A DNA stretch of 41,860 bases, from positions 1-41,860 of IMG/VR virus record IMGVR_UViG_3300006929_000035. The stretch is one strand, 5' to 3'. Under the pieces are notes generated by a model. It had not been told where the DNA came from. It saw nothing but the letters and a program-made list of their open reading frames with translations, and did no database searches. This stretch comes from a virus. Position numbers and translations under genes: made by a program. This document shows, one piece after another, positions 1-41,860 of this stretch (positions within the stretch are counted from its first letter, which is position 1; each line of letters opens with the position of its first letter).

Positions 1-2408
1 ATGATTCCGGTTCCAGCAGAAGCACCGTCGTAGGCAGTCACTCCCATGACATTACTCACCGTAACGTGATCCTCGTTGATATGGATGAAAGCATCGTCAC
101 ATGCGTCCATGTAAGAGTCGGAAATGTAGCCGCGCGTCGTGCCGTTATCCGACGTTGCGTTCAGGCCATATCGGTCACTGTTATGAACATGAACATTGTG
201 GACTTTCCATACTGCCGTGTTGTAGATATACATAGCATCATAGGAGTTACCCTGCCGCCACAGTGTCTCTACGCCACAATTCATCAACATGAATCCATGC
301 GCTGCGGTTGCCGAAACTGCGTGTCTCGCTGTAGACCCATCAATGACCGTGTTGTAGCCACCGCCATCGAAAGTGCAACTAACTCCGGTAACTACAAGCC
401 CATCCGTTTCCACGCCGTTCTCGCACAGTATTGACGTTTCGTTTGCCGACATTGTGTTGATTCCAACGTGGTCAGAATCCCCGCCTAGTTTCAGTGTTGA
501 GCCAACACCTGACAGAGTGCCATTCCCAGTCCACAAGAAACCGCCCCCGAACTCCACGGTGCAACCTGCACCTGAAATCACCCAAGCCCCTTCAATGATT
601 GCTCCGGGGCCAACTATCACATGACAGTTATCGCCAGAAATCGTCCAGTCACCGTCAAGCGTCGTGGTTCCTTCAATAACTATATAAGCCCCAGCCGTAC
701 TGATCGTTACGTCCTCTGCGTACTCCTGCTGGCCCTTAACGAACAGTGAGTATCCGGTCGTACTCGCATCAAGCGCATCATCCGCAGCTTGGATCGTTGT
801 GTAATCACCACCACTTGCAGCCGCAACAGCATCCCATGTCGCAATACTCAATACTGAACTAGATGCGTTTAGACCTGTACCTGCAAACAAAGTTGCTATG
901 TCAGCAAGGGCTTCTTTTTTAGTAGCGTTACTATCAGTCGCATCCATGAACGGAATGTAGTCACCATTTGCAATAGCGACTTCACTAACTTCGTTAAGGT
1001 CTACAGCAAGGGTCGGTGTTCCACTGTTTCCACCGCCTGACAAACCTGTTCCTGCGGTCACGCCCTCGATGTCACCGCTTGCACCAGCAGCCCAGGAAGG
1101 AAGTCCTGATGCAAGTGTTAATATTTCGCCATCAGAACCTTTACCTAATCGGACATAGTTAGTGCCGTTAGAGTAGAGAATGTCACCCGCAGCATCGGAA
1201 CCTACTGCAAAGCCAGCAGCGAATGTAACCTTCCCGCCGTCAGCTATCGTCATAGATAGATCGCCGTCGGTGTAGTCGATAGTTGCGGTTTCCAAACTAC
1301 CGTTAGTGACGTTCACCCCACCATCGTCTACCGTGAGGACATCCGTACCGTCTACGTCAAAGACCATCTTCCCGTGGTCTGCTGTTCCCGAAGCGGTAGC
1401 TGTAGAAAAATGGACTGCTTCGGCTGTTTTGTTAGTACCACCGTTAAGCACTTCAATTTTTAATGCTTCGGTAGGACTCGTGCCTATGCTGAATGAAGTA
1501 TCTGCATTGTTGGCATCGTGGAAAAGAGTAACGTCACTAAACGTGAGTGCTAGAGCATTAGATACAGACCCTGCTGCCGTTAGCCCTGCAAGGGTTGTGA
1601 CATTAGGCATGGCTGTTATCTCATCGTCGAGATAGGCAGCAAGGGTTTGCACAGTGGTCTGAGCCATAGTGCCACCGTGGTTCATAAGGATGCCATGACC
1701 GTCAGAAACAGTGGTCGTCCCAATACTTGATCCGCCATCAGTCAGGTTCAGTTCCCCGACCGTAGCGCTGATCGTACCGGCACTTGTGTCTGCTGCAAAT
1801 ACTCCGAGATAACCACTCTGGTTTGGCATATAGATAGTGCGGTCTGCATCAGGGTCTACAACCGCTAACGTAGTTTCATTGGTATCACCACCGGCTGTCG
1901 CACCCTCAAAAACTACGGCGTTAGCACCAGCGACAGTACCGTTTACGGTAATAACGTCGTCGCCGTCGCTACCGAGAGTTACATTCCCGTTGAGGACCGT
2001 AGCGCCTGTGACTGTTAGGTCGTCTGCAAACGTAGCGTTACCGTCGGCAACTGCAAATGCCGTTGCCCCATTTGTTCCAGTGATAACTAGCTTTTCTTCG
2101 GAAGCATCCCAAAGAAAATTGTCGCCGGCAGTTCCAGAGTTAAAAGTAACGTCATAACCTGTGCCATCAGAGCCGACCGTAAACGCTGCACCAACAGTTT
2201 GAGCTGCGGTAAAAGTCTGCGCCAAAGCCAAAGATGCAAGCGTATCTGTGCCTGTAATCAGGGGAAGGTTTAAGACACGGTGTGCCCCAATCGCTGCCCC
2301 GGCCAGCGTGTAACGAAATGTGTTGGCGGGATTAAATACACGAAGCCCAGTGTCACGAAATGTGTTTTGAGCTTTGCCGGCTGGGAAAAAATGTGTTGTT
2401 TGAGCCAT
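1..2408 (-). CDS. Tail fibre/spike with C-terminal beta-helix (partial, runs off left edge)
   Basis: An uninterrupted reading frame of 802 codons begins at ATG 2408 and leaves the window at base 1, so the C-terminus is missing. The N-terminal half is rich in Gly, Thr, Ala and Asp with short repeats such as GDILYSNGTNYVRLGKG and TAGTGLSGGGNSGTPTLAVD, a style common in marine phage fibre proteins. From about residue 560 on, regular Val/Ile/Gly-rich turns (TTLDGDWTISGDNCHVIVG, CTVEFGGGFLWTGNGTLSG) look like a right-handed parallel beta-helix of pectate-lyase or tailspike type. The likely role is receptor binding, possibly with polysaccharide depolymerase activity; catalytic residues cannot be assigned. 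It is the last late gene visible, three bases after the 98-residue protein gene. Confidence 0.85.
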   Translation of the reverse strand, partial: MAQTTHFFPAGKAQNTFRDTGLRVFNPANTFRYTLAGAAIGAHRVLNLPLITGTDTLASLALAQTFTAAQTVGAAFTVGSDGTGYDVTFNSGTAGDNFLWDASEEKLVITGTNGATAFAVADGNATFADDLTVTGATVLNGNVTLGSDGDDVITVNGTVAGANAVVFEGATAGGDTNETTLAVVDPDADRTIYMPNQSGYLGVFAADTSAGTISATVGELNLTDGGSSIGTTTVSDGHGILMNHGGTMAQTTVQTLAAYLDDEITAMPNVTTLAGLTAAGSVSNALALTFSDVTLFHDANNADTSFSIGTSPTEALKIEVLNGGTNKTAEAVHFSTATASGTADHGKMVFDVDGTDVLTVDDGGVNVTNGSLETATIDYTDGDLSMTIADGGKVTFAAGFAVGSDAAGDILYSNGTNYVRLGKGSDGEILTLASGLPSWAAGASGDIEGVTAGTGLSGGGNSGTPTLAVDLNEVSEVAIANGDYIPFMDATDSNATKKEALADIATLFAGTGLNASSSVLSIATWDAVAAASGGDYTTIQAADDALDASTTGYSLFVKGQQEYAEDVTISTAGAYIVIEGTTTLDGDWTISGDNCHVIVGPGAIIEGAWVISGAGCTVEFGGGFLWTGNGTLSGVGSTLKLGGDSDHVGINTMSANETSILCENGVETDGLVVTGVSCTFDGGGYNTVIDGSTARHAVSATAAHGFMLMNCGVETLWRQGNSYDAMYIYNTAVWKVHNVHVHNSDRYGLNATSDNGTTRGYISDSYMDACDDAFIHINEDHVTVSNVMGVTAYDGASAGTGI

Positions 2409-2411
2409 GTG

Positions 2412-2708
2412 TTAAGCCGCCGTAGAGTAAATTGCGTCAACGCGGTCGCCATTAGTGCCACCGTCGTAGAACAGTTTGGTCATGTCGATGCCATCAGTGT
2501 CTGTAATCGTTACAGCTTCTCCTGGATTTAATCGAAACCGTGCAGCCGTAGCACTGACGTTAGAGTCTCCTATGTAAATAGGACTCGTATTATCATCATC
2601 CGCTTTGATCGTCACCGACGTGATGTTCGTTGGGCCAGATGCGTCAAGCGCCTCGGCCGTACCGTTAGACGTTAGGGTGTCGGTAGCGCCTTTAATTACA
2701 TTTGCCAT
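2412..2708 (-). CDS. Small virion-associated protein, paralogue of a domain in the upstream 1072-residue protein
   Basis: 98 residues starting MANVIKG. The ATG overlaps the stop of the preceding gene by one base (TAATG), so I prefer it to an ATG three codons upstream that lies inside the neighbour. The body (VTIKADDDNTSPIYIGDSNV, then NPGEAVTITDTDGID and NGDRVDAIY) aligns along its whole length with residues about 612-697 of the 1072-residue protein (VTIKGDDDNVGVIYIGDSSV, QPGEQVRIEDTDGIA, NNDRVDIFY). Small beta-sandwich proteins of this kind occur in phage structural operons. The role is probably fibre- or capsid-associated; the biochemical function is unknown. Confidence 0.8.
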   Translation of the reverse strand: MANVIKGATDTLTSNGTAEALDASGPTNITSVTIKADDDNTSPIYIGDSNVSATAARFRLNPGEAVTITDTDGIDMTKLFYDGGTNGDRVDAIYSTAA

Positions 2709-5700
2709 TAGGTCCAATTCTCCGATTCAGGTACTTTGAAGCACCGTATTCGAGCTGACTCCACAGTTCTTACTGTGTTGCTGCCATAATCCAAAACATC
2801 TTCACGTACGAATCCCTCGTCAGGCAGCATGTTCACTTGCACAGCCGTCCCATCACGATCGTACAAAGTAGTAGTCCAGCCCGGCGTTTTCATTGCATTT
2901 AGAGCTGCAACGAGATTCGCTTTAAGTGTGTTTACACGTCCTAACCGATTTGGAACTCCATCTCCCAGGACTACGGTGAAGTCGTACAGATCCAGGGAAG
3001 TCGGACGAACTGTTCCAAGTACATTTATAGATTGAAGTTCAAGACCCATCGTTTCATCCGTGGTAAGAAACTCGACCTGGATTTTGATGCGTTCCGACAC
3101 CACATTCGTGATCCCTGTCTTTTTGAAATACAACGATTGCGAAGGGCTTACATTGGCTGTCCCGTTACCTGTCCCACCTAGTTCAACGAAACCATTGCCG
3201 TCGTCAATGTCGTAATACACTTTGACCGCACGACCACCAGAACCCATTGCCACGTTTTCCTCGTTTGAGGTAACAATGTCAATCTGTTGCCATTGCGTTT
3301 GCCAACCTGGATAGCGCGCTATCCAGCCGGTCGTAAGTTTCTGTCCTGTCCCGAACTTATATGCACCACCTTGTCCTACAGGATTGGCGCTGCGAGTGAG
3401 TGTGACATACCCAACTTTATTGTCCTCATCTTCATCTCCTGCTGCGCCTGTGTAATGCACTCGTATAGAAACTTTATCAATAGACGCTGTAGCAGTTGTG
3501 CCATCACGCCACGCTTTAGCTTGTATGCGCACACCAAAGTTAGTTGCGTTTATTTGGGCGTTTGTTGGAGTGACTCCCCACTTATCCGTAGAACTGCCAT
3601 AGGTAGCTACTGTGTCGGAAGAAGGCCATTCGTCCCCTGACGACGTAGCAGCTTTATTGTCTCCAGCAGCAGAACCATTAACGATAAGCTGCACGGTTTG
3701 ATCTCTGACAAACCCAACACGTCCAAAAGACGCTTTTCGTTCTATCAACACTTCAAACCCTGTTGTCGTAGCGCCGGCAGGAATAGCTAGATCGTCAAAT
3801 CCTGTAACGTCGAGATGATCCGAGCTTTCAACTCCAAACGATTGATAAAAGATATCTACTCGATCGTTGTTGTTTGCCGCATCTGCCCACAGTTCGGAAA
3901 GCGCTATCCCGTCCGTATCCTCTATTCGCACCTGTTCTCCAGGCTGTACAGAAATACCATTTGCAGCGCTTACACTCGAATCGCCGATGTAAATGACGCC
4001 GACGTTATCGTCGTCACCTTTGATCGTCACCGCAGTTACCTGGGGAGCTGTGCCATCAATTTGTTCTGCTGTTCCTGCGGCGTTGATTACTTGCGTAGAA
4101 GATTCAGGAGATCCTCCTCCGACAGAAATAGGGAACACGGCATACACGTCGTCTGCTACAAGCGTATTTGCAGGAGTAGTCCACGCAATTCCACTGGCAT
4201 CTGTATTAGATCCTGTGCCGCCTGATAATTGCTCACGAGCTGTGTCTAATGACCCAAGAGATCTGCCAGAAAAATACAAACGTGGGTCTGTGTTTCCGTG
4301 AACTTTAGTGACCCAGGCATCTTTGACTTCGCCCATGTTAATTTCAGCTAAGTCATGCCAGGTGTAGACGTTTGCCGTAATCCGCTTGCCTTTCAACAAG
4401 AAACTTTTTGACGATTCTGTTTCAGAAGCGTTGGTAATAAACACGTATAAGTAGGAACCGCTACCAGCAATAGCTGTGGGCCTACCGCCGTATCGTTGAT
4501 ACACAGATCCGTTCTCGGACGGTCCGATTGGGAAAATGCTGTTTTGTTCAATTACAGCAAGCGTGTGGTCCTGAATAGGAACGTACATCTGGTTGTAATA
4601 ATCACGAGCTCCAGCTCCCATGTGTGCCATAGGAGTCTTTGCTAACCACGGCGTCAGGTTTGTTGCGCGTCCGTTAGATTCAAGCGTGTACACGCCCTCC
4701 TCTTTGAAGATGTAAAGGACGTTAGCAATTACTTCCATGCCCGTAATGTTGTGGTCAGAGTCCCCAATAATGTATTCCGACCAGGTTCCTGCGGTGCGTG
4801 GGTTAGCACTAGCAGCTATTTTATTTGGTTTAAGACCTTTCCAAAGAACAGGAACACCGAATGTGTTTATCGTTTGCGCAAAGAAATGCGCGTATCGTTG
4901 ATCTCCAGATGAAAATCCGTTAGCTGTCCACGATCTTCCGTCAGTAGAGTGTTCCCACGTAGTAGACCCACCCATTCCGATGTAGTAGCGGTCCTCAAAC
5001 AACAACATGTCAGAGTCCACAACGGCTGGGTGAATGTCTTTGTTTACCCACAATCCTGTAGCTGGGGTGAGCTCGAAGGTACTAGCAGAACTGTTGACGT
5101 GCAGCTTGCCGTCAATTTCACCGAATGTTTTTCCTGGGCCTCGCAGACTTGTTATTGAAAACATCGGACCGTCGGCCGGGTCCCAATCGAAATAACAGTA
5201 ATCGTTTGTAGCTGGTTGAAGATCTAGGTTTAACGTAGAAAGAGCTGCGCTTGAACGCAGCGTGGCCGAAAGTAAAACCCACTGATCTTTTAATGTCGTC
5301 GTGTCTGTTGCACCAGAAGATCCATCATCTATCTGTAATGTTGGTGCACCTTCGCCTGTAGGCACGTACACGCGCACTTGGAAAGTGACGTTCATGGAAG
5401 AAAAACTGGCGGCTGTTGGCGCTTGTCGAATACCGTGATTAGACCCGGCAGACGTGACTTTTGCCGAATAATCACCAGCGTACTTAATGCCAGTCTCTCG
5501 GTTCGTAGTTTCGCCACCGTTAATTTTTGACCACGTGGTCAAGGTTGTGGCATTACCCCACGTTTCAAAATCAGCGTTAGCTAGAACTTCCGAAGAAGAT
5601 ACATATTTCGGCTGTGGTCCAGGAATTGCAGCTCCTTCAAAGCTAGTGTCAACTCCTTCGGACAGACCTGCACGCTTTGATCCCTCAATGTGGTTCTTTT

Positions 5701-5926
5701 CACCAATTCCAAGAGTCCAGTCTGTAATTTTATAAACAGTCCTGATCTCTGGAGGGAATGTTTCATGGCCTGCTGCACCAGTTGGTGCAGACGTAGGTAA
5801 CAACGAGATAGTTCGTTGTGAAAATAAAGCTCCGCCGTCCTCTCGCCTAACCAAAGACATGCCAACATCATCGGTGTAGCCGGGCGGCAGTATGCTGAGA
5901 TCGGCAGAAGTACCACCTTTGGCCAT
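2708..5926 (-). CDS. Large multidomain tail/baseplate protein
   Basis: 1072 residues. Regions visible: an N-terminal segment (1-110); a beta-sandwich resembling a carbohydrate-binding module at about 115-245 (NADFETWGN, FQVRVYVP, LQIDDGSSG); a beta-propeller-like stretch at about 260-600 with Trp/Tyr-rich repeats (YYIGMGGSTTWEHSTDGRSW, LYIFKEEGVYTLESNG); an inserted copy of the small domain encoded next door (about 612-697); and beta-rich C-terminal domains. It starts at an ATG overlapping the previous stop (TAATG) and ends by overlapping the next ATG in the same way. Position between capsid and fibre genes suggests a tail hub, needle or fibre-bearing component. No enzyme motif is evident. 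Confidence 0.75.
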   Translation of the reverse strand: MAKGGTSADLSILPPGYTDDVGMSLVRREDGGALFSQRTISLLPTSAPTGAAGHETFPPEIRTVYKITDWTLGIGEKNHIEGSKRAGLSEGVDTSFEGAAIPGPQPKYVSSSEVLANADFETWGNATTLTTWSKINGGETTNRETGIKYAGDYSAKVTSAGSNHGIRQAPTAASFSSMNVTFQVRVYVPTGEGAPTLQIDDGSSGATDTTTLKDQWVLLSATLRSSAALSTLNLDLQPATNDYCYFDWDPADGPMFSITSLRGPGKTFGEIDGKLHVNSSASTFELTPATGLWVNKDIHPAVVDSDMLLFEDRYYIGMGGSTTWEHSTDGRSWTANGFSSGDQRYAHFFAQTINTFGVPVLWKGLKPNKIAASANPRTAGTWSEYIIGDSDHNITGMEVIANVLYIFKEEGVYTLESNGRATNLTPWLAKTPMAHMGAGARDYYNQMYVPIQDHTLAVIEQNSIFPIGPSENGSVYQRYGGRPTAIAGSGSYLYVFITNASETESSKSFLLKGKRITANVYTWHDLAEINMGEVKDAWVTKVHGNTDPRLYFSGRSLGSLDTAREQLSGGTGSNTDASGIAWTTPANTLVADDVYAVFPISVGGGSPESSTQVINAAGTAEQIDGTAPQVTAVTIKGDDDNVGVIYIGDSSVSAANGISVQPGEQVRIEDTDGIALSELWADAANNNDRVDIFYQSFGVESSDHLDVTGFDDLAIPAGATTTGFEVLIERKASFGRVGFVRDQTVQLIVNGSAAGDNKAATSSGDEWPSSDTVATYGSSTDKWGVTPTNAQINATNFGVRIQAKAWRDGTTATASIDKVSIRVHYTGAAGDEDEDNKVGYVTLTRSANPVGQGGAYKFGTGQKLTTGWIARYPGWQTQWQQIDIVTSNEENVAMGSGGRAVKVYYDIDDGNGFVELGGTGNGTANVSPSQSLYFKKTGITNVVSERIKIQVEFLTTDETMGLELQSINVLGTVRPTSLDLYDFTVVLGDGVPNRLGRVNTLKANLVAALNAMKTPGWTTTLYDRDGTAVQVNMLPDEGFVREDVLDYGSNTVRTVESARIRCFKVPESENWT

Positions 5927-7338
5927 TAGTCAATCACCGATCTGACATGTGCGTGACGTGACATAGAACTGGCAGACGTAAGTTGCGGGCGATGTCTTGC
6001 GACTGGACGCGGCATCCTAAACCCCGGTTCTCTCAGCTTGTTATCGGCTATTGCATCCCAGTCGGAAGCGAACAACAGGTACAAATTAGTTGCTCCACCG
6101 CCTGGTTGGTTAGCCATGCTTCGAGAAATATCTGCCAGTGTTCTGGAGTAAAGAGCTTCTAAATGTTCACCTTCAATTTCATAACCATCTGATTCAGAAC
6201 TGGCTTCTGTAAGGTAATCAATGCCCTCAAACGTCATTAGAGCTTCGTTAGTAGGAGCGTAATCTAAGACGATTTCATTGCCGACGCTGACTGTCCCAGC
6301 AGCGTTTACGGATGGAGAACGTGACTCCATGTGCCAACCGTGTATTTCAGAGGGCTCCTCGACGAACGTAGGCCAGTTAGCAGCCATTTGTTTAACGGCG
6401 ACAGGACCACGTTTGAAACGCCCAGGTATCAGTGGAATACGAAGTTGATCGGGTCCACCTGTAGTCCACACGGGACCAATTTGCACTGTGCCACCTGCGG
6501 CAGCATGAATCCTGAATTGAATAGGAGCTCCAGGTCGTCCTACTACCATAGAGCGTGTGGCTGTAACAATTTCTTGCCACGTGCTATCTCCATTGTGTTG
6601 CACGGTAGAGCCATCGCCGGCACCGTCAGAAATGCTGACGCCTCCTACCGATGAAGATGTGCAGCGCATCATGGCGTGAAAAACAACGTCTTTACCAGCA
6701 AGCTCATTAAGTAATGCCGGGTTGTCAGGCGTGTTGTAAATGTACCGAGCTCCTCCAGCATCAGCCGTAAGGGTGACTCCCCATTGACCGTAGTAGGGCT
6801 CGGTCAGTTTGGCGACTGTAGCCGCAGCGTTGCTTTTAGACCACCACAGCGGAACCGTGTCAGAATCCCAGTAGTCCCACATACCGTTCCACGCTCGACT
6901 TCCACCAATGTGATGGGCTTGTCGGTACGCAAACAGTTCTGGATATAGCCCTACAGCAGCGCTGTTAAGCGCAGAGCGCAATGTCTCAGGGTGTATTGGA
7001 CTCAGGTAGGCAGTTACGCCGTTGGCTACCTGTGCGCTAAAAGGCTCACGGACAGTGACAAGAGTGTTGCCTAGTCCGTCGTTAGAATCGAACTCAATTA
7101 CAAGACGAGCTTCGAGCGCTCCTGTAGCACTTGATAAAGGACCGTTTGGAAGCACGATCCAGTGAGTATCTTCAAAAAAATCGTCTGGATAGTTGCCAAG
7201 CGCATTTATGTATGCAGTTGTAGCACCTGTGTTTCCAGCAGCGGACGTTTTTTGGTCTGCTGAAAGACGCGGAAAGATCGCCTCGACCTTTCTAAGTGCC
7301 CCTACTCGGGCGTTGGCAAGAGTGGTAACACCGGGCAC
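5926..7338 (-). CDS. Putative head-tail or tail structural protein
   Basis: 470 residues starting with GTG (7338) behind a GAGGAG ribosome site. The N-terminal third (residues 1-170) is mixed alpha/beta. Residues about 185-305 look like a jelly-roll, carbohydrate-binding-type sandwich (YYGQWGVTLTADAGGARY, ELAGKDVVFHAMMRCTSSS, DSTWQEIVTATRSMVVG). The C-terminus is helical and ends in a basic, His-rich tail. It sits between the head-decoration genes and the 1072-residue tail protein and is joined to the latter by TAATG. A connector or tail-tubular role is plausible from position only. No family is recognised with certainty. Confidence 0.65.
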   Translation of the reverse strand: MPGVTTLANARVGALRKVEAIFPRLSADQKTSAAGNTGATTAYINALGNYPDDFFEDTHWIVLPNGPLSSATGALEARLVIEFDSNDGLGNTLVTVREPFSAQVANGVTAYLSPIHPETLRSALNSAAVGLYPELFAYRQAHHIGGSRAWNGMWDYWDSDTVPLWWSKSNAAATVAKLTEPYYGQWGVTLTADAGGARYIYNTPDNPALLNELAGKDVVFHAMMRCTSSSVGGVSISDGAGDGSTVQHNGDSTWQEIVTATRSMVVGRPGAPIQFRIHAAAGGTVQIGPVWTTGGPDQLRIPLIPGRFKRGPVAVKQMAANWPTFVEEPSEIHGWHMESRSPSVNAAGTVSVGNEIVLDYAPTNEALMTFEGIDYLTEASSESDGYEIEGEHLEALYSRTLADISRSMANQPGGGATNLYLLFASDWDAIADNKLREPGFRMPRPVARHRPQLTSASSMSRHAHVRSVID

Positions 7339-7361
7339 AGCGTCTCCTCATAAGTAGAGGG
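7336..7361 (-). promoter_or_regulatory. GTG start with ribosome site beside a weak dyad
   Basis: Read on the minus strand, the leader is CCCCTCTACTTATGAGGAG and then acgctGTG. GAGG pairs with CCTC across a 7-base loop, so the ribosome site can lie in a short stem. The major capsid gene leader has a closely similar arrangement. The stem is only four pairs here, so regulation is speculative. Confidence 0.35.
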
Positions 7362-7420
7362 GTAGCCCGGCCGCCGTAATGAGGAGGGAACGACCGAACT
7401 ACCCCGCAGATCTAGTGTGG

Positions 7421-7744
7421 CTAAAACTCGCTGTCGTACCCGAAGTACACCACGTCCATCGTCTGATCTCCGCCAGTGGCAAAGATCTTCGTTCGAGGGA
7501 TGTCCTGGTGCTCAAGTACAAACGGCTCACTTGCCGCAATCGCATGCCCAAACGAGGCGGTGGGAGTGCCCGTAGGGTGATGCGTAAGAATGGCCGACGG
7601 CAAACACAGGATCATCGTTGTCCCGCTAGGGATCGTTGCTCCACAGGTTGCCAGCGTTTCTGCGGCCGCACCAATAGTGAGGCGTTCAAAACTCTTGACC
7701 ATTCCGTTGATCTGAATTTTTGTTTTAAGTTTTGTTGCTGCCAT
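7421..7744 (-). CDS. Small structural protein, function unknown
   Basis: 107 residues starting MAATKLKTKI, ATG preceded by GAGGAGcgac. It is predicted beta-rich, with a short basic N-terminus and segments such as IPSGTTMILCLPSAIL and TMDVVYFGYDSEF. It lies 16 bases after the decoration-protein gene and 82 bases before the 470-residue gene. In phage head modules this position often holds a head-completion, decoration or tail-adaptor protein, but nothing in the sequence decides between them. Confidence 0.65.
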   Translation of the reverse strand: MAATKLKTKIQINGMVKSFERLTIGAAAETLATCGATIPSGTTMILCLPSAILTHHPTGTPTASFGHAIAASEPFVLEHQDIPRTKIFATGGDQTMDVVYFGYDSEF

Positions 7745-7760
7745 GTCGCTCCTCTACGCG

Positions 7761-8606
7761 TTAAGCGACCTCGAATACCATGTAGCCACCGAAGATGATG
7801 CTGATATCCGTACCACTGTCGTCTTTAGTGGCCTTAAGGCCGAGCGCAGCACCTGGGCGGATGATACTCGTAGCGTCAAACGCCGAAGTGATGTCCGTCT
7901 CCTGCATTTCGTCGGCAGCGCTGCCCTCGGCGGCGCTGTTCGTGAATGAGGCATCGGCCGTCACGGCGTCGTGCTGGGCACCGTCGATCGCTGAGCCGAC
8001 CGTAAGGTCAAACGTCGGCGTACCGCTGGTTGCCTCTGCGGCCAGGTAGAACGCGGCTTTCTCCAACCGAAGTGCGTTTTCGGGCACGACGGCGAAGAAT
8101 GTCGCTACTTCGTTCTGTGCGTCGACGGTGGCACCAGCGAAGTTACCGCTGTCCAGAAGCGCGTTCGCTGACGTTGCGTACTGGAGAACGATCGGAACGT
8201 GCACGTAGCTCGAAGGCCGAATGACTCGTTCGCAAATCTTCGTGGTAAGCGCCTCACCAAGCGGCTGCTTGAGCGCTGCGGCCGTGGTCGGTCGAGTGTG
8301 CGTTATGGCCCCGGCTGTTTCCGAAAGCCATTCGGCATCACCTGCTGTAAACGGAGCATCTTCGTCAATGACGTAGACGTGCCGAGACACATTCAAACGC
8401 TGCGTTAGGTCCTGTGCTGAGTCAACGTCGTTGAGAGCAAAACCTTGCGCTGGCTTGGTTGCGTCGCTCGCATCTGCGAGAGCCCAGGACGTACCGTTAT
8501 GCCAAACAGCATCGCCCTTTTTAATCTCCGTGCTTGCTGTCACGGTGCCCATGTCAGGGCCTCCGAGAACAGGTCCGCTCTTGTGGATCACCTCTAGTTC
8601 AGCCAT
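7761..8606 (-). CDS. Putative capsid decoration/head protein
   Basis: 281 residues from ATG 8606, preceded by GGGAG. The N-terminal segment (GDAVWHNGTSWALADASD, then KPAQGFALNDVD) is typical of the small beta-barrel head-decoration proteins encoded next to phage capsid genes. The C-terminal half (TPTFDLTVGSAIDG, ALGLKATKDDSGTDISIIF) is a second beta-rich domain. It follows the major capsid gene directly, which supports a capsid-surface or stabilising role. Alternative: a minor head or fibre-like protein with a decoration-like N-domain. Confidence 0.65.
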   Translation of the reverse strand: MAELEVIHKSGPVLGGPDMGTVTASTEIKKGDAVWHNGTSWALADASDATKPAQGFALNDVDSAQDLTQRLNVSRHVYVIDEDAPFTAGDAEWLSETAGAITHTRPTTAAALKQPLGEALTTKICERVIRPSSYVHVPIVLQYATSANALLDSGNFAGATVDAQNEVATFFAVVPENALRLEKAAFYLAAEATSGTPTFDLTVGSAIDGAQHDAVTADASFTNSAAEGSAADEMQETDITSAFDATSIIRPGAALGLKATKDDSGTDISIIFGGYMVFEVA

Positions 8607-8656
8607 GTGCTTCTCCCGCCCTGGTTCAAATCAACTCAGGGTCTCGTGAAGGTTTG

Positions 8657-9601
8657 TTAGGCGGCGGAGTCAATGCCCCCGAGTGCGCCGATTGAAAACA
8701 CCGAGTACAACGCAGATCCTGGATAGGAAATCATGCGGTATACACGAGCGTCTTTGTTTTTGCGGATGCCCAGGTCTTGTAGAGTCGCATCCCAAAACTC
8801 TCCGCCGTGCAGAAGGGTGTAACCCTCTGAGGCTTCTCCGGTTTTGACCCCAACGATTGTCGTTGCCGTGGAGCTACTCCAGGTTGACGAGTCGTTGTAG
8901 GTTTCGGAATCGGAAAACCATTCGGAAATAGAAATCGGCAGATCGTCAAACGTACGAATACGTCGGCCGAACTGGTTGATCTCTGGAAGCGTTATGCCGC
9001 CACCGGCTGCGTAGGCCAGAGCAGTCAGCTTGCGCCGCATGGTTTTGTTCATCGCAAGGAAATCAGGAAGGCCAGGTTTGATGTCGTCGACCATTACCCG
9101 AAGGCGAGCGATCGTAAGCTCGGTCTCAGCGGTGCCGGGACCATCAAGTGCTCCATCATCCATTGCCCGCATGCGAGTGTTGGCCTGCGCCTTACGAATA
9201 AGACCGTCAAACTCGTTTCCGTTGCGGTTGTTGTCGCCGTTGACAATGGCCCATTCGAGCTTGCGGGCGTATTCCTTTGCCATGCGACTGTGAAGTGCAA
9301 CCCGAGGATCTGTTCCGATCGCAAGAGTCTGCGTTTTGAGGTTCAGATCGCTCTGAACGTACAAAGTCCGCAGGGCTTCCGTGACCGTCGTGAACTCGGG
9401 GTCCGTGCTAGAAAGCTCGGATGCGTCGCCGGTAAAGTCGACGACAGGGTTCACAGATTCCCGATCGAAGTCCAGGTTGTTACCTGCAACCTTTTTAAGC
9501 CCTACTCGGCTTGCAAGGTCTGATTCCGTCAGGATTGCTGTAAACAACCCAACCTGAAACATGTTCTGGCTGAGCTTTTGGTACTCGGTAAACGTAGACA
9601 T
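8657..9601 (-). CDS. Major capsid protein (HK97-type fold expected)
   Basis: 314 residues starting MSTFTEYQKLSQNMFQVGLF. Supporting features: a long helix with a conserved-looking segment (ALHSRMAKEYARKLEWAIVNGD) like the spine helix and surrounding region of HK97-type capsids, a P-domain-like DFLAMNKTMRRKLTAL followed by ITLPEINQFGRRIRTFDDLPI (recalling 'fyGipiv.D.lp' strands), and a C-terminal GGIDSAA. It is immediately downstream of a typical scaffold gene, which is the strongest context evidence. It probably builds the icosahedral shell together with the scaffold and decoration proteins. Confidence 0.85.
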   Translation of the reverse strand: MSTFTEYQKLSQNMFQVGLFTAILTESDLASRVGLKKVAGNNLDFDRESVNPVVDFTGDASELSSTDPEFTTVTEALRTLYVQSDLNLKTQTLAIGTDPRVALHSRMAKEYARKLEWAIVNGDNNRNGNEFDGLIRKAQANTRMRAMDDGALDGPGTAETELTIARLRVMVDDIKPGLPDFLAMNKTMRRKLTALAYAAGGGITLPEINQFGRRIRTFDDLPISISEWFSDSETYNDSSTWSSSTATTIVGVKTGEASEGYTLLHGGEFWDATLQDLGIRKNKDARVYRMISYPGSALYSVFSIGALGGIDSAA

Positions 9602-9610
9602 GCTACGTAA

Positions 9611-9631
9611 CGCTCCTCTTTATGAGAGGGG
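9611..9631 (-). promoter_or_regulatory. Hairpin containing the ribosome site of the capsid gene
   Basis: On the minus strand the leader reads CCCCTCTCATAAAGAGGAGCG. CCTCT pairs with AGAGG across a five-base loop, and the GAGGAG ribosome site lies in the 3' arm. It lies 10 bases before the capsid ATG. The stem could tune or gate translation of the most abundant virion protein; this is inference from base pairing only. Confidence 0.45.
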
Positions 9632-9635
9632 ACGA

Positions 9636-10508
9636 CTAATTTCCATCCGAATAAGCTGCTGCAAATGCCTCGGTCGGATCACCTGAATCAATCACACGAG
9701 CTTTTACGTCCGTGTGATCCGGTGCCCCGCCACTACCTGTGACGCCCGACCCAAGACCACCGCCGGCTGCGATTTGCTCTCTGCGTGAGAGCGGTTCATC
9801 AACGGTGGTATTTGCAGTTACTTGCTCGTTAGTTTCATCGTCTCCCTGGTTGTTAGTATTTGTTTCAACTGAGGGAGCGTCACCGCCTGCAAGTTTGTCA
9901 CTTGCCTGCTGTGTTGCATCAATAGCCACAAGCCTTGCCGTGTACGCTTCGAGCTGGGAGCCCATCGCTGGGTTAAGAGCATCTGTAGTAGTTGCCTTAG
10001 CCCAGGTGTTTCGGATGAACTCTGCATCTCGATCTGAGATCCTGTCACCAAGAGTCGCCATGTCTCGTTCGATGCGTTCCTTAGAACGCGCCAATGTTTG
10101 AGACTGCGACAATCCAGTCGCGCGTTGTTGGGCAGCATCCGCATACGAAGTGTTGGTCGGAGTAGACATGACGTTTCCATCATCGTCGTATTCCGTTTCA
10201 CCAGCGCTGCTTTGGATTCCCGCCACGTCGTCCCTGATACTCGCCGTCACGAGATCCAGGTCTAGCATGGTAGATTCCATCGCCCCAAGCCTGTCGGAAA
10301 GTCCATTCAAGGTAGCGGTGATGTTTTTAGCTTCGTCCCGTTCTTTCTCGGCTTTTATCCGAGCTTTGGACTCGCCTTTATACATCGCTTCCCAGTCGGT
10401 CCCCGACGTTTTTGGGTCTACAGAATCGTTGTCGTTTTCGGTAAGCCCCGGCGAGCTTGCTCCTGACCCGTCAACAATTCCGATATTTGCGTCTGTGTCC
10501 TCTGGCAT
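9636..10508 (-). CDS. Capsid scaffolding protein
   Basis: 290 residues from ATG 10508 (GGAG upstream). The N-terminus is acidic and disordered. Residues about 38-95 form a Lys/Glu-rich coiled coil (YKGESKARIKAEKERDEAKN, LNGLSDRLGAMESTMLDLDL). The rest is Gln/Thr/Asn-rich and helical, ending in a Gly-rich tail (AAGGGLGSGVTGSGG). This composition and its place directly upstream of the major capsid gene are standard for phage scaffolds, which template procapsid assembly and are then removed. No protease domain is visible in it or beside it. Confidence 0.8.
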   Translation of the reverse strand: MPEDTDANIGIVDGSGASSPGLTENDNDSVDPKTSGTDWEAMYKGESKARIKAEKERDEAKNITATLNGLSDRLGAMESTMLDLDLVTASIRDDVAGIQSSAGETEYDDDGNVMSTPTNTSYADAAQQRATGLSQSQTLARSKERIERDMATLGDRISDRDAEFIRNTWAKATTTDALNPAMGSQLEAYTARLVAIDATQQASDKLAGGDAPSVETNTNNQGDDETNEQVTANTTVDEPLSRREQIAAGGGLGSGVTGSGGAPDHTDVKARVIDSGDPTEAFAAAYSDGN

Positions 10509-10631
10509 GGTTCTCCAATCCAGGGTTTGGCCGTCCCAATCCCCGGTTCAGTCAACATGAGCTTTTAAGGGCTCGTGCCTTGTGGCCGCTATTCAGTTAT
10601 GACTATCACAATAGGAAGTATGCGCAATGCG
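10509..10631 (-). other. Gap between the 1691-residue gene and the scaffold gene
   Basis: One of the few non-coding gaps (123 bases) in the late operon. It has a short dyad (GAGC/GCTC around 10559-10574) and AT-rich stretches near 10600-10620. It could hold a promoter or processing site giving separate, higher expression of scaffold and capsid, but no clear -35/-10 pair or U-tract terminator is visible. Confidence 0.3.
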
Positions 10632-13600
10632 TCAACTGGCTATATCGTCAATCATATCCCTCTGCCGCATTATTTCAGCGCGTCGGTTTTCAGGATGCAG
10701 CGCTCGTCGTGCCTTATATGTCACTAAGGCAAGATCTAGTTGTGGATCTCTCATACGCATTGTTTGACGTATTCTTAATACTACTTTTTCTATTGCACCA
10801 ACTACTGGATATGCCAGTTTGATTGCTTCTTGAGCCGCAGGATCACCTCGATACGATTGCCACAATTTGTACGCTTCTAAATGTTCGACAGGTTTGTCTG
10901 CTAAAAGAGTTTCTGGAACATCCCAGTACGGTCGCATTAACTCTTTTGCATCCTCATAGTCGTACGCCATTCCTTGTTCGTCGTATTCCCACACCTTTTT
11001 TGGCATACGAGATCCGTCAGGCAACCTGCCTCGTGCGTAATTTTTAATTCTTTCAAAAGTTTCCTCATCCACATCTTCACGAGACCTAAATGCTAATTCG
11101 TCAAGATCTCGCTGGTCGTAGTCATAATCCCCGTATTGATCGACATGTTCAGGGTTGGTTATGACTAAAGTTACATATTCGTTGAATAAACGGTTGAACT
11201 GCGTGTCTGATTTTGCAGAATCTTTAAGATCTTCAATTACATCTGCAAATACTGGGTCGTTTTCACGTTCCTCACGAGACGCTCTCCTGATTGTATTTGC
11301 GTCATGTAAAGCATCTTGTAAATCAGGACCATTACGAGTTCTTGCAAAATTCTGGTAGGCCAACGACACAGCGTCGTTATATGTGAGCTTTTCCTGCTCG
11401 ATCAAGTCAAAGTAAGGTTTGCTCGGCCCCGCAGCATTGTTATGGAAAGCCTCCTGCTTAATTTGCAATTCCTCTGCCCATTCACCTTTGGTGCTTAGCT
11501 CTTGTCGCACATCCAAATCTAATTCGTCCCATTTAAGACCAGACGGTGTTCGTTCTGGATTTTCTTCAAGGTCTGGATTCACCCACGTAGCTGCTGCGGC
11601 ATTTCGTACTTTTTCCAACCGTTCGTACGCTGATAGTGGACGTTCCCGCGCCACAGTCATTTGCAATCCCATGCTTAACGCACCTGGACGCGGAGTGCCA
11701 GCTCTGGATTCAAATTGCCCTTGCAACACAAACGGAAAGTTTCTTAACGCTGCTGCTTTTGCTGTAGGTTCCAACCCTTTCCAGTCACCTGATACAGCTT
11801 TTTCTATCAAGGAAATAGGATTACGGTCTATGGGCTCTCCATCAAACGTCTGTCCTGTAATTATTTCACGCGTGTACGGTGCTCCACGATTCAGAACGTA
11901 GTTGAACAGTGGGTTCTCTCGCCATGAGTCGTCCCCAAACACGTTCCATTTCAATATCGACGTAGGATCACTTTCCTCTCCCAAACCACTTAAATCGTAG
12001 CCTGTCTTAAACATCACGTCGTAAATTGCACGGCCAGCACCACCAATACCGACCTGGCTCTCACCGACGGTAACTGTGAGCCAGCCAGGTTTGAACGGAT
12101 TTGTCTCAACTTCTTGGCCTAACGCCTCTCCTATTCCCCACATGACGGCCGTGCCGCCAGCAATAAGCGCGGCCATTTGTTTTTGCGCTTCATAAGCTAT
12201 TGTTGCCTGCGCATCGGTTCCTGGAGCTCTACGCGCCCCTCCGAGATTTTGCTTCCAATTAGCCCCGCTACCAGGAGCAATACGCTCCACTCCTCGTAGT
12301 GGATTATTAAAAGCGTTTTGTAATAAAGCTACGGCTGAACGAGTGAAACGTGGCGAAAAAAACAACACTCCACTTTCAATAGATCGTTGTCGTGGCGAAA
12401 CTCCAAGCATGCCTGTATTTAACGTGCCCAGGCTGTTGTTAATGAAGCTGGCTAAATCTCGTCGATTCACAATATCGTTGCCGATAGCCGGGCTCATTGA
12501 TTTCCACATTTCAATTTTTCCCACGTCAAGGAAAGTATTGAACCCTGTCGCCAACCTGCCAATAGGTCGAACGTGTTGGCCCCATATTGCTAAAGCGTTC
12601 TCTGGAATTTTATGTCCAGCAGCTCCTTGTGCCATCCATCCTTGCATGCGCCCAAGTCCACCACTGGCATCAAGCGCTTGAAAGAACTCTGAGCTTCCTA
12701 TGTCTCCCCCGGCGTTTGCAAAATCTACAAACGCGTCTAGGTTGTCAATTACATATTTAGATCGCGCCTCGGGATTTTTTATTGCGCGCATTGATTGCGC
12801 CATGCCTTTAGCCCAAATGTCTGGATGCGAAAACATAAGTGCCGCACCTTGTATTGTGCCCCAGGCTATGTCAACACCAGCTCCTAAAGTTCTTGCTGTT
12901 CCTGTAAACAGCCCAATTTTGCGAGCAACCTCACTACCTGTATCTCCAAATCGCTTTTCAAGACTGTCGGCAAGATCTTTAGTTAAAATTTTGCCCGTGT
13001 ATCCACCCAGGTTTACTTTTCCTACTTTTACATTTACCTGGTCCGTTGCATCCTCTGCATAAGGAAATAGGTTTTCAGGTAGGTCTAGTTGATTTTGGAA
13101 TCTTTCAAGGTTTTCCTCGATGTCTTTTGCCGCGGCTTTTACATTTGCTTCGGCCATTTCTCGCATGTCAAGCGCTGCTGAAACATCATCTGCAAACCGA
13201 TCAGTAGATGCTTGATTAACGGCACCTCGCGCTTGAGCGGAATTGTTTGCATACCTGTCTTTCAACCTTTTGTCGTAATCTTTAGCAGTATCTTTCCAAT
13301 CACGCTGTCGCTCTGCAAGTGACGCCTGGCGTTTTTCTAACATAGCTCGGTTATGTTGCACTTCTTTGTTCCATTTATTCCGAGCCGTTTTAGTTTTAGT
13401 TCGTTGCCGAACGCCACGTGCGTGGCGAAGTCGTGTCGTGTATTTCGCTACTTCGGCAGTAAGATCTTCAACACGCTCCCATTTTTTGTCTATGTTTGTG
13501 GCAGCTTTATCTAATTCATTGTCAGCTTTTCTTGCGGCCTCATTAAGAAGTGGTTGCTTGGCTTTGTTTCTTTTATTTTTACTACGCAACCTGTTCACAT

Positions 13601-15707
13601 GTTGTTTTGCTGCATGTAGAGCTGAACGTGCTTCCTCTTGAGCTATGTACAAATCAGGACGAAGTTTTCTAAGGCCTTCTTTGCTTGTTATCACTTTTCC
13701 TGATTGTTCGACGTATTCCATCGTGCGCTTTTCAGCAATTTGCTGATACGCAGACTTCATAAAAGCATCAAACGCTTCCATCGGGCTCATGTACGTCACG
13801 CCTTCGTGCGCACCTTCGATCATGGTTTCGTAATAACGAGATTTCAAAAAAGCTGCTGTTGAAGAACCAGATCTACCACTACCGCCGTTGAACATAACCA
13901 GTTCATGTTCAACTCTGCCACTCACCTGTTTTATAAGACTGTCTTTACCTTGAGCTCGTCGCGAAATCCAATGAAAACCGTCACGCGATAAAAGCTGCCA
14001 CTCGTCCACTTGATCCGCTGCAATAACGCCTTCATCTACAAGCGTCTGAATCATGTCGTCAGTAGCTTTGCGCATCCGTGTAATAACGCCTATTTGGGAT
14101 TCATTAAGGCCAGTAAACCAGGAGGGGTCTGGCCCATCTTCTGCGTTCCAGCGCTCCATTACATCGCCAAAAGTAAAGTTCGGATGCCCGGCCTCATCTG
14201 GCGCATAATTCCACGGGAGCTTTAGTTTTTTCCATTGTTTAGCTCCGTATGCAGTCAAGCGAATATTATCGGCTGTCACGTAATTTCCGCGTATCCGAAA
14301 CGCTTTCATAGGATCTCCGCCACCCATTGGGTCAAGCACAAAATCTTTTGCTATGCCTGCAAATTGACTGCCTAGCACACCAATTTGCGAGTACAAAATG
14401 CCCGCTTTATCACCCACCGTGTTTGCAGTTGCACTTGGGTTCCAGAGTTTCATTCCTAAAAATTTAGCGCCCGCCTTTTGAGCAAGTCGTGTTTTTCTGT
14501 CGTTGCGAAAAGCGGCTCTTTCTAAATCCGCCGTTTTAGGAATAGCGCTGACTCCTGAGTTGGAACCACGTTGTTTCAGCCAGCCAGCCTTGTACAGTTC
14601 AATTATTTCGTCTTGTAACAAAGGCGATGAGAATCGTCCTGTAATGGGGTTACGGTTCAAACTTTCGCCGTCAGCAATTTTTTTTACAATTTCGTCAGGA
14701 ATGTTGTAATCACGGGCAGCTCTCTTTAATTTACTTTTTTGGGTACGGCTTAAAGCGACGTTTTTACCACCTCTAACCGTTGCTACTCCGGTTCTGGATG
14801 CAGCTCTAGCCGACGCGTATGTGGCTTTGCCAGCCATTCCAAACATGTTTTCGCGCACTACAGATTTAGACACGCCCATTAAGTAAGCGCGCATACCTAA
14901 CCTGCCACCTTTTATTGCAGCCCCTCCAAAACCAACGGTACCGACGGTTATAAGCAAATCCATTGGGTCAAAACCCATTTCCAACACTGTTTGCGCGTTA
15001 GGAGTAAAACTTATGTTGGAACCAGGAATACTTATGCGTGGAAGATTAAGGTCCGTTTCTTCCCACGCCTGGTTGATAGCGTCCGATCGCTTGACACCTT
15101 CACCTTGCAGAGCTTTAACACGCAGTTCAAAACTTTGATCGCCGCCAAGCCCAAGAAACGGTACTGCTGCTGTCCAGTCTGTTCCTCTTTGCACGGCTAA
15201 CGTAGATTCCTGGGCCAAATTTCTGCCAGCACGTTCAGAGTAATCAAACAATGTTTGAACAGGCCCCTGGTCTACGGGGCCTCGCACTCCCCTGCCTCGG
15301 CCTCCTATGCTTGGGAGTATTTTGCGATCAGTGTATTTAGCCGCTTGTCCGACCTCAGATAATCCCTGTAAGACGTATCGAGCCCCACGACCAGCTATGC
15401 CTTGATCGCGTGGTTCTTCGGGAGAACGCATACCTTGATAACGACTTGGCATTGGAATTGCCGTCATTACTTCATTTCGTGGAACCGTTTTGAAAGACGG
15501 TGGTAGTTGAAGGCCAACCTCTCTCAAAATGTCAAGATTGCTTTGGTTGAGATCTTGTGCGGAACGCTCTGCTAATTGTTTTGTTTCGCGTCTTATATCA
15601 GCAGGATCGTAAGATCTTCTAGCTGGCGCTAAAAGATCGCTAAGTTCAGCGTTTTTACGTCTGCGTTGCATCCGTAAATCGGTAAGTCTCGAAGGAAAAT
15701 CTGCCAT
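10632..15707 (-). CDS. Giant internal virion / ejection protein candidate
   Basis: 1691 residues, the largest gene in the window. N-terminal Arg-rich region (MADFPSRLTDLRMQRRRKN); hydrophobic Gly/Ala-rich stretches at about 249-275 (LLITVGTVGFGGAAIKGG) and in the C-terminal third (MAALIAGGTAVMWGIGEAL); a long highly charged coiled coil at about 690-905 (NEAARKADNELDKAATNIDK, LEKRQASLAERQRDWKDTAK); a strongly acidic C-terminal region; and a helical basic end. Size, amphipathic and coiled-coil segments, and position in the head module fit internal virion proteins that short-tailed phages eject with their DNA. No lysozyme, transglycosylase, protease or polymerase motif was found. Start ATG directly abuts the preceding TAA. 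Confidence 0.65.
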   Translation of the reverse strand: MADFPSRLTDLRMQRRRKNAELSDLLAPARRSYDPADIRRETKQLAERSAQDLNQSNLDILREVGLQLPPSFKTVPRNEVMTAIPMPSRYQGMRSPEEPRDQGIAGRGARYVLQGLSEVGQAAKYTDRKILPSIGGRGRGVRGPVDQGPVQTLFDYSERAGRNLAQESTLAVQRGTDWTAAVPFLGLGGDQSFELRVKALQGEGVKRSDAINQAWEETDLNLPRISIPGSNISFTPNAQTVLEMGFDPMDLLITVGTVGFGGAAIKGGRLGMRAYLMGVSKSVVRENMFGMAGKATYASARAASRTGVATVRGGKNVALSRTQKSKLKRAARDYNIPDEIVKKIADGESLNRNPITGRFSSPLLQDEIIELYKAGWLKQRGSNSGVSAIPKTADLERAAFRNDRKTRLAQKAGAKFLGMKLWNPSATANTVGDKAGILYSQIGVLGSQFAGIAKDFVLDPMGGGDPMKAFRIRGNYVTADNIRLTAYGAKQWKKLKLPWNYAPDEAGHPNFTFGDVMERWNAEDGPDPSWFTGLNESQIGVITRMRKATDDMIQTLVDEGVIAADQVDEWQLLSRDGFHWISRRAQGKDSLIKQVSGRVEHELVMFNGGSGRSGSSTAAFLKSRYYETMIEGAHEGVTYMSPMEAFDAFMKSAYQQIAEKRTMEYVEQSGKVITSKEGLRKLRPDLYIAQEEARSALHAAKQHVNRLRSKNKRNKAKQPLLNEAARKADNELDKAATNIDKKWERVEDLTAEVAKYTTRLRHARGVRQRTKTKTARNKWNKEVQHNRAMLEKRQASLAERQRDWKDTAKDYDKRLKDRYANNSAQARGAVNQASTDRFADDVSAALDMREMAEANVKAAAKDIEENLERFQNQLDLPENLFPYAEDATDQVNVKVGKVNLGGYTGKILTKDLADSLEKRFGDTGSEVARKIGLFTGTARTLGAGVDIAWGTIQGAALMFSHPDIWAKGMAQSMRAIKNPEARSKYVIDNLDAFVDFANAGGDIGSSEFFQALDASGGLGRMQGWMAQGAAGHKIPENALAIWGQHVRPIGRLATGFNTFLDVGKIEMWKSMSPAIGNDIVNRRDLASFINNSLGTLNTGMLGVSPRQRSIESGVLFFSPRFTRSAVALLQNAFNNPLRGVERIAPGSGANWKQNLGGARRAPGTDAQATIAYEAQKQMAALIAGGTAVMWGIGEALGQEVETNPFKPGWLTVTVGESQVGIGGAGRAIYDVMFKTGYDLSGLGEESDPTSILKWNVFGDDSWRENPLFNYVLNRGAPYTREIITGQTFDGEPIDRNPISLIEKAVSGDWKGLEPTAKAAALRNFPFVLQGQFESRAGTPRPGALSMGLQMTVARERPLSAYERLEKVRNAAAATWVNPDLEENPERTPSGLKWDELDLDVRQELSTKGEWAEELQIKQEAFHNNAAGPSKPYFDLIEQEKLTYNDAVSLAYQNFARTRNGPDLQDALHDANTIRRASREERENDPVFADVIEDLKDSAKSDTQFNRLFNEYVTLVITNPEHVDQYGDYDYDQRDLDELAFRSREDVDEETFERIKNYARGRLPDGSRMPKKVWEYDEQGMAYDYEDAKELMRPYWDVPETLLADKPVEHLEAYKLWQSYRGDPAAQEAIKLAYPVVGAIEKVVLRIRQTMRMRDPQLDLALVTYKARRALHPENRRAEIMRQRDMIDDIAS

Positions 15708-17414
15708 TTAAGCCGCCGTTAATACGTTAGTTTGTTGTGACGGTGCCGTAGCCTGAATGAAACGTATGAAATCGTCTTGGTTAATACCAAGTGATTCCAC
15801 AAGACCTATCAAGGCTTGTTGTTCTGTAGGTGCAAGTTGGTTGAGTTGCTGAACGGATGGTGTGCCGAGGCCGACATCGGGCATCCGTAAGTTTGGCAAG
15901 TTTTCCGTTTCCCCAGCCCTAAGCGCTTCTAATGCTGGTGGTAAAGGGGCCCCGCCTGTAGCAGCTCCAGCAGTCGTTCCTGTTTCAGCAGCAGGAGCCC
16001 CTGCACCGGCAATGCTTGTTAAGCCTGCTGGGGCTGTATCAAGCGGTAATCCTCGTTGAAGGTTAGCTGCTTGCATAAAACTACCTGGATCACGTGACAA
16101 TTCGGCAGCAAATTGCAATTCTTGCAAACCTTGTTGCCGATTAAACTGTCTAATTGACTGGTTGAACTGGTCACGATCTAGTTTGACTCGTGCGTTCATT
16201 CCTTCAATTTCAATCGTTTGACGCTCTTGTGCTAAGTCGAGTTGTTCTCGTTGAAAAGCCAAATCCAACTGTTGCATCTGTTTTTGATTTTGGCGATTTA
16301 AGGTTTCAAGGTTGTACTGCCTGTCTTGCATATCCAGAGCGTTTTGCCAGTTACCGTCTGCTATATATCGTTCTGTTTCGTCACGAGCAGCAGCAGAATC
16401 TATGTCATGTTGTAGAGCAATTTCTTGAAGCTCATTTTGTCTTGAGTTGTAAGTGTTAATCCCGTTAATGCGGCTTTCTTCAACTTGTGTTAGCCGTTCT
16501 TCTATTTCTATTTCTACTGAACGTGCCTCAGCGGCGAGTTTTCTGTCCTCCGCTAAGTCCTGGCGAGAAGCACCATAAATAATTGCTTCTCGGCTAAGCC
16601 GTTCTTGTTCCAGTGATACTTCAAGGTTATGTTGTGCTACTTGCTGGGCTGTTCGTTGATCTAACTCATTTTTTTGCAACTGTATTTGAAGATCGTTCCT
16701 GGCATTTTCCATGTCCAGTTGTTGTGCTTGTATCTCACGAAACTGCTCCATGTCGTTTCGGTCAGCAGCATTGGCAGAAGCGCGATCAAGCGTTGCCATT
16801 TCCTGGTTAAAGCCAGCTATTTCACGGTCTAATTCGTAATTTTGGTATTGCCGCGCAAGTGATTCTTCTTGATACCAGGTGTTTCGCCGCAATTCTTCGA
16901 GAGCCAGTTCATCTAGAAATCTATCCCTTGCTGGATTCTCGCCATACATGGGGTCGCCGGTGGGAGCATCGTAAATGGTTGGAAGGCCACCACCTTCTGC
17001 ATTTGGATCGGATGGACCTCCTAACCCAAATTCATCTTTATCCGGTGGATCGTCTCCTATCGCACCCGCTCCTTCGTTTGCCGCGTCAGCCGCCTGCGTT
17101 GACGTTGTTTCTGCTGTGTCACCAGTGCCAAGTCCACCCCAATCCATTGTCCCGCCTGTTTCAGAGCCCTCACCAAAATCAGCTCCAAAGTCCGTTCCAG
17201 GCATTTTAGGATTTTTAGGAGTTGCACTTTTCTTTGGCTGGTTCATTTGCGCAGCGGTTTTTACGTTATTTTTGCCGACCTGTCCGACGTAGTTGTACCC
17301 AAAATCAGGATCTTCCGTACGCATGTCGTTAAGCATGGTTTGCGCTTCGGTTTCATCGCGCGCTGAGAGCCCATAATGCGTTCCAGCTTTATTGCGGTAT
17401 ACAAAGTTAGCCAT
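15708..17414 (-). CDS. Long coiled-coil virion protein candidate
   Basis: 568 residues from ATG 17414 (CAGGAG seven bases upstream). The N-terminal 60 residues resemble a small folded domain (MANFVYRNKAGTHYGLSA). An acidic Gly/Pro linker follows (70-165). Residues about 165-455 are a continuous Gln/Glu/Arg-rich coiled coil (LDMENARNDLQIQLQKNELD, LDLAFQREQLDLAQERQTIE). An Ala/Gly/Pro linker then leads to a helical C-terminus. Together with the adjoining 1691-residue protein it probably forms an internal core or ejection apparatus. A tape-measure role is the alternative, but no tail-tube or tail-chaperone genes accompany it. Confidence 0.65.
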   Translation of the reverse strand: MANFVYRNKAGTHYGLSARDETEAQTMLNDMRTEDPDFGYNYVGQVGKNNVKTAAQMNQPKKSATPKNPKMPGTDFGADFGEGSETGGTMDWGGLGTGDTAETTSTQAADAANEGAGAIGDDPPDKDEFGLGGPSDPNAEGGGLPTIYDAPTGDPMYGENPARDRFLDELALEELRRNTWYQEESLARQYQNYELDREIAGFNQEMATLDRASANAADRNDMEQFREIQAQQLDMENARNDLQIQLQKNELDQRTAQQVAQHNLEVSLEQERLSREAIIYGASRQDLAEDRKLAAEARSVEIEIEERLTQVEESRINGINTYNSRQNELQEIALQHDIDSAAARDETERYIADGNWQNALDMQDRQYNLETLNRQNQKQMQQLDLAFQREQLDLAQERQTIEIEGMNARVKLDRDQFNQSIRQFNRQQGLQELQFAAELSRDPGSFMQAANLQRGLPLDTAPAGLTSIAGAGAPAAETGTTAGAATGGAPLPPALEALRAGETENLPNLRMPDVGLGTPSVQQLNQLAPTEQQALIGLVESLGINQDDFIRFIQATAPSQQTNVLTAA

Positions 17415-17417
17415 TAG

Positions 17418-17762
17418 TTACTCCTGTTCAGGCGTGGCCTGTGTCAGCCCGAGATCTTCTAAAAAGTCGTAAAATAAAGGGCCCATTTGTCGAGCAAGCG
17501 CTATACGTCCTTGCGGGTCCATGTTTTCAAGTCGTCGTCTGCCTTGTCGTTTAGTCAAAACTTCCTGCATGTACGGCGCAGGTGCCGCTGAACGAGCGGT
17601 ATCTCTAAAGTCTGACAAGATACTCACAAGGTCCTCGGTTACGTTTGTCAGCATGTGCCGAGATCCAGCTTTGCCGCCTTCGCGTTGACGTTTGCGCGCC
17701 ATGTCGCGTGACGAGCGAGCGCGAAAGCCCTCGTCTCTTGCATCTATCTCAAAATCAGCCAT
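17418..17762 (-). CDS. Small protein downstream of portal, function unknown
   Basis: 114 residues starting MADFEIDARDEGFRARSSRD, ATG overlapping the portal stop (TAATG). The N-terminal 35 residues are basic and probably disordered; the rest is predicted helical (TEDLVSILSDFRDTARSA, GRIALARQMGPLFYDFLEDL). Strict coupling to the portal gene suggests a head assembly or portal-associated function. No family is recognised. Confidence 0.65.
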   Translation of the reverse strand: MADFEIDARDEGFRARSSRDMARKRQREGGKAGSRHMLTNVTEDLVSILSDFRDTARSAAPAPYMQEVLTKRQGRRRLENMDPQGRIALARQMGPLFYDFLEDLGLTQATPEQE

Positions 17763-19687
17763 TAGCCTCTAAACCCACTATCGGCGTCGTTTATTTGCCC
17801 GTAAGCCCCTGCCGGGGACGACCGGCCCTGTCGTGTCGGAAGATCTGTTGGTTGTCCTCTACGGGGCGCAGAGGCCGCTAATTCTTCGGGTCCGCCTGCT
17901 GGTGGCGGTGTGCCAGGTTGCCCAGGAGAAGTCGGATCCATATTTCCACCTGCTATTGGAAAGTCTCCAACAGCCGTGGGTCCACCCATTCCTACAGCCT
18001 CCCCGCCGCTTTCTTGCATCCGTTGCATTTCATCGTCGATGCCCCATTCTTCAATGGCCACCTGTGTGAAGATCTCTTGAATCTTGGGGTTTTGGAGTGC
18101 TACTTCTAGCATGCGTTTTTGCAACGTGCCCGAAGCATCAGGGTTGCGCAGATATTTTTCCTGCATTTCCCACCAGTCAATAGCCCCTTGTGACCAGAGA
18201 TTAAGCCCGAGCATGGCTCTGCGATCGTCACGTGTTGGATCAACAGGTTCAAATTCGACTGTAAGGTTGTACTGTCCACGCCAGATGTTTGGCTTGATCG
18301 TAAGCATTTGTGTTCTGCCATCTACAGGCATCGCCATCATGCTCATTGGCTCGTCAACAAGATTTTCGTGTATCCACGCTGCTCGTTGCACGATCCTGGA
18401 AGCTGCTTGAGCCTGTCCATCATTGATTGGAGAGAACATAAGTCGTCCCTCTCCGATAAGCAGGCCCTCCTGGTGTCCAGACGTTGTTCCTACCTGCCGT
18501 TGACCACCGAGAGACGTAGCATACGTGTTAGCAATAATAGAATTTTGCAATTCGTTTAGCCGCTGCTCAAGCCACGCTGGTGCATCTGGCTGTTCCATTG
18601 GACGCGGCAAATTGCCATCAGGACTGGCTTGCATTACTGCTGAAAGCTCGCCCATTTCCTCACGCGTTGTATCAGGATCGTGAGAAAGAATCTTTTGATA
18701 ACCGTAGGAAACGGTATTCCAGTTAAGAACAGACTGTACGACCGCTTCTTCAATCAACTCGTCAGCAGCTCCAAATAACATCGGAACTGCTGAGTCCTCA
18801 ACTTTTGGTCCGCCCATACCCCACACGCCGTAGACGATTTGGAACGGGTTGAACCCGTATATATTCTTTACAACACCGCGCTCAACCTTTGGCTTGTCGC
18901 CCTCCTCCTCTGGTGGACCCCATGCAAACGTAAGGGGTTCGCCATCAGAGATTTTGACGTGCCAGTATTTGCTCCAGTATTCAATTATTTCTATGGTGCC
19001 GGTAGTGGCTGCTTTCTGGATGTTTTCAAAATGAGGAAATTTCACCGAAGCTGCTGACATCGACATCGTGTAGCGTTGTATGACCCATTCTGGATCAAGT
19101 GGATTCTGATGATCCCAGGCAACAGTTTCAGGGTGGATGTTTTCGACAACGTAAGGGAATTTTTCCGCTTTACGACTTTCGTATTCGGCTTTTGCTTCGT
19201 CGTAGAGTTCTTGCGTGTCGTATTCGCTTTGTTTGGGCTTTGTGCCCCATGCTTCAAAATCGTAAATGGGACCTTTTATAATGCCAGCGCCAAAAAATAC
19301 CTCTTTGCCCATCGCAAAAAACGGTGGCATAGAAGCAGAGCGTGATACCTGGTGCAGAAAAGCTAACGCCCATTCTTCCTGCATATCCGCATCTTCTTGA
19401 GCACGGGCGCTTGTCTTGTCACGTGGTAACGCCGTGACGATAGGGTTATCAGTGGTTAAATGCAGCGCTGCTTTGTCTACGAGCCGTCTGGCCGTGCCTG
19501 GGCGTATCGTTTTGAAACTTCTATCGCTTGGAGGCGTTCTGAACACTTCAAACGTGCGGTCGTAAAAGGCTTTAGCCTGTCGATACAACTCAAGTCGACG
19601 CCCGTGTCCGGTGCCAAACTCGTGAATTGCAAGAGCTAGAACATCGTCAATGCTTGGTTTAAGCATCGTGTTTTCAGTTGCCGGCAC
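17762..19687 (-). CDS. Portal protein
   Basis: 641 residues starting with GTG overlapping the TerL stop (TAGTG). Directly downstream of TerL and of usual portal length. Typical features are the N-terminal helices with RRLELYRQAKAFYDRTF, the wing-like segment TARRLVDKAALHLTTDNP, a stem/clip-like region (FNPFQIVYGVWGMGGPKVED, VPMLFGAADELIEEAVVQSV) and a Gly/Pro-rich disordered C-terminus. It should form the dodecameric ring at one capsid vertex through which TerL packages DNA. The assignment rests on position and overall pattern rather than a short catalytic motif. Confidence 0.85.
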   Translation of the reverse strand: MPATENTMLKPSIDDVLALAIHEFGTGHGRRLELYRQAKAFYDRTFEVFRTPPSDRSFKTIRPGTARRLVDKAALHLTTDNPIVTALPRDKTSARAQEDADMQEEWALAFLHQVSRSASMPPFFAMGKEVFFGAGIIKGPIYDFEAWGTKPKQSEYDTQELYDEAKAEYESRKAEKFPYVVENIHPETVAWDHQNPLDPEWVIQRYTMSMSAASVKFPHFENIQKAATTGTIEIIEYWSKYWHVKISDGEPLTFAWGPPEEEGDKPKVERGVVKNIYGFNPFQIVYGVWGMGGPKVEDSAVPMLFGAADELIEEAVVQSVLNWNTVSYGYQKILSHDPDTTREEMGELSAVMQASPDGNLPRPMEQPDAPAWLEQRLNELQNSIIANTYATSLGGQRQVGTTSGHQEGLLIGEGRLMFSPINDGQAQAASRIVQRAAWIHENLVDEPMSMMAMPVDGRTQMLTIKPNIWRGQYNLTVEFEPVDPTRDDRRAMLGLNLWSQGAIDWWEMQEKYLRNPDASGTLQKRMLEVALQNPKIQEIFTQVAIEEWGIDDEMQRMQESGGEAVGMGGPTAVGDFPIAGGNMDPTSPGQPGTPPPAGGPEELAASAPRRGQPTDLPTRQGRSSPAGAYGQINDADSGFRG

Positions 19688-21228
19688 TAGATAACTCCTA
19701 TGCCCCGACTAAGAGGAGCCATAGCTCCATTAGCTGGTTCTGTATCCATCATCCAGCCGCGCCGGCGACCGTTAGACCCTAAACGCCCGTTTCGGGCAAT
19801 CCAGGTCATAGCTTGTGAGAACGCATCAACGTGGTCAGCGAATCTCCCATTTGGAAAGTTTGTCAATTCCGTAAGTAAGGGTTCAAGCCAGGGAGCAGAA
19901 GCTCCTTCTTGTGGAATCCAACATACACCGCGCTCAAGATAGACCGTCGCCGCCTCAGCGCGTTCCAATTTGCCTCCGTCTGTTTGCGGGTTGATCGCTC
20001 TTAACCCAGGCATGCGTCCTGGTATAGCTTCAATATCTTGTATGAGCGAGTTGCCTGTCGACTTATTCTCGATCAACGTGATTGACGGACTGTGCCAGTC
20101 GTGAATTTCAAGAACTTTTGGCAGAAGCAATCCATATCGTAGTCGGTCTCGCCACGCGTATGTAAGATACCAACCTTGCGGACCCTCGCTCCACTCCTGC
20201 ATGACAGAAAATGCGGCCGAACCGGAAGTTCCGCCAGCCGTGTCCCAGGAATGTATACGTCTTTTGAACTCTGGAGGGTTACGGAAATCGTATCTGTTCC
20301 AGCGATTGCGTACAAAAATGATACCGCCCGTGGCTGACGGATCACACAGGAAGGTCATTGTATAAAGCGAAATGCCTTTTTCCGCTTTTAACTGGTCAAG
20401 ACGAGTGGCAGGGAATGATCCAGGCCACAGAACAGGGCCCCAGGGATACGGTTCATCGTTGTTGATTGCAGGAAGAACAACTTTGCGCATACCAAGTCCA
20501 CCCTCATCGGAATCAGGGTTCATTGGTGATGTGAAAGTTTCCCACAAATCGTTTTCACCCCATCGGGTAAATACAGCGTCCAAGATTCCTTCGGGGTAGC
20601 CTTGCGGGTCCCGTATGAGTCGGTCCAGCAACAAACCTTTGATCCATTCTCGTTGCTGTTCCATTGTTTTTTCGGAGTACACGTCTTGTGGGTCAGTCAC
20701 GTCGTCGAGATAAATTTCCTCGAAGTGACCTCCCTGAATTGGTCCTAGTACGCCTGTGCCAAATAGCGTGGCGTCTGGACGAGCAGCGTTTGCTCGACGG
20801 ATGTACAGCGTTGACTGGTTCCACTGTTTGTTTTCGTCAGGAACAATTGTTGGAAACACCATCTTGTAACGTGGGTTTCGTTCGATTGTTTCTGCGACAG
20901 ACATGACCTGTTTGGTTGCCTGTGCAGCCGTATTCATAATGAGCAGGCGCGCACGCGTGGGGTACTTACCAATGGACCATTCGATATACATGCGCCGAGT
21001 CCTGGATTTCCAGAACTCTGGTGGTGCAGAAGTAGCTGTCGCTTTTTCTGCTGGCTCCTGTGTTGTAAGCGTGGCGATGTAATACTCGATGTGTGGAGGC
21101 AGTTCTAACGGAACAAAGTTTCCGTCGATGTCGTAATCGCCGTGGACAAACTCGCAGTAGGCGCGAAAATTGCGCCTAGCTCGCTCGGCCATGATTTCTT
21201 CGGGCCTGATACGTGTTTGTGTGGCCAC
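19687..21228 (-). CDS. terL: Terminase large subunit (TerL)
   Basis: 513 residues from GTG 21228. ATPase domain: a Walker A-like APPEFWKS at 68-75, in which Trp replaces the usual Gly before Lys74; adenine/coupling strand RARLLIMNTAAQATKQV (92-108); Walker B-like EEIYLDDVTD (170-179). RNase H-fold nuclease domain: RRIHSWDTAGG with Asp329, ITLIENKSTG with Glu387, and RFADHVDAF with Asp465/Asp468. These give the three acidic clusters of terminase nucleases. It cuts concatemers and drives DNA through the portal encoded next. It is three bases downstream of the putative small subunit gene. Confidence 0.92.
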   Translation of the reverse strand: MATQTRIRPEEIMAERARRNFRAYCEFVHGDYDIDGNFVPLELPPHIEYYIATLTTQEPAEKATATSAPPEFWKSRTRRMYIEWSIGKYPTRARLLIMNTAAQATKQVMSVAETIERNPRYKMVFPTIVPDENKQWNQSTLYIRRANAARPDATLFGTGVLGPIQGGHFEEIYLDDVTDPQDVYSEKTMEQQREWIKGLLLDRLIRDPQGYPEGILDAVFTRWGENDLWETFTSPMNPDSDEGGLGMRKVVLPAINNDEPYPWGPVLWPGSFPATRLDQLKAEKGISLYTMTFLCDPSATGGIIFVRNRWNRYDFRNPPEFKRRIHSWDTAGGTSGSAAFSVMQEWSEGPQGWYLTYAWRDRLRYGLLLPKVLEIHDWHSPSITLIENKSTGNSLIQDIEAIPGRMPGLRAINPQTDGGKLERAEAATVYLERGVCWIPQEGASAPWLEPLLTELTNFPNGRFADHVDAFSQAMTWIARNGRLGSNGRRRGWMMDTEPANGAMAPLSRGIGVI

Positions 21229-21231
21229 TAA

Positions 21232-21744
21232 CTACCTGCTCTCAACAAGAACCTCTAATTCTTCATCAGACATTCCAACAAGTTCCTCTGGAGGAACATA
21301 CGCCGGCAATTCTTTAGGTTTGTCGTTGGCTGTACGTTGTATTTGCGCCGGGGTTCTACCTATAACGCGCATCATAACTTGAGTCGCTACGTGTGAACCT
21401 TTGCGCCCACTGGCCAGGTTTAGACTTTGCGCTCGCAACTCATCTGTAAGTTTTGCTTCTCCAAAGTCCTGGGCTGTTTGATATAGTTCTGCGTTTTCTG
21501 GAACAGCTACCCATACGGTGAAGTCTGAATTGGTGATTGGGTTGTACGGATCAGCGCGTAAACGAGCGGATGCTGGTGAATACGCCTCTGAAACGTATCC
21601 CAGCATCCGCATAAAACGATCTTCGTCCAAGATCCACGCTTGACGTATGGGTGCAAGTGGATCAGAGGCTGCACGTTCGTTTCGCTCTAAGTCAGCACGA
21701 GTTTGAGCCTTACGTGTTTTGCCTTTACCTTGTGCTTGCGCCAC
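21232..21744 (-). CDS. Putative terminase small subunit
   Basis: 170 residues starting at GTG, abutting the previous TAA. A basic N-terminal tail (KGKGKTRKAQTRADLERNER) is followed by helical segments (EDRFMRMLGYVSEA, TDELRAQSLNLASGRKGSH) and an acidic C-terminal helix (GMSDEELEVLVES), a pattern seen in many TerS proteins whose C-terminus contacts TerL. No clear helix-turn-helix is evident, so the call rests mainly on its place directly upstream of terL. Confidence 0.5.
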   Translation of the reverse strand: MAQAQGKGKTRKAQTRADLERNERAASDPLAPIRQAWILDEDRFMRMLGYVSEAYSPASARLRADPYNPITNSDFTVWVAVPENAELYQTAQDFGEAKLTDELRAQSLNLASGRKGSHVATQVMMRVIGRTPAQIQRTANDKPKELPAYVPPEELVGMSDEELEVLVESR

Positions 21745-22350
21745 TTAAATTGCCTCGGTGCCTACAACTTCTTTGTGATTTGCAGTTCCCTCGTGTTCTC
21801 GACGACGTGCAGGATCTGCAAAGTGCGCCATACAAGGTTCGCAGTCAAAATGAGGCGCGTCGTAAGCGCATCCTTTGGCTACAAGTTGTTCACCTGACGG
21901 AGTGGCAGGTTCACGAGCAGCTTCAAGCTCGGCGTCGATTTGTTCGCCGGCTTCTGTCATGAACTTGTCCTCCTCCTCTGCAATTTCCGCTTCTGCTGCT
22001 GCACGAGCTCGTCGAATAGACGCTTCGAGCTTCTGGTCCCTTTCGGACTTGATGCTCAGTATGCGTTCCCATTCGGCTGACCCACGCACGTATATGCGCG
22101 CGGTCTCTTGTCCATCAGGAGAAAGAACTTCAACCGGGTTAGACACCATTTTTACAGTATCAACGGCCTGTCCTATAAAACCTATATAGACTTCCTCTTT
22201 AGAAGGGGACGTGGCAGAGATCCAGACTCCTCCTATGCGTAGTCGTCCAGGAGTATTTACCCAGTCGACCAGGTTTGCTCGTTCCTCAGCCTCTTGATTA
22301 CGGAGGGCTGTCTCGTCCGTGCGGAAAGCGTCACTAACACGACTGGTCAT
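21745..22350 (-). CDS. Putative Zn-finger protein of the packaging operon
   Basis: 201 residues; ATG overlaps the previous stop (ATGA). Residues about 30-90 are beta-rich (GRLRIGGVWISA, EVYIGFIGQAVDTVKM); 95-145 form an acidic coiled coil (ERDQKLEASIRRARAAAEAE); the C-terminus has CAYDAPHFDCEPCMAHF followed by RRREHEGTANH, a C-x8-C-x2-C plus His pattern that could bind zinc like a degenerate C2H2 finger. Its position before the putative TerS suggests a role in DNA recognition or packaging initiation, but this is not established. Confidence 0.6.
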   Translation of the reverse strand: MTSRVSDAFRTDETALRNQEAEERANLVDWVNTPGRLRIGGVWISATSPSKEEVYIGFIGQAVDTVKMVSNPVEVLSPDGQETARIYVRGSAEWERILSIKSERDQKLEASIRRARAAAEAEIAEEEDKFMTEAGEQIDAELEAAREPATPSGEQLVAKGCAYDAPHFDCEPCMAHFADPARRREHEGTANHKEVVGTEAI

Positions 22351-22637
22351 GATTGTGCCTCAATGCGATCACGCAGTTTTTGGCTGGCTTTAGTAGTTAG
22401 CGCAGAGACGAAAGCAATACAGTCGTCTGCCAGCGTATCTACTTCCTCTACTACGGTCTCTGTTGCTGGGACCAGGTGCATCCATTCACGAACACGAGAC
22501 GTGTGAGTGTCCAGTTCGCTAAGTTGGAAGCTGCCTAGCTCAACACCGCCAGCGCCTGTAGCGGTCATGCCAAGATTTTCTTTATGTTGCGTATCTGCGT
22601 ACGCGCGAGCCCTATCGGCTATGTCGTTTAGAGACAC
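22347..22637 (-). CDS. Small helical protein, function unknown
   Basis: 96 residues. I place the start at GTG 22637 because GAGGAG lies seven bases upstream; an ATG further upstream (22682) has no ribosome site. The protein is mainly alpha-helical (DIADRARAYADTQHKENLG, VVEEVDTLADDCIAFVSAL) and ends ATGA-coupled to the next gene. No family is recognised. Confidence 0.6.
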   Translation of the reverse strand: MSLNDIADRARAYADTQHKENLGMTATGAGGVELGSFQLSELDTHTSRVREWMHLVPATETVVEEVDTLADDCIAFVSALTTKASQKLRDRIEAQS

Positions 22638-22698
22638 ATTGCTACTCCTCTGTAAATGTTGTCGATCCTCGAAAGATAGCAAGAAAGCTATTCAAGCG

Positions 22699-23037
22699 TC
22701 ATTCACCCTCGTACGCGTGCACGAAATAATAAGGTTGATTTTCTTGCATGCGTCGCGCGCATGTTCCATCTTTAAGGACTTCCATAAGGTCTATAACCAT
22801 GCCTATTTCATCACGATCGACCTGTAGCTTCTCTGCCACAAGCTCACACATGGCAGAGAAGGCGTCTGATGTCGTATCTGTCACTAAACGGGGCTCTACG
22901 GCCAACGTGCCAAGCCCTCCAGCGCCTATTTGGCCCTGACGGCCTAGTAACCACGTACTAATGCCTGGATATCCGAGGGAATCCACAAGAAAGTGCACCT
23001 CGTGTTCCGCCTGGTTGACACATACAACTTCAATCAT
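22699..23037 (-). CDS. Hypothetical protein
   Basis: 112 residues. Three ATG codons lie in a row; 23037 (MIEVVCVN) is preferred because GGAAG sits six bases upstream. The start lies within the last bases of the 138-residue gene, so translation is coupled. Sequence features: a beta-rich N-terminus (EVHFLVDSLGYPGIST), a Gly-rich loop (GQIGAGGLGTLAV) and a helical acidic region (VDRDEIGMVIDLMEVL). Function unknown; early member of the late operon. Confidence 0.6.
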   Translation of the reverse strand: MIEVVCVNQAEHEVHFLVDSLGYPGISTWLLGRQGQIGAGGLGTLAVEPRLVTDTTSDAFSAMCELVAEKLQVDRDEIGMVIDLMEVLKDGTCARRMQENQPYYFVHAYEGE

Positions 23038-23446
23038 CATCATCTTCCACGAATACAGGTGTGCCGGCACCCACGTAGGCACCGACTATGTTGAAGTCGT
23101 AGAACTCCCGAGCTTCCTCGTAACTCATGTCACGCATGAGGACCTCCAGGAGTTTCTTTATTGAGTAAACACGGAGCTCTTGGGTGAATTGCCACCCTGT
23201 ACCGATAAGAGCTTCTTCAAATCCGTCCGCCTGGAGAGGCTCCTCTGTTTCCCTGATAGGACAGGGCTCAAAAGAACCGTCTTGTCGCTCTCCTAGCGCG
23301 AGTAAAGGCGCATGAGAGAGCTTAAACGTGTCTCCCGTTGCTCCGCATACAAGACAAAGCCAGATAGGCGGCGTTATTTGGATGTTCCTGATGATGTTCA
23401 ACAGCTCCTCCTCAAAAGCTGATGGGTTGCAGGTTGATCCGTTCAT
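23030..23446 (-). CDS. Conserved-looking phage protein with CxxC motif
   Basis: 138 residues from ATG 23446 (GAGG upstream; ATGA overlap with the previous gene). An N-terminal CLVCG motif could be half of a zinc site. The C-terminal segment MSYEEAREFYDFNIVGAYVG followed by AGTPVFVED matches a motif I recall from many phage hypothetical proteins. Position at the head of the packaging operon suggests a regulatory or packaging-accessory role, but no biochemical function is known to me. Confidence 0.65.
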   Translation of the reverse strand: MNGSTCNPSAFEEELLNIIRNIQITPPIWLCLVCGATGDTFKLSHAPLLALGERQDGSFEPCPIRETEEPLQADGFEEALIGTGWQFTQELRVYSIKKLLEVLMRDMSYEEAREFYDFNIVGAYVGAGTPVFVEDDDD

Positions 23447-23691
23447 GCTACCATCCTCTTAGTGGAACAACGGTAAGACCTACCGTGAAGCATGGCCAGG
23501 TGGTCAGCCTCCCGAACAGACGAAGGCCCGAGGGTCTCGTAGCATCGACAAGGGCAACACCCGGTCCGAAGTAAATCCGGTCTAGCGACGCGGCGCTCCG
23601 TAAAACATGACCCACTCCTCGGCAATTTTTTGTGGGGGAACCTACGGAGGGGGTGTGCCCAAACTTGGTCCACAAACAACGCCTCGCTCAT
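23443..23691 (-). CDS. Small Cys-rich protein, first gene of the late operon
   Basis: 82 residues from ATG 23691 with AAGG six bases upstream; the end overlaps the next ATG (ATGA), the best evidence that this frame is real. The protein is basic with a Cys cluster (RTGCCPCRCYETLG) and a further Cys near the C-terminus (GRSYRCSTKRMVA), so a zinc site is possible. Overlapping alternative frames here lack such coupling. Function unknown. Confidence 0.5.
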   Translation of the reverse strand: MSEALFVDQVWAHPLRRFPHKKLPRSGSCFTERRVARPDLLRTGCCPCRCYETLGPSSVREADHLAMLHGRSYRCSTKRMVA

Positions 23692-24216
23692 CGCAAACCT
23701 TACGCCTAATCACCCTGGGCGCTCGCAAAAGACAAACCACAGTCTTTAAGCCTCTAACACCATCCTCGTTACCCTGAAACACAGAAAATGTGTGCCGCAT
23801 CCATGAGCGGGTAGATCTATCTATACGCGAGGCGGCCCAACGTACTCCCCCCGGGTTCGCCCGCGGATACGTGCGGCCGCGTGCGTTGAAACGGATCGAG
23901 GCCTACGACGCCAAAGCTACGCAAAGCTACGGCCGACACGCTGGACAAACGTGGGGGTCGCGTGCTACCCGCGCGCATTATGCCCGATCACGCGAGCCAA
24001 AATCGGCCCATTTGACATTCACGGCAGCGTGGGGCATCACGCTCGGATGCGCGGATGACGCGTTCGCGTTCACGCGCCAATAAGGTCCCGTTCCACCCCG
24101 GCACAGGCGCGCCGCTGGCCATCGTGAAAATCCGAAACCCTGTGGTACGGTTTTACCACGTTGCTGACACGTTGTCGGCACGAACAGGTGCCCACGAGGC
24201 ACAGGAGCACATACAC
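23692..24216. promoter_or_regulatory. Divergent intergenic region between late (-) and early (+) operons
   Basis: This 525-base gap has no convincing gene and is the natural place for divergent promoters. Visible elements: ACACA-5-TGTGT dyad at 23779-23793; tandem AAAGCTACG at about 23923-23940; a TTGACA hexamer at 24012-24017 without a good -10 partner; a perfect GTGGTA-6-TACCAC dyad at 24142-24159; and an imperfect dyad around GACA-CGT-TGTC at 24163-24179. The two last dyads lie within 75 bases of the first early gene and are operator candidates. Confidence 0.4.
24142..24159. promoter_or_regulatory. Perfect 6-bp inverted repeat, operator candidate
   Basis: GTGGTA-CGGTTT-TACCAC, placed 58 bases upstream of the first early gene and followed closely by a second shorter dyad. 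There is no U-tract after it, so a protein-binding site is likelier than a terminator. Confidence 0.35.
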
Positions 24217-24720
24217 ATGGGTAGCACAACACACACATCCACCCGCACGGTCAAGTCCCCCACACGAGCATGCATGCACAAGGGCTGCGTTCGGAAGGGC
24301 AAGGCGTTCAAGACGGCCGAAGGCCGCCGCTGGCACCTCACGAACATCCACGGCGTAGGCGTCACACCCGAGCCCGCTCCCGCTCCCGAGTCCGCTCCCG
24401 AGCCCGAGCACGTGAAGCTGGAAGGCCAGCGGCTTGAGGACGACCGGGCCCTACGTGGCCCAGCTACGGTCAAGGTTGCGAAAACACGCCGTACCCGCCA
24501 CGAGGGCAACGTAGCTTGCATGAACGTACACCGGGGCACACATGCAGCGTGGTTAGACGCACAAGCGTCTACCCCGGACGTGGTGGCCGAAGCCGAAGCC
24601 ATCGTGGCCGAGACACCCGAACCCACGATCGTGAAAGCGCTCGAAGTTCTCACGCTCGGACTGGCAAGCGTGATGGAGCGCCTCACCGAACTCGAAATCA
24701 ACTCACGAGCGAACGCATAA
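24217..24720 (+). CDS. C2H2-type zinc-finger protein
   Basis: 167 residues. ATG 24217 is chosen because AGGAG lies nine bases upstream; the frame stays open further upstream but without a ribosome site. Residues about 17-45 carry CMHKGC and FKTAEGRRWHLTNIHG, a C-x4-C-...-H-x4-H arrangement like a single C2H2 finger. A Pro/Glu/Ala repeat linker follows (PAPAPESAPEPE), then a basic segment and an acidic helical C-terminus (EALE-type, LGLASVMERLTELEINS). Probably DNA- or RNA-binding; first gene of the early operon, so a regulatory role is plausible. Confidence 0.65.
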   Translation: MGSTTHTSTRTVKSPTRACMHKGCVRKGKAFKTAEGRRWHLTNIHGVGVTPEPAPAPESAPEPEHVKLEGQRLEDDRALRGPATVKVAKTRRTRHEGNVACMNVHRGTHAAWLDAQASTPDVVAEAEAIVAETPEPTIVKALEVLTLGLASVMERLTELEINSRANA

Positions 24721-24733
24721 CCCGAGTGCCCGA

Positions 24734-24799
24734 GCGGGGGCGGGCATACGTCCCCCGCACACATACCTACGACATGCCCACGTGGCAAGGAGACCTACG
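24734..24799 (+). promoter_or_regulatory. Hairpin plus start-associated sequence before the 50-residue gene
   Basis: A GCGGGGG/CCCCCGC stem (24734-24740 with 24752-24758, 11-base loop) is followed by ACCTACGAC and then AAGGAGACCTACG directly before ATG 24800. The 13-base start-associated sequence recurs in front of most early genes. Confidence 0.6.
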
Positions 24800-24952
24800 A
24801 TGCAGACCTACGTATTCACGGCGAAAGAAATGCGAGACGTAGCCCTCTCGGGCGGCAAGTGCAACCGCACGCATCCCGACAAACGCAAGCGACGCAACCT
24901 GATGGCACGAGTCCGACGTACACGTCGGAAGTACGCAGCGGCGCAAGCGTAA
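24800..24952 (+). CDS. Small basic protein
   Basis: 50 residues, MQTYVFTAKEMRDVALSGGK followed by a Lys/Arg-rich tail (HPDKRKRRNLMARVRRTRRK). The ATG directly follows the start-associated sequence. Net charge is strongly positive, so nucleic-acid binding is likely. Function unknown. Confidence 0.65.
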   Translation: MQTYVFTAKEMRDVALSGGKCNRTHPDKRKRRNLMARVRRTRRKYAAAQA

Positions 24953-24963
24953 CCCAGGCGGGT

Positions 24964-25093
24964 GAGGCAAGCTACACGCTTGCCTCGCTCGATCGGGACG
25001 TAACCCACGACACGTAGGTCACGTTGCGATCGAGCGGGTATCCTCCGCTCACACATACATCACACGTACGTAGCACGTACGAGGAGCACAACG
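24964..25093 (+). promoter_or_regulatory. Double-hairpin leader plus start-associated sequence
   Basis: GAGGCAAGC pairs with GCTTGCCTC (24964-24972 with 24978-24986, five-base loop) and CGCTCGATCG with CGATCGAGCG (24986-24995 with 25027-25036). The segment ends with GAGGAGcacaacg immediately before ATG 25094. Confidence 0.6.
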
Positions 25094-25333
25094 ATGGACA
25101 ACCTGAACACATACGTACTCGACACGCTCGCCGACACGCTCGGCCACGAACCCACACACGCCGACGTGGCCACGTTGAACGTGCCCGACACGATCGACGG
25201 CCCGTACGGGATCCCGTACCTACACGGCCTCACGAGCCACGCAGATCTGCACGCTACGTTGAACGCACGTGAGGCCACACGTGCCCTACGTGCAGCGTTG
25301 TACGCCCTACGTACCGAACTGGCGCAAAGCTAA
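25094..25333 (+). CDS. Small early protein, function unknown
   Basis: 79 residues, MDNLNTYVLDTLADTLGHEP. Mostly helical and acidic to neutral, with a C-terminal helix (NAREATRALRAALYALRTEL). Start-associated sequence directly before the ATG. The codons are dominated by ACG, TAC and CGT, as throughout this part of the window. No family is recognised. Confidence 0.65.
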   Translation: MDNLNTYVLDTLADTLGHEPTHADVATLNVPDTIDGPYGIPYLHGLTSHADLHATLNAREATRALRAALYALRTELAQS

Positions 25334-25348
25334 CACATACACACGAGT

Positions 25349-25388
25349 GCACGTGCCCCACGTGGGGCACGTGCGAGGAGGACTTACG
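25349..25388 (+). promoter_or_regulatory. 26-bp perfect palindrome plus start-associated sequence
   Basis: Bases 25349-25374 read identically on both strands: GCACGTGCCCCA, then CG, then the exact complement. GAGGAG begins at 25375, the next base, with gacttacg leading to ATG 25389. As RNA it forms a strong hairpin stacked against the ribosome site. Confidence 0.75.
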
Positions 25389-25691
25389 ATGGAAAACGAA
25401 CACACATACGAGATCTGGAACGCAATCGTGGTCGGGCATGAGCCGTTCCCCACGGACATGCTCACAGGTGACAAGTGCTGGCCACGTACGAACTACGACG
25501 AGGAAGCGATCGCACGATCACACGTGAGGTGGTCTTACCGCTACGACTACTACCCGTACACGGAACGGGTGGACAAACGTAACAGGCGCTACGTGGTGAA
25601 CGTGCAAGGCAAGGGCAACGGGCCTTCGTTCCAAGCGTGGGAGGCATGTGGCTACACGTTCAAAAACATCGAGTACACGACCATCGACTAA
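25389..25691 (+). CDS. Small early protein, Tyr/Trp-rich
   Basis: 100 residues, MENEHTYEIWNAIVVGHEPF. Rich in aromatic residues (VRWSYRYDYYPYTERV), with a C-terminal segment FQAWEACGYTFKNIEYTTID. Probably a compact alpha/beta fold. ATG directly follows hairpin and start-associated sequence. Function unknown. Confidence 0.65.
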   Translation: MENEHTYEIWNAIVVGHEPFPTDMLTGDKCWPRTNYDEEAIARSHVRWSYRYDYYPYTERVDKRNRRYVVNVQGKGNGPSFQAWEACGYTFKNIEYTTID

Positions 25692-25704
25692 CACACACGC
25701 AAGT

Positions 25705-25743
25705 GCACGTGGCCAGGTGGCCACGTGCGAGAGGAGACATACG
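25705..25743 (+). promoter_or_regulatory. 11-bp stem hairpin plus start-associated sequence
   Basis: GCACGTGGCCA (25705-25715) pairs with TGGCCACGTGC (25718-25728), followed by GAGGAGacatacg before ATG 25744. The outer arms (GCACGTG/CACGTGC) match those of the hairpins at 25349 and 26458 while the inner pairs differ. Confidence 0.75.
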
Positions 25744-26034
25744 ATGTTCACAGCTACGACATGGGCGCAACAGTTCGGCGCAATCGAGATGCCAGACGAC
25801 GTGTCACGTACGAATTGCGAGAATTCCACGCACACGCAATGCGGACAGCACACGTGCTGCGGGAACCCACGCTTCATGGGCCACGAAGCCACGTGTGCGA
25901 ACGTAAACAAGGGCTCGTGGGTAACGCGCATTTGGCTGAACACGATTCAGTTTTGCATCTGCGACGAGATGCCCGAATACATGCGAGCACGTGGCCAGAT
26001 GTGCGTCACTTGCGACGAGGAGTCGTTCGACTAA
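25744..26034 (+). CDS. Small Cys-rich early protein
   Basis: 96 residues with ten Cys in clusters (RTNCENSTHTQCGQHTCCG, FCICDE, MCVTCDEESFD) and several His. This spacing suggests one or two zinc sites. The protein is otherwise acidic. Start-associated sequence directly upstream. It is one of about a dozen small Cys-pair proteins in this operon. Function unknown. Confidence 0.65.
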   Translation: MFTATTWAQQFGAIEMPDDVSRTNCENSTHTQCGQHTCCGNPRFMGHEATCANVNKGSWVTRIWLNTIQFCICDEMPEYMRARGQMCVTCDEESFD

Positions 26035-26047
26035 CACACACGAGTGG

Positions 26048-26166
26048 GGCGTGCCACGCACGCCTCGCTCACGTAGACGTAGATCCACGTGATACACGTC
26101 TACGTGAGCGGGGACTCCCGTTCAAACCTACGACATGGGCGCAATGCGCCCGAGAGGAGACCTACG
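26048..26166 (+). promoter_or_regulatory. Three-hairpin leader plus start-associated sequence
   Basis: Three stems in 104 bases: GGCGTG/CACGCC (26048-26053 with 26059-26064); a perfect 15-bp stem, CGCTCACGTAGACGT with its complement (26066-26080 with 26096-26110); and GGGCGCA/TGCGCCC (26137-26143 with 26145-26151). GAGGAGacctacg follows, then ATG 26167. An ACCTACGACATG copy precedes the last stem. Confidence 0.7.
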
Positions 26167-26421
26167 ATGGAAACGATCTACGACGTGCTTCACACGGTTA
26201 CTGCCAACTACGACGTGTACGGCGACACGTCGGAACACGAGGCCATATCATGCACGAGCCTGTCAACCCTGCTCGACGAAGTGCAACGTGAGTACACGCT
26301 CACGGATGATGAGGTGTGGGAGTTGAAAACCGACGGCGCCACCACGTACGGCGACGAGATCGGCACCGAGACGCTCACGCTCAGCTCGTCGTGGCTGGGA
26401 GGATGGAAGGCACGTTTCTAG
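26167..26421 (+). CDS. Small acidic early protein
   Basis: 84 residues, METIYDVLHTVTANYDVYGD, acidic, with a helical middle (STLLDEVQREYTLTDDEVWE) and a C-terminal beta-like segment. Start-associated sequence directly before ATG. No family is recognised. Confidence 0.65.
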   Translation: METIYDVLHTVTANYDVYGDTSEHEAISCTSLSTLLDEVQREYTLTDDEVWELKTDGATTYGDEIGTETLTLSSSWLGGWKARF

Positions 26422-26453
26422 CCTCACGCACGAGCGTGAGCGTACATACACAA
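26422..26453 (+). repeat. 32-bp direct repeat, copy 1 (contains a hairpin)
   Basis: Begins CCTCACGCACGAGCGTGAGC and ends ACATACACAA. An identical copy lies at 26694-26725. It contains the stem CTCACG/CGTGAG. The two copies flank the 65-residue gene, each directly after an upstream stop codon. Confidence 0.85.
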
Positions 26454-26457
26454 GTGT

Positions 26458-26495
26458 GCACGTGGGCCGGTGTGCCCACGTGCGAGGAGTCATAC
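26458..26495 (+). promoter_or_regulatory. 10-bp stem hairpin plus start-associated sequence
   Basis: GCACGTGGGC (26458-26467) pairs with GCCCACGTGC (26474-26483) across CGGTGT; GAGGAG starts on the next base, followed by tcatac and ATG 26496. Confidence 0.75.
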
Positions 26496-26693
26496 ATGAA
26501 GTACATCATCGAGCACGAGTACACGGAACGTAGCGTAGACCAGTACGAGGTCGAAGCTGACACGCACGAGCAGGCACTCGCCATCGTGCAGGACGAACTA
26601 GGCGAGTACGCAATCGTGGGCAGCGCGTTGCAAGAGCGTACGTCGCTCTCGTACACGACGCGACCTGCGAGCGAGTACAAGCAGGGCAGCTAA
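26496..26693 (+). CDS. Small acidic early protein
   Basis: 65 residues, MKYIIEHEYTERSVDQYEVE, acidic, with an alpha/beta pattern (strand, helix ADTHEQALAIVQDELGEYAI, strand) that resembles small single-domain phage proteins. It lies exactly between two identical 32-bp repeats, suggesting it moves or was duplicated as a cassette. Function unknown. Confidence 0.65.
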   Translation: MKYIIEHEYTERSVDQYEVEADTHEQALAIVQDELGEYAIVGSALQERTSLSYTTRPASEYKQGS

Positions 26694-26725
26694 CCTCACG
26701 CACGAGCGTGAGCGTACATACACAA
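26694..26725 (+). repeat. 32-bp direct repeat, copy 2
   Basis: Identical to 26422-26453 and 272 bases downstream of it. It starts directly after the TAA of the 65-residue gene. Confidence 0.85.
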
Positions 26726-26730
26726 CACGT

Positions 26731-26761
26731 GTGGGCCAGCGTGCCCACGAGGAGACCTACG
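26731..26761 (+). promoter_or_regulatory. Hairpin plus start-associated sequence
   Basis: GTGGGC (26731-26736) pairs with GCCCAC (26743-26748) across CAGCGT, followed immediately by GAGGAGacctacg and ATG 26762. Resembles the hairpin at 26458 with the outer GCACGT arm missing. Confidence 0.7.
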
Positions 26762-26917
26762 ATGGGAACAGCTACAAAGTGTGACCGATGCGAGCGACCG
26801 AGCGCGGTGCTTGCGATCACGGGTGAGGGCTTGTTGTGCGCACGTTGCGAACGACGCATGGACGCGGTACGCGCCGACGCACGACGCGTCGAGAACTGGG
26901 GCGTGTACCGTGCGTAA
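26762..26917 (+). CDS. Zinc-ribbon mini-protein
   Basis: 51 residues with CDRC and CARC separated by about 18 residues (MGTATKCDRCERPSAVLAIT, GLLCARCERRMD), a classic two-knuckle zinc ribbon, then a basic C-terminus. Start-associated sequence directly upstream. Its last eight bases overlap the next gene. Probably binds nucleic acid or a host protein. Confidence 0.7.
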   Translation: MGTATKCDRCERPSAVLAITGEGLLCARCERRMDAVRADARRVENWGVYRA

Positions 26918-27176
26918 CCCCGTATACGTGGCAGCGTTCAGGCCCGATGCGGGCAACGTGAACGGGGTCGGCGGTTTTGACTGGTTCACCGAACCCGAGT
27001 GGGCGATCGAGGCACACAGGTCAGGCGTTGGCGTGGGACACGAGGGCTACGAACACGCGCTGTTCACGTACGTGCCGAGCAAGCACGCGAGTCACATGCA
27101 GGTGACGAACGAGATCGACGCCGTGTACGACACAATCATGGGCGCGCTGGCGCCACACGAGGAGAACCTACGATGA
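26910..27176 (+). CDS. Small early protein, function unknown
   Basis: 88 residues from GTG 26910, which overlaps the end of the zinc-ribbon gene; no good ribosome site, so coupling is assumed. The sequence has an aromatic, Gly-rich N-terminus (GNVNGVGGFDWFTEPEWAIE) and a helical C-terminus. It ends ATGA-coupled to the next gene, and a GGCGC/GCGCC mini-hairpin followed by GAGGAG lies inside its last codons. An earlier in-frame start cannot be excluded. Confidence 0.55.
   Translation: MRNPVYVAAFRPDAGNVNGVGGFDWFTEPEWAIEAHRSGVGVGHEGYEHALFTYVPSKHASHMQVTNEIDAVYDTIMGALAPHEENLR
27141..27172 (+). promoter_or_regulatory. Coding-embedded mini-hairpin plus start-associated sequence
   Basis: GGCGC (27141-27145) and GCGCC (27150-27154) flank a four-base loop; GAGGAGaacctacg follows and leads to ATG 27173. 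The leader design is kept even though it lies inside the upstream gene. Confidence 0.55.
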
Positions 27177-27505
27177 ACAACCCATTCGAGCAGGGCGTTG
27201 CGTACAACGTACGCCTGTACGACCCGTGCGTCGAGCACGAGCGAATCACCCACATGGGGGTCACGTACGTCGGCCAACTGGACGACGAGTACGTGTTCCG
27301 TACGCAGACGACGGGGGCGATGCTGCTCGCGGTGTTCCCGACCGACATCGCTCAGGCGGCACGTACGCCTGAGCCAGGCAAGCTGCCACGCGGCTACGTC
27401 GTGCCCGTTCACAGGCGGGAGTGCTCGAAGCGTGGCGACCCGAGCACGCTCGGCCACGGCCACGTGTGCAACACGGAGTACGAACGGGCACGGTGGGCAT
27501 CTTGA
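27173..27505 (+). CDS. Small early protein with Cys/His pair
   Basis: 110 residues, MNNPFEQGVAYNVRLYDPCV. A beta-rich N-terminal domain (ITHMGVTYVGQLDDEYVF) suggests an SH3- or OB-like barrel; Cys and His in the C-terminal part (RRECSKRGDPSTLGHGHVC) may bind metal. Start codon directly follows the start-associated sequence. Function unknown. Confidence 0.65.
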   Translation: MNNPFEQGVAYNVRLYDPCVEHERITHMGVTYVGQLDDEYVFRTQTTGAMLLAVFPTDIAQAARTPEPGKLPRGYVVPVHRRECSKRGDPSTLGHGHVCNTEYERARWAS

Positions 27506-27807
27506 GCGACACGTTCGAGTGGCAAGAGACAACGCTTCCGCTGTCACGTACGTCGTACACGACGCGGTTACAGGAATTTGCCCGTGAGGAGGCGGGCTAC
27601 TGGGATCACGACTTGGGCACGTTCGTGCCGATCGTGGAGCGCGACAACCACGTGTATTTCCGAGCGACGTGCACGTGGTACGGATGTGATGCGTGGGCCG
27701 AAGTACGGCCCGACGCGCTCGTGCAAGCGGGCAACGATGGAATGAGTGGCGTAGCTCTCGTGACGTGGTGTCGCGGGAGTTCCGTGTCAGGAGATTTGAT
27801 TCAATGA
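27502..27807 (+). CDS. Small early protein with two Cys
   Basis: 101 residues if started at TTG 27502, which overlaps the upstream stop (TTGA); a GTG nine bases earlier is the alternative. The sequence includes EFAREEAGYWDHDLGTFVPI and FRATCTWYGCDAWAEV, beta-rich with a C-x4-C pair. It ends ATGA-coupled to the next gene. Function unknown. Confidence 0.5.
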   Translation: MSDTFEWQETTLPLSRTSYTTRLQEFAREEAGYWDHDLGTFVPIVERDNHVYFRATCTWYGCDAWAEVRPDALVQAGNDGMSGVALVTWCRGSSVSGDLIQ

Positions 27808-27911
27808 GCGCACAAACGGTAGGGTGCGACACGTGCAACAGGTACGCAGACGACCACGACGCGGCACAGGTTGTGTTCAACACATGGGAGGAAATGAATC
27901 GTGACGAATAA
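27804..27911 (+). CDS. 35-residue CxxC mini-protein
   Basis: MSAQTVGCDTCNRYADDHDA and an acidic helical end. AGGAG ten bases upstream, ATG overlapping the preceding stop. A single CxxC with downstream His/Asp could bind zinc or dimerise through it. The last bases overlap the next GTG. Confidence 0.55.
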   Translation: MSAQTVGCDTCNRYADDHDAAQVVFNTWEEMNRDE

Positions 27912-28017
27912 TAACAAACACGCACACGCCACGCTCGTACGCCTGGCGCGGGAGGCGAGCGAGCCAGCGGGAGAGCCAGCGGGAAAGGAGCCGAAAACCG
28001 AATTTGGCCAAAGCTAA
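27901..28017 (+). CDS. 38-residue peptide leading into structured element A
   Basis: Starts at GTG with GGAGG nine bases upstream; the sequence runs MTNNNKHAHATLVRLAREAS, then GEPAGKEPKTEFGQS. Its last 36 bases belong to a repeated element shared with the end of the 159-residue gene at 28708-29187, so both proteins end in the same GQS tail. It may function as a leader peptide for the structure that follows; this is inference. Confidence 0.5.
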   Translation: MTNNNKHAHATLVRLAREASEPAGEPAGKEPKTEFGQS

Positions 28018-28080
28018 GAGCCAAAATAACCCCCCCCTCAACGAAGTTGAGAGGGGGGGGTAAAGCAGCCCCCAAAATTT
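27982..28080 (+). repeat. Structured repeat element A (C-run/G-run/C-run)
   Basis: Shares order and much sequence with 29152-29249. Visible parts: GGAAAGGAG start, TGGCCAAAGCTAA with the upstream stop codon, C8 (28030-28037), stem TCAAC/GTTGA with GAA loop, a GA bulge, G8 (28053-28060), eight-base linker TAAAGCAG, a second C-run (28069-28073) and AAAATTT. The G-run can pair with either C-run, so two exclusive hairpins are possible. Pairing with the second C-run would be followed by a short U stretch, as in an intrinsic terminator. Confidence 0.7.
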
Positions 28081-28111
28081 CAGCAGGCCGAGAGGCCGAG
28101 GAGACTTGCGA

Positions 28112-28288
28112 ATGATGATCTTCGACACACACAAGCAAGCGGTCGCGATTGCGGCTGCGAACCAGCGGGATGAGAACGAGGCGACACACGAAGGCCACGT
28201 GCCGTGGACGTACCAGGCGCGGGAGATCCCACGCGGGTTCGTCGTGGACGTGGCAAACGAGTACGGCATCGTGGAGGGCCAGCTATGA
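28112..28288 (+). CDS. Small early protein, function unknown
   Basis: 58 residues, MMIFDTHKQAVAIAAANQRD. A GGCC-gaga-GGCC mini-hairpin and GAGGAGacttgcga precede ATG 28112. Sequence HVPWTYQAREIPRGFVVDVA suggests one small alpha/beta domain. ATGA-coupled to the next gene. Confidence 0.6.
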   Translation: MMIFDTHKQAVAIAAANQRDENEATHEGHVPWTYQAREIPRGFVVDVANEYGIVEGQL

Positions 28289-28599
28289 CCGTAGCAGAAA
28301 ACATCGCGAGCATCGCGCTCGACATGGGATCGCACCCGCTATACAGGGCCACGTATGACATGTACACGAAGGCGTTGGGCATCGGTGCACACGACGACTT
28401 CATCTTCGCCGCACGTTTAGCAGGCGAATATGCGGAGGCGTGGGAGCTAGTACACGACAAGGACTTCGACACGATCGAAGCGTCTGCGGAGGTGGCGGTG
28501 AAGATTCTCGTGTACGCATCGCACGGGAATAGCGTGGCTGACGAGGACACGATAAAACGTCTCGTCGATCAGGTACTCACGTGGAGGGATGGCAGGTGA
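28285..28599 (+). CDS. Small helical acidic protein
   Basis: 104 residues, MTVAENIASIALDMGSHPLY, nearly all alpha-helical (AARLAGEYAEAWELVHDKDF, TIKRLVDQVLTWRDGR). ATG overlaps the upstream stop; GGAGGG nearby. Coupled by overlap to the next GTG. Function unknown. Confidence 0.65.
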   Translation: MTVAENIASIALDMGSHPLYRATYDMYTKALGIGAHDDFIFAARLAGEYAEAWELVHDKDFDTIEASAEVAVKILVYASHGNSVADEDTIKRLVDQVLTWRDGR

Positions 28600-28706
28600 C
28601 GTTCACAGCGAAGTGCCCTGAGTGCGGACGTGTATTCGACATGTTCGACGACGAGGACGCACAGGAATGGGCGTACGGACACGATTGCGAACAGGAGGAA
28701 AGCTAG
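28596..28706 (+). CDS. 36-residue zinc-ribbon mini-protein
   Basis: GTG start overlapping the previous stop, GGAGGG upstream. MTFTAKCPECGRVFDMFDDE followed by a His and a Cys (GHDCEQ): C-x2-C...H-x1-C is a typical small zinc finger. Acidic rather than basic, so protein binding may be likelier than DNA binding. Confidence 0.6.
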   Translation: MTFTAKCPECGRVFDMFDDEDAQEWAYGHDCEQEES

Positions 28707-28707
28707 T

Positions 28708-29187
28708 ATGAGCATGTACTTGAAGCTGTTTCACGGACGCGTGGAAGGCGCGCCGGGCGCCACGACCTACGAGGGTGACGCTCTGGAGGACTTGGGCCAC
28801 TGTGGCCCCACGTTCGGGCCACTCGTGTACGTGCACACCACGTACAGCGCACGCATGGCAATCGAGTTTGCGAACGACCCCGACAAGGTTCGTATGAACG
28901 AGCTCTGGATTAAAAACGATGTTCTGCAATTCGCCGGGCACGAGTACGGAGATTGGAGCGTGTACGAGGCGGACGAACCTGACCTCGGGTGCGGAAGCAA
29001 CCCGTTCTTCGAGCGATGCCACGGAAGCGACGTGTGTCTCGCCTTAGATGCGGAAGGCGCAACGGGAGAGGTTCTTCGGTCACTCGCACGTGACAACGTG
29101 CTCATATCTACGGGCGAACATGCCCAAACGCTGACAGACCGGAGCCTAGCCGGAAAGGAGGCAAAATCGAAATCTGGCCAAAGCTAA
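28708..29187 (+). CDS. Early protein of 159 residues, function unknown
   Basis: Starts MSMYLKLFHGRVEGAPGATT at ATG 28708 with GGAGG upstream. The N-terminal 120 residues look like a folded alpha/beta domain (EDLGHCGPTFGPLVYVHTTY, MNELWIKNDVLQFAGHEYGD). The pattern of LFHGR..., TYEGD and LVYVHTTY recalls small phage proteins with an ADP-ribosyltransferase-like layout, but I cannot confirm catalytic residues. The C-terminus (GKEAKSKSGQS) belongs to structured element B. Confidence 0.6.
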   Translation: MSMYLKLFHGRVEGAPGATTYEGDALEDLGHCGPTFGPLVYVHTTYSARMAIEFANDPDKVRMNELWIKNDVLQFAGHEYGDWSVYEADEPDLGCGSNPFFERCHGSDVCLALDAEGATGEVLRSLARDNVLISTGEHAQTLTDRSLAGKEAKSKSGQS

Positions 29188-29249
29188 CCGGCCAAAATAC
29201 CCCCCTCTCACTTTAGTGAGAGAGGGGGGTTTAGCAACCCCAAATTTTT
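29152..29249 (+). repeat. Structured repeat element B (C-run/G-run/C-run)
   Basis: Second copy of the element at 27982-28080. C6 (29200-29205), stem TCTCAC/GTGAGA with TTTA loop, GA bulge, G6 (29224-29229), eight-base linker TTTAGCAA, C4 (29238-29241), AAATTTTT. Stem bases differ from copy A but pairing is kept, which is covariation. The bulge, linker length and order of runs are conserved. It lies between the 159-residue and 117-residue genes. Confidence 0.7.
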
Positions 29250-29281
29250 CTCTGGAAATTTAGTCTGAAAGGCGCAACGAC

Positions 29282-29635
29282 ATGAAACGACGACAACGCA
29301 GGATCGCAGCAGCTACCGCACTCGGCATCGAGCTCAACGGCAAACCCATGCACGAGCTTCGAGCGTTACTGGAACAGGACGTGAAGGCCAGCGAACGCTA
29401 CGCTGCGCTCGTAGGACGCACGTTCACACCTGCACCTACACCGGAGGCACCCGCACCGGAGGCACCTAAAGCGGATTCCACACCGAAACCCGCACCGAAA
29501 CCCGCACCCGCACCGAAAGCGCCCGCACGTACGACACGGGCGAAGAAGTCGACCAAAACATCGGGTAAAGTCAAGAACGTAGGCGGCGCACTCGCCGATG
29601 CGCTCAAGAAAGCCAACGCCAAGACGAAGAAATAA
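29282..29635 (+). CDS. Pro/Ala/Lys-rich basic protein (histone-like tail)
   Basis: 117 residues, MKRRQRRIAAATALGIELNG. A short helical N-terminal domain is followed by a low-complexity region at 50-90 made of PAPTPEAPAPEAPK-type repeats, then a Lys-rich C-terminus (RTTRAKKSTKTSGKVKNVGG, KKANAKTKK). The composition resembles histone H1-like or nucleoid-associated proteins, which suggests DNA binding. Located immediately before the sliding-clamp gene. Family not certain. Confidence 0.6.
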   Translation: MKRRQRRIAAATALGIELNGKPMHELRALLEQDVKASERYAALVGRTFTPAPTPEAPAPEAPKADSTPKPAPKPAPAPKAPARTTRAKKSTKTSGKVKNVGGALADALKKANAKTKK

Positions 29636-29693
29636 CGAGCGTCCGCTTAGGAGCACGGACACCTACGACACACGAGAGACGAGGAGACTACGA

Positions 29694-30410
29694 ATGGAAG
29701 ATTTTTACGCACAGGTTCCCACGCCTATATTCGAGGCGTGTGCAGGAAAAACCGACCAACGCCCTGTGCTCACTGGCGTACTCGTGGAGTACGCCAGTGA
29801 GGGCTTCGCAAGATTCACGGCAGCCGATGGATACATACTTGCGAGCGTTGAGGGTCCAGCGTCGTTACCGAACAACTTTGCGCCCACGCTCGTGCCTGGG
29901 TCGTTTATCAAAACGGCCTACACACGAAAGCGTACCGCATCGTACGCAAACAGGTTGCTGTTCGAGGACACACGTGACTCGTTAAGTAGCACGTTCACGC
30001 CTGACAAGGTGAGGATACGCAACGTGAACGGGGATGTGAGTGAGACCACGACGATTCAAGGTACGTACCCTGATTGGCGCAAACTTATCCCGTGGCGTGA
30101 CGAGAGCGACATGTACGAGGGATGGTACATGTCGATGGACCCGAAGCTAATCTCACGTTTGTGCAAGGCGGTGGACACGGACACGTTCACGGTCTCGATT
30201 GTAAATCCAAACTCACCGGGCGTAATTGCCACGGGTGAACACGACGCTATCGGCGTGATTATGCCGAAGTTTGCAAACCCAGATCACGAGCAGCTTGCGG
30301 AGAGAGCAACGAAGCTCGGTAGCACAACCATCGCACGACTCAAGCGAGAGTTGGCGACAGCGGAGAACACGATCAAAACCCTACAGGCGAAAGCACAGGT
30401 GACAGCCTAA
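29694..30410 (+). CDS. DnaN-like sliding clamp, shortened
   Basis: 238 residues, ATG preceded by GAGGAGactacga. RPVLTGVLVEY (23-33) and FTAADGYILASVEG (41-54) match the second domain of bacterial beta clamps (pattern RPvL.Gvl, AtDgh.la). GTYPDWRKLIP (123-133) matches the YPdyr.vIP segment, and GVIATGEHDAIGVIMPKF (176-193) recalls the C-terminal end strands. Bacterial DnaN is about 370 residues with three domains; this protein seems to lack domain 1 and to have a short domain 3, plus a C-terminal helix of its own. It probably tethers a polymerase to DNA. No polymerase gene is in the window. Confidence 0.7.
   Translation: MEDFYAQVPTPIFEACAGKTDQRPVLTGVLVEYASEGFARFTAADGYILASVEGPASLPNNFAPTLVPGSFIKTAYTRKRTASYANRLLFEDTRDSLSSTFTPDKVRIRNVNGDVSETTTIQGTYPDWRKLIPWRDESDMYEGWYMSMDPKLISRLCKAVDTDTFTVSIVNPNSPGVIATGEHDAIGVIMPKFANPDHEQLAERATKLGSTTIARLKRELATAENTIKTLQAKAQVTA
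29769..29801 (+). repeat. Perfect 15-bp hairpin inside the clamp gene
   Basis: CTCACTGGCGTACTC (29769-29783) and its exact complement (29787-29801) are separated by only three bases, GTG. It lies in codons for the VLTGVLVEYASEG segment, a conserved part of the clamp fold, so an RNA or DNA constraint acts on top of the protein code. Confidence 0.75.
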
Positions 30411-31450
30411 TGGATAACATACTCGGAAACAGGTTCGCAGGGTACAGGACAGGCGCATGGCACGGACTTGGCACAGTGTTCAACGAGGCTCTCACGCCTC
30501 GTGAGGCGCTGGAATTGGCCGACGCGGATATCGAGATCACGAAGCAGCAGATGGTGTATCAGTTTGGCGACGACGCCTACCTGTCCCCACGCTTCGCACT
30601 CGTAAGGCCCCCGGTCGACGGTGAGGCAGATCCCGTGTATCTCGGCGATGCGTCGCAGGAATACGTGGTCGTACAAAATCGTGACGTGGCTGACATTCTC
30701 ACGCCCATAGCCGGTGAGTGGCCGGTTGAAACCGTAGGCGTGATTCGGAACGGTGCGACGTTCTTCATGACGCTGGACGTAGGCCGGTACGAAGTGGCGG
30801 GTGAGGAGAACCGCCAATACGTGCTAGTGCACACATCGCACGATGGTACATCGGCGCTCAAGGTCGAGAAGGTGTCCGTGAGGGTCGTGTGCGAGAACAC
30901 GCTAGTCGCTGCATCACGTAATGCGTCTGAATCGTTCAGTCTCAAGCACGTGGGTGACGTTAAGGCGCAGGCCGAGTGGCACGTCGAGGTCATGGCTTCC
31001 CTACGCACGTCGCTCAAGGACATGCAGGAGGAGCAAGAACGACTGGCGAACACGGAAGCCACGGACGAGATCACGGCTGGAATCATCACGGCTGCGTATC
31101 CAACGCCGAAAGCACCACCGCCAGCGCAGGAGACGACGGCGTTGGTCAATTCCGATCAGGTGTCGAACGAGCTCGCTGCGAAGTTGATCGCACAGCAGAA
31201 GCGGCGTGAGCACGTGTACCAGGTGGAATTGAAACGAGCTGAGACACTTCAACTCTCTGCTGGTTCGCTGTTCGTGGACGAGTACGCAGCAACGCCGATT
31301 GGCGGGACTGCGTGGGGCGTAGTGAACGCCGTGACCGAAGTGAGCAACTGGCGTGAAGGCCCACACGCTGACCGCTCGGTGATGTTTGGTGTGCGACGTG
31401 ATGAGGGCCGACGTGCTTACGACAAGGCGTTGGAATACGCCAACGCTTAA
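30410..31450 (+). CDS. DUF932 family phage/plasmid-like protein
   Basis: 346 residues; ATG overlaps the clamp stop (TAATG). AWHGLGTVFNEALTPREALE near the N-terminus, then QEYVVVQNRDVADILTPIAG, VGVIRNGATFFMTLDVG and VEKVSVRVVCENTLVAASRN match the DUF932 (TIGR03299) family, widespread on phages and plasmids next to replication genes. Its biochemical role is unknown to me. Residues 195-285 form a charged helical region with a Pro-rich spacer. Tight coupling to the clamp suggests a replication-linked function. Confidence 0.85.
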   Translation: MDNILGNRFAGYRTGAWHGLGTVFNEALTPREALELADADIEITKQQMVYQFGDDAYLSPRFALVRPPVDGEADPVYLGDASQEYVVVQNRDVADILTPIAGEWPVETVGVIRNGATFFMTLDVGRYEVAGEENRQYVLVHTSHDGTSALKVEKVSVRVVCENTLVAASRNASESFSLKHVGDVKAQAEWHVEVMASLRTSLKDMQEEQERLANTEATDEITAGIITAAYPTPKAPPPAQETTALVNSDQVSNELAAKLIAQQKRREHVYQVELKRAETLQLSAGSLFVDEYAATPIGGTAWGVVNAVTEVSNWREGPHADRSVMFGVRRDEGRRAYDKALEYANA

Positions 31451-31463
31451 TCGTATTAAGGAA

Positions 31464-31510
31464 GCGGGCGGGAGCCTACACGCTCCCGCCCGCGTAAGGA
31501 GGAGACCTAC
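31464..31510 (+). promoter_or_regulatory. 12-bp stem hairpin plus start-associated sequence
   Basis: GCGGGCGGGAGC (31464-31475) pairs with GCTCCCGCCCGC (31482-31493) across CTACAC. GTAAGGAGGAGACCTAC follows directly before ATG 31511. No U-tract follows the stem, so it is not a normal terminator. Confidence 0.75.
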
Positions 31511-31855
31511 ATGAGCAACCCTACAGAAAATGGCGTGAAGATTCCCGAGCGCCTTCACGATCTCGCTATGGCTGTGGACGCCCTGCTGCCACCCATGCCA
31601 GAACCACCCGAGGATCTGGACGAGGACGAGGAAAAGCTCGACGAGTTTTATTCGATGGAAGGTCCTGCGGGACAGTTTGAAGCTCAAGCGTGGGACACGT
31701 TTGACACACTCTTAGACAGCGCAGAATGGGAGGACGTAAGACATTGGTACTTCGACTACTCCGAACGCAAGGAAAAGGGGGATATCGGCGACATGCCTGA
31801 CGTGGACACGTGGTTGTCCAACTACTTCACTGGCACCTACTCGTTCAGCATATAG
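31511..31855 (+). CDS. Acidic early protein, function unknown
   Basis: 114 residues, MSNPTENGVKIPERLHDLAM. A very acidic linker (PPEDLDEDEEKLDEFYSMEG) lies between a helical N-terminus and a helical C-terminal half (AQAWDTFDTLLDSAEWEDV, GDMPDVDTWLSNYFTG). Strong start-associated sequence. Acidic character could mimic DNA, but nothing specific supports that. Confidence 0.65.
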   Translation: MSNPTENGVKIPERLHDLAMAVDALLPPMPEPPEDLDEDEEKLDEFYSMEGPAGQFEAQAWDTFDTLLDSAEWEDVRHWYFDYSERKEKGDIGDMPDVDTWLSNYFTGTYSFSI

Positions 31856-31866
31856 GAGACCTACAC

Positions 31867-32241
31867 ATGGGCGACCGAAGAATGATCGAACTGAAAACGC
31901 GTGACGGTTCACTGTACGTGTACCTGCACAATCGTGGGTACGAGGCACCTGCAATCGTGTGCGATGCAATCGAGTTTGCACGTCCGCGTTGGAGCGACGA
32001 ATCGTACGCATTACGAATCATGGTGGATCAAATCATCAAGGGTGGGCGTGACCAACATTTGAGTTACGGACTCATGCTCAAGCCGAACGTGGAGGACGAG
32101 TACAACGCCAATGAACCGTCAATCATAATCAATTTGCCCGATCAAACGTGTGAGTTCATAGACAGACATGATCCTAAGTACAACGGGACTCTCACGTACG
32201 AGGAAGTGTCAGAGACACGTGAAAATATGGAGGCGAAGTAA
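31867..32241 (+). CDS. Small early protein, function unknown
   Basis: 124 residues from ATG 31867, preceded by AGGAGacctacac. MIELKTRDGSLYVYLHNRGY suggests an N-terminal beta-hairpin domain; the helix SYALRIMVDQIIKGGRDQHL and IIINLPDQTCEFID follow. Recurrent in style among phage early proteins, but no family is named. Confidence 0.65.
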   Translation: MGDRRMIELKTRDGSLYVYLHNRGYEAPAIVCDAIEFARPRWSDESYALRIMVDQIIKGGRDQHLSYGLMLKPNVEDEYNANEPSIIINLPDQTCEFIDRHDPKYNGTLTYEEVSETRENMEAK

Positions 32242-32244
32242 CAA

Positions 32245-32442
32245 ATGAGCATATTTGCGTGCCCCGCAAGCGAAGCAGCTTGCGGGGAGGTGCCGGGCGA
32301 GGACGGTGACGACTGCCGCGAGTGGAAGTGGCAGGTGCGCCGAGACAACGCAGACGGTAGTAGCGAGTTGCTCGACTGTTGCCTCACACAAGAGCAGGCC
32401 GAAGATACGGCCAAGAGAGGAGATCTACGATGGCGAAAATAG
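32245..32442 (+). CDS. Small Cys-containing protein
   Basis: 65 residues, MSIFACPASEAACGEVPGED, with Cys also at DDCREW and LLDCCLTQEQAE. GGAGG ten bases upstream. The middle (WKWQVRRDNADGSSELLDCC) may be a small beta-sheet with a metal site. Its end overlaps the start of the next gene by 13 bases. Function unknown. Confidence 0.55.
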   Translation: MSIFACPASEAACGEVPGEDGDDCREWKWQVRRDNADGSSELLDCCLTQEQAEDTAKRGDLRWRK

Positions 32443-32672
32443 AGGTGGACGAGCTTGCGCAGGACCACAGTTGCAAGGTGCCCAGGTATCGAATGGTCTT
32501 GACCGTGGACGAGTCCCACGACGTTCGTGCGATTGAAGATGGCGTGGTCTACATGGAATCGTACGGAGAGAGAGACGGTTTAGGTGGAGGCTATCTCGTC
32601 TGCGACGAGTGTGGCTTTGTCTGGTCGTACGCCTACGAGGACGACGTGCCTACCTACGAGTACGAGAATTGA
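32430..32672 (+). CDS. Small zinc-ribbon-like early protein
   Basis: 80 residues starting MAKIEVDELAQDHSCKVPRY, ATG preceded by GAGGAGatctacg. A CDEC pair (GGGYLVCDECGFVWSYAYED) with the earlier Cys could make a zinc site. Acidic C-terminus. Function unknown. Confidence 0.65.
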   Translation: MAKIEVDELAQDHSCKVPRYRMVLTVDESHDVRAIEDGVVYMESYGERDGLGGGYLVCDECGFVWSYAYEDDVPTYEYEN

Positions 32673-32699
32673 CGTTTACATTAGACGAGGAGATCTACG

Positions 32700-32897
32700 A
32701 TGGCCAAAATCGACATGACTAAACCACTGGCACCTGGGCGCGTCCGCTGCCAATGCTGCAAACGCAGCATGAAGCGACTGAAACGCGGGTGCCAAATGCA
32801 CTACGCATGTCTTACAGACCATGTGACCGGGCGTTGTGACGACTACGACCACCGCTTTATGTACGAAATGTTTCGGGCAAATTTTGGAGGGAAATGA
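32700..32897 (+). CDS. Zinc-binding mini-protein
   Basis: 65 residues, MAKIDMTKPLAPGRVRCQCC. Five Cys and three His spaced as CQCCKRSMKRLKRGCQMHYA and CLTDHVTGRCDDYDH suggest a treble-clef or double zinc knuckle. Basic N-half. GAGGAGatctacg directly before ATG. Confidence 0.65.
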   Translation: MAKIDMTKPLAPGRVRCQCCKRSMKRLKRGCQMHYACLTDHVTGRCDDYDHRFMYEMFRANFGGK

Positions 32898-32900
32898 ATC

Positions 32901-33245
32901 ATGTTACTGACGATTAAACAGGTGCTCGAAGCTGCGAGCAAGGCGTATGGCGCGCCTGGGCTCATGCAGCACGTGATTCCAGCGATGATGCCCACTGTAC
33001 ACGGGGGTGCCTTTACTAATGCACAGCATCATGCGTCATACATAGCCACATGTAGTCCACAAACGTGTCCTGACCCCTTCGGCCACGGGGTCGTTATAGA
33101 CATCATCGAGTGGATAGAACCTTCCATCGTAAACAACGGCACAATCATCGAACACACTCAACTGGATCAGGTGTTCGACCGTATGCACTCGGACATACGT
33201 CGCATCAAGAACGCGATAGACGCTTTAGAAAGGAAGGCGATATGA
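32901..33245 (+). CDS. Early protein, function unknown
   Basis: 114 residues, MLLTIKQVLEAASKAYGAPG, GGAGGG upstream. The N-terminal helix is followed by an irregular middle with Cys and Pro (ATCSPQTCPDPFGHGVVIDI) and a C-terminal coiled helix (DQVFDRMHSDIRRIKNAIDA). ATGA-coupled to the next gene. Unknown family. Confidence 0.6.
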   Translation: MLLTIKQVLEAASKAYGAPGLMQHVIPAMMPTVHGGAFTNAQHHASYIATCSPQTCPDPFGHGVVIDIIEWIEPSIVNNGTIIEHTQLDQVFDRMHSDIRRIKNAIDALERKAI

Positions 33246-33691
33246 AGATCACTGTTACGCAGAACATGCTCGCAGAGTTAATCATGTCCGAGGTCGAACC
33301 GTTCCGGTCAGATCACGGCGAGCGCAAGGAGCATGTCGCGATGGCATTTTGCCGGGATTGCGGAGGCCGCCCTAACTTAGAGCAGGAAGCGATGATCTGC
33401 GCAATCGAAAAGGCTAACCCTCGGAGCAAACGCCCGGTGATTACTGTCACCGAGTTTCAAGTGCCCGGGTGGGTGTGGGCACTTTACTACGACATAGACA
33501 AATGGGGAGATTGGGGGCGAGAAGGAACGCCTTACATCAGGGCGGGGCGACGCATCATGCAGGAGTTGGAAGCCGAGTACCCCGAGACATTCACAAAGGC
33601 CTACAACACCCTTATAGCCAGAAGCGCTGCTTGGAGGGGTTTGCCGTCCCATTTGCTGCGCTTGCCATACATACCACAGGAGGCTCAATAA
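33242..33691 (+). CDS. Early protein with CxxC, function unknown
   Basis: 149 residues, MKITVTQNMLAELIMSEVEP, ATG overlapping the upstream stop. It has a FCRDCGGRPN pair, a beta segment (RPVITVTEFQVPGWVWALYY) and a helical C-terminus (GRRIMQELEAEYPETFTKAY). Could be a small enzyme-like fold, but no catalytic signature is visible. Confidence 0.6.
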   Translation: MKITVTQNMLAELIMSEVEPFRSDHGERKEHVAMAFCRDCGGRPNLEQEAMICAIEKANPRSKRPVITVTEFQVPGWVWALYYDIDKWGDWGREGTPYIRAGRRIMQELEAEYPETFTKAYNTLIARSAAWRGLPSHLLRLPYIPQEAQ

Positions 33692-33692
33692 C

Positions 33693-34067
33693 ATGGATAT
33701 CAAAGATACAGAGAAGGCCATGCACACGCCGGGACCGTGGACAGCCAGCCCGACCCGAAAGGGCATCCTGGGCGACCCTGAGAGCTACCGACTATACGGC
33801 TTCGCCATCACCGCCGAGGAGCCGAAGATGTACGGAGGGACGCCCGTCGCTCACGTCTCCATCACCCGCAGGTACAGGCTTGTCGAGTGGTCAGACGAGA
33901 CCGAAGCCAACGCAGCCCTGATAGCTGCTGCTCCAGACATGAAGGAGGCGTTGATAGATGTGCTCGACTGGTACGACGAGTGGATGGAGAGCGATGAGCC
34001 AGAAAAACTTGATGTCGAACACTCGATGGACGCGGTTAGAACAATCCTGTCCCAAGTAATGAGGTAA
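33693..34067 (+). CDS. HTPGPW-motif phage protein
   Basis: 124 residues with CAGGAGG upstream. HTPGPW at residues 11-16 and EANAALIAAAPDMKEALIDV in the C-half form the signature of a phage hypothetical-protein family I recall from many dsDNA phages (HTPGPW ... NA.LIAAAP.l.eAL). The family function is unknown to me. Followed by a long-stem hairpin. Confidence 0.8.
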   Translation: MDIKDTEKAMHTPGPWTASPTRKGILGDPESYRLYGFAITAEEPKMYGGTPVAHVSITRRYRLVEWSDETEANAALIAAAPDMKEALIDVLDWYDEWMESDEPEKLDVEHSMDAVRTILSQVMR

Positions 34068-34075
34068 CATACCTA

Positions 34076-34128
34076 CGCGGTCGTCGTTCCTGGAAGTTGT
34101 GCTCCTGTGACGACGACCGCGTTCTGTT
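34076..34128 (+). terminator. Long-stem hairpin, possible terminator
   Basis: CGCGGTCGTCGT (34076-34087) pairs with ACGACGACCGCG (34110-34121) across a 22-base loop, followed by TTCTGTT. Placed nine bases after the HTPGPW gene stop. The loop is long and the U stretch weak, so it may be a processing hairpin instead. Confidence 0.45.
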
Positions 34129-34140
34129 ACCCTCGATTAC

Positions 34141-34452
34141 ATGCTCAAAGCATGTACCAGAGGTTGTGGTGGCTCCTTAATTCGGCACGCGGGCGGCGAT
34201 GTACGCTGCTCGATGTGCGCTCGGCCGCCACAGTCGAAGCAAGATTGCCCGATGTGTGGGTGCATAAACCCCCCTGGGTGCGTGACCCATCGCGTGGGAC
34301 TAGGCTCAGGGAAAGGCAGCATTTTTTCGATCTGCCGTTGGTGCCCCACAAGCCCGAGCATCCGAGTGCCTACGAAAAACAGGCACATTGACCGAGGGAA
34401 TCCGAAACAGAAGGAACGGATCTATCTGGCGCAACGGGCTGCGATTGGGTAG
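34141..34452 (+). CDS. Putative multi-zinc-finger protein
   Basis: 103 residues from ATG 34141. Paired Cys occur four times: CTRGC, CSMCARP, CPMCGC and CRWC, with a further NPPGCVTH; the arrangement looks like two zinc ribbons. No ribosome site is visible and the gene lacks the start-associated sequence, unlike most neighbours, so the start or even the gene is uncertain. The Cys pattern is the main support. Confidence 0.5.
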   Translation: MLKACTRGCGGSLIRHAGGDVRCSMCARPPQSKQDCPMCGCINPPGCVTHRVGLGSGKGSIFSICRWCPTSPSIRVPTKNRHIDRGNPKQKERIYLAQRAAIG

Positions 34453-34465
34453 ACTCATATTTCGC

Positions 34466-34581
34466 GTGGTTGGAGTTGTCTGTCGTAGGTCTCCTCCTCG
34501 ACCACGCAACGCCGGCCGGCTGTTTTGCAAGCAGCCGGGCCGGCGTACCTACGACACCTACGACGTAATGAGGAGATTACG
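34466..34581 (+). promoter_or_regulatory. Complex leader with reverse-complement start-associated sequence
   Basis: The bases 34484-34500, CGTAGGTCTCCTCCTCG, are the exact complement of the recurring GAGGAG-acctacg motif. Downstream are a bulged 13-bp stem (34510-34522 with 34532-34545), two ACCTACGAC copies and GAGGAGattacg before ATG 34582. The reverse copy could pair with the ribosome site of this or other early mRNAs. Confidence 0.6.
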
Positions 34582-34800
34582 ATGCAGTACGACGAAGCGT
34601 TCCACCGAGAGTGTTCTGGCGTTCAAGTGTGGGCGATTCACGAGAACAATCCCGAGCTCGAACACATAGAGATTCACCTACCCGAATCCGTGGGCATAAC
34701 TGTGAGCACCAATGATGATCGACCGCGGATCGTGCTACGTATGTCACCGGATCAGTGGCAAGAGCTTATTCTCCACGCACAAAATCCCCTCCGCTCGTAG
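34582..34800 (+). CDS. Small protein before the initiator gene
   Basis: 72 residues, MQYDEAFHRECSGVQVWAIH. A beta-rich middle (EIHLPESVGITVSTNDDRPR, IVLRMSPDQWQELILHAQ) resembles a small alpha/beta domain. Its TAG overlaps the initiator GTG by one base. Function unknown; co-expression with the initiator suggests a replication link. Confidence 0.65.
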   Translation: MQYDEAFHRECSGVQVWAIHENNPELEHIEIHLPESVGITVSTNDDRPRIVLRMSPDQWQELILHAQNPLRS

Positions 34801-35498
34801 TGGGCAAAGACGTTGAGACGTGGGCCTGGTCCACGTCCGTAGACACGACATCGAAAATTGTGCTTGTCTGGCTTGCGCGCACAGAAACCGAAATGGTTTC
34901 ACGCAGCGGTCCAACCGCAATCGCCGAATTAGCGAACATATCCGTACGCTCCGCTGAGCGCGCATTTCAACGTCTTGAAAACGCGAATTTTATATCGCGA
35001 ATTAAACGTGGAGTTTACGCAATCAAAACCGTCACGAGCGACGGTCCTACCGTCACCAGTGACGGTAAGCGAGAAACCGTCACCAGCGTGGGTCCAGACC
35101 GTCACCAGCGTGGGTTACTCGCGCGCGCAGATCTAAACAACAACAACAACAAGGCAAAACAAGAACAGTTGTTCACTGACTCAGAATGGGTAACGGTTAT
35201 CCATAACAGCACGTGGACGACGACGCAGTTAACGTCACCGCAAATTGCTCAGGTGGAAAAGAAGTACGCGTCGCTCGACCTCGTGGAAACCGCGATGCGG
35301 TGGGAAAACTGGCATAGCGCGGGCAAAGGCAAGCGGCGCAGGCCGAAAGATATTTACCGCAGCTTTACAAACTGGTTACGAAAGGAAATGCAACATGGCG
35401 AAACCAATGCAGGCGCTGGGAGACACTCTGCGATCAGTGGCAAACATAGATTCTCAGGCGATAGCAGACCGCGCGACGCAGGAACCGATTGGGTATGA
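34800..35498 (+). CDS. Replication initiator with N-terminal winged helix (lambda O-like organisation)
   Basis: 232 residues from GTG 34800 (TAGTG overlap). Residues about 15-75 form a winged helix-turn-helix (SKIVLVWLARTETEMVSRSG, IAELANISVRSAERAFQRLE, NFISRIKRGVYAI). Residues 77-105 are a repetitive linker encoded by four iteron-like repeats, followed by an Asn-rich AT-rich spacer (DLNNNNNKAKQ). The C-terminal domain (TAMRWENWHSAGKGKRRRPK, DIYRSFTNWLRKEMQ) is like the helicase-loader-contacting regions of DnaD or O-type proteins. The gene overlaps the DnaC-like loader gene by 104 bases. The role is origin binding and loader recruitment, by analogy. Confidence 0.75.
   Translation: MGKDVETWAWSTSVDTTSKIVLVWLARTETEMVSRSGPTAIAELANISVRSAERAFQRLENANFISRIKRGVYAIKTVTSDGPTVTSDGKRETVTSVGPDRHQRGLLARADLNNNNNKAKQEQLFTDSEWVTVIHNSTWTTTQLTSPQIAQVEKKYASLDLVETAMRWENWHSAGKGKRRRPKDIYRSFTNWLRKEMQHGETNAGAGRHSAISGKHRFSGDSRPRDAGTDWV
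35028..35160 (+). other. Predicted replication origin: four iterons and AT-rich spacer
   Basis: Four 18-bp repeats start at 35028, 35049, 35076 and 35098, spaced 21, 27 and 22 bases. All begin ACCGTCAC; copies 1 and 2 are dyads (ACCGTC...GACGGT, ACCGTCACCAGTGACGGT), copies 3 and 4 are identical (ACCGTCACCAGCGTGGGT). The AT-rich tract 35133-35167 follows. The arrangement inside an initiator gene is that of lambda ori. Function is inferred. Confidence 0.7.
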
Positions 35499-36261
35499 GT
35501 ATGCGTGTGACACGTGCCAGGATTATCTGTGGGTTCATTACTTAAACGAGTACGGAACATGGCCGAAGTTGCACGAGCCGGGTTTCGGCAAGCTAGTTCC
35601 ATGTCCAGACTGCACATCATCGACCGTGGCGCAGGTAGCTGAGGCAAAGACGGCAGGTTTGTTCCGAAAGGCGGGTCTTGAGGGCGTGAACGTGGCTCGT
35701 ATCGACACCTTTGACACGAGCAGGCAGATGCACTCGATGAAAGCACAACAGTCAGCCGAATTAGCGAAACGAGCCACGTTGGATTGGGCAAGTGGTACTG
35801 GTCCAGAATTCCTCGTGCTGACCGGCGGTACTGGTGTGGGAAAAACTCATCTATCGCAGGGCGCTGTCGTACGTGTTATCGAGCGTGGCGACCCGGTGGT
35901 GTACGTAATATGGGCTGATTTCGTTTTCGGACTGCGCCAAAAGCTGGATGAGTCGCACGAGTATATGCGTACACTTCGCGATGCAAAGTATCTCGTGATT
36001 GACGAGATCCTGAGTGCAAGAGACACGACATCGTTTTTGGCCGAGACACTCCAGGATTTGCTCGGTCACAGGACGCACTACAACAAGCCAACCGTGCTCG
36101 CAGGCAATTTGGTTGCCGAGGGCGAGACCCCAAGCGAACGTAAACAATGGTGGATCGACCGTGTAGGAGAGCGGTTTGTATCGAGGATGCAAGACAAAAC
36201 GATGGTCAAAATCGTGGACATGTGGGAGTGCGACGATTTAAGGCCGCAGCAAGGAGATTAG
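35395..36261 (+). CDS. DnaC/DnaI-like AAA+ helicase loader
   Basis: 288 residues from ATG 35395 (weak AAGGAAA upstream, inside the initiator gene). Zinc ribbon near the N-terminus: CDTC (38-41) and CPDC (70-73). AAA+ core: Walker A GGTGVGKT (144-151), Walker B YLVIDEI (199-205) with Asp203/Glu204, sensor-like VLAGNL and an arginine-finger region (DRVGERFVSRM). This matches DnaC/IstB-type loaders, which place the hexameric replicative helicase on the origin. No helicase gene is in the window, so host helicase is the likely partner. Confidence 0.88.
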   Translation: MAKPMQALGDTLRSVANIDSQAIADRATQEPIGYEYACDTCQDYLWVHYLNEYGTWPKLHEPGFGKLVPCPDCTSSTVAQVAEAKTAGLFRKAGLEGVNVARIDTFDTSRQMHSMKAQQSAELAKRATLDWASGTGPEFLVLTGGTGVGKTHLSQGAVVRVIERGDPVVYVIWADFVFGLRQKLDESHEYMRTLRDAKYLVIDEILSARDTTSFLAETLQDLLGHRTHYNKPTVLAGNLVAEGETPSERKQWWIDRVGERFVSRMQDKTMVKIVDMWECDDLRPQQGD

Positions 36262-36262
36262 C

Positions 36263-37141
36263 GTGACCCTACGAGACGAAATGGCAAAGGAAAGGACGAA
36301 GCGTGGGGCAAGTCTTACGCAGCAATACCAAACTGGTGCGCCGATTGCAGCCGCAGTCGAAACGCACATGCGCCGTAAATACGGCGAAAGGAGACCTATG
36401 ACCGACTCGACAGAGGTAATGACGATAACTCGTGAGGACGTAGCTGTGACGCAGCAGGCGTGGGGAGCATTTGCTCCACTGTTCAAGGAAATGGGCCCTG
36501 CTATGCAGCTTGCACGCCTGCACAAGACAGGCTTTGAGCCATATCACATCGACCTGGTACATGGCTCGCTGTACATCAACATCAAGGGTCTGGAATGGCA
36601 TGCAAAACAGAAGCTCGGCGCTCGTTGGGGCCGGCTAGTCACAACGCTGGTGCCCGAAGCTGACAAATTGGCTTACGGAATTGGGCCAGATGAAATAGGT
36701 GTCATTGCGCACTACTACGCTAGGCATCCGATCACGCTGGATCTCGAAGCTGTCCCATCCGAGGAAGGTTTTGGACGGGCTTCCACGAAAAAGGGCCAGC
36801 AGGTAATTGCTGGTTCGGCCATTGAAACTGCACACCCGTACCGGATGGCACAGAAACGTGCGCAAGCTGCATGCCTGCGCAATGTTGCGCCGATCGGAAT
36901 TGACATCGGCACGGCCGACGAGGGAATGGTTCTAGGTGTGGACGTGCCTGAACGCAACATGCTGCCCGAGGCAGAGCTTGTTCAGGAGCTCGATCAGGAG
37001 GAGTCAGCGATCTGCTTCCGAGACGATTGCGAGAACGAGGCTGGGCCTACCGTGGACGGACGAGCAACCTGTGAAACACATGCAGCCGAGGAGATCGCCA
37101 AGATGGTCAACCACACGGAGGCAAAGCAAATGGAGTGGTAA
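36263..37141 (+). CDS. Putative RecT-like single-strand annealing protein (two possible starts)
   Basis: 292 residues from GTG 36263 (AAGGAG upstream), or 247 from ATG 36398, which has the stronger AAAGGAGacct leader. Segment DLVHGSLYINIKGLEWHAK recalls the RecT-type beta core, and ETAHPYRMAQKRAQAACLRN followed by VAPIGI matches the RecT C-terminal pattern P..MA.K.A......lP. A C-terminal CFRDDCENE...ATCETH zinc motif is unusual. It sits between the helicase loader and SbcC/SbcD, as annealing proteins often sit beside exonucleases. Call is tentative; another recombination mediator is possible. Confidence 0.45.
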   Translation: MTLRDEMAKERTKRGASLTQQYQTGAPIAAAVETHMRRKYGERRPMTDSTEVMTITREDVAVTQQAWGAFAPLFKEMGPAMQLARLHKTGFEPYHIDLVHGSLYINIKGLEWHAKQKLGARWGRLVTTLVPEADKLAYGIGPDEIGVIAHYYARHPITLDLEAVPSEEGFGRASTKKGQQVIAGSAIETAHPYRMAQKRAQAACLRNVAPIGIDIGTADEGMVLGVDVPERNMLPEAELVQELDQEESAICFRDDCENEAGPTVDGRATCETHAAEEIAKMVNHTEAKQMEW

Positions 37142-37164
37142 TTCTGAAAACGTGATTTTTTGTC

Positions 37165-37196
37165 GCGATATTTTTATCGCAGTTTGAGGAGAACTT
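37165..37196 (+). promoter_or_regulatory. Hairpin plus start-associated sequence before sbcC
   Basis: GCGATA (37165-37170), TTTT loop, TATCGC (37175-37180), then GAGGAGaactt before ATG 37197. Same leader design as the early genes, but AT-rich. Confidence 0.6.
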
Positions 37197-39116
37197 ATGA
37201 AGATCACCCACATCAATGCGAAAAACCTACGACAGCTCTCGGACGTAAACACTGATTTACCACCTGGGCTATCGCTGGTTGTGGGCGCAAATGATGCAGG
37301 CAAGACAACCTTGCTCTGCATTGCTACACGTTGGGCTCTGTGGGGAGCTCACGCCGTGCCGTCACAGGACAGGCAGGTCACGTACGGTCAAAGCGACATG
37401 AGCGTAAGCGTGACGTTTGAAACTGGGATGAGTCAATACGTGGTGACACGTCGCCTGCACCTGGGTAGTTCAGGTCGCAGCACCGTCGCGTTGAATGTCG
37501 AGTCAACACTTGACGGTGACATAACTGGGGCCACGATTCGAGAGACGCAGGCTGCACTTAACGAGCTTATAGGTACGTACGAGACGTTTCGTATGACAGC
37601 TTACGTGGATCAGGTTGAGGGGCCGGGCGACTTCTTGCGCAGAACTCCTGCGGATCAGCGTGAGGTGCTGCGTGAGATCCTAGATCTTGGTGACTGGGAC
37701 GCTTGGCACGCACGAGCACAGGAGAAAAGTGCTGAGTCCGAGACGTATCTAAACGTAAATGAAGATCGTCTTGCAGCAATGACTGAGGATGTTTCTCACA
37801 ACTTGCCACGGGCACTTGAGCAGCAAAAGGTTGCAAGCCAAACGGCTGCGGATATTGGGAAGCTAATTCAGCCAATAGATTCCAAGCTGTTGGAGTTACG
37901 CGCAGACGCAAGCACGATACATGAACGTCACAAACGCCGTCTTGACCTAGAGCAAGAACACAAGAGCGTTCTTAACAGTATCAACATACAAAAACAGCGT
38001 GTGTACGAGGCGAACGGCCAGGTTCAGAGCGGCTTTGAGCTTCTTTCTGATGCGGCACAGATTGAAAGCATGTACGAAAATCACATGTCGGGCGAACGCC
38101 TTATGACCGAGGCGCGTGAGCATGTGATAAAACAAAACCAGTTGATTGCCTCCCGTAACAAGCAAGCACAACAGGTTGCTGTCAAGTGTCCTACATGTAA
38201 GCAGCCTGTCGTAGAAATGGAGGATTTGTTAGAGGTTCCAGTCGGGTTAAGCGACTGGCTTCGGAAGCCTGATGTAATTGAACTAAAGAAACGCTGGGCG
38301 AATTTACAGGACGCCAAAGCCAACTACGATTTTCACGAGCAGCGGTTCGAGGAAGCGCGTAAAGATTTGGCCGGCTTACAAGAGCAGATCCACGGTGTAG
38401 AGGATCGGTTGCGTCAGAAAGATGATGGACAAGAGGAAGCAGAAAGGTTGCACAAGGAAATACAGAAGTTAGAACGTGAGCAAGCGCAATTACGCAAACA
38501 GTATCAAGCCGCTGCGCAAGAGCAGGGACGGCTTGGAGAGGTGGTGAATCGGCTTCAAACAAATGAAAGGGAAGCTAAGGACCTTTCAATCGACTTGGCG
38601 AAACGTCGAGACGATCATGTCAGTTTAGAACTGACGACGGAAGTGTTTTCGTCCAGTGGTGTGCGTCAACTTATGCTTGACCAGGCGATTCGTGAGCTTG
38701 AAGGCGCTGCCAACGGTGCGTTGGCAGAACTAATGCCGGGCTTTTCAATCCACTTTTCCACACAATCCGCAACGGGTGTGGAAACATTGGAGCAAGGTGT
38801 CCGAACACCGGGGGGATTGCTTGCGTGGCAAGATCTCGGGGGCGCTGCAAGCGTAGCTGTGGCTCTTGCTGTTCGGATCGGGCTAATTGAACTGCTTTCA
38901 AGGTATCGAGGTGTCAAGTACGAGCACATGATCTTAGACGAGGCAGACGCGTGGCTCGTTGGAGAAAGACAGGAGGGCTACATACGATTGCTTGCCAAGC
39001 TGGGCAAAACTATGAACGTGACTGCAATCAGTCACATAGCAAACGTGCAGGAAATTGTGGAACAACGCATTGTTCTCACACCTGGCGTCAACGGAACTGA
39101 GGTAGACCTACGATGA
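37197..39116 (+). CDS. sbcC: SbcC/Rad50-like ATPase subunit (phage gp46 type)
   Basis: 639 residues. Walker A GANDAGKT at 30-37, Q-loop in AYVDQVEG (around 139), two coiled-coil arms (about 170-320 and 355-500), a zinc-hook motif CPTC (331-334), a degenerate signature LGGAASVAVALAVRI (547-561) and Walker B/D-loop HMILDEADAW (577-586). Much shorter than cellular SbcC (about 1000 residues), as usual for phage gp46-type proteins. Dimers joined at the hook act with SbcD to open DNA ends and remove hairpins. The signature is LGGAAS rather than LSGGE. Next gene overlaps ATGA. Confidence 0.9.
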   Translation: MKITHINAKNLRQLSDVNTDLPPGLSLVVGANDAGKTTLLCIATRWALWGAHAVPSQDRQVTYGQSDMSVSVTFETGMSQYVVTRRLHLGSSGRSTVALNVESTLDGDITGATIRETQAALNELIGTYETFRMTAYVDQVEGPGDFLRRTPADQREVLREILDLGDWDAWHARAQEKSAESETYLNVNEDRLAAMTEDVSHNLPRALEQQKVASQTAADIGKLIQPIDSKLLELRADASTIHERHKRRLDLEQEHKSVLNSINIQKQRVYEANGQVQSGFELLSDAAQIESMYENHMSGERLMTEAREHVIKQNQLIASRNKQAQQVAVKCPTCKQPVVEMEDLLEVPVGLSDWLRKPDVIELKKRWANLQDAKANYDFHEQRFEEARKDLAGLQEQIHGVEDRLRQKDDGQEEAERLHKEIQKLEREQAQLRKQYQAAAQEQGRLGEVVNRLQTNEREAKDLSIDLAKRRDDHVSLELTTEVFSSSGVRQLMLDQAIRELEGAANGALAELMPGFSIHFSTQSATGVETLEQGVRTPGGLLAWQDLGGAASVAVALAVRIGLIELLSRYRGVKYEHMILDEADAWLVGERQEGYIRLLAKLGKTMNVTAISHIANVQEIVEQRIVLTPGVNGTEVDLR

Positions 39117-40441
39117 ACAAGACTGATAATCACCGAGTCGTTATTTTAGCTGACACGCATATTGGTGCTGAACGTCGGCCGTGGCTGCGAAAGCTGAACG
39201 GCGGTGGGGAAATAAATCATATCGAATACGATCAACCAGCACAGGAAGCGATGAAGTTTGCGGCCGACCACAACGCAACAACGATTATTGCCGGGGACAT
39301 GTACGATCGGCGTACGCCTACGCCAAGTGATTACGTTCGTGGATCTCAGCTTCAACCGACGCTGGTAGTGACAGGGAACCACGACATTCCAGCAACAGTA
39401 TCTCCAGATGCCTTGTGGAACTACGAGACGGCTGCGGAAGGGCAAGCTATTGCGGCACGTGGTGTAATGCGTGGACAAGTCAGTACAGAACGAATCTTTA
39501 GGACCATTGGTAAACCTATACAAATTGTCGGGTTGCCGTGGCCGCGCTCGGTAGACTGGCCACTTAATCTGCCTTGTACGATTGAAAGTGAAATTTCGCA
39601 AACACGTGAGTTTGTCTTAAATGCTTTGGCCGAGCAATGTGAGCAACTTGATACAAGCCTGCCTGCGCTTCTCGTAGGCCACGCAATGGTGAGTTACGGG
39701 AACACCACACCCGAGGACCCCGGCCTACTGCTGGGCAAGGATGTGGTGCTGCCGTACGAGGCTCTGACGAGTCTCCCGAACATCGGTGGTGTTTACCTGG
39801 GCCACGTCCACGACCCGAGCTCTCCTGCTTACGTGGGTAGCACTCAGCCGACTGACTGGGGTGAGTGGGATCAGGTCAAGAGCTTCACAGTGGTGGACAT
39901 AGTAAAGGCACCCCCTGGTGAGAGTTCGCGAAAGACTAGCTGGCGCACTCAGTCGGCAGACATGGATTCCTATCGGCATCGTTTAGTGCACACCACACAG
40001 GTAAATGGCTGGCTGTACCACACGTACAAGATTCCGTACGAGACTTCGTTGAAGTTAGTTGACTGTGAGTTTGAGTACGAATATCTGTTCCGAGCAGCGG
40101 CTGGAGGAAGGCCTGCGACTGGTTCCTCCTCTTGGCCATCGACGTTCCCCGAGTCCGCTAACTTTCGCTGCACGATAAAGGTTCCAGCAAACGTGTCCGT
40201 GGACCCTGCTGTGATCGCAAATCTACGGATCACCTTAGATCGCCTACGTGTAAGGACCGTAGAAATACTTATTGAACACGAAGCGCAATATACAGCGCGA
40301 GTGGTAACACCCGAGCCAATGGCAACGATGCGCCCTGTAAACGCTATCGAAGTGTGGCTTGAGCAACGCAGCACAGATAGTCACATACGCACACAAGTTG
40401 TGGAGCAAGCTACTCAGATTATGGGTAATTCCAAAGAGTAG
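39113..40441 (+). CDS. sbcD: SbcD/Mre11-like nuclease subunit (phage gp47 type)
   Basis: 442 residues. Five phosphoesterase motifs: ADTHIG (Asp14, His16), GDMYDRR (Asp62), GNHD (88-91), GHAM (His190) and GHVH (His231, His233), in usual order. A C-terminal domain of about 190 residues follows (FRCTIKVPANVSVDP, LRITLDRLRVRTVEILIEHE). Mn-dependent exo/endonuclease acting with SbcC. ATG overlaps the sbcC stop, preceded by GAGGTagacctacg, a variant of the recurring start motif within the upstream gene. Confidence 0.92.
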   Translation: MNKTDNHRVVILADTHIGAERRPWLRKLNGGGEINHIEYDQPAQEAMKFAADHNATTIIAGDMYDRRTPTPSDYVRGSQLQPTLVVTGNHDIPATVSPDALWNYETAAEGQAIAARGVMRGQVSTERIFRTIGKPIQIVGLPWPRSVDWPLNLPCTIESEISQTREFVLNALAEQCEQLDTSLPALLVGHAMVSYGNTTPEDPGLLLGKDVVLPYEALTSLPNIGGVYLGHVHDPSSPAYVGSTQPTDWGEWDQVKSFTVVDIVKAPPGESSRKTSWRTQSADMDSYRHRLVHTTQVNGWLYHTYKIPYETSLKLVDCEFEYEYLFRAAAGGRPATGSSSWPSTFPESANFRCTIKVPANVSVDPAVIANLRITLDRLRVRTVEILIEHEAQYTARVVTPEPMATMRPVNAIEVWLEQRSTDSHIRTQVVEQATQIMGNSKE

Positions 40442-40498
40442 TTTGTAACACTGTCCAGAATGTAGAGAATGACAGTCTAAGCGCGAGGTAGCTATGGA

Positions 40499-41050
40499 AT
40501 GAGAGTATTCGCCATCGACCCTGGCCCAACAAAATCTGGCTGGGTTTCTATCGTGAACGATGTCCCTGTGATGTGGGGCTGGGAAGTCAACGAGGTTCTT
40601 ATCACGGAACTGCATGCAGATTCCACGCTTGTGATCGAGGACATCGGAAACTACGGCATGGCTGTCGGCCGAGACACGTTTGAAACCTGTAAGTGGATGG
40701 GCAGGTTCGATCAAGCTCACGTGTCAGACGCTGTTTTCATTCCTCGCCCTACGATCAAAACACACCTGTGTGGAATCGCCTCTGCCAAAGACAGCAACGT
40801 GCGCCAAGCCTTAATCGACAGGTACGGTGGTAACGAGCTGGCTATTGGCGGGAAGAAGTGCCAAACTTGCAAGGGCAAGGGTTGGGTAGGACGTGGGCGT
40901 TCTAAATGCCCTGACTGTGGGCATCACACAGGTGTGTTTGACGGCACGGGCTACGAAACCCCACCTGGAGTTTTGCACGGCGTCTCAGGGCACGCCTGGA
41001 GCGCCCTGGCAGTAGGTATTACCTACCTGGACCAACTAGGAGAAGAATGA
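40499..41050 (+). CDS. RuvC-like Holliday junction resolvase with zinc-motif insertion
   Basis: 183 residues, ATG with GAGGT upstream. RNase H-fold motifs: FAIDPGPTKSGW with Asp7, TLVIEDIGN with Glu47/Asp48, and C-terminal HAWSALAVGITYL where RuvC has acidic residues (His165 here). Between them lies CQTCKGKGW...CPDCGHHTG (Cys121, 124, 137, 140), resembling a DnaJ-type CxxCxGxG zinc site. Likely resolves branched DNA before packaging. The next gene starts inside its stop (ATGA). Confidence 0.8.
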   Translation: MRVFAIDPGPTKSGWVSIVNDVPVMWGWEVNEVLITELHADSTLVIEDIGNYGMAVGRDTFETCKWMGRFDQAHVSDAVFIPRPTIKTHLCGIASAKDSNVRQALIDRYGGNELAIGGKKCQTCKGKGWVGRGRSKCPDCGHHTGVFDGTGYETPPGVLHGVSGHAWSALAVGITYLDQLGEE

Positions 41051-41136
41051 AGAAAAAGTTATTCGGCGTTGCACTCTTTAGCGGTTTCGCTTTTATAACC
41101 CTTGCTTACATATCTAGGAGGAGAAAGTACCAGTAA
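41047..41136 (+). CDS. 29-residue membrane peptide
   Basis: MKKKLFGVALFSGFAFITLA followed by YISRRRKYQ: a single hydrophobic segment flanked by Lys and Arg. ATG overlaps the RuvC-like stop and GGAG lies close upstream. A membrane anchor or small lysis/host-takeover peptide is possible. Its 3' end overlaps the convergent 37-residue gene by 31 bases, so it is only moderately supported. Confidence 0.45.
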   Translation: MKKKLFGVALFSGFAFITLAYISRRRKYQ

Positions 41137-41219
41137 CCTACTGCGTGACACTCACACCCACACTTCTCATACCCGCAGTCAGGATGGTCAGCGAACAGAC
41201 AGCACAGTGATGTGCTCAC
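41106..41219 (-). CDS. 37-residue Cys/His-rich peptide
   Basis: GTG start overlapping the upstream stop (GTGA). Sequence begins MSTSLCCLFADHPDCGYEKC and continues GCECH, a C..DH..C....C.C.CH pattern common in small phage zinc-binding peptides. The last third (VGYWYFLLLDM) is hydrophobic. Third gene of the TatC operon. The overlap with the plus-strand 29-residue gene means one of the two may be untranslated. Confidence 0.45.
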   Translation of the reverse strand: MSTSLCCLFADHPDCGYEKCGCECHAVGYWYFLLLDM

Positions 41220-41305
41220 TTCTTTCGCTTCTTCTTCTTAGCACGCTTCGCTGCCGCTTTCCCTTTTGACGTGTACGGGTACTTCTTGCCACCAACTTTA
41301 GGCAT
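41216..41305 (-). CDS. 29-residue strongly basic peptide
   Basis: MPKVGGKKYPYTSKGKAAAK, then RAKKKKRKK. ATG overlaps the TatC stop by one base (TAATG), AAGGA upstream. Peptides beginning MPKVG.KK.PYT.KGK and ending in poly-Lys are a recurrent small phage family, which argues that the adjoining tatC is phage-encoded. Probably binds nucleic acid. Confidence 0.65.
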   Translation of the reverse strand: MPKVGGKKYPYTSKGKAAAKRAKKKKRKK

Positions 41306-41860
41306 TACTCAATCCTTCTTTGACTCACTCGCACTACTCTTGCGATCCCTCTGAGTACTGCATTGTACCCTCTGTCCAACCTGTCCTTAGTTTTAGACGG
41401 GTTGTCCGTAGACAGGTGTCCGTTCCAGAGGAACACGAACGACAGGGCAATCACGTAAAGCACCCCTGCTAACAGTGACGGTACAAGGATCAGGACAACG
41501 GCAATGCGTCGCAAGAGTCCTATCAACAAGTCTCTAAGTTTCCGAAGCACAAGTGTTCCTTTCCCGGGTTGAGCAAGCCACGCAAGCAGCAGCCCGACCT
41601 CGTACAAAACAATGATGGGACCGGCTAAGAGCAGTTGGTTAACGATGTCAAATGTCGGGGTTACGATGGCTGAGACAATTATTGCGGAGGGCGGGACAAA
41701 CTTCCTGATCCTCTTGAACCGCCGGTACGAGACAAAGCGCAGCTTCGCCAGCAAGTACATCAGTAGCGGTAACTCAAAGATCACGCCGAGCCACCACACC
41801 AGGGTCAATGCAAGGGATAGATATTCGCTGATACGGATGGTGGGTACAGCTACGTCCTCA
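41305..41860 (-). CDS. tatC: TatC family twin-arginine translocase subunit (5' end outside window)
   Basis: The frame is open to base 41860, so the N-terminus is missing; TTG 41808 is an internal codon, not a supported start. ISEYLSLALTLVWWLGVIFE, LPLLMYLLAKLRFVS and PSAIIVSAIVTPTFDIVNQL, then LLAGPIIVLYEVGLLLAW, match TM4-TM6 and connecting loops of TatC (pattern FElP...LaklG, aaiiTP.pD.vnQ...a.P...LYE.gi). Unusually, about 80 residues follow the family core, with an extra hydrophobic stretch (RIAVVLILVPSLLAGVLYVI). TatC is the Tat receptor in the inner membrane. Basic peptide gene coupled downstream. Confidence 0.8.
   Translation of the reverse strand, partial: EDVAVPTIRISEYLSLALTLVWWLGVIFELPLLMYLLAKLRFVSYRRFKRIRKFVPPSAIIVSAIVTPTFDIVNQLLLAGPIIVLYEVGLLLAWLAQPGKGTLVLRKLRDLLIGLLRRIAVVLILVPSLLAGVLYVIALSFVFLWNGHLSTDNPSKTKDRLDRGYNAVLRGIARVVRVSQRRIE

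Follow-up and report, generated by a model that had tools for sequence, protein, structure and literature searches.

The function of start-associated sequences (SAS) has been open since 2011. In Cluster K mycobacteriophages, SAS are short and asymmetric, contain a Shine-Dalgarno core (consensus GGGATAGGAGCCC) and precede many non-structural genes in one orientation, usually at an ATG and mostly after longer gaps; about half have an upstream inverted repeat, and for these ESAS repeats the authors found the sequence conserved and RNA pairing unsupported (PMC3203893). Cluster EF Microbacterium phages AnnaSerena and Krampus carry ten conserved ribosome-site motifs, GGGAAAGGACCCC, tied to an upstream element (PMC7302621). 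In T4, GGAG marks early leaders and serves post-transcriptional shut-off by the RegB protein nuclease (PMC3014915).

We analyzed an unclassified phage, IMG/VR record IMGVR_UViG_3300006929_000035 (positions 1 to 41,860; this 41,860-nt stretch is the window). An earlier note on this DNA had listed 19 genes that share a sequence before the start codon. All 19 start codons are present, each preceded by the described sequence: GGAG and an ACCTACG-related spacer lie directly 5' of the start codon of 19 plus-strand early genes, and the start codon is ATG in every case (Table 1). The spacer had been described as resembling acctacg; a related spacer is indeed found at all 19 genes, but the complete ACCTACG is exact in a minority of leaders only, the others carrying ACATACG, ATCTACG, ACTTACG, ATTACG or AACTT. 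At genes 27173, 31867, 32430, 36398 and 39113 the leader runs into the preceding gene or comes close to doing so.

Table 1. Leaders and hairpins of the early region (window coordinates).
Feature	Position	Strand	Context
SAS variant GGAGCACATACAC	24204..24216	+	before gene 24217; hairpin 24188-24202
SAS AAGGAGACCTACG	24787..24799	+	before gene 24800; linker ACATACCTACGACAT upstream
hairpin 25065-25081 + SAS GAGGAGCACAACG	25065..25093	+	before gene 25094
12-bp hairpin 25348-25375 + SAS GAGGAGGACTTACG	25348..25388	+	before gene 25389
11-bp hairpin 25704-25729 + SAS GAGGAGACATACG	25704..25743	+	before gene 25744
linker ACCTACGACAT, hairpin 26136-26152, SAS GAGGAGACCTACG	26126..26166	+	before gene 26167
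linker ACATACACAAG, hairpin 26457-26484, SAS GAGGAGTCATAC	26444..26495	+	before gene 26496
linker ACATACACAAC, hairpin 26730-26749, SAS GAGGAGACCTACG	26716..26761	+	before gene 26762
hairpin 27141-27154 + SAS GAGGAGAACCTACG	27141..27172	+	before gene 27173
hairpin 28086-28097 + SAS GAGGAGACTTGCGA	28086..28111	+	before gene 28112
linker ACCTACGACAC + SAS GAGGAGACTACGA	29661..29693	+	before clamp-like gene 29694; no adjacent hairpin
12-bp hairpin 31464-31493 + SAS GAGGAGACCTAC	31464..31510	+	before gene 31511
SAS GGAGACCTACAC	31855..31866	+	before gene 31867; no hairpin
hairpin 32397-32412 + SAS GAGGAGATCTACG	32397..32429	+	before gene 32430
weak hairpin 32673-32687 + SAS GAGGAGATCTACG	32673..32699	+	before gene 32700
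candidate anti-SAS hairpin	34464..34507	+	noncoding, predicted fold; holds TCGTAGGTCTCCTC at 34483-34496
very stable hairpin, no U-tract	34509..34546	+	3' of candidate anti-SAS hairpin; predicted fold
double linker ACCTACGACACCTACGAC + SAS GAGGAGATTACG	34547..34581	+	before gene 34582
hairpin 36371-36386 + short SAS GGAGACCT	36371..36397	+	before gene 36398
hairpin 37165-37180 + short SAS GAGGAGAACTT	37165..37196	+	before SbcC-like gene 37197
SAS variant GAGGTAGACCTACG	39099..39112	+	before SbcD-like gene 39113; no hairpin

We searched both strands of positions 24001-41860 for a strict form of the motif, GGAG-N0-6-TAC(G)(A)-ATG. It matched 13 times on the plus strand and never on the minus strand, against 0.17 +/- 0.40 matches expected by dinucleotide shuffle (maximum 2 among 200 shuffles); the late region had none. 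TACG stood immediately 5' of ATG at 10 of 32 gene starts, but only once among the 224 ATGs elsewhere (Fisher p 2e-9). The motif is thus a feature of early non-structural plus-strand genes and of none of the late genes.

Could the leaders be plain optimized ribosome-binding sites, spread by duplication, with no trans factor and with hairpins that merely prevent upstream sequence from pairing with the site? GGAG is the core Shine-Dalgarno sequence, and duplication is plausible among many small, closely spaced early genes: 26421-26495 and 26693-26761 are near copies of each other. However, bases -8 to -1 are conserved past what any 16S pairing would account for, as the earlier note had argued, and the phage's own late genes lack this spacer. 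Its use was also absent from the 796 genomes sampled in two phyla, and the motif recurs away from the start codon, in the linker described below. We regard this explanation as unlikely, yet a serious contender.

The same searches bear on whether the motif is a general host signal. GGAGANCTACGATG occurred at most twice per genome in the 796 genomes, which may not include the phage's host; as far as this sample reaches, the motif is no general host signal. Across IMG/VR and GTDB the motif pattern occurred at chance level, scattered across phyla, and the chance matches that we inspected read as Glu-Glu-Thr-Tyr-Asp codons. These scans found the motif in use in no other virus or genome sampled. When terminase, the DUF932 protein, capsid and portal were used to look for relatives in IMG/VR, the searches returned none, or single genes about 30-36% identical whose genomes lack the motif, and known phages included none with close DNA.

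The earlier note had also described strong hairpins ending near GAGGAG. Plain folding energy gave weak enrichment (p 0.04), and we therefore used stem geometry as the test. A stem ending 0-8 nt 5' of GGAG scored at least 15 in 11 of 19 leaders versus 8% of random sites (binomial p 4e-8), and at least 12 in 15 of 19 versus 24%. The hairpins are thus enriched but not universal: no hairpin adjoins GGAG in the leaders of 29694, 31867 and 39113. Position is retained while stem sequences mostly differ (GCACGTGCCCC/GGGGCACGTGC, GCACGTGGCC/GGCCACGTGC, GCACGTGGGC/GCCCACGTGC), which favors RNA structure over a DNA-protein site. That a protein of the phage or of its host binds the leaders, as RNA or as DNA, and that these sites might include promoters as proposed for ESAS, is quite improbable in our view. 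An asymmetric motif repeated in a single orientation would suit such sites, and putative SigA-like promoters lie within the ESAS of Adephagia (PMC11373665), but here sigma-70-like sites were not in excess (5 found versus 7.8 expected) and the stems change from leader to leader.

Recombination seams between gene cassettes, also suggested earlier, would explain a short sequence common to many gene boundaries amid small unrelated genes. Homologous seams would have common sequence through the hairpin, whereas the hairpins differ; moreover, some sites reach into the 3' end of the gene before them, and one lies between the functionally linked SbcC/SbcD-like genes 37197 and 39113. We consider seams very improbable.

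Of the 17 intergenic leaders, 9 have a third element 5' of the hairpin, the linker AC(A/C)TAC (expectation 0.96 +/- 0.94 leaders), which carries the same motif again, distant from the start codon. The linker and the inverted SAS copy presented below are additions to the earlier note. At 24800, 25094, 26167, 26496 and 26762 the order is hairpin-linker-hairpin, an arrangement that would fit mRNA processing: a phage or host endoribonuclease would cut the linker or GGAG and leave each message with a 5' hairpin, much as T4 RegB cuts the GGAG of early leaders (PMC3014915). However, strong RegB sites are A-rich 3' of GGAG (PMC3014915) and these leaders are not, and no regB-like gene or other such nuclease was recognized among the scanned proteins, a set that took in a minority of the small early proteins. 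We judge processing improbable.

Judged by sequence, the leaders are a SAS-type system like those of Cluster K and Cluster EF, but their sequence is new and their hairpins vary in sequence. This bears out the earlier suggestion of an independent system, and we find it restricted to non-structural plus-strand genes. A ribosome-site motif is conserved at many genes beyond the Shine-Dalgarno core, only at non-structural genes, in one orientation and with ATG preferred; as in Cluster K, most sites follow longer gaps and about half have an upstream inverted repeat (PMC3203893). The consensus is GAGGAGACCTACG, unlike that of Cluster K, and the AC-rich linker is extra. The phage does not belong to Cluster K: the proteins tested showed no relation to those of known phages or reached about 30% identity with them at most. 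Nor are its repeats ESAS, since the stems vary with pairing kept and promoter-like sites of sigma-70-like types are not in excess. The SAS/ESAS of Cluster EF likewise have another sequence and belong to an unrelated genome (PMC7302621).

The window holds a single full inverted copy of GAGGAGACCTACG. TCGTAGGTCTCCTC, which reverse-complements SAS GAGGAGACCTACGA at every base, lies in a candidate hairpin that follows gene 34141-34452 on the transcribed strand; an exact 14-mer is expected by chance about 1.6e-4 times on one strand of 41.9 kb (arithmetic, uniform bases). Its predicted pairing averaged -28.5 kcal/mol with motif leaders, versus -15.6 with non-motif and -17.6 with late leaders, and only one random 30-mer, out of 400 drawn from the region, paired as well. 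The candidate thus has the complementarity to target leaders required of an antisense small RNA. In its predicted fold the anti-SAS is partly paired and the z-score is modest (-2.19); Rfam gave no family match above the gathering score. The stable hairpin that follows is possibly a 3' end guard of a putative small RNA or the upstream hairpin of the 34582 leader. The inverted copy could also be a relic of a lost minus-strand leader.

Such an RNA would work like the streptococcal csRNAs, which have two stem-loops, can base-pair by sequence with Shine-Dalgarno and start regions, and are thought to block initiation (PMC3091779). The likeness is an analogy and homology is not claimed: csRNAs are host RNAs under CiaR control with the anti-SD unpaired between stem-loops (PMC3091779), unlike the anti-SAS.

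We lean, tentatively and at somewhat less than an even chance, toward a start-associated leader system that acts on RNA, with the phage's own anti-SAS RNA as the likeliest sequence-supported trans factor. At the sequence level, nineteen early genes, the majority of those that open a new translation unit, share a ribosome-binding cassette in which GAGGAG serves as Shine-Dalgarno sequence and a fixed ACCTACG-related spacer adjoins the start codon; the 5' part is usually a small variable-sequence hairpin, often preceded by an unpaired AC-rich linker. Because the sequence is shared, one trans factor could act on all cassette genes together. By pairing with the leaders, the putative 34464-34507 RNA could keep ribosomes from loading, which may turn the early genes down or set their level. 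A probable role of the upstream hairpins is to insulate the ribosome site or to shield the 5' end after linker cleavage. Against this reading, SAS sites were only slightly more open in the predicted fold than random sites (0.52 versus 0.44 +/- 0.16).

Four K1 mycobacteriophages carry one SAS copy in opposite orientation, away from starts, reported in 2011 with no function given (PMC3203893). As an independent parallel, in four genomes and four divergent relatives this inverted SAS lies within the loop (degenerate in one relative) of a strong, conserved noncoding hairpin, and the surrounding region is present in 177 Mycobacterium phage records. The helix is 92.4% paired and changes mostly keep pairing; a single double (compensatory) pair change was found, not above the column-shuffle control. 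An anti-SAS appears dispensable for some SAS systems, because Pixie and Amohnition (Cluster K, many SAS) have no exact copy and none close was found in AnnaSerena. That phage-encoded antisense hairpins control the SAS systems of unrelated phages by tuning how the entire early regulon is translated, the K1 inverted SAS being the same device, is a doubtful but conceivable generalization.

Another unrelated genome with the same layout implies that the SAS strategy arises repeatedly. An inverted SAS set in a hairpin, found in this phage as well as in K1 mycobacteriophages, would make a specific mechanism open to testing out of what was an oddity, and K1 mycobacteriophages offer a tractable laboratory phage for this.

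The earlier note had named 19 plus-strand starts directly preceded by a Start-Associated Sequence (SAS), here GGAG plus an ACCTACG-related spacer. All 19 are present in the window. The note's observation was right, and the analysis shows the motif, its position and its strand bias. In most of these leaders the spacer after the GGAG anchor is ACCTACG or a near variant. A spacer-tolerant pattern was found at 13 plus-strand sites in the early half (versus 0.17 in shuffles), while the minus strand and the late half had none; a stricter form occurred 8 times versus 0 in 200 shuffles. Because the region is rich in TACG words, a within-genome comparison of ATGs is the better control: TACG lies immediately 5′ of 10/32 gene-start ATGs versus 1/224 other ATGs. 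The information content at each position from −8 to −1 is 0.3–0.9 bits. Starts without the motif mostly belong to genes that overlap or abut a neighbor inside operons.

Late genes occupy the minus strand from ~23.7 kb downward, and small genes and replication/recombination genes the plus strand from ~24.2 kb (see table), a layout that points to early expression of the plus-strand genes. No tRNA genes were found in the 41,860-base window, which spans an entire IMG/VR virus record. CACGTG and CGTACG words are dense at 24000–28000, inside and outside genes, and more frequent in the early than the late half. Two similar strong hairpins (28030–28058 and 29200–29227), terminator-like on the minus strand, lie within the plus-strand gene region and have flanks in common (GGCCAAAGCTAA ... 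CCAAAATA). Homologues of a 124-aa protein (31867–32241) lie a few kb or less from DUF932 genes on many IMG/VR contigs, suggesting a conserved partner with no function assigned.

Features located in the window and in Cluster K phage genomes
Feature	Genome	Position	Strand
Capsid-family protein (late)	window	8657-9601	minus
Terminase large subunit (late)	window	19687-21228	minus
Clamp-like gene	window	29694	plus
DUF932 protein gene	window	30410	plus
DnaC-like gene	window	35395	plus
SbcC-like gene	window	37197	plus
SbcD-like gene	window	39113	plus
Resolvase-like gene	window	40499	plus
Inverted SAS	Anaya	59870	
Inverted SAS	Adephagia	58682	
Inverted SAS	Angelica	58634	
Inverted SAS	CrimD	58835	

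We scored uninterrupted stems ending 0–8 nt before GGAG. The threshold score was reached in 11/19 leaders versus 8% of random positions, 6/81 other GGAG sites and 7% of minus-strand GGAG sites. Stem sequences vary among leaders, and three stems with similar arms show paired differences, which suggests that pairing is under selection. The extended SAS (ESAS) repeats of Cluster K mycobacteriophages are the opposite: their sequence is kept and RNA pairing is unsupported according to the authors (PMC3203893), whereas the window stems vary in sequence and keep pairing.

A linker, AC(A/C)TAC, was present in 9/17 intergenic leaders (~1 expected), four of them with the full ACCTACGACA. It lies 33–70 nt 5′ of the start, mostly immediately ahead of the hairpin. 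Several leaders carry an extra hairpin 5′ of the linker (e.g., CTCACGCACGAGCGTGAG in two), giving the order hairpin, linker, hairpin, SAS. In the leader of gene 34141 (34068–34140), the linker is ACATACCTACG and a 12-bp hairpin (34076–34087 with 34110–34121) is perfectly paired, but there is no Shine-Dalgarno.

The 16-base SAS had 104 unclustered matches in IMG/VR; GTDB matches were spread across phyla, those inspected being coding sequence (EETYD), and 796 genomes of two phyla held at most two per genome. On these results, the motif appears to be confined to this phage among the data searched (IMG/VR, GTDB and the 796 genomes).

The full GAGGAGACCTACG occurs once on the minus strand (34484–34496), preceding no start codon. 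On the transcribed plus strand this inverted copy (anti-SAS) reads TGTCGTAGGTCTCCTCCTCG, the complement of both SAS and linker, in the gap 3′ of gene 34141–34452. It is predicted to fold into a hairpin whose outer stem has 8 bp, and a second, very stable hairpin lies 3′ of this one (−52.6 kcal/mol for 34453–34547). Predicted pairing is far stronger with motif leaders than with non-motif or late leaders; this difference is a consequence of the sequence match and does not count as independent evidence.

Inverted copies inside hairpins occur in two unrelated groups. A single reverse-oriented SAS away from gene starts is reported for each of Anaya, Adephagia, Angelica and CrimD (PMC3203893); the table gives the positions at which we located it. 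In 4/4 the arrangement is GCGCGG-CCTCCTATCC-CCGCGC, with the anti-SAS lying in the loop of a long hairpin. It lies in an annotated gap between two right-end genes in Anaya, Adephagia and CrimD, and within annotated gene 92 (58503–58850) in Angelica. The loop sequence is unchanged in Validus, Shaobing and Amelie; an annotated gene also spans the site in Validus, so whether this region is called "noncoding" depends on annotation. In Amohnition the loop is degenerate (CCCTCCTTCCCC), although the phage's own SAS are standard. No exact inverted copy was found in Pixie, which has many SAS. Across eight sequences, 92.4% of pair cells in the helix are standard (below 50% with partners slid), and changes mostly preserve pairing; one is a double change. 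Because the excess over the column-shuffle control is not strong, the structural evidence is moderate. The anti-SAS reading was not found in the literature searched, which left out most subscription papers, among them the ZoeJ study that PMC12699233 cites. Five SAS-bearing Cluster K phages (records L320, L322, L323, L324 and L339) also have, in the same arm, a gene for an RtcB-like RNA ligase; none was among the Pixie annotations examined, which cover part of the genome.

The earlier note's classification was a good one: the window system is another of the SAS kind, its own features being RNA hairpins that vary in sequence and a linker. We infer that SAS-headed genes may be translationally co-regulated, that the anti-SAS hairpin could act as an antisense element and that the leader hairpins would have roles.
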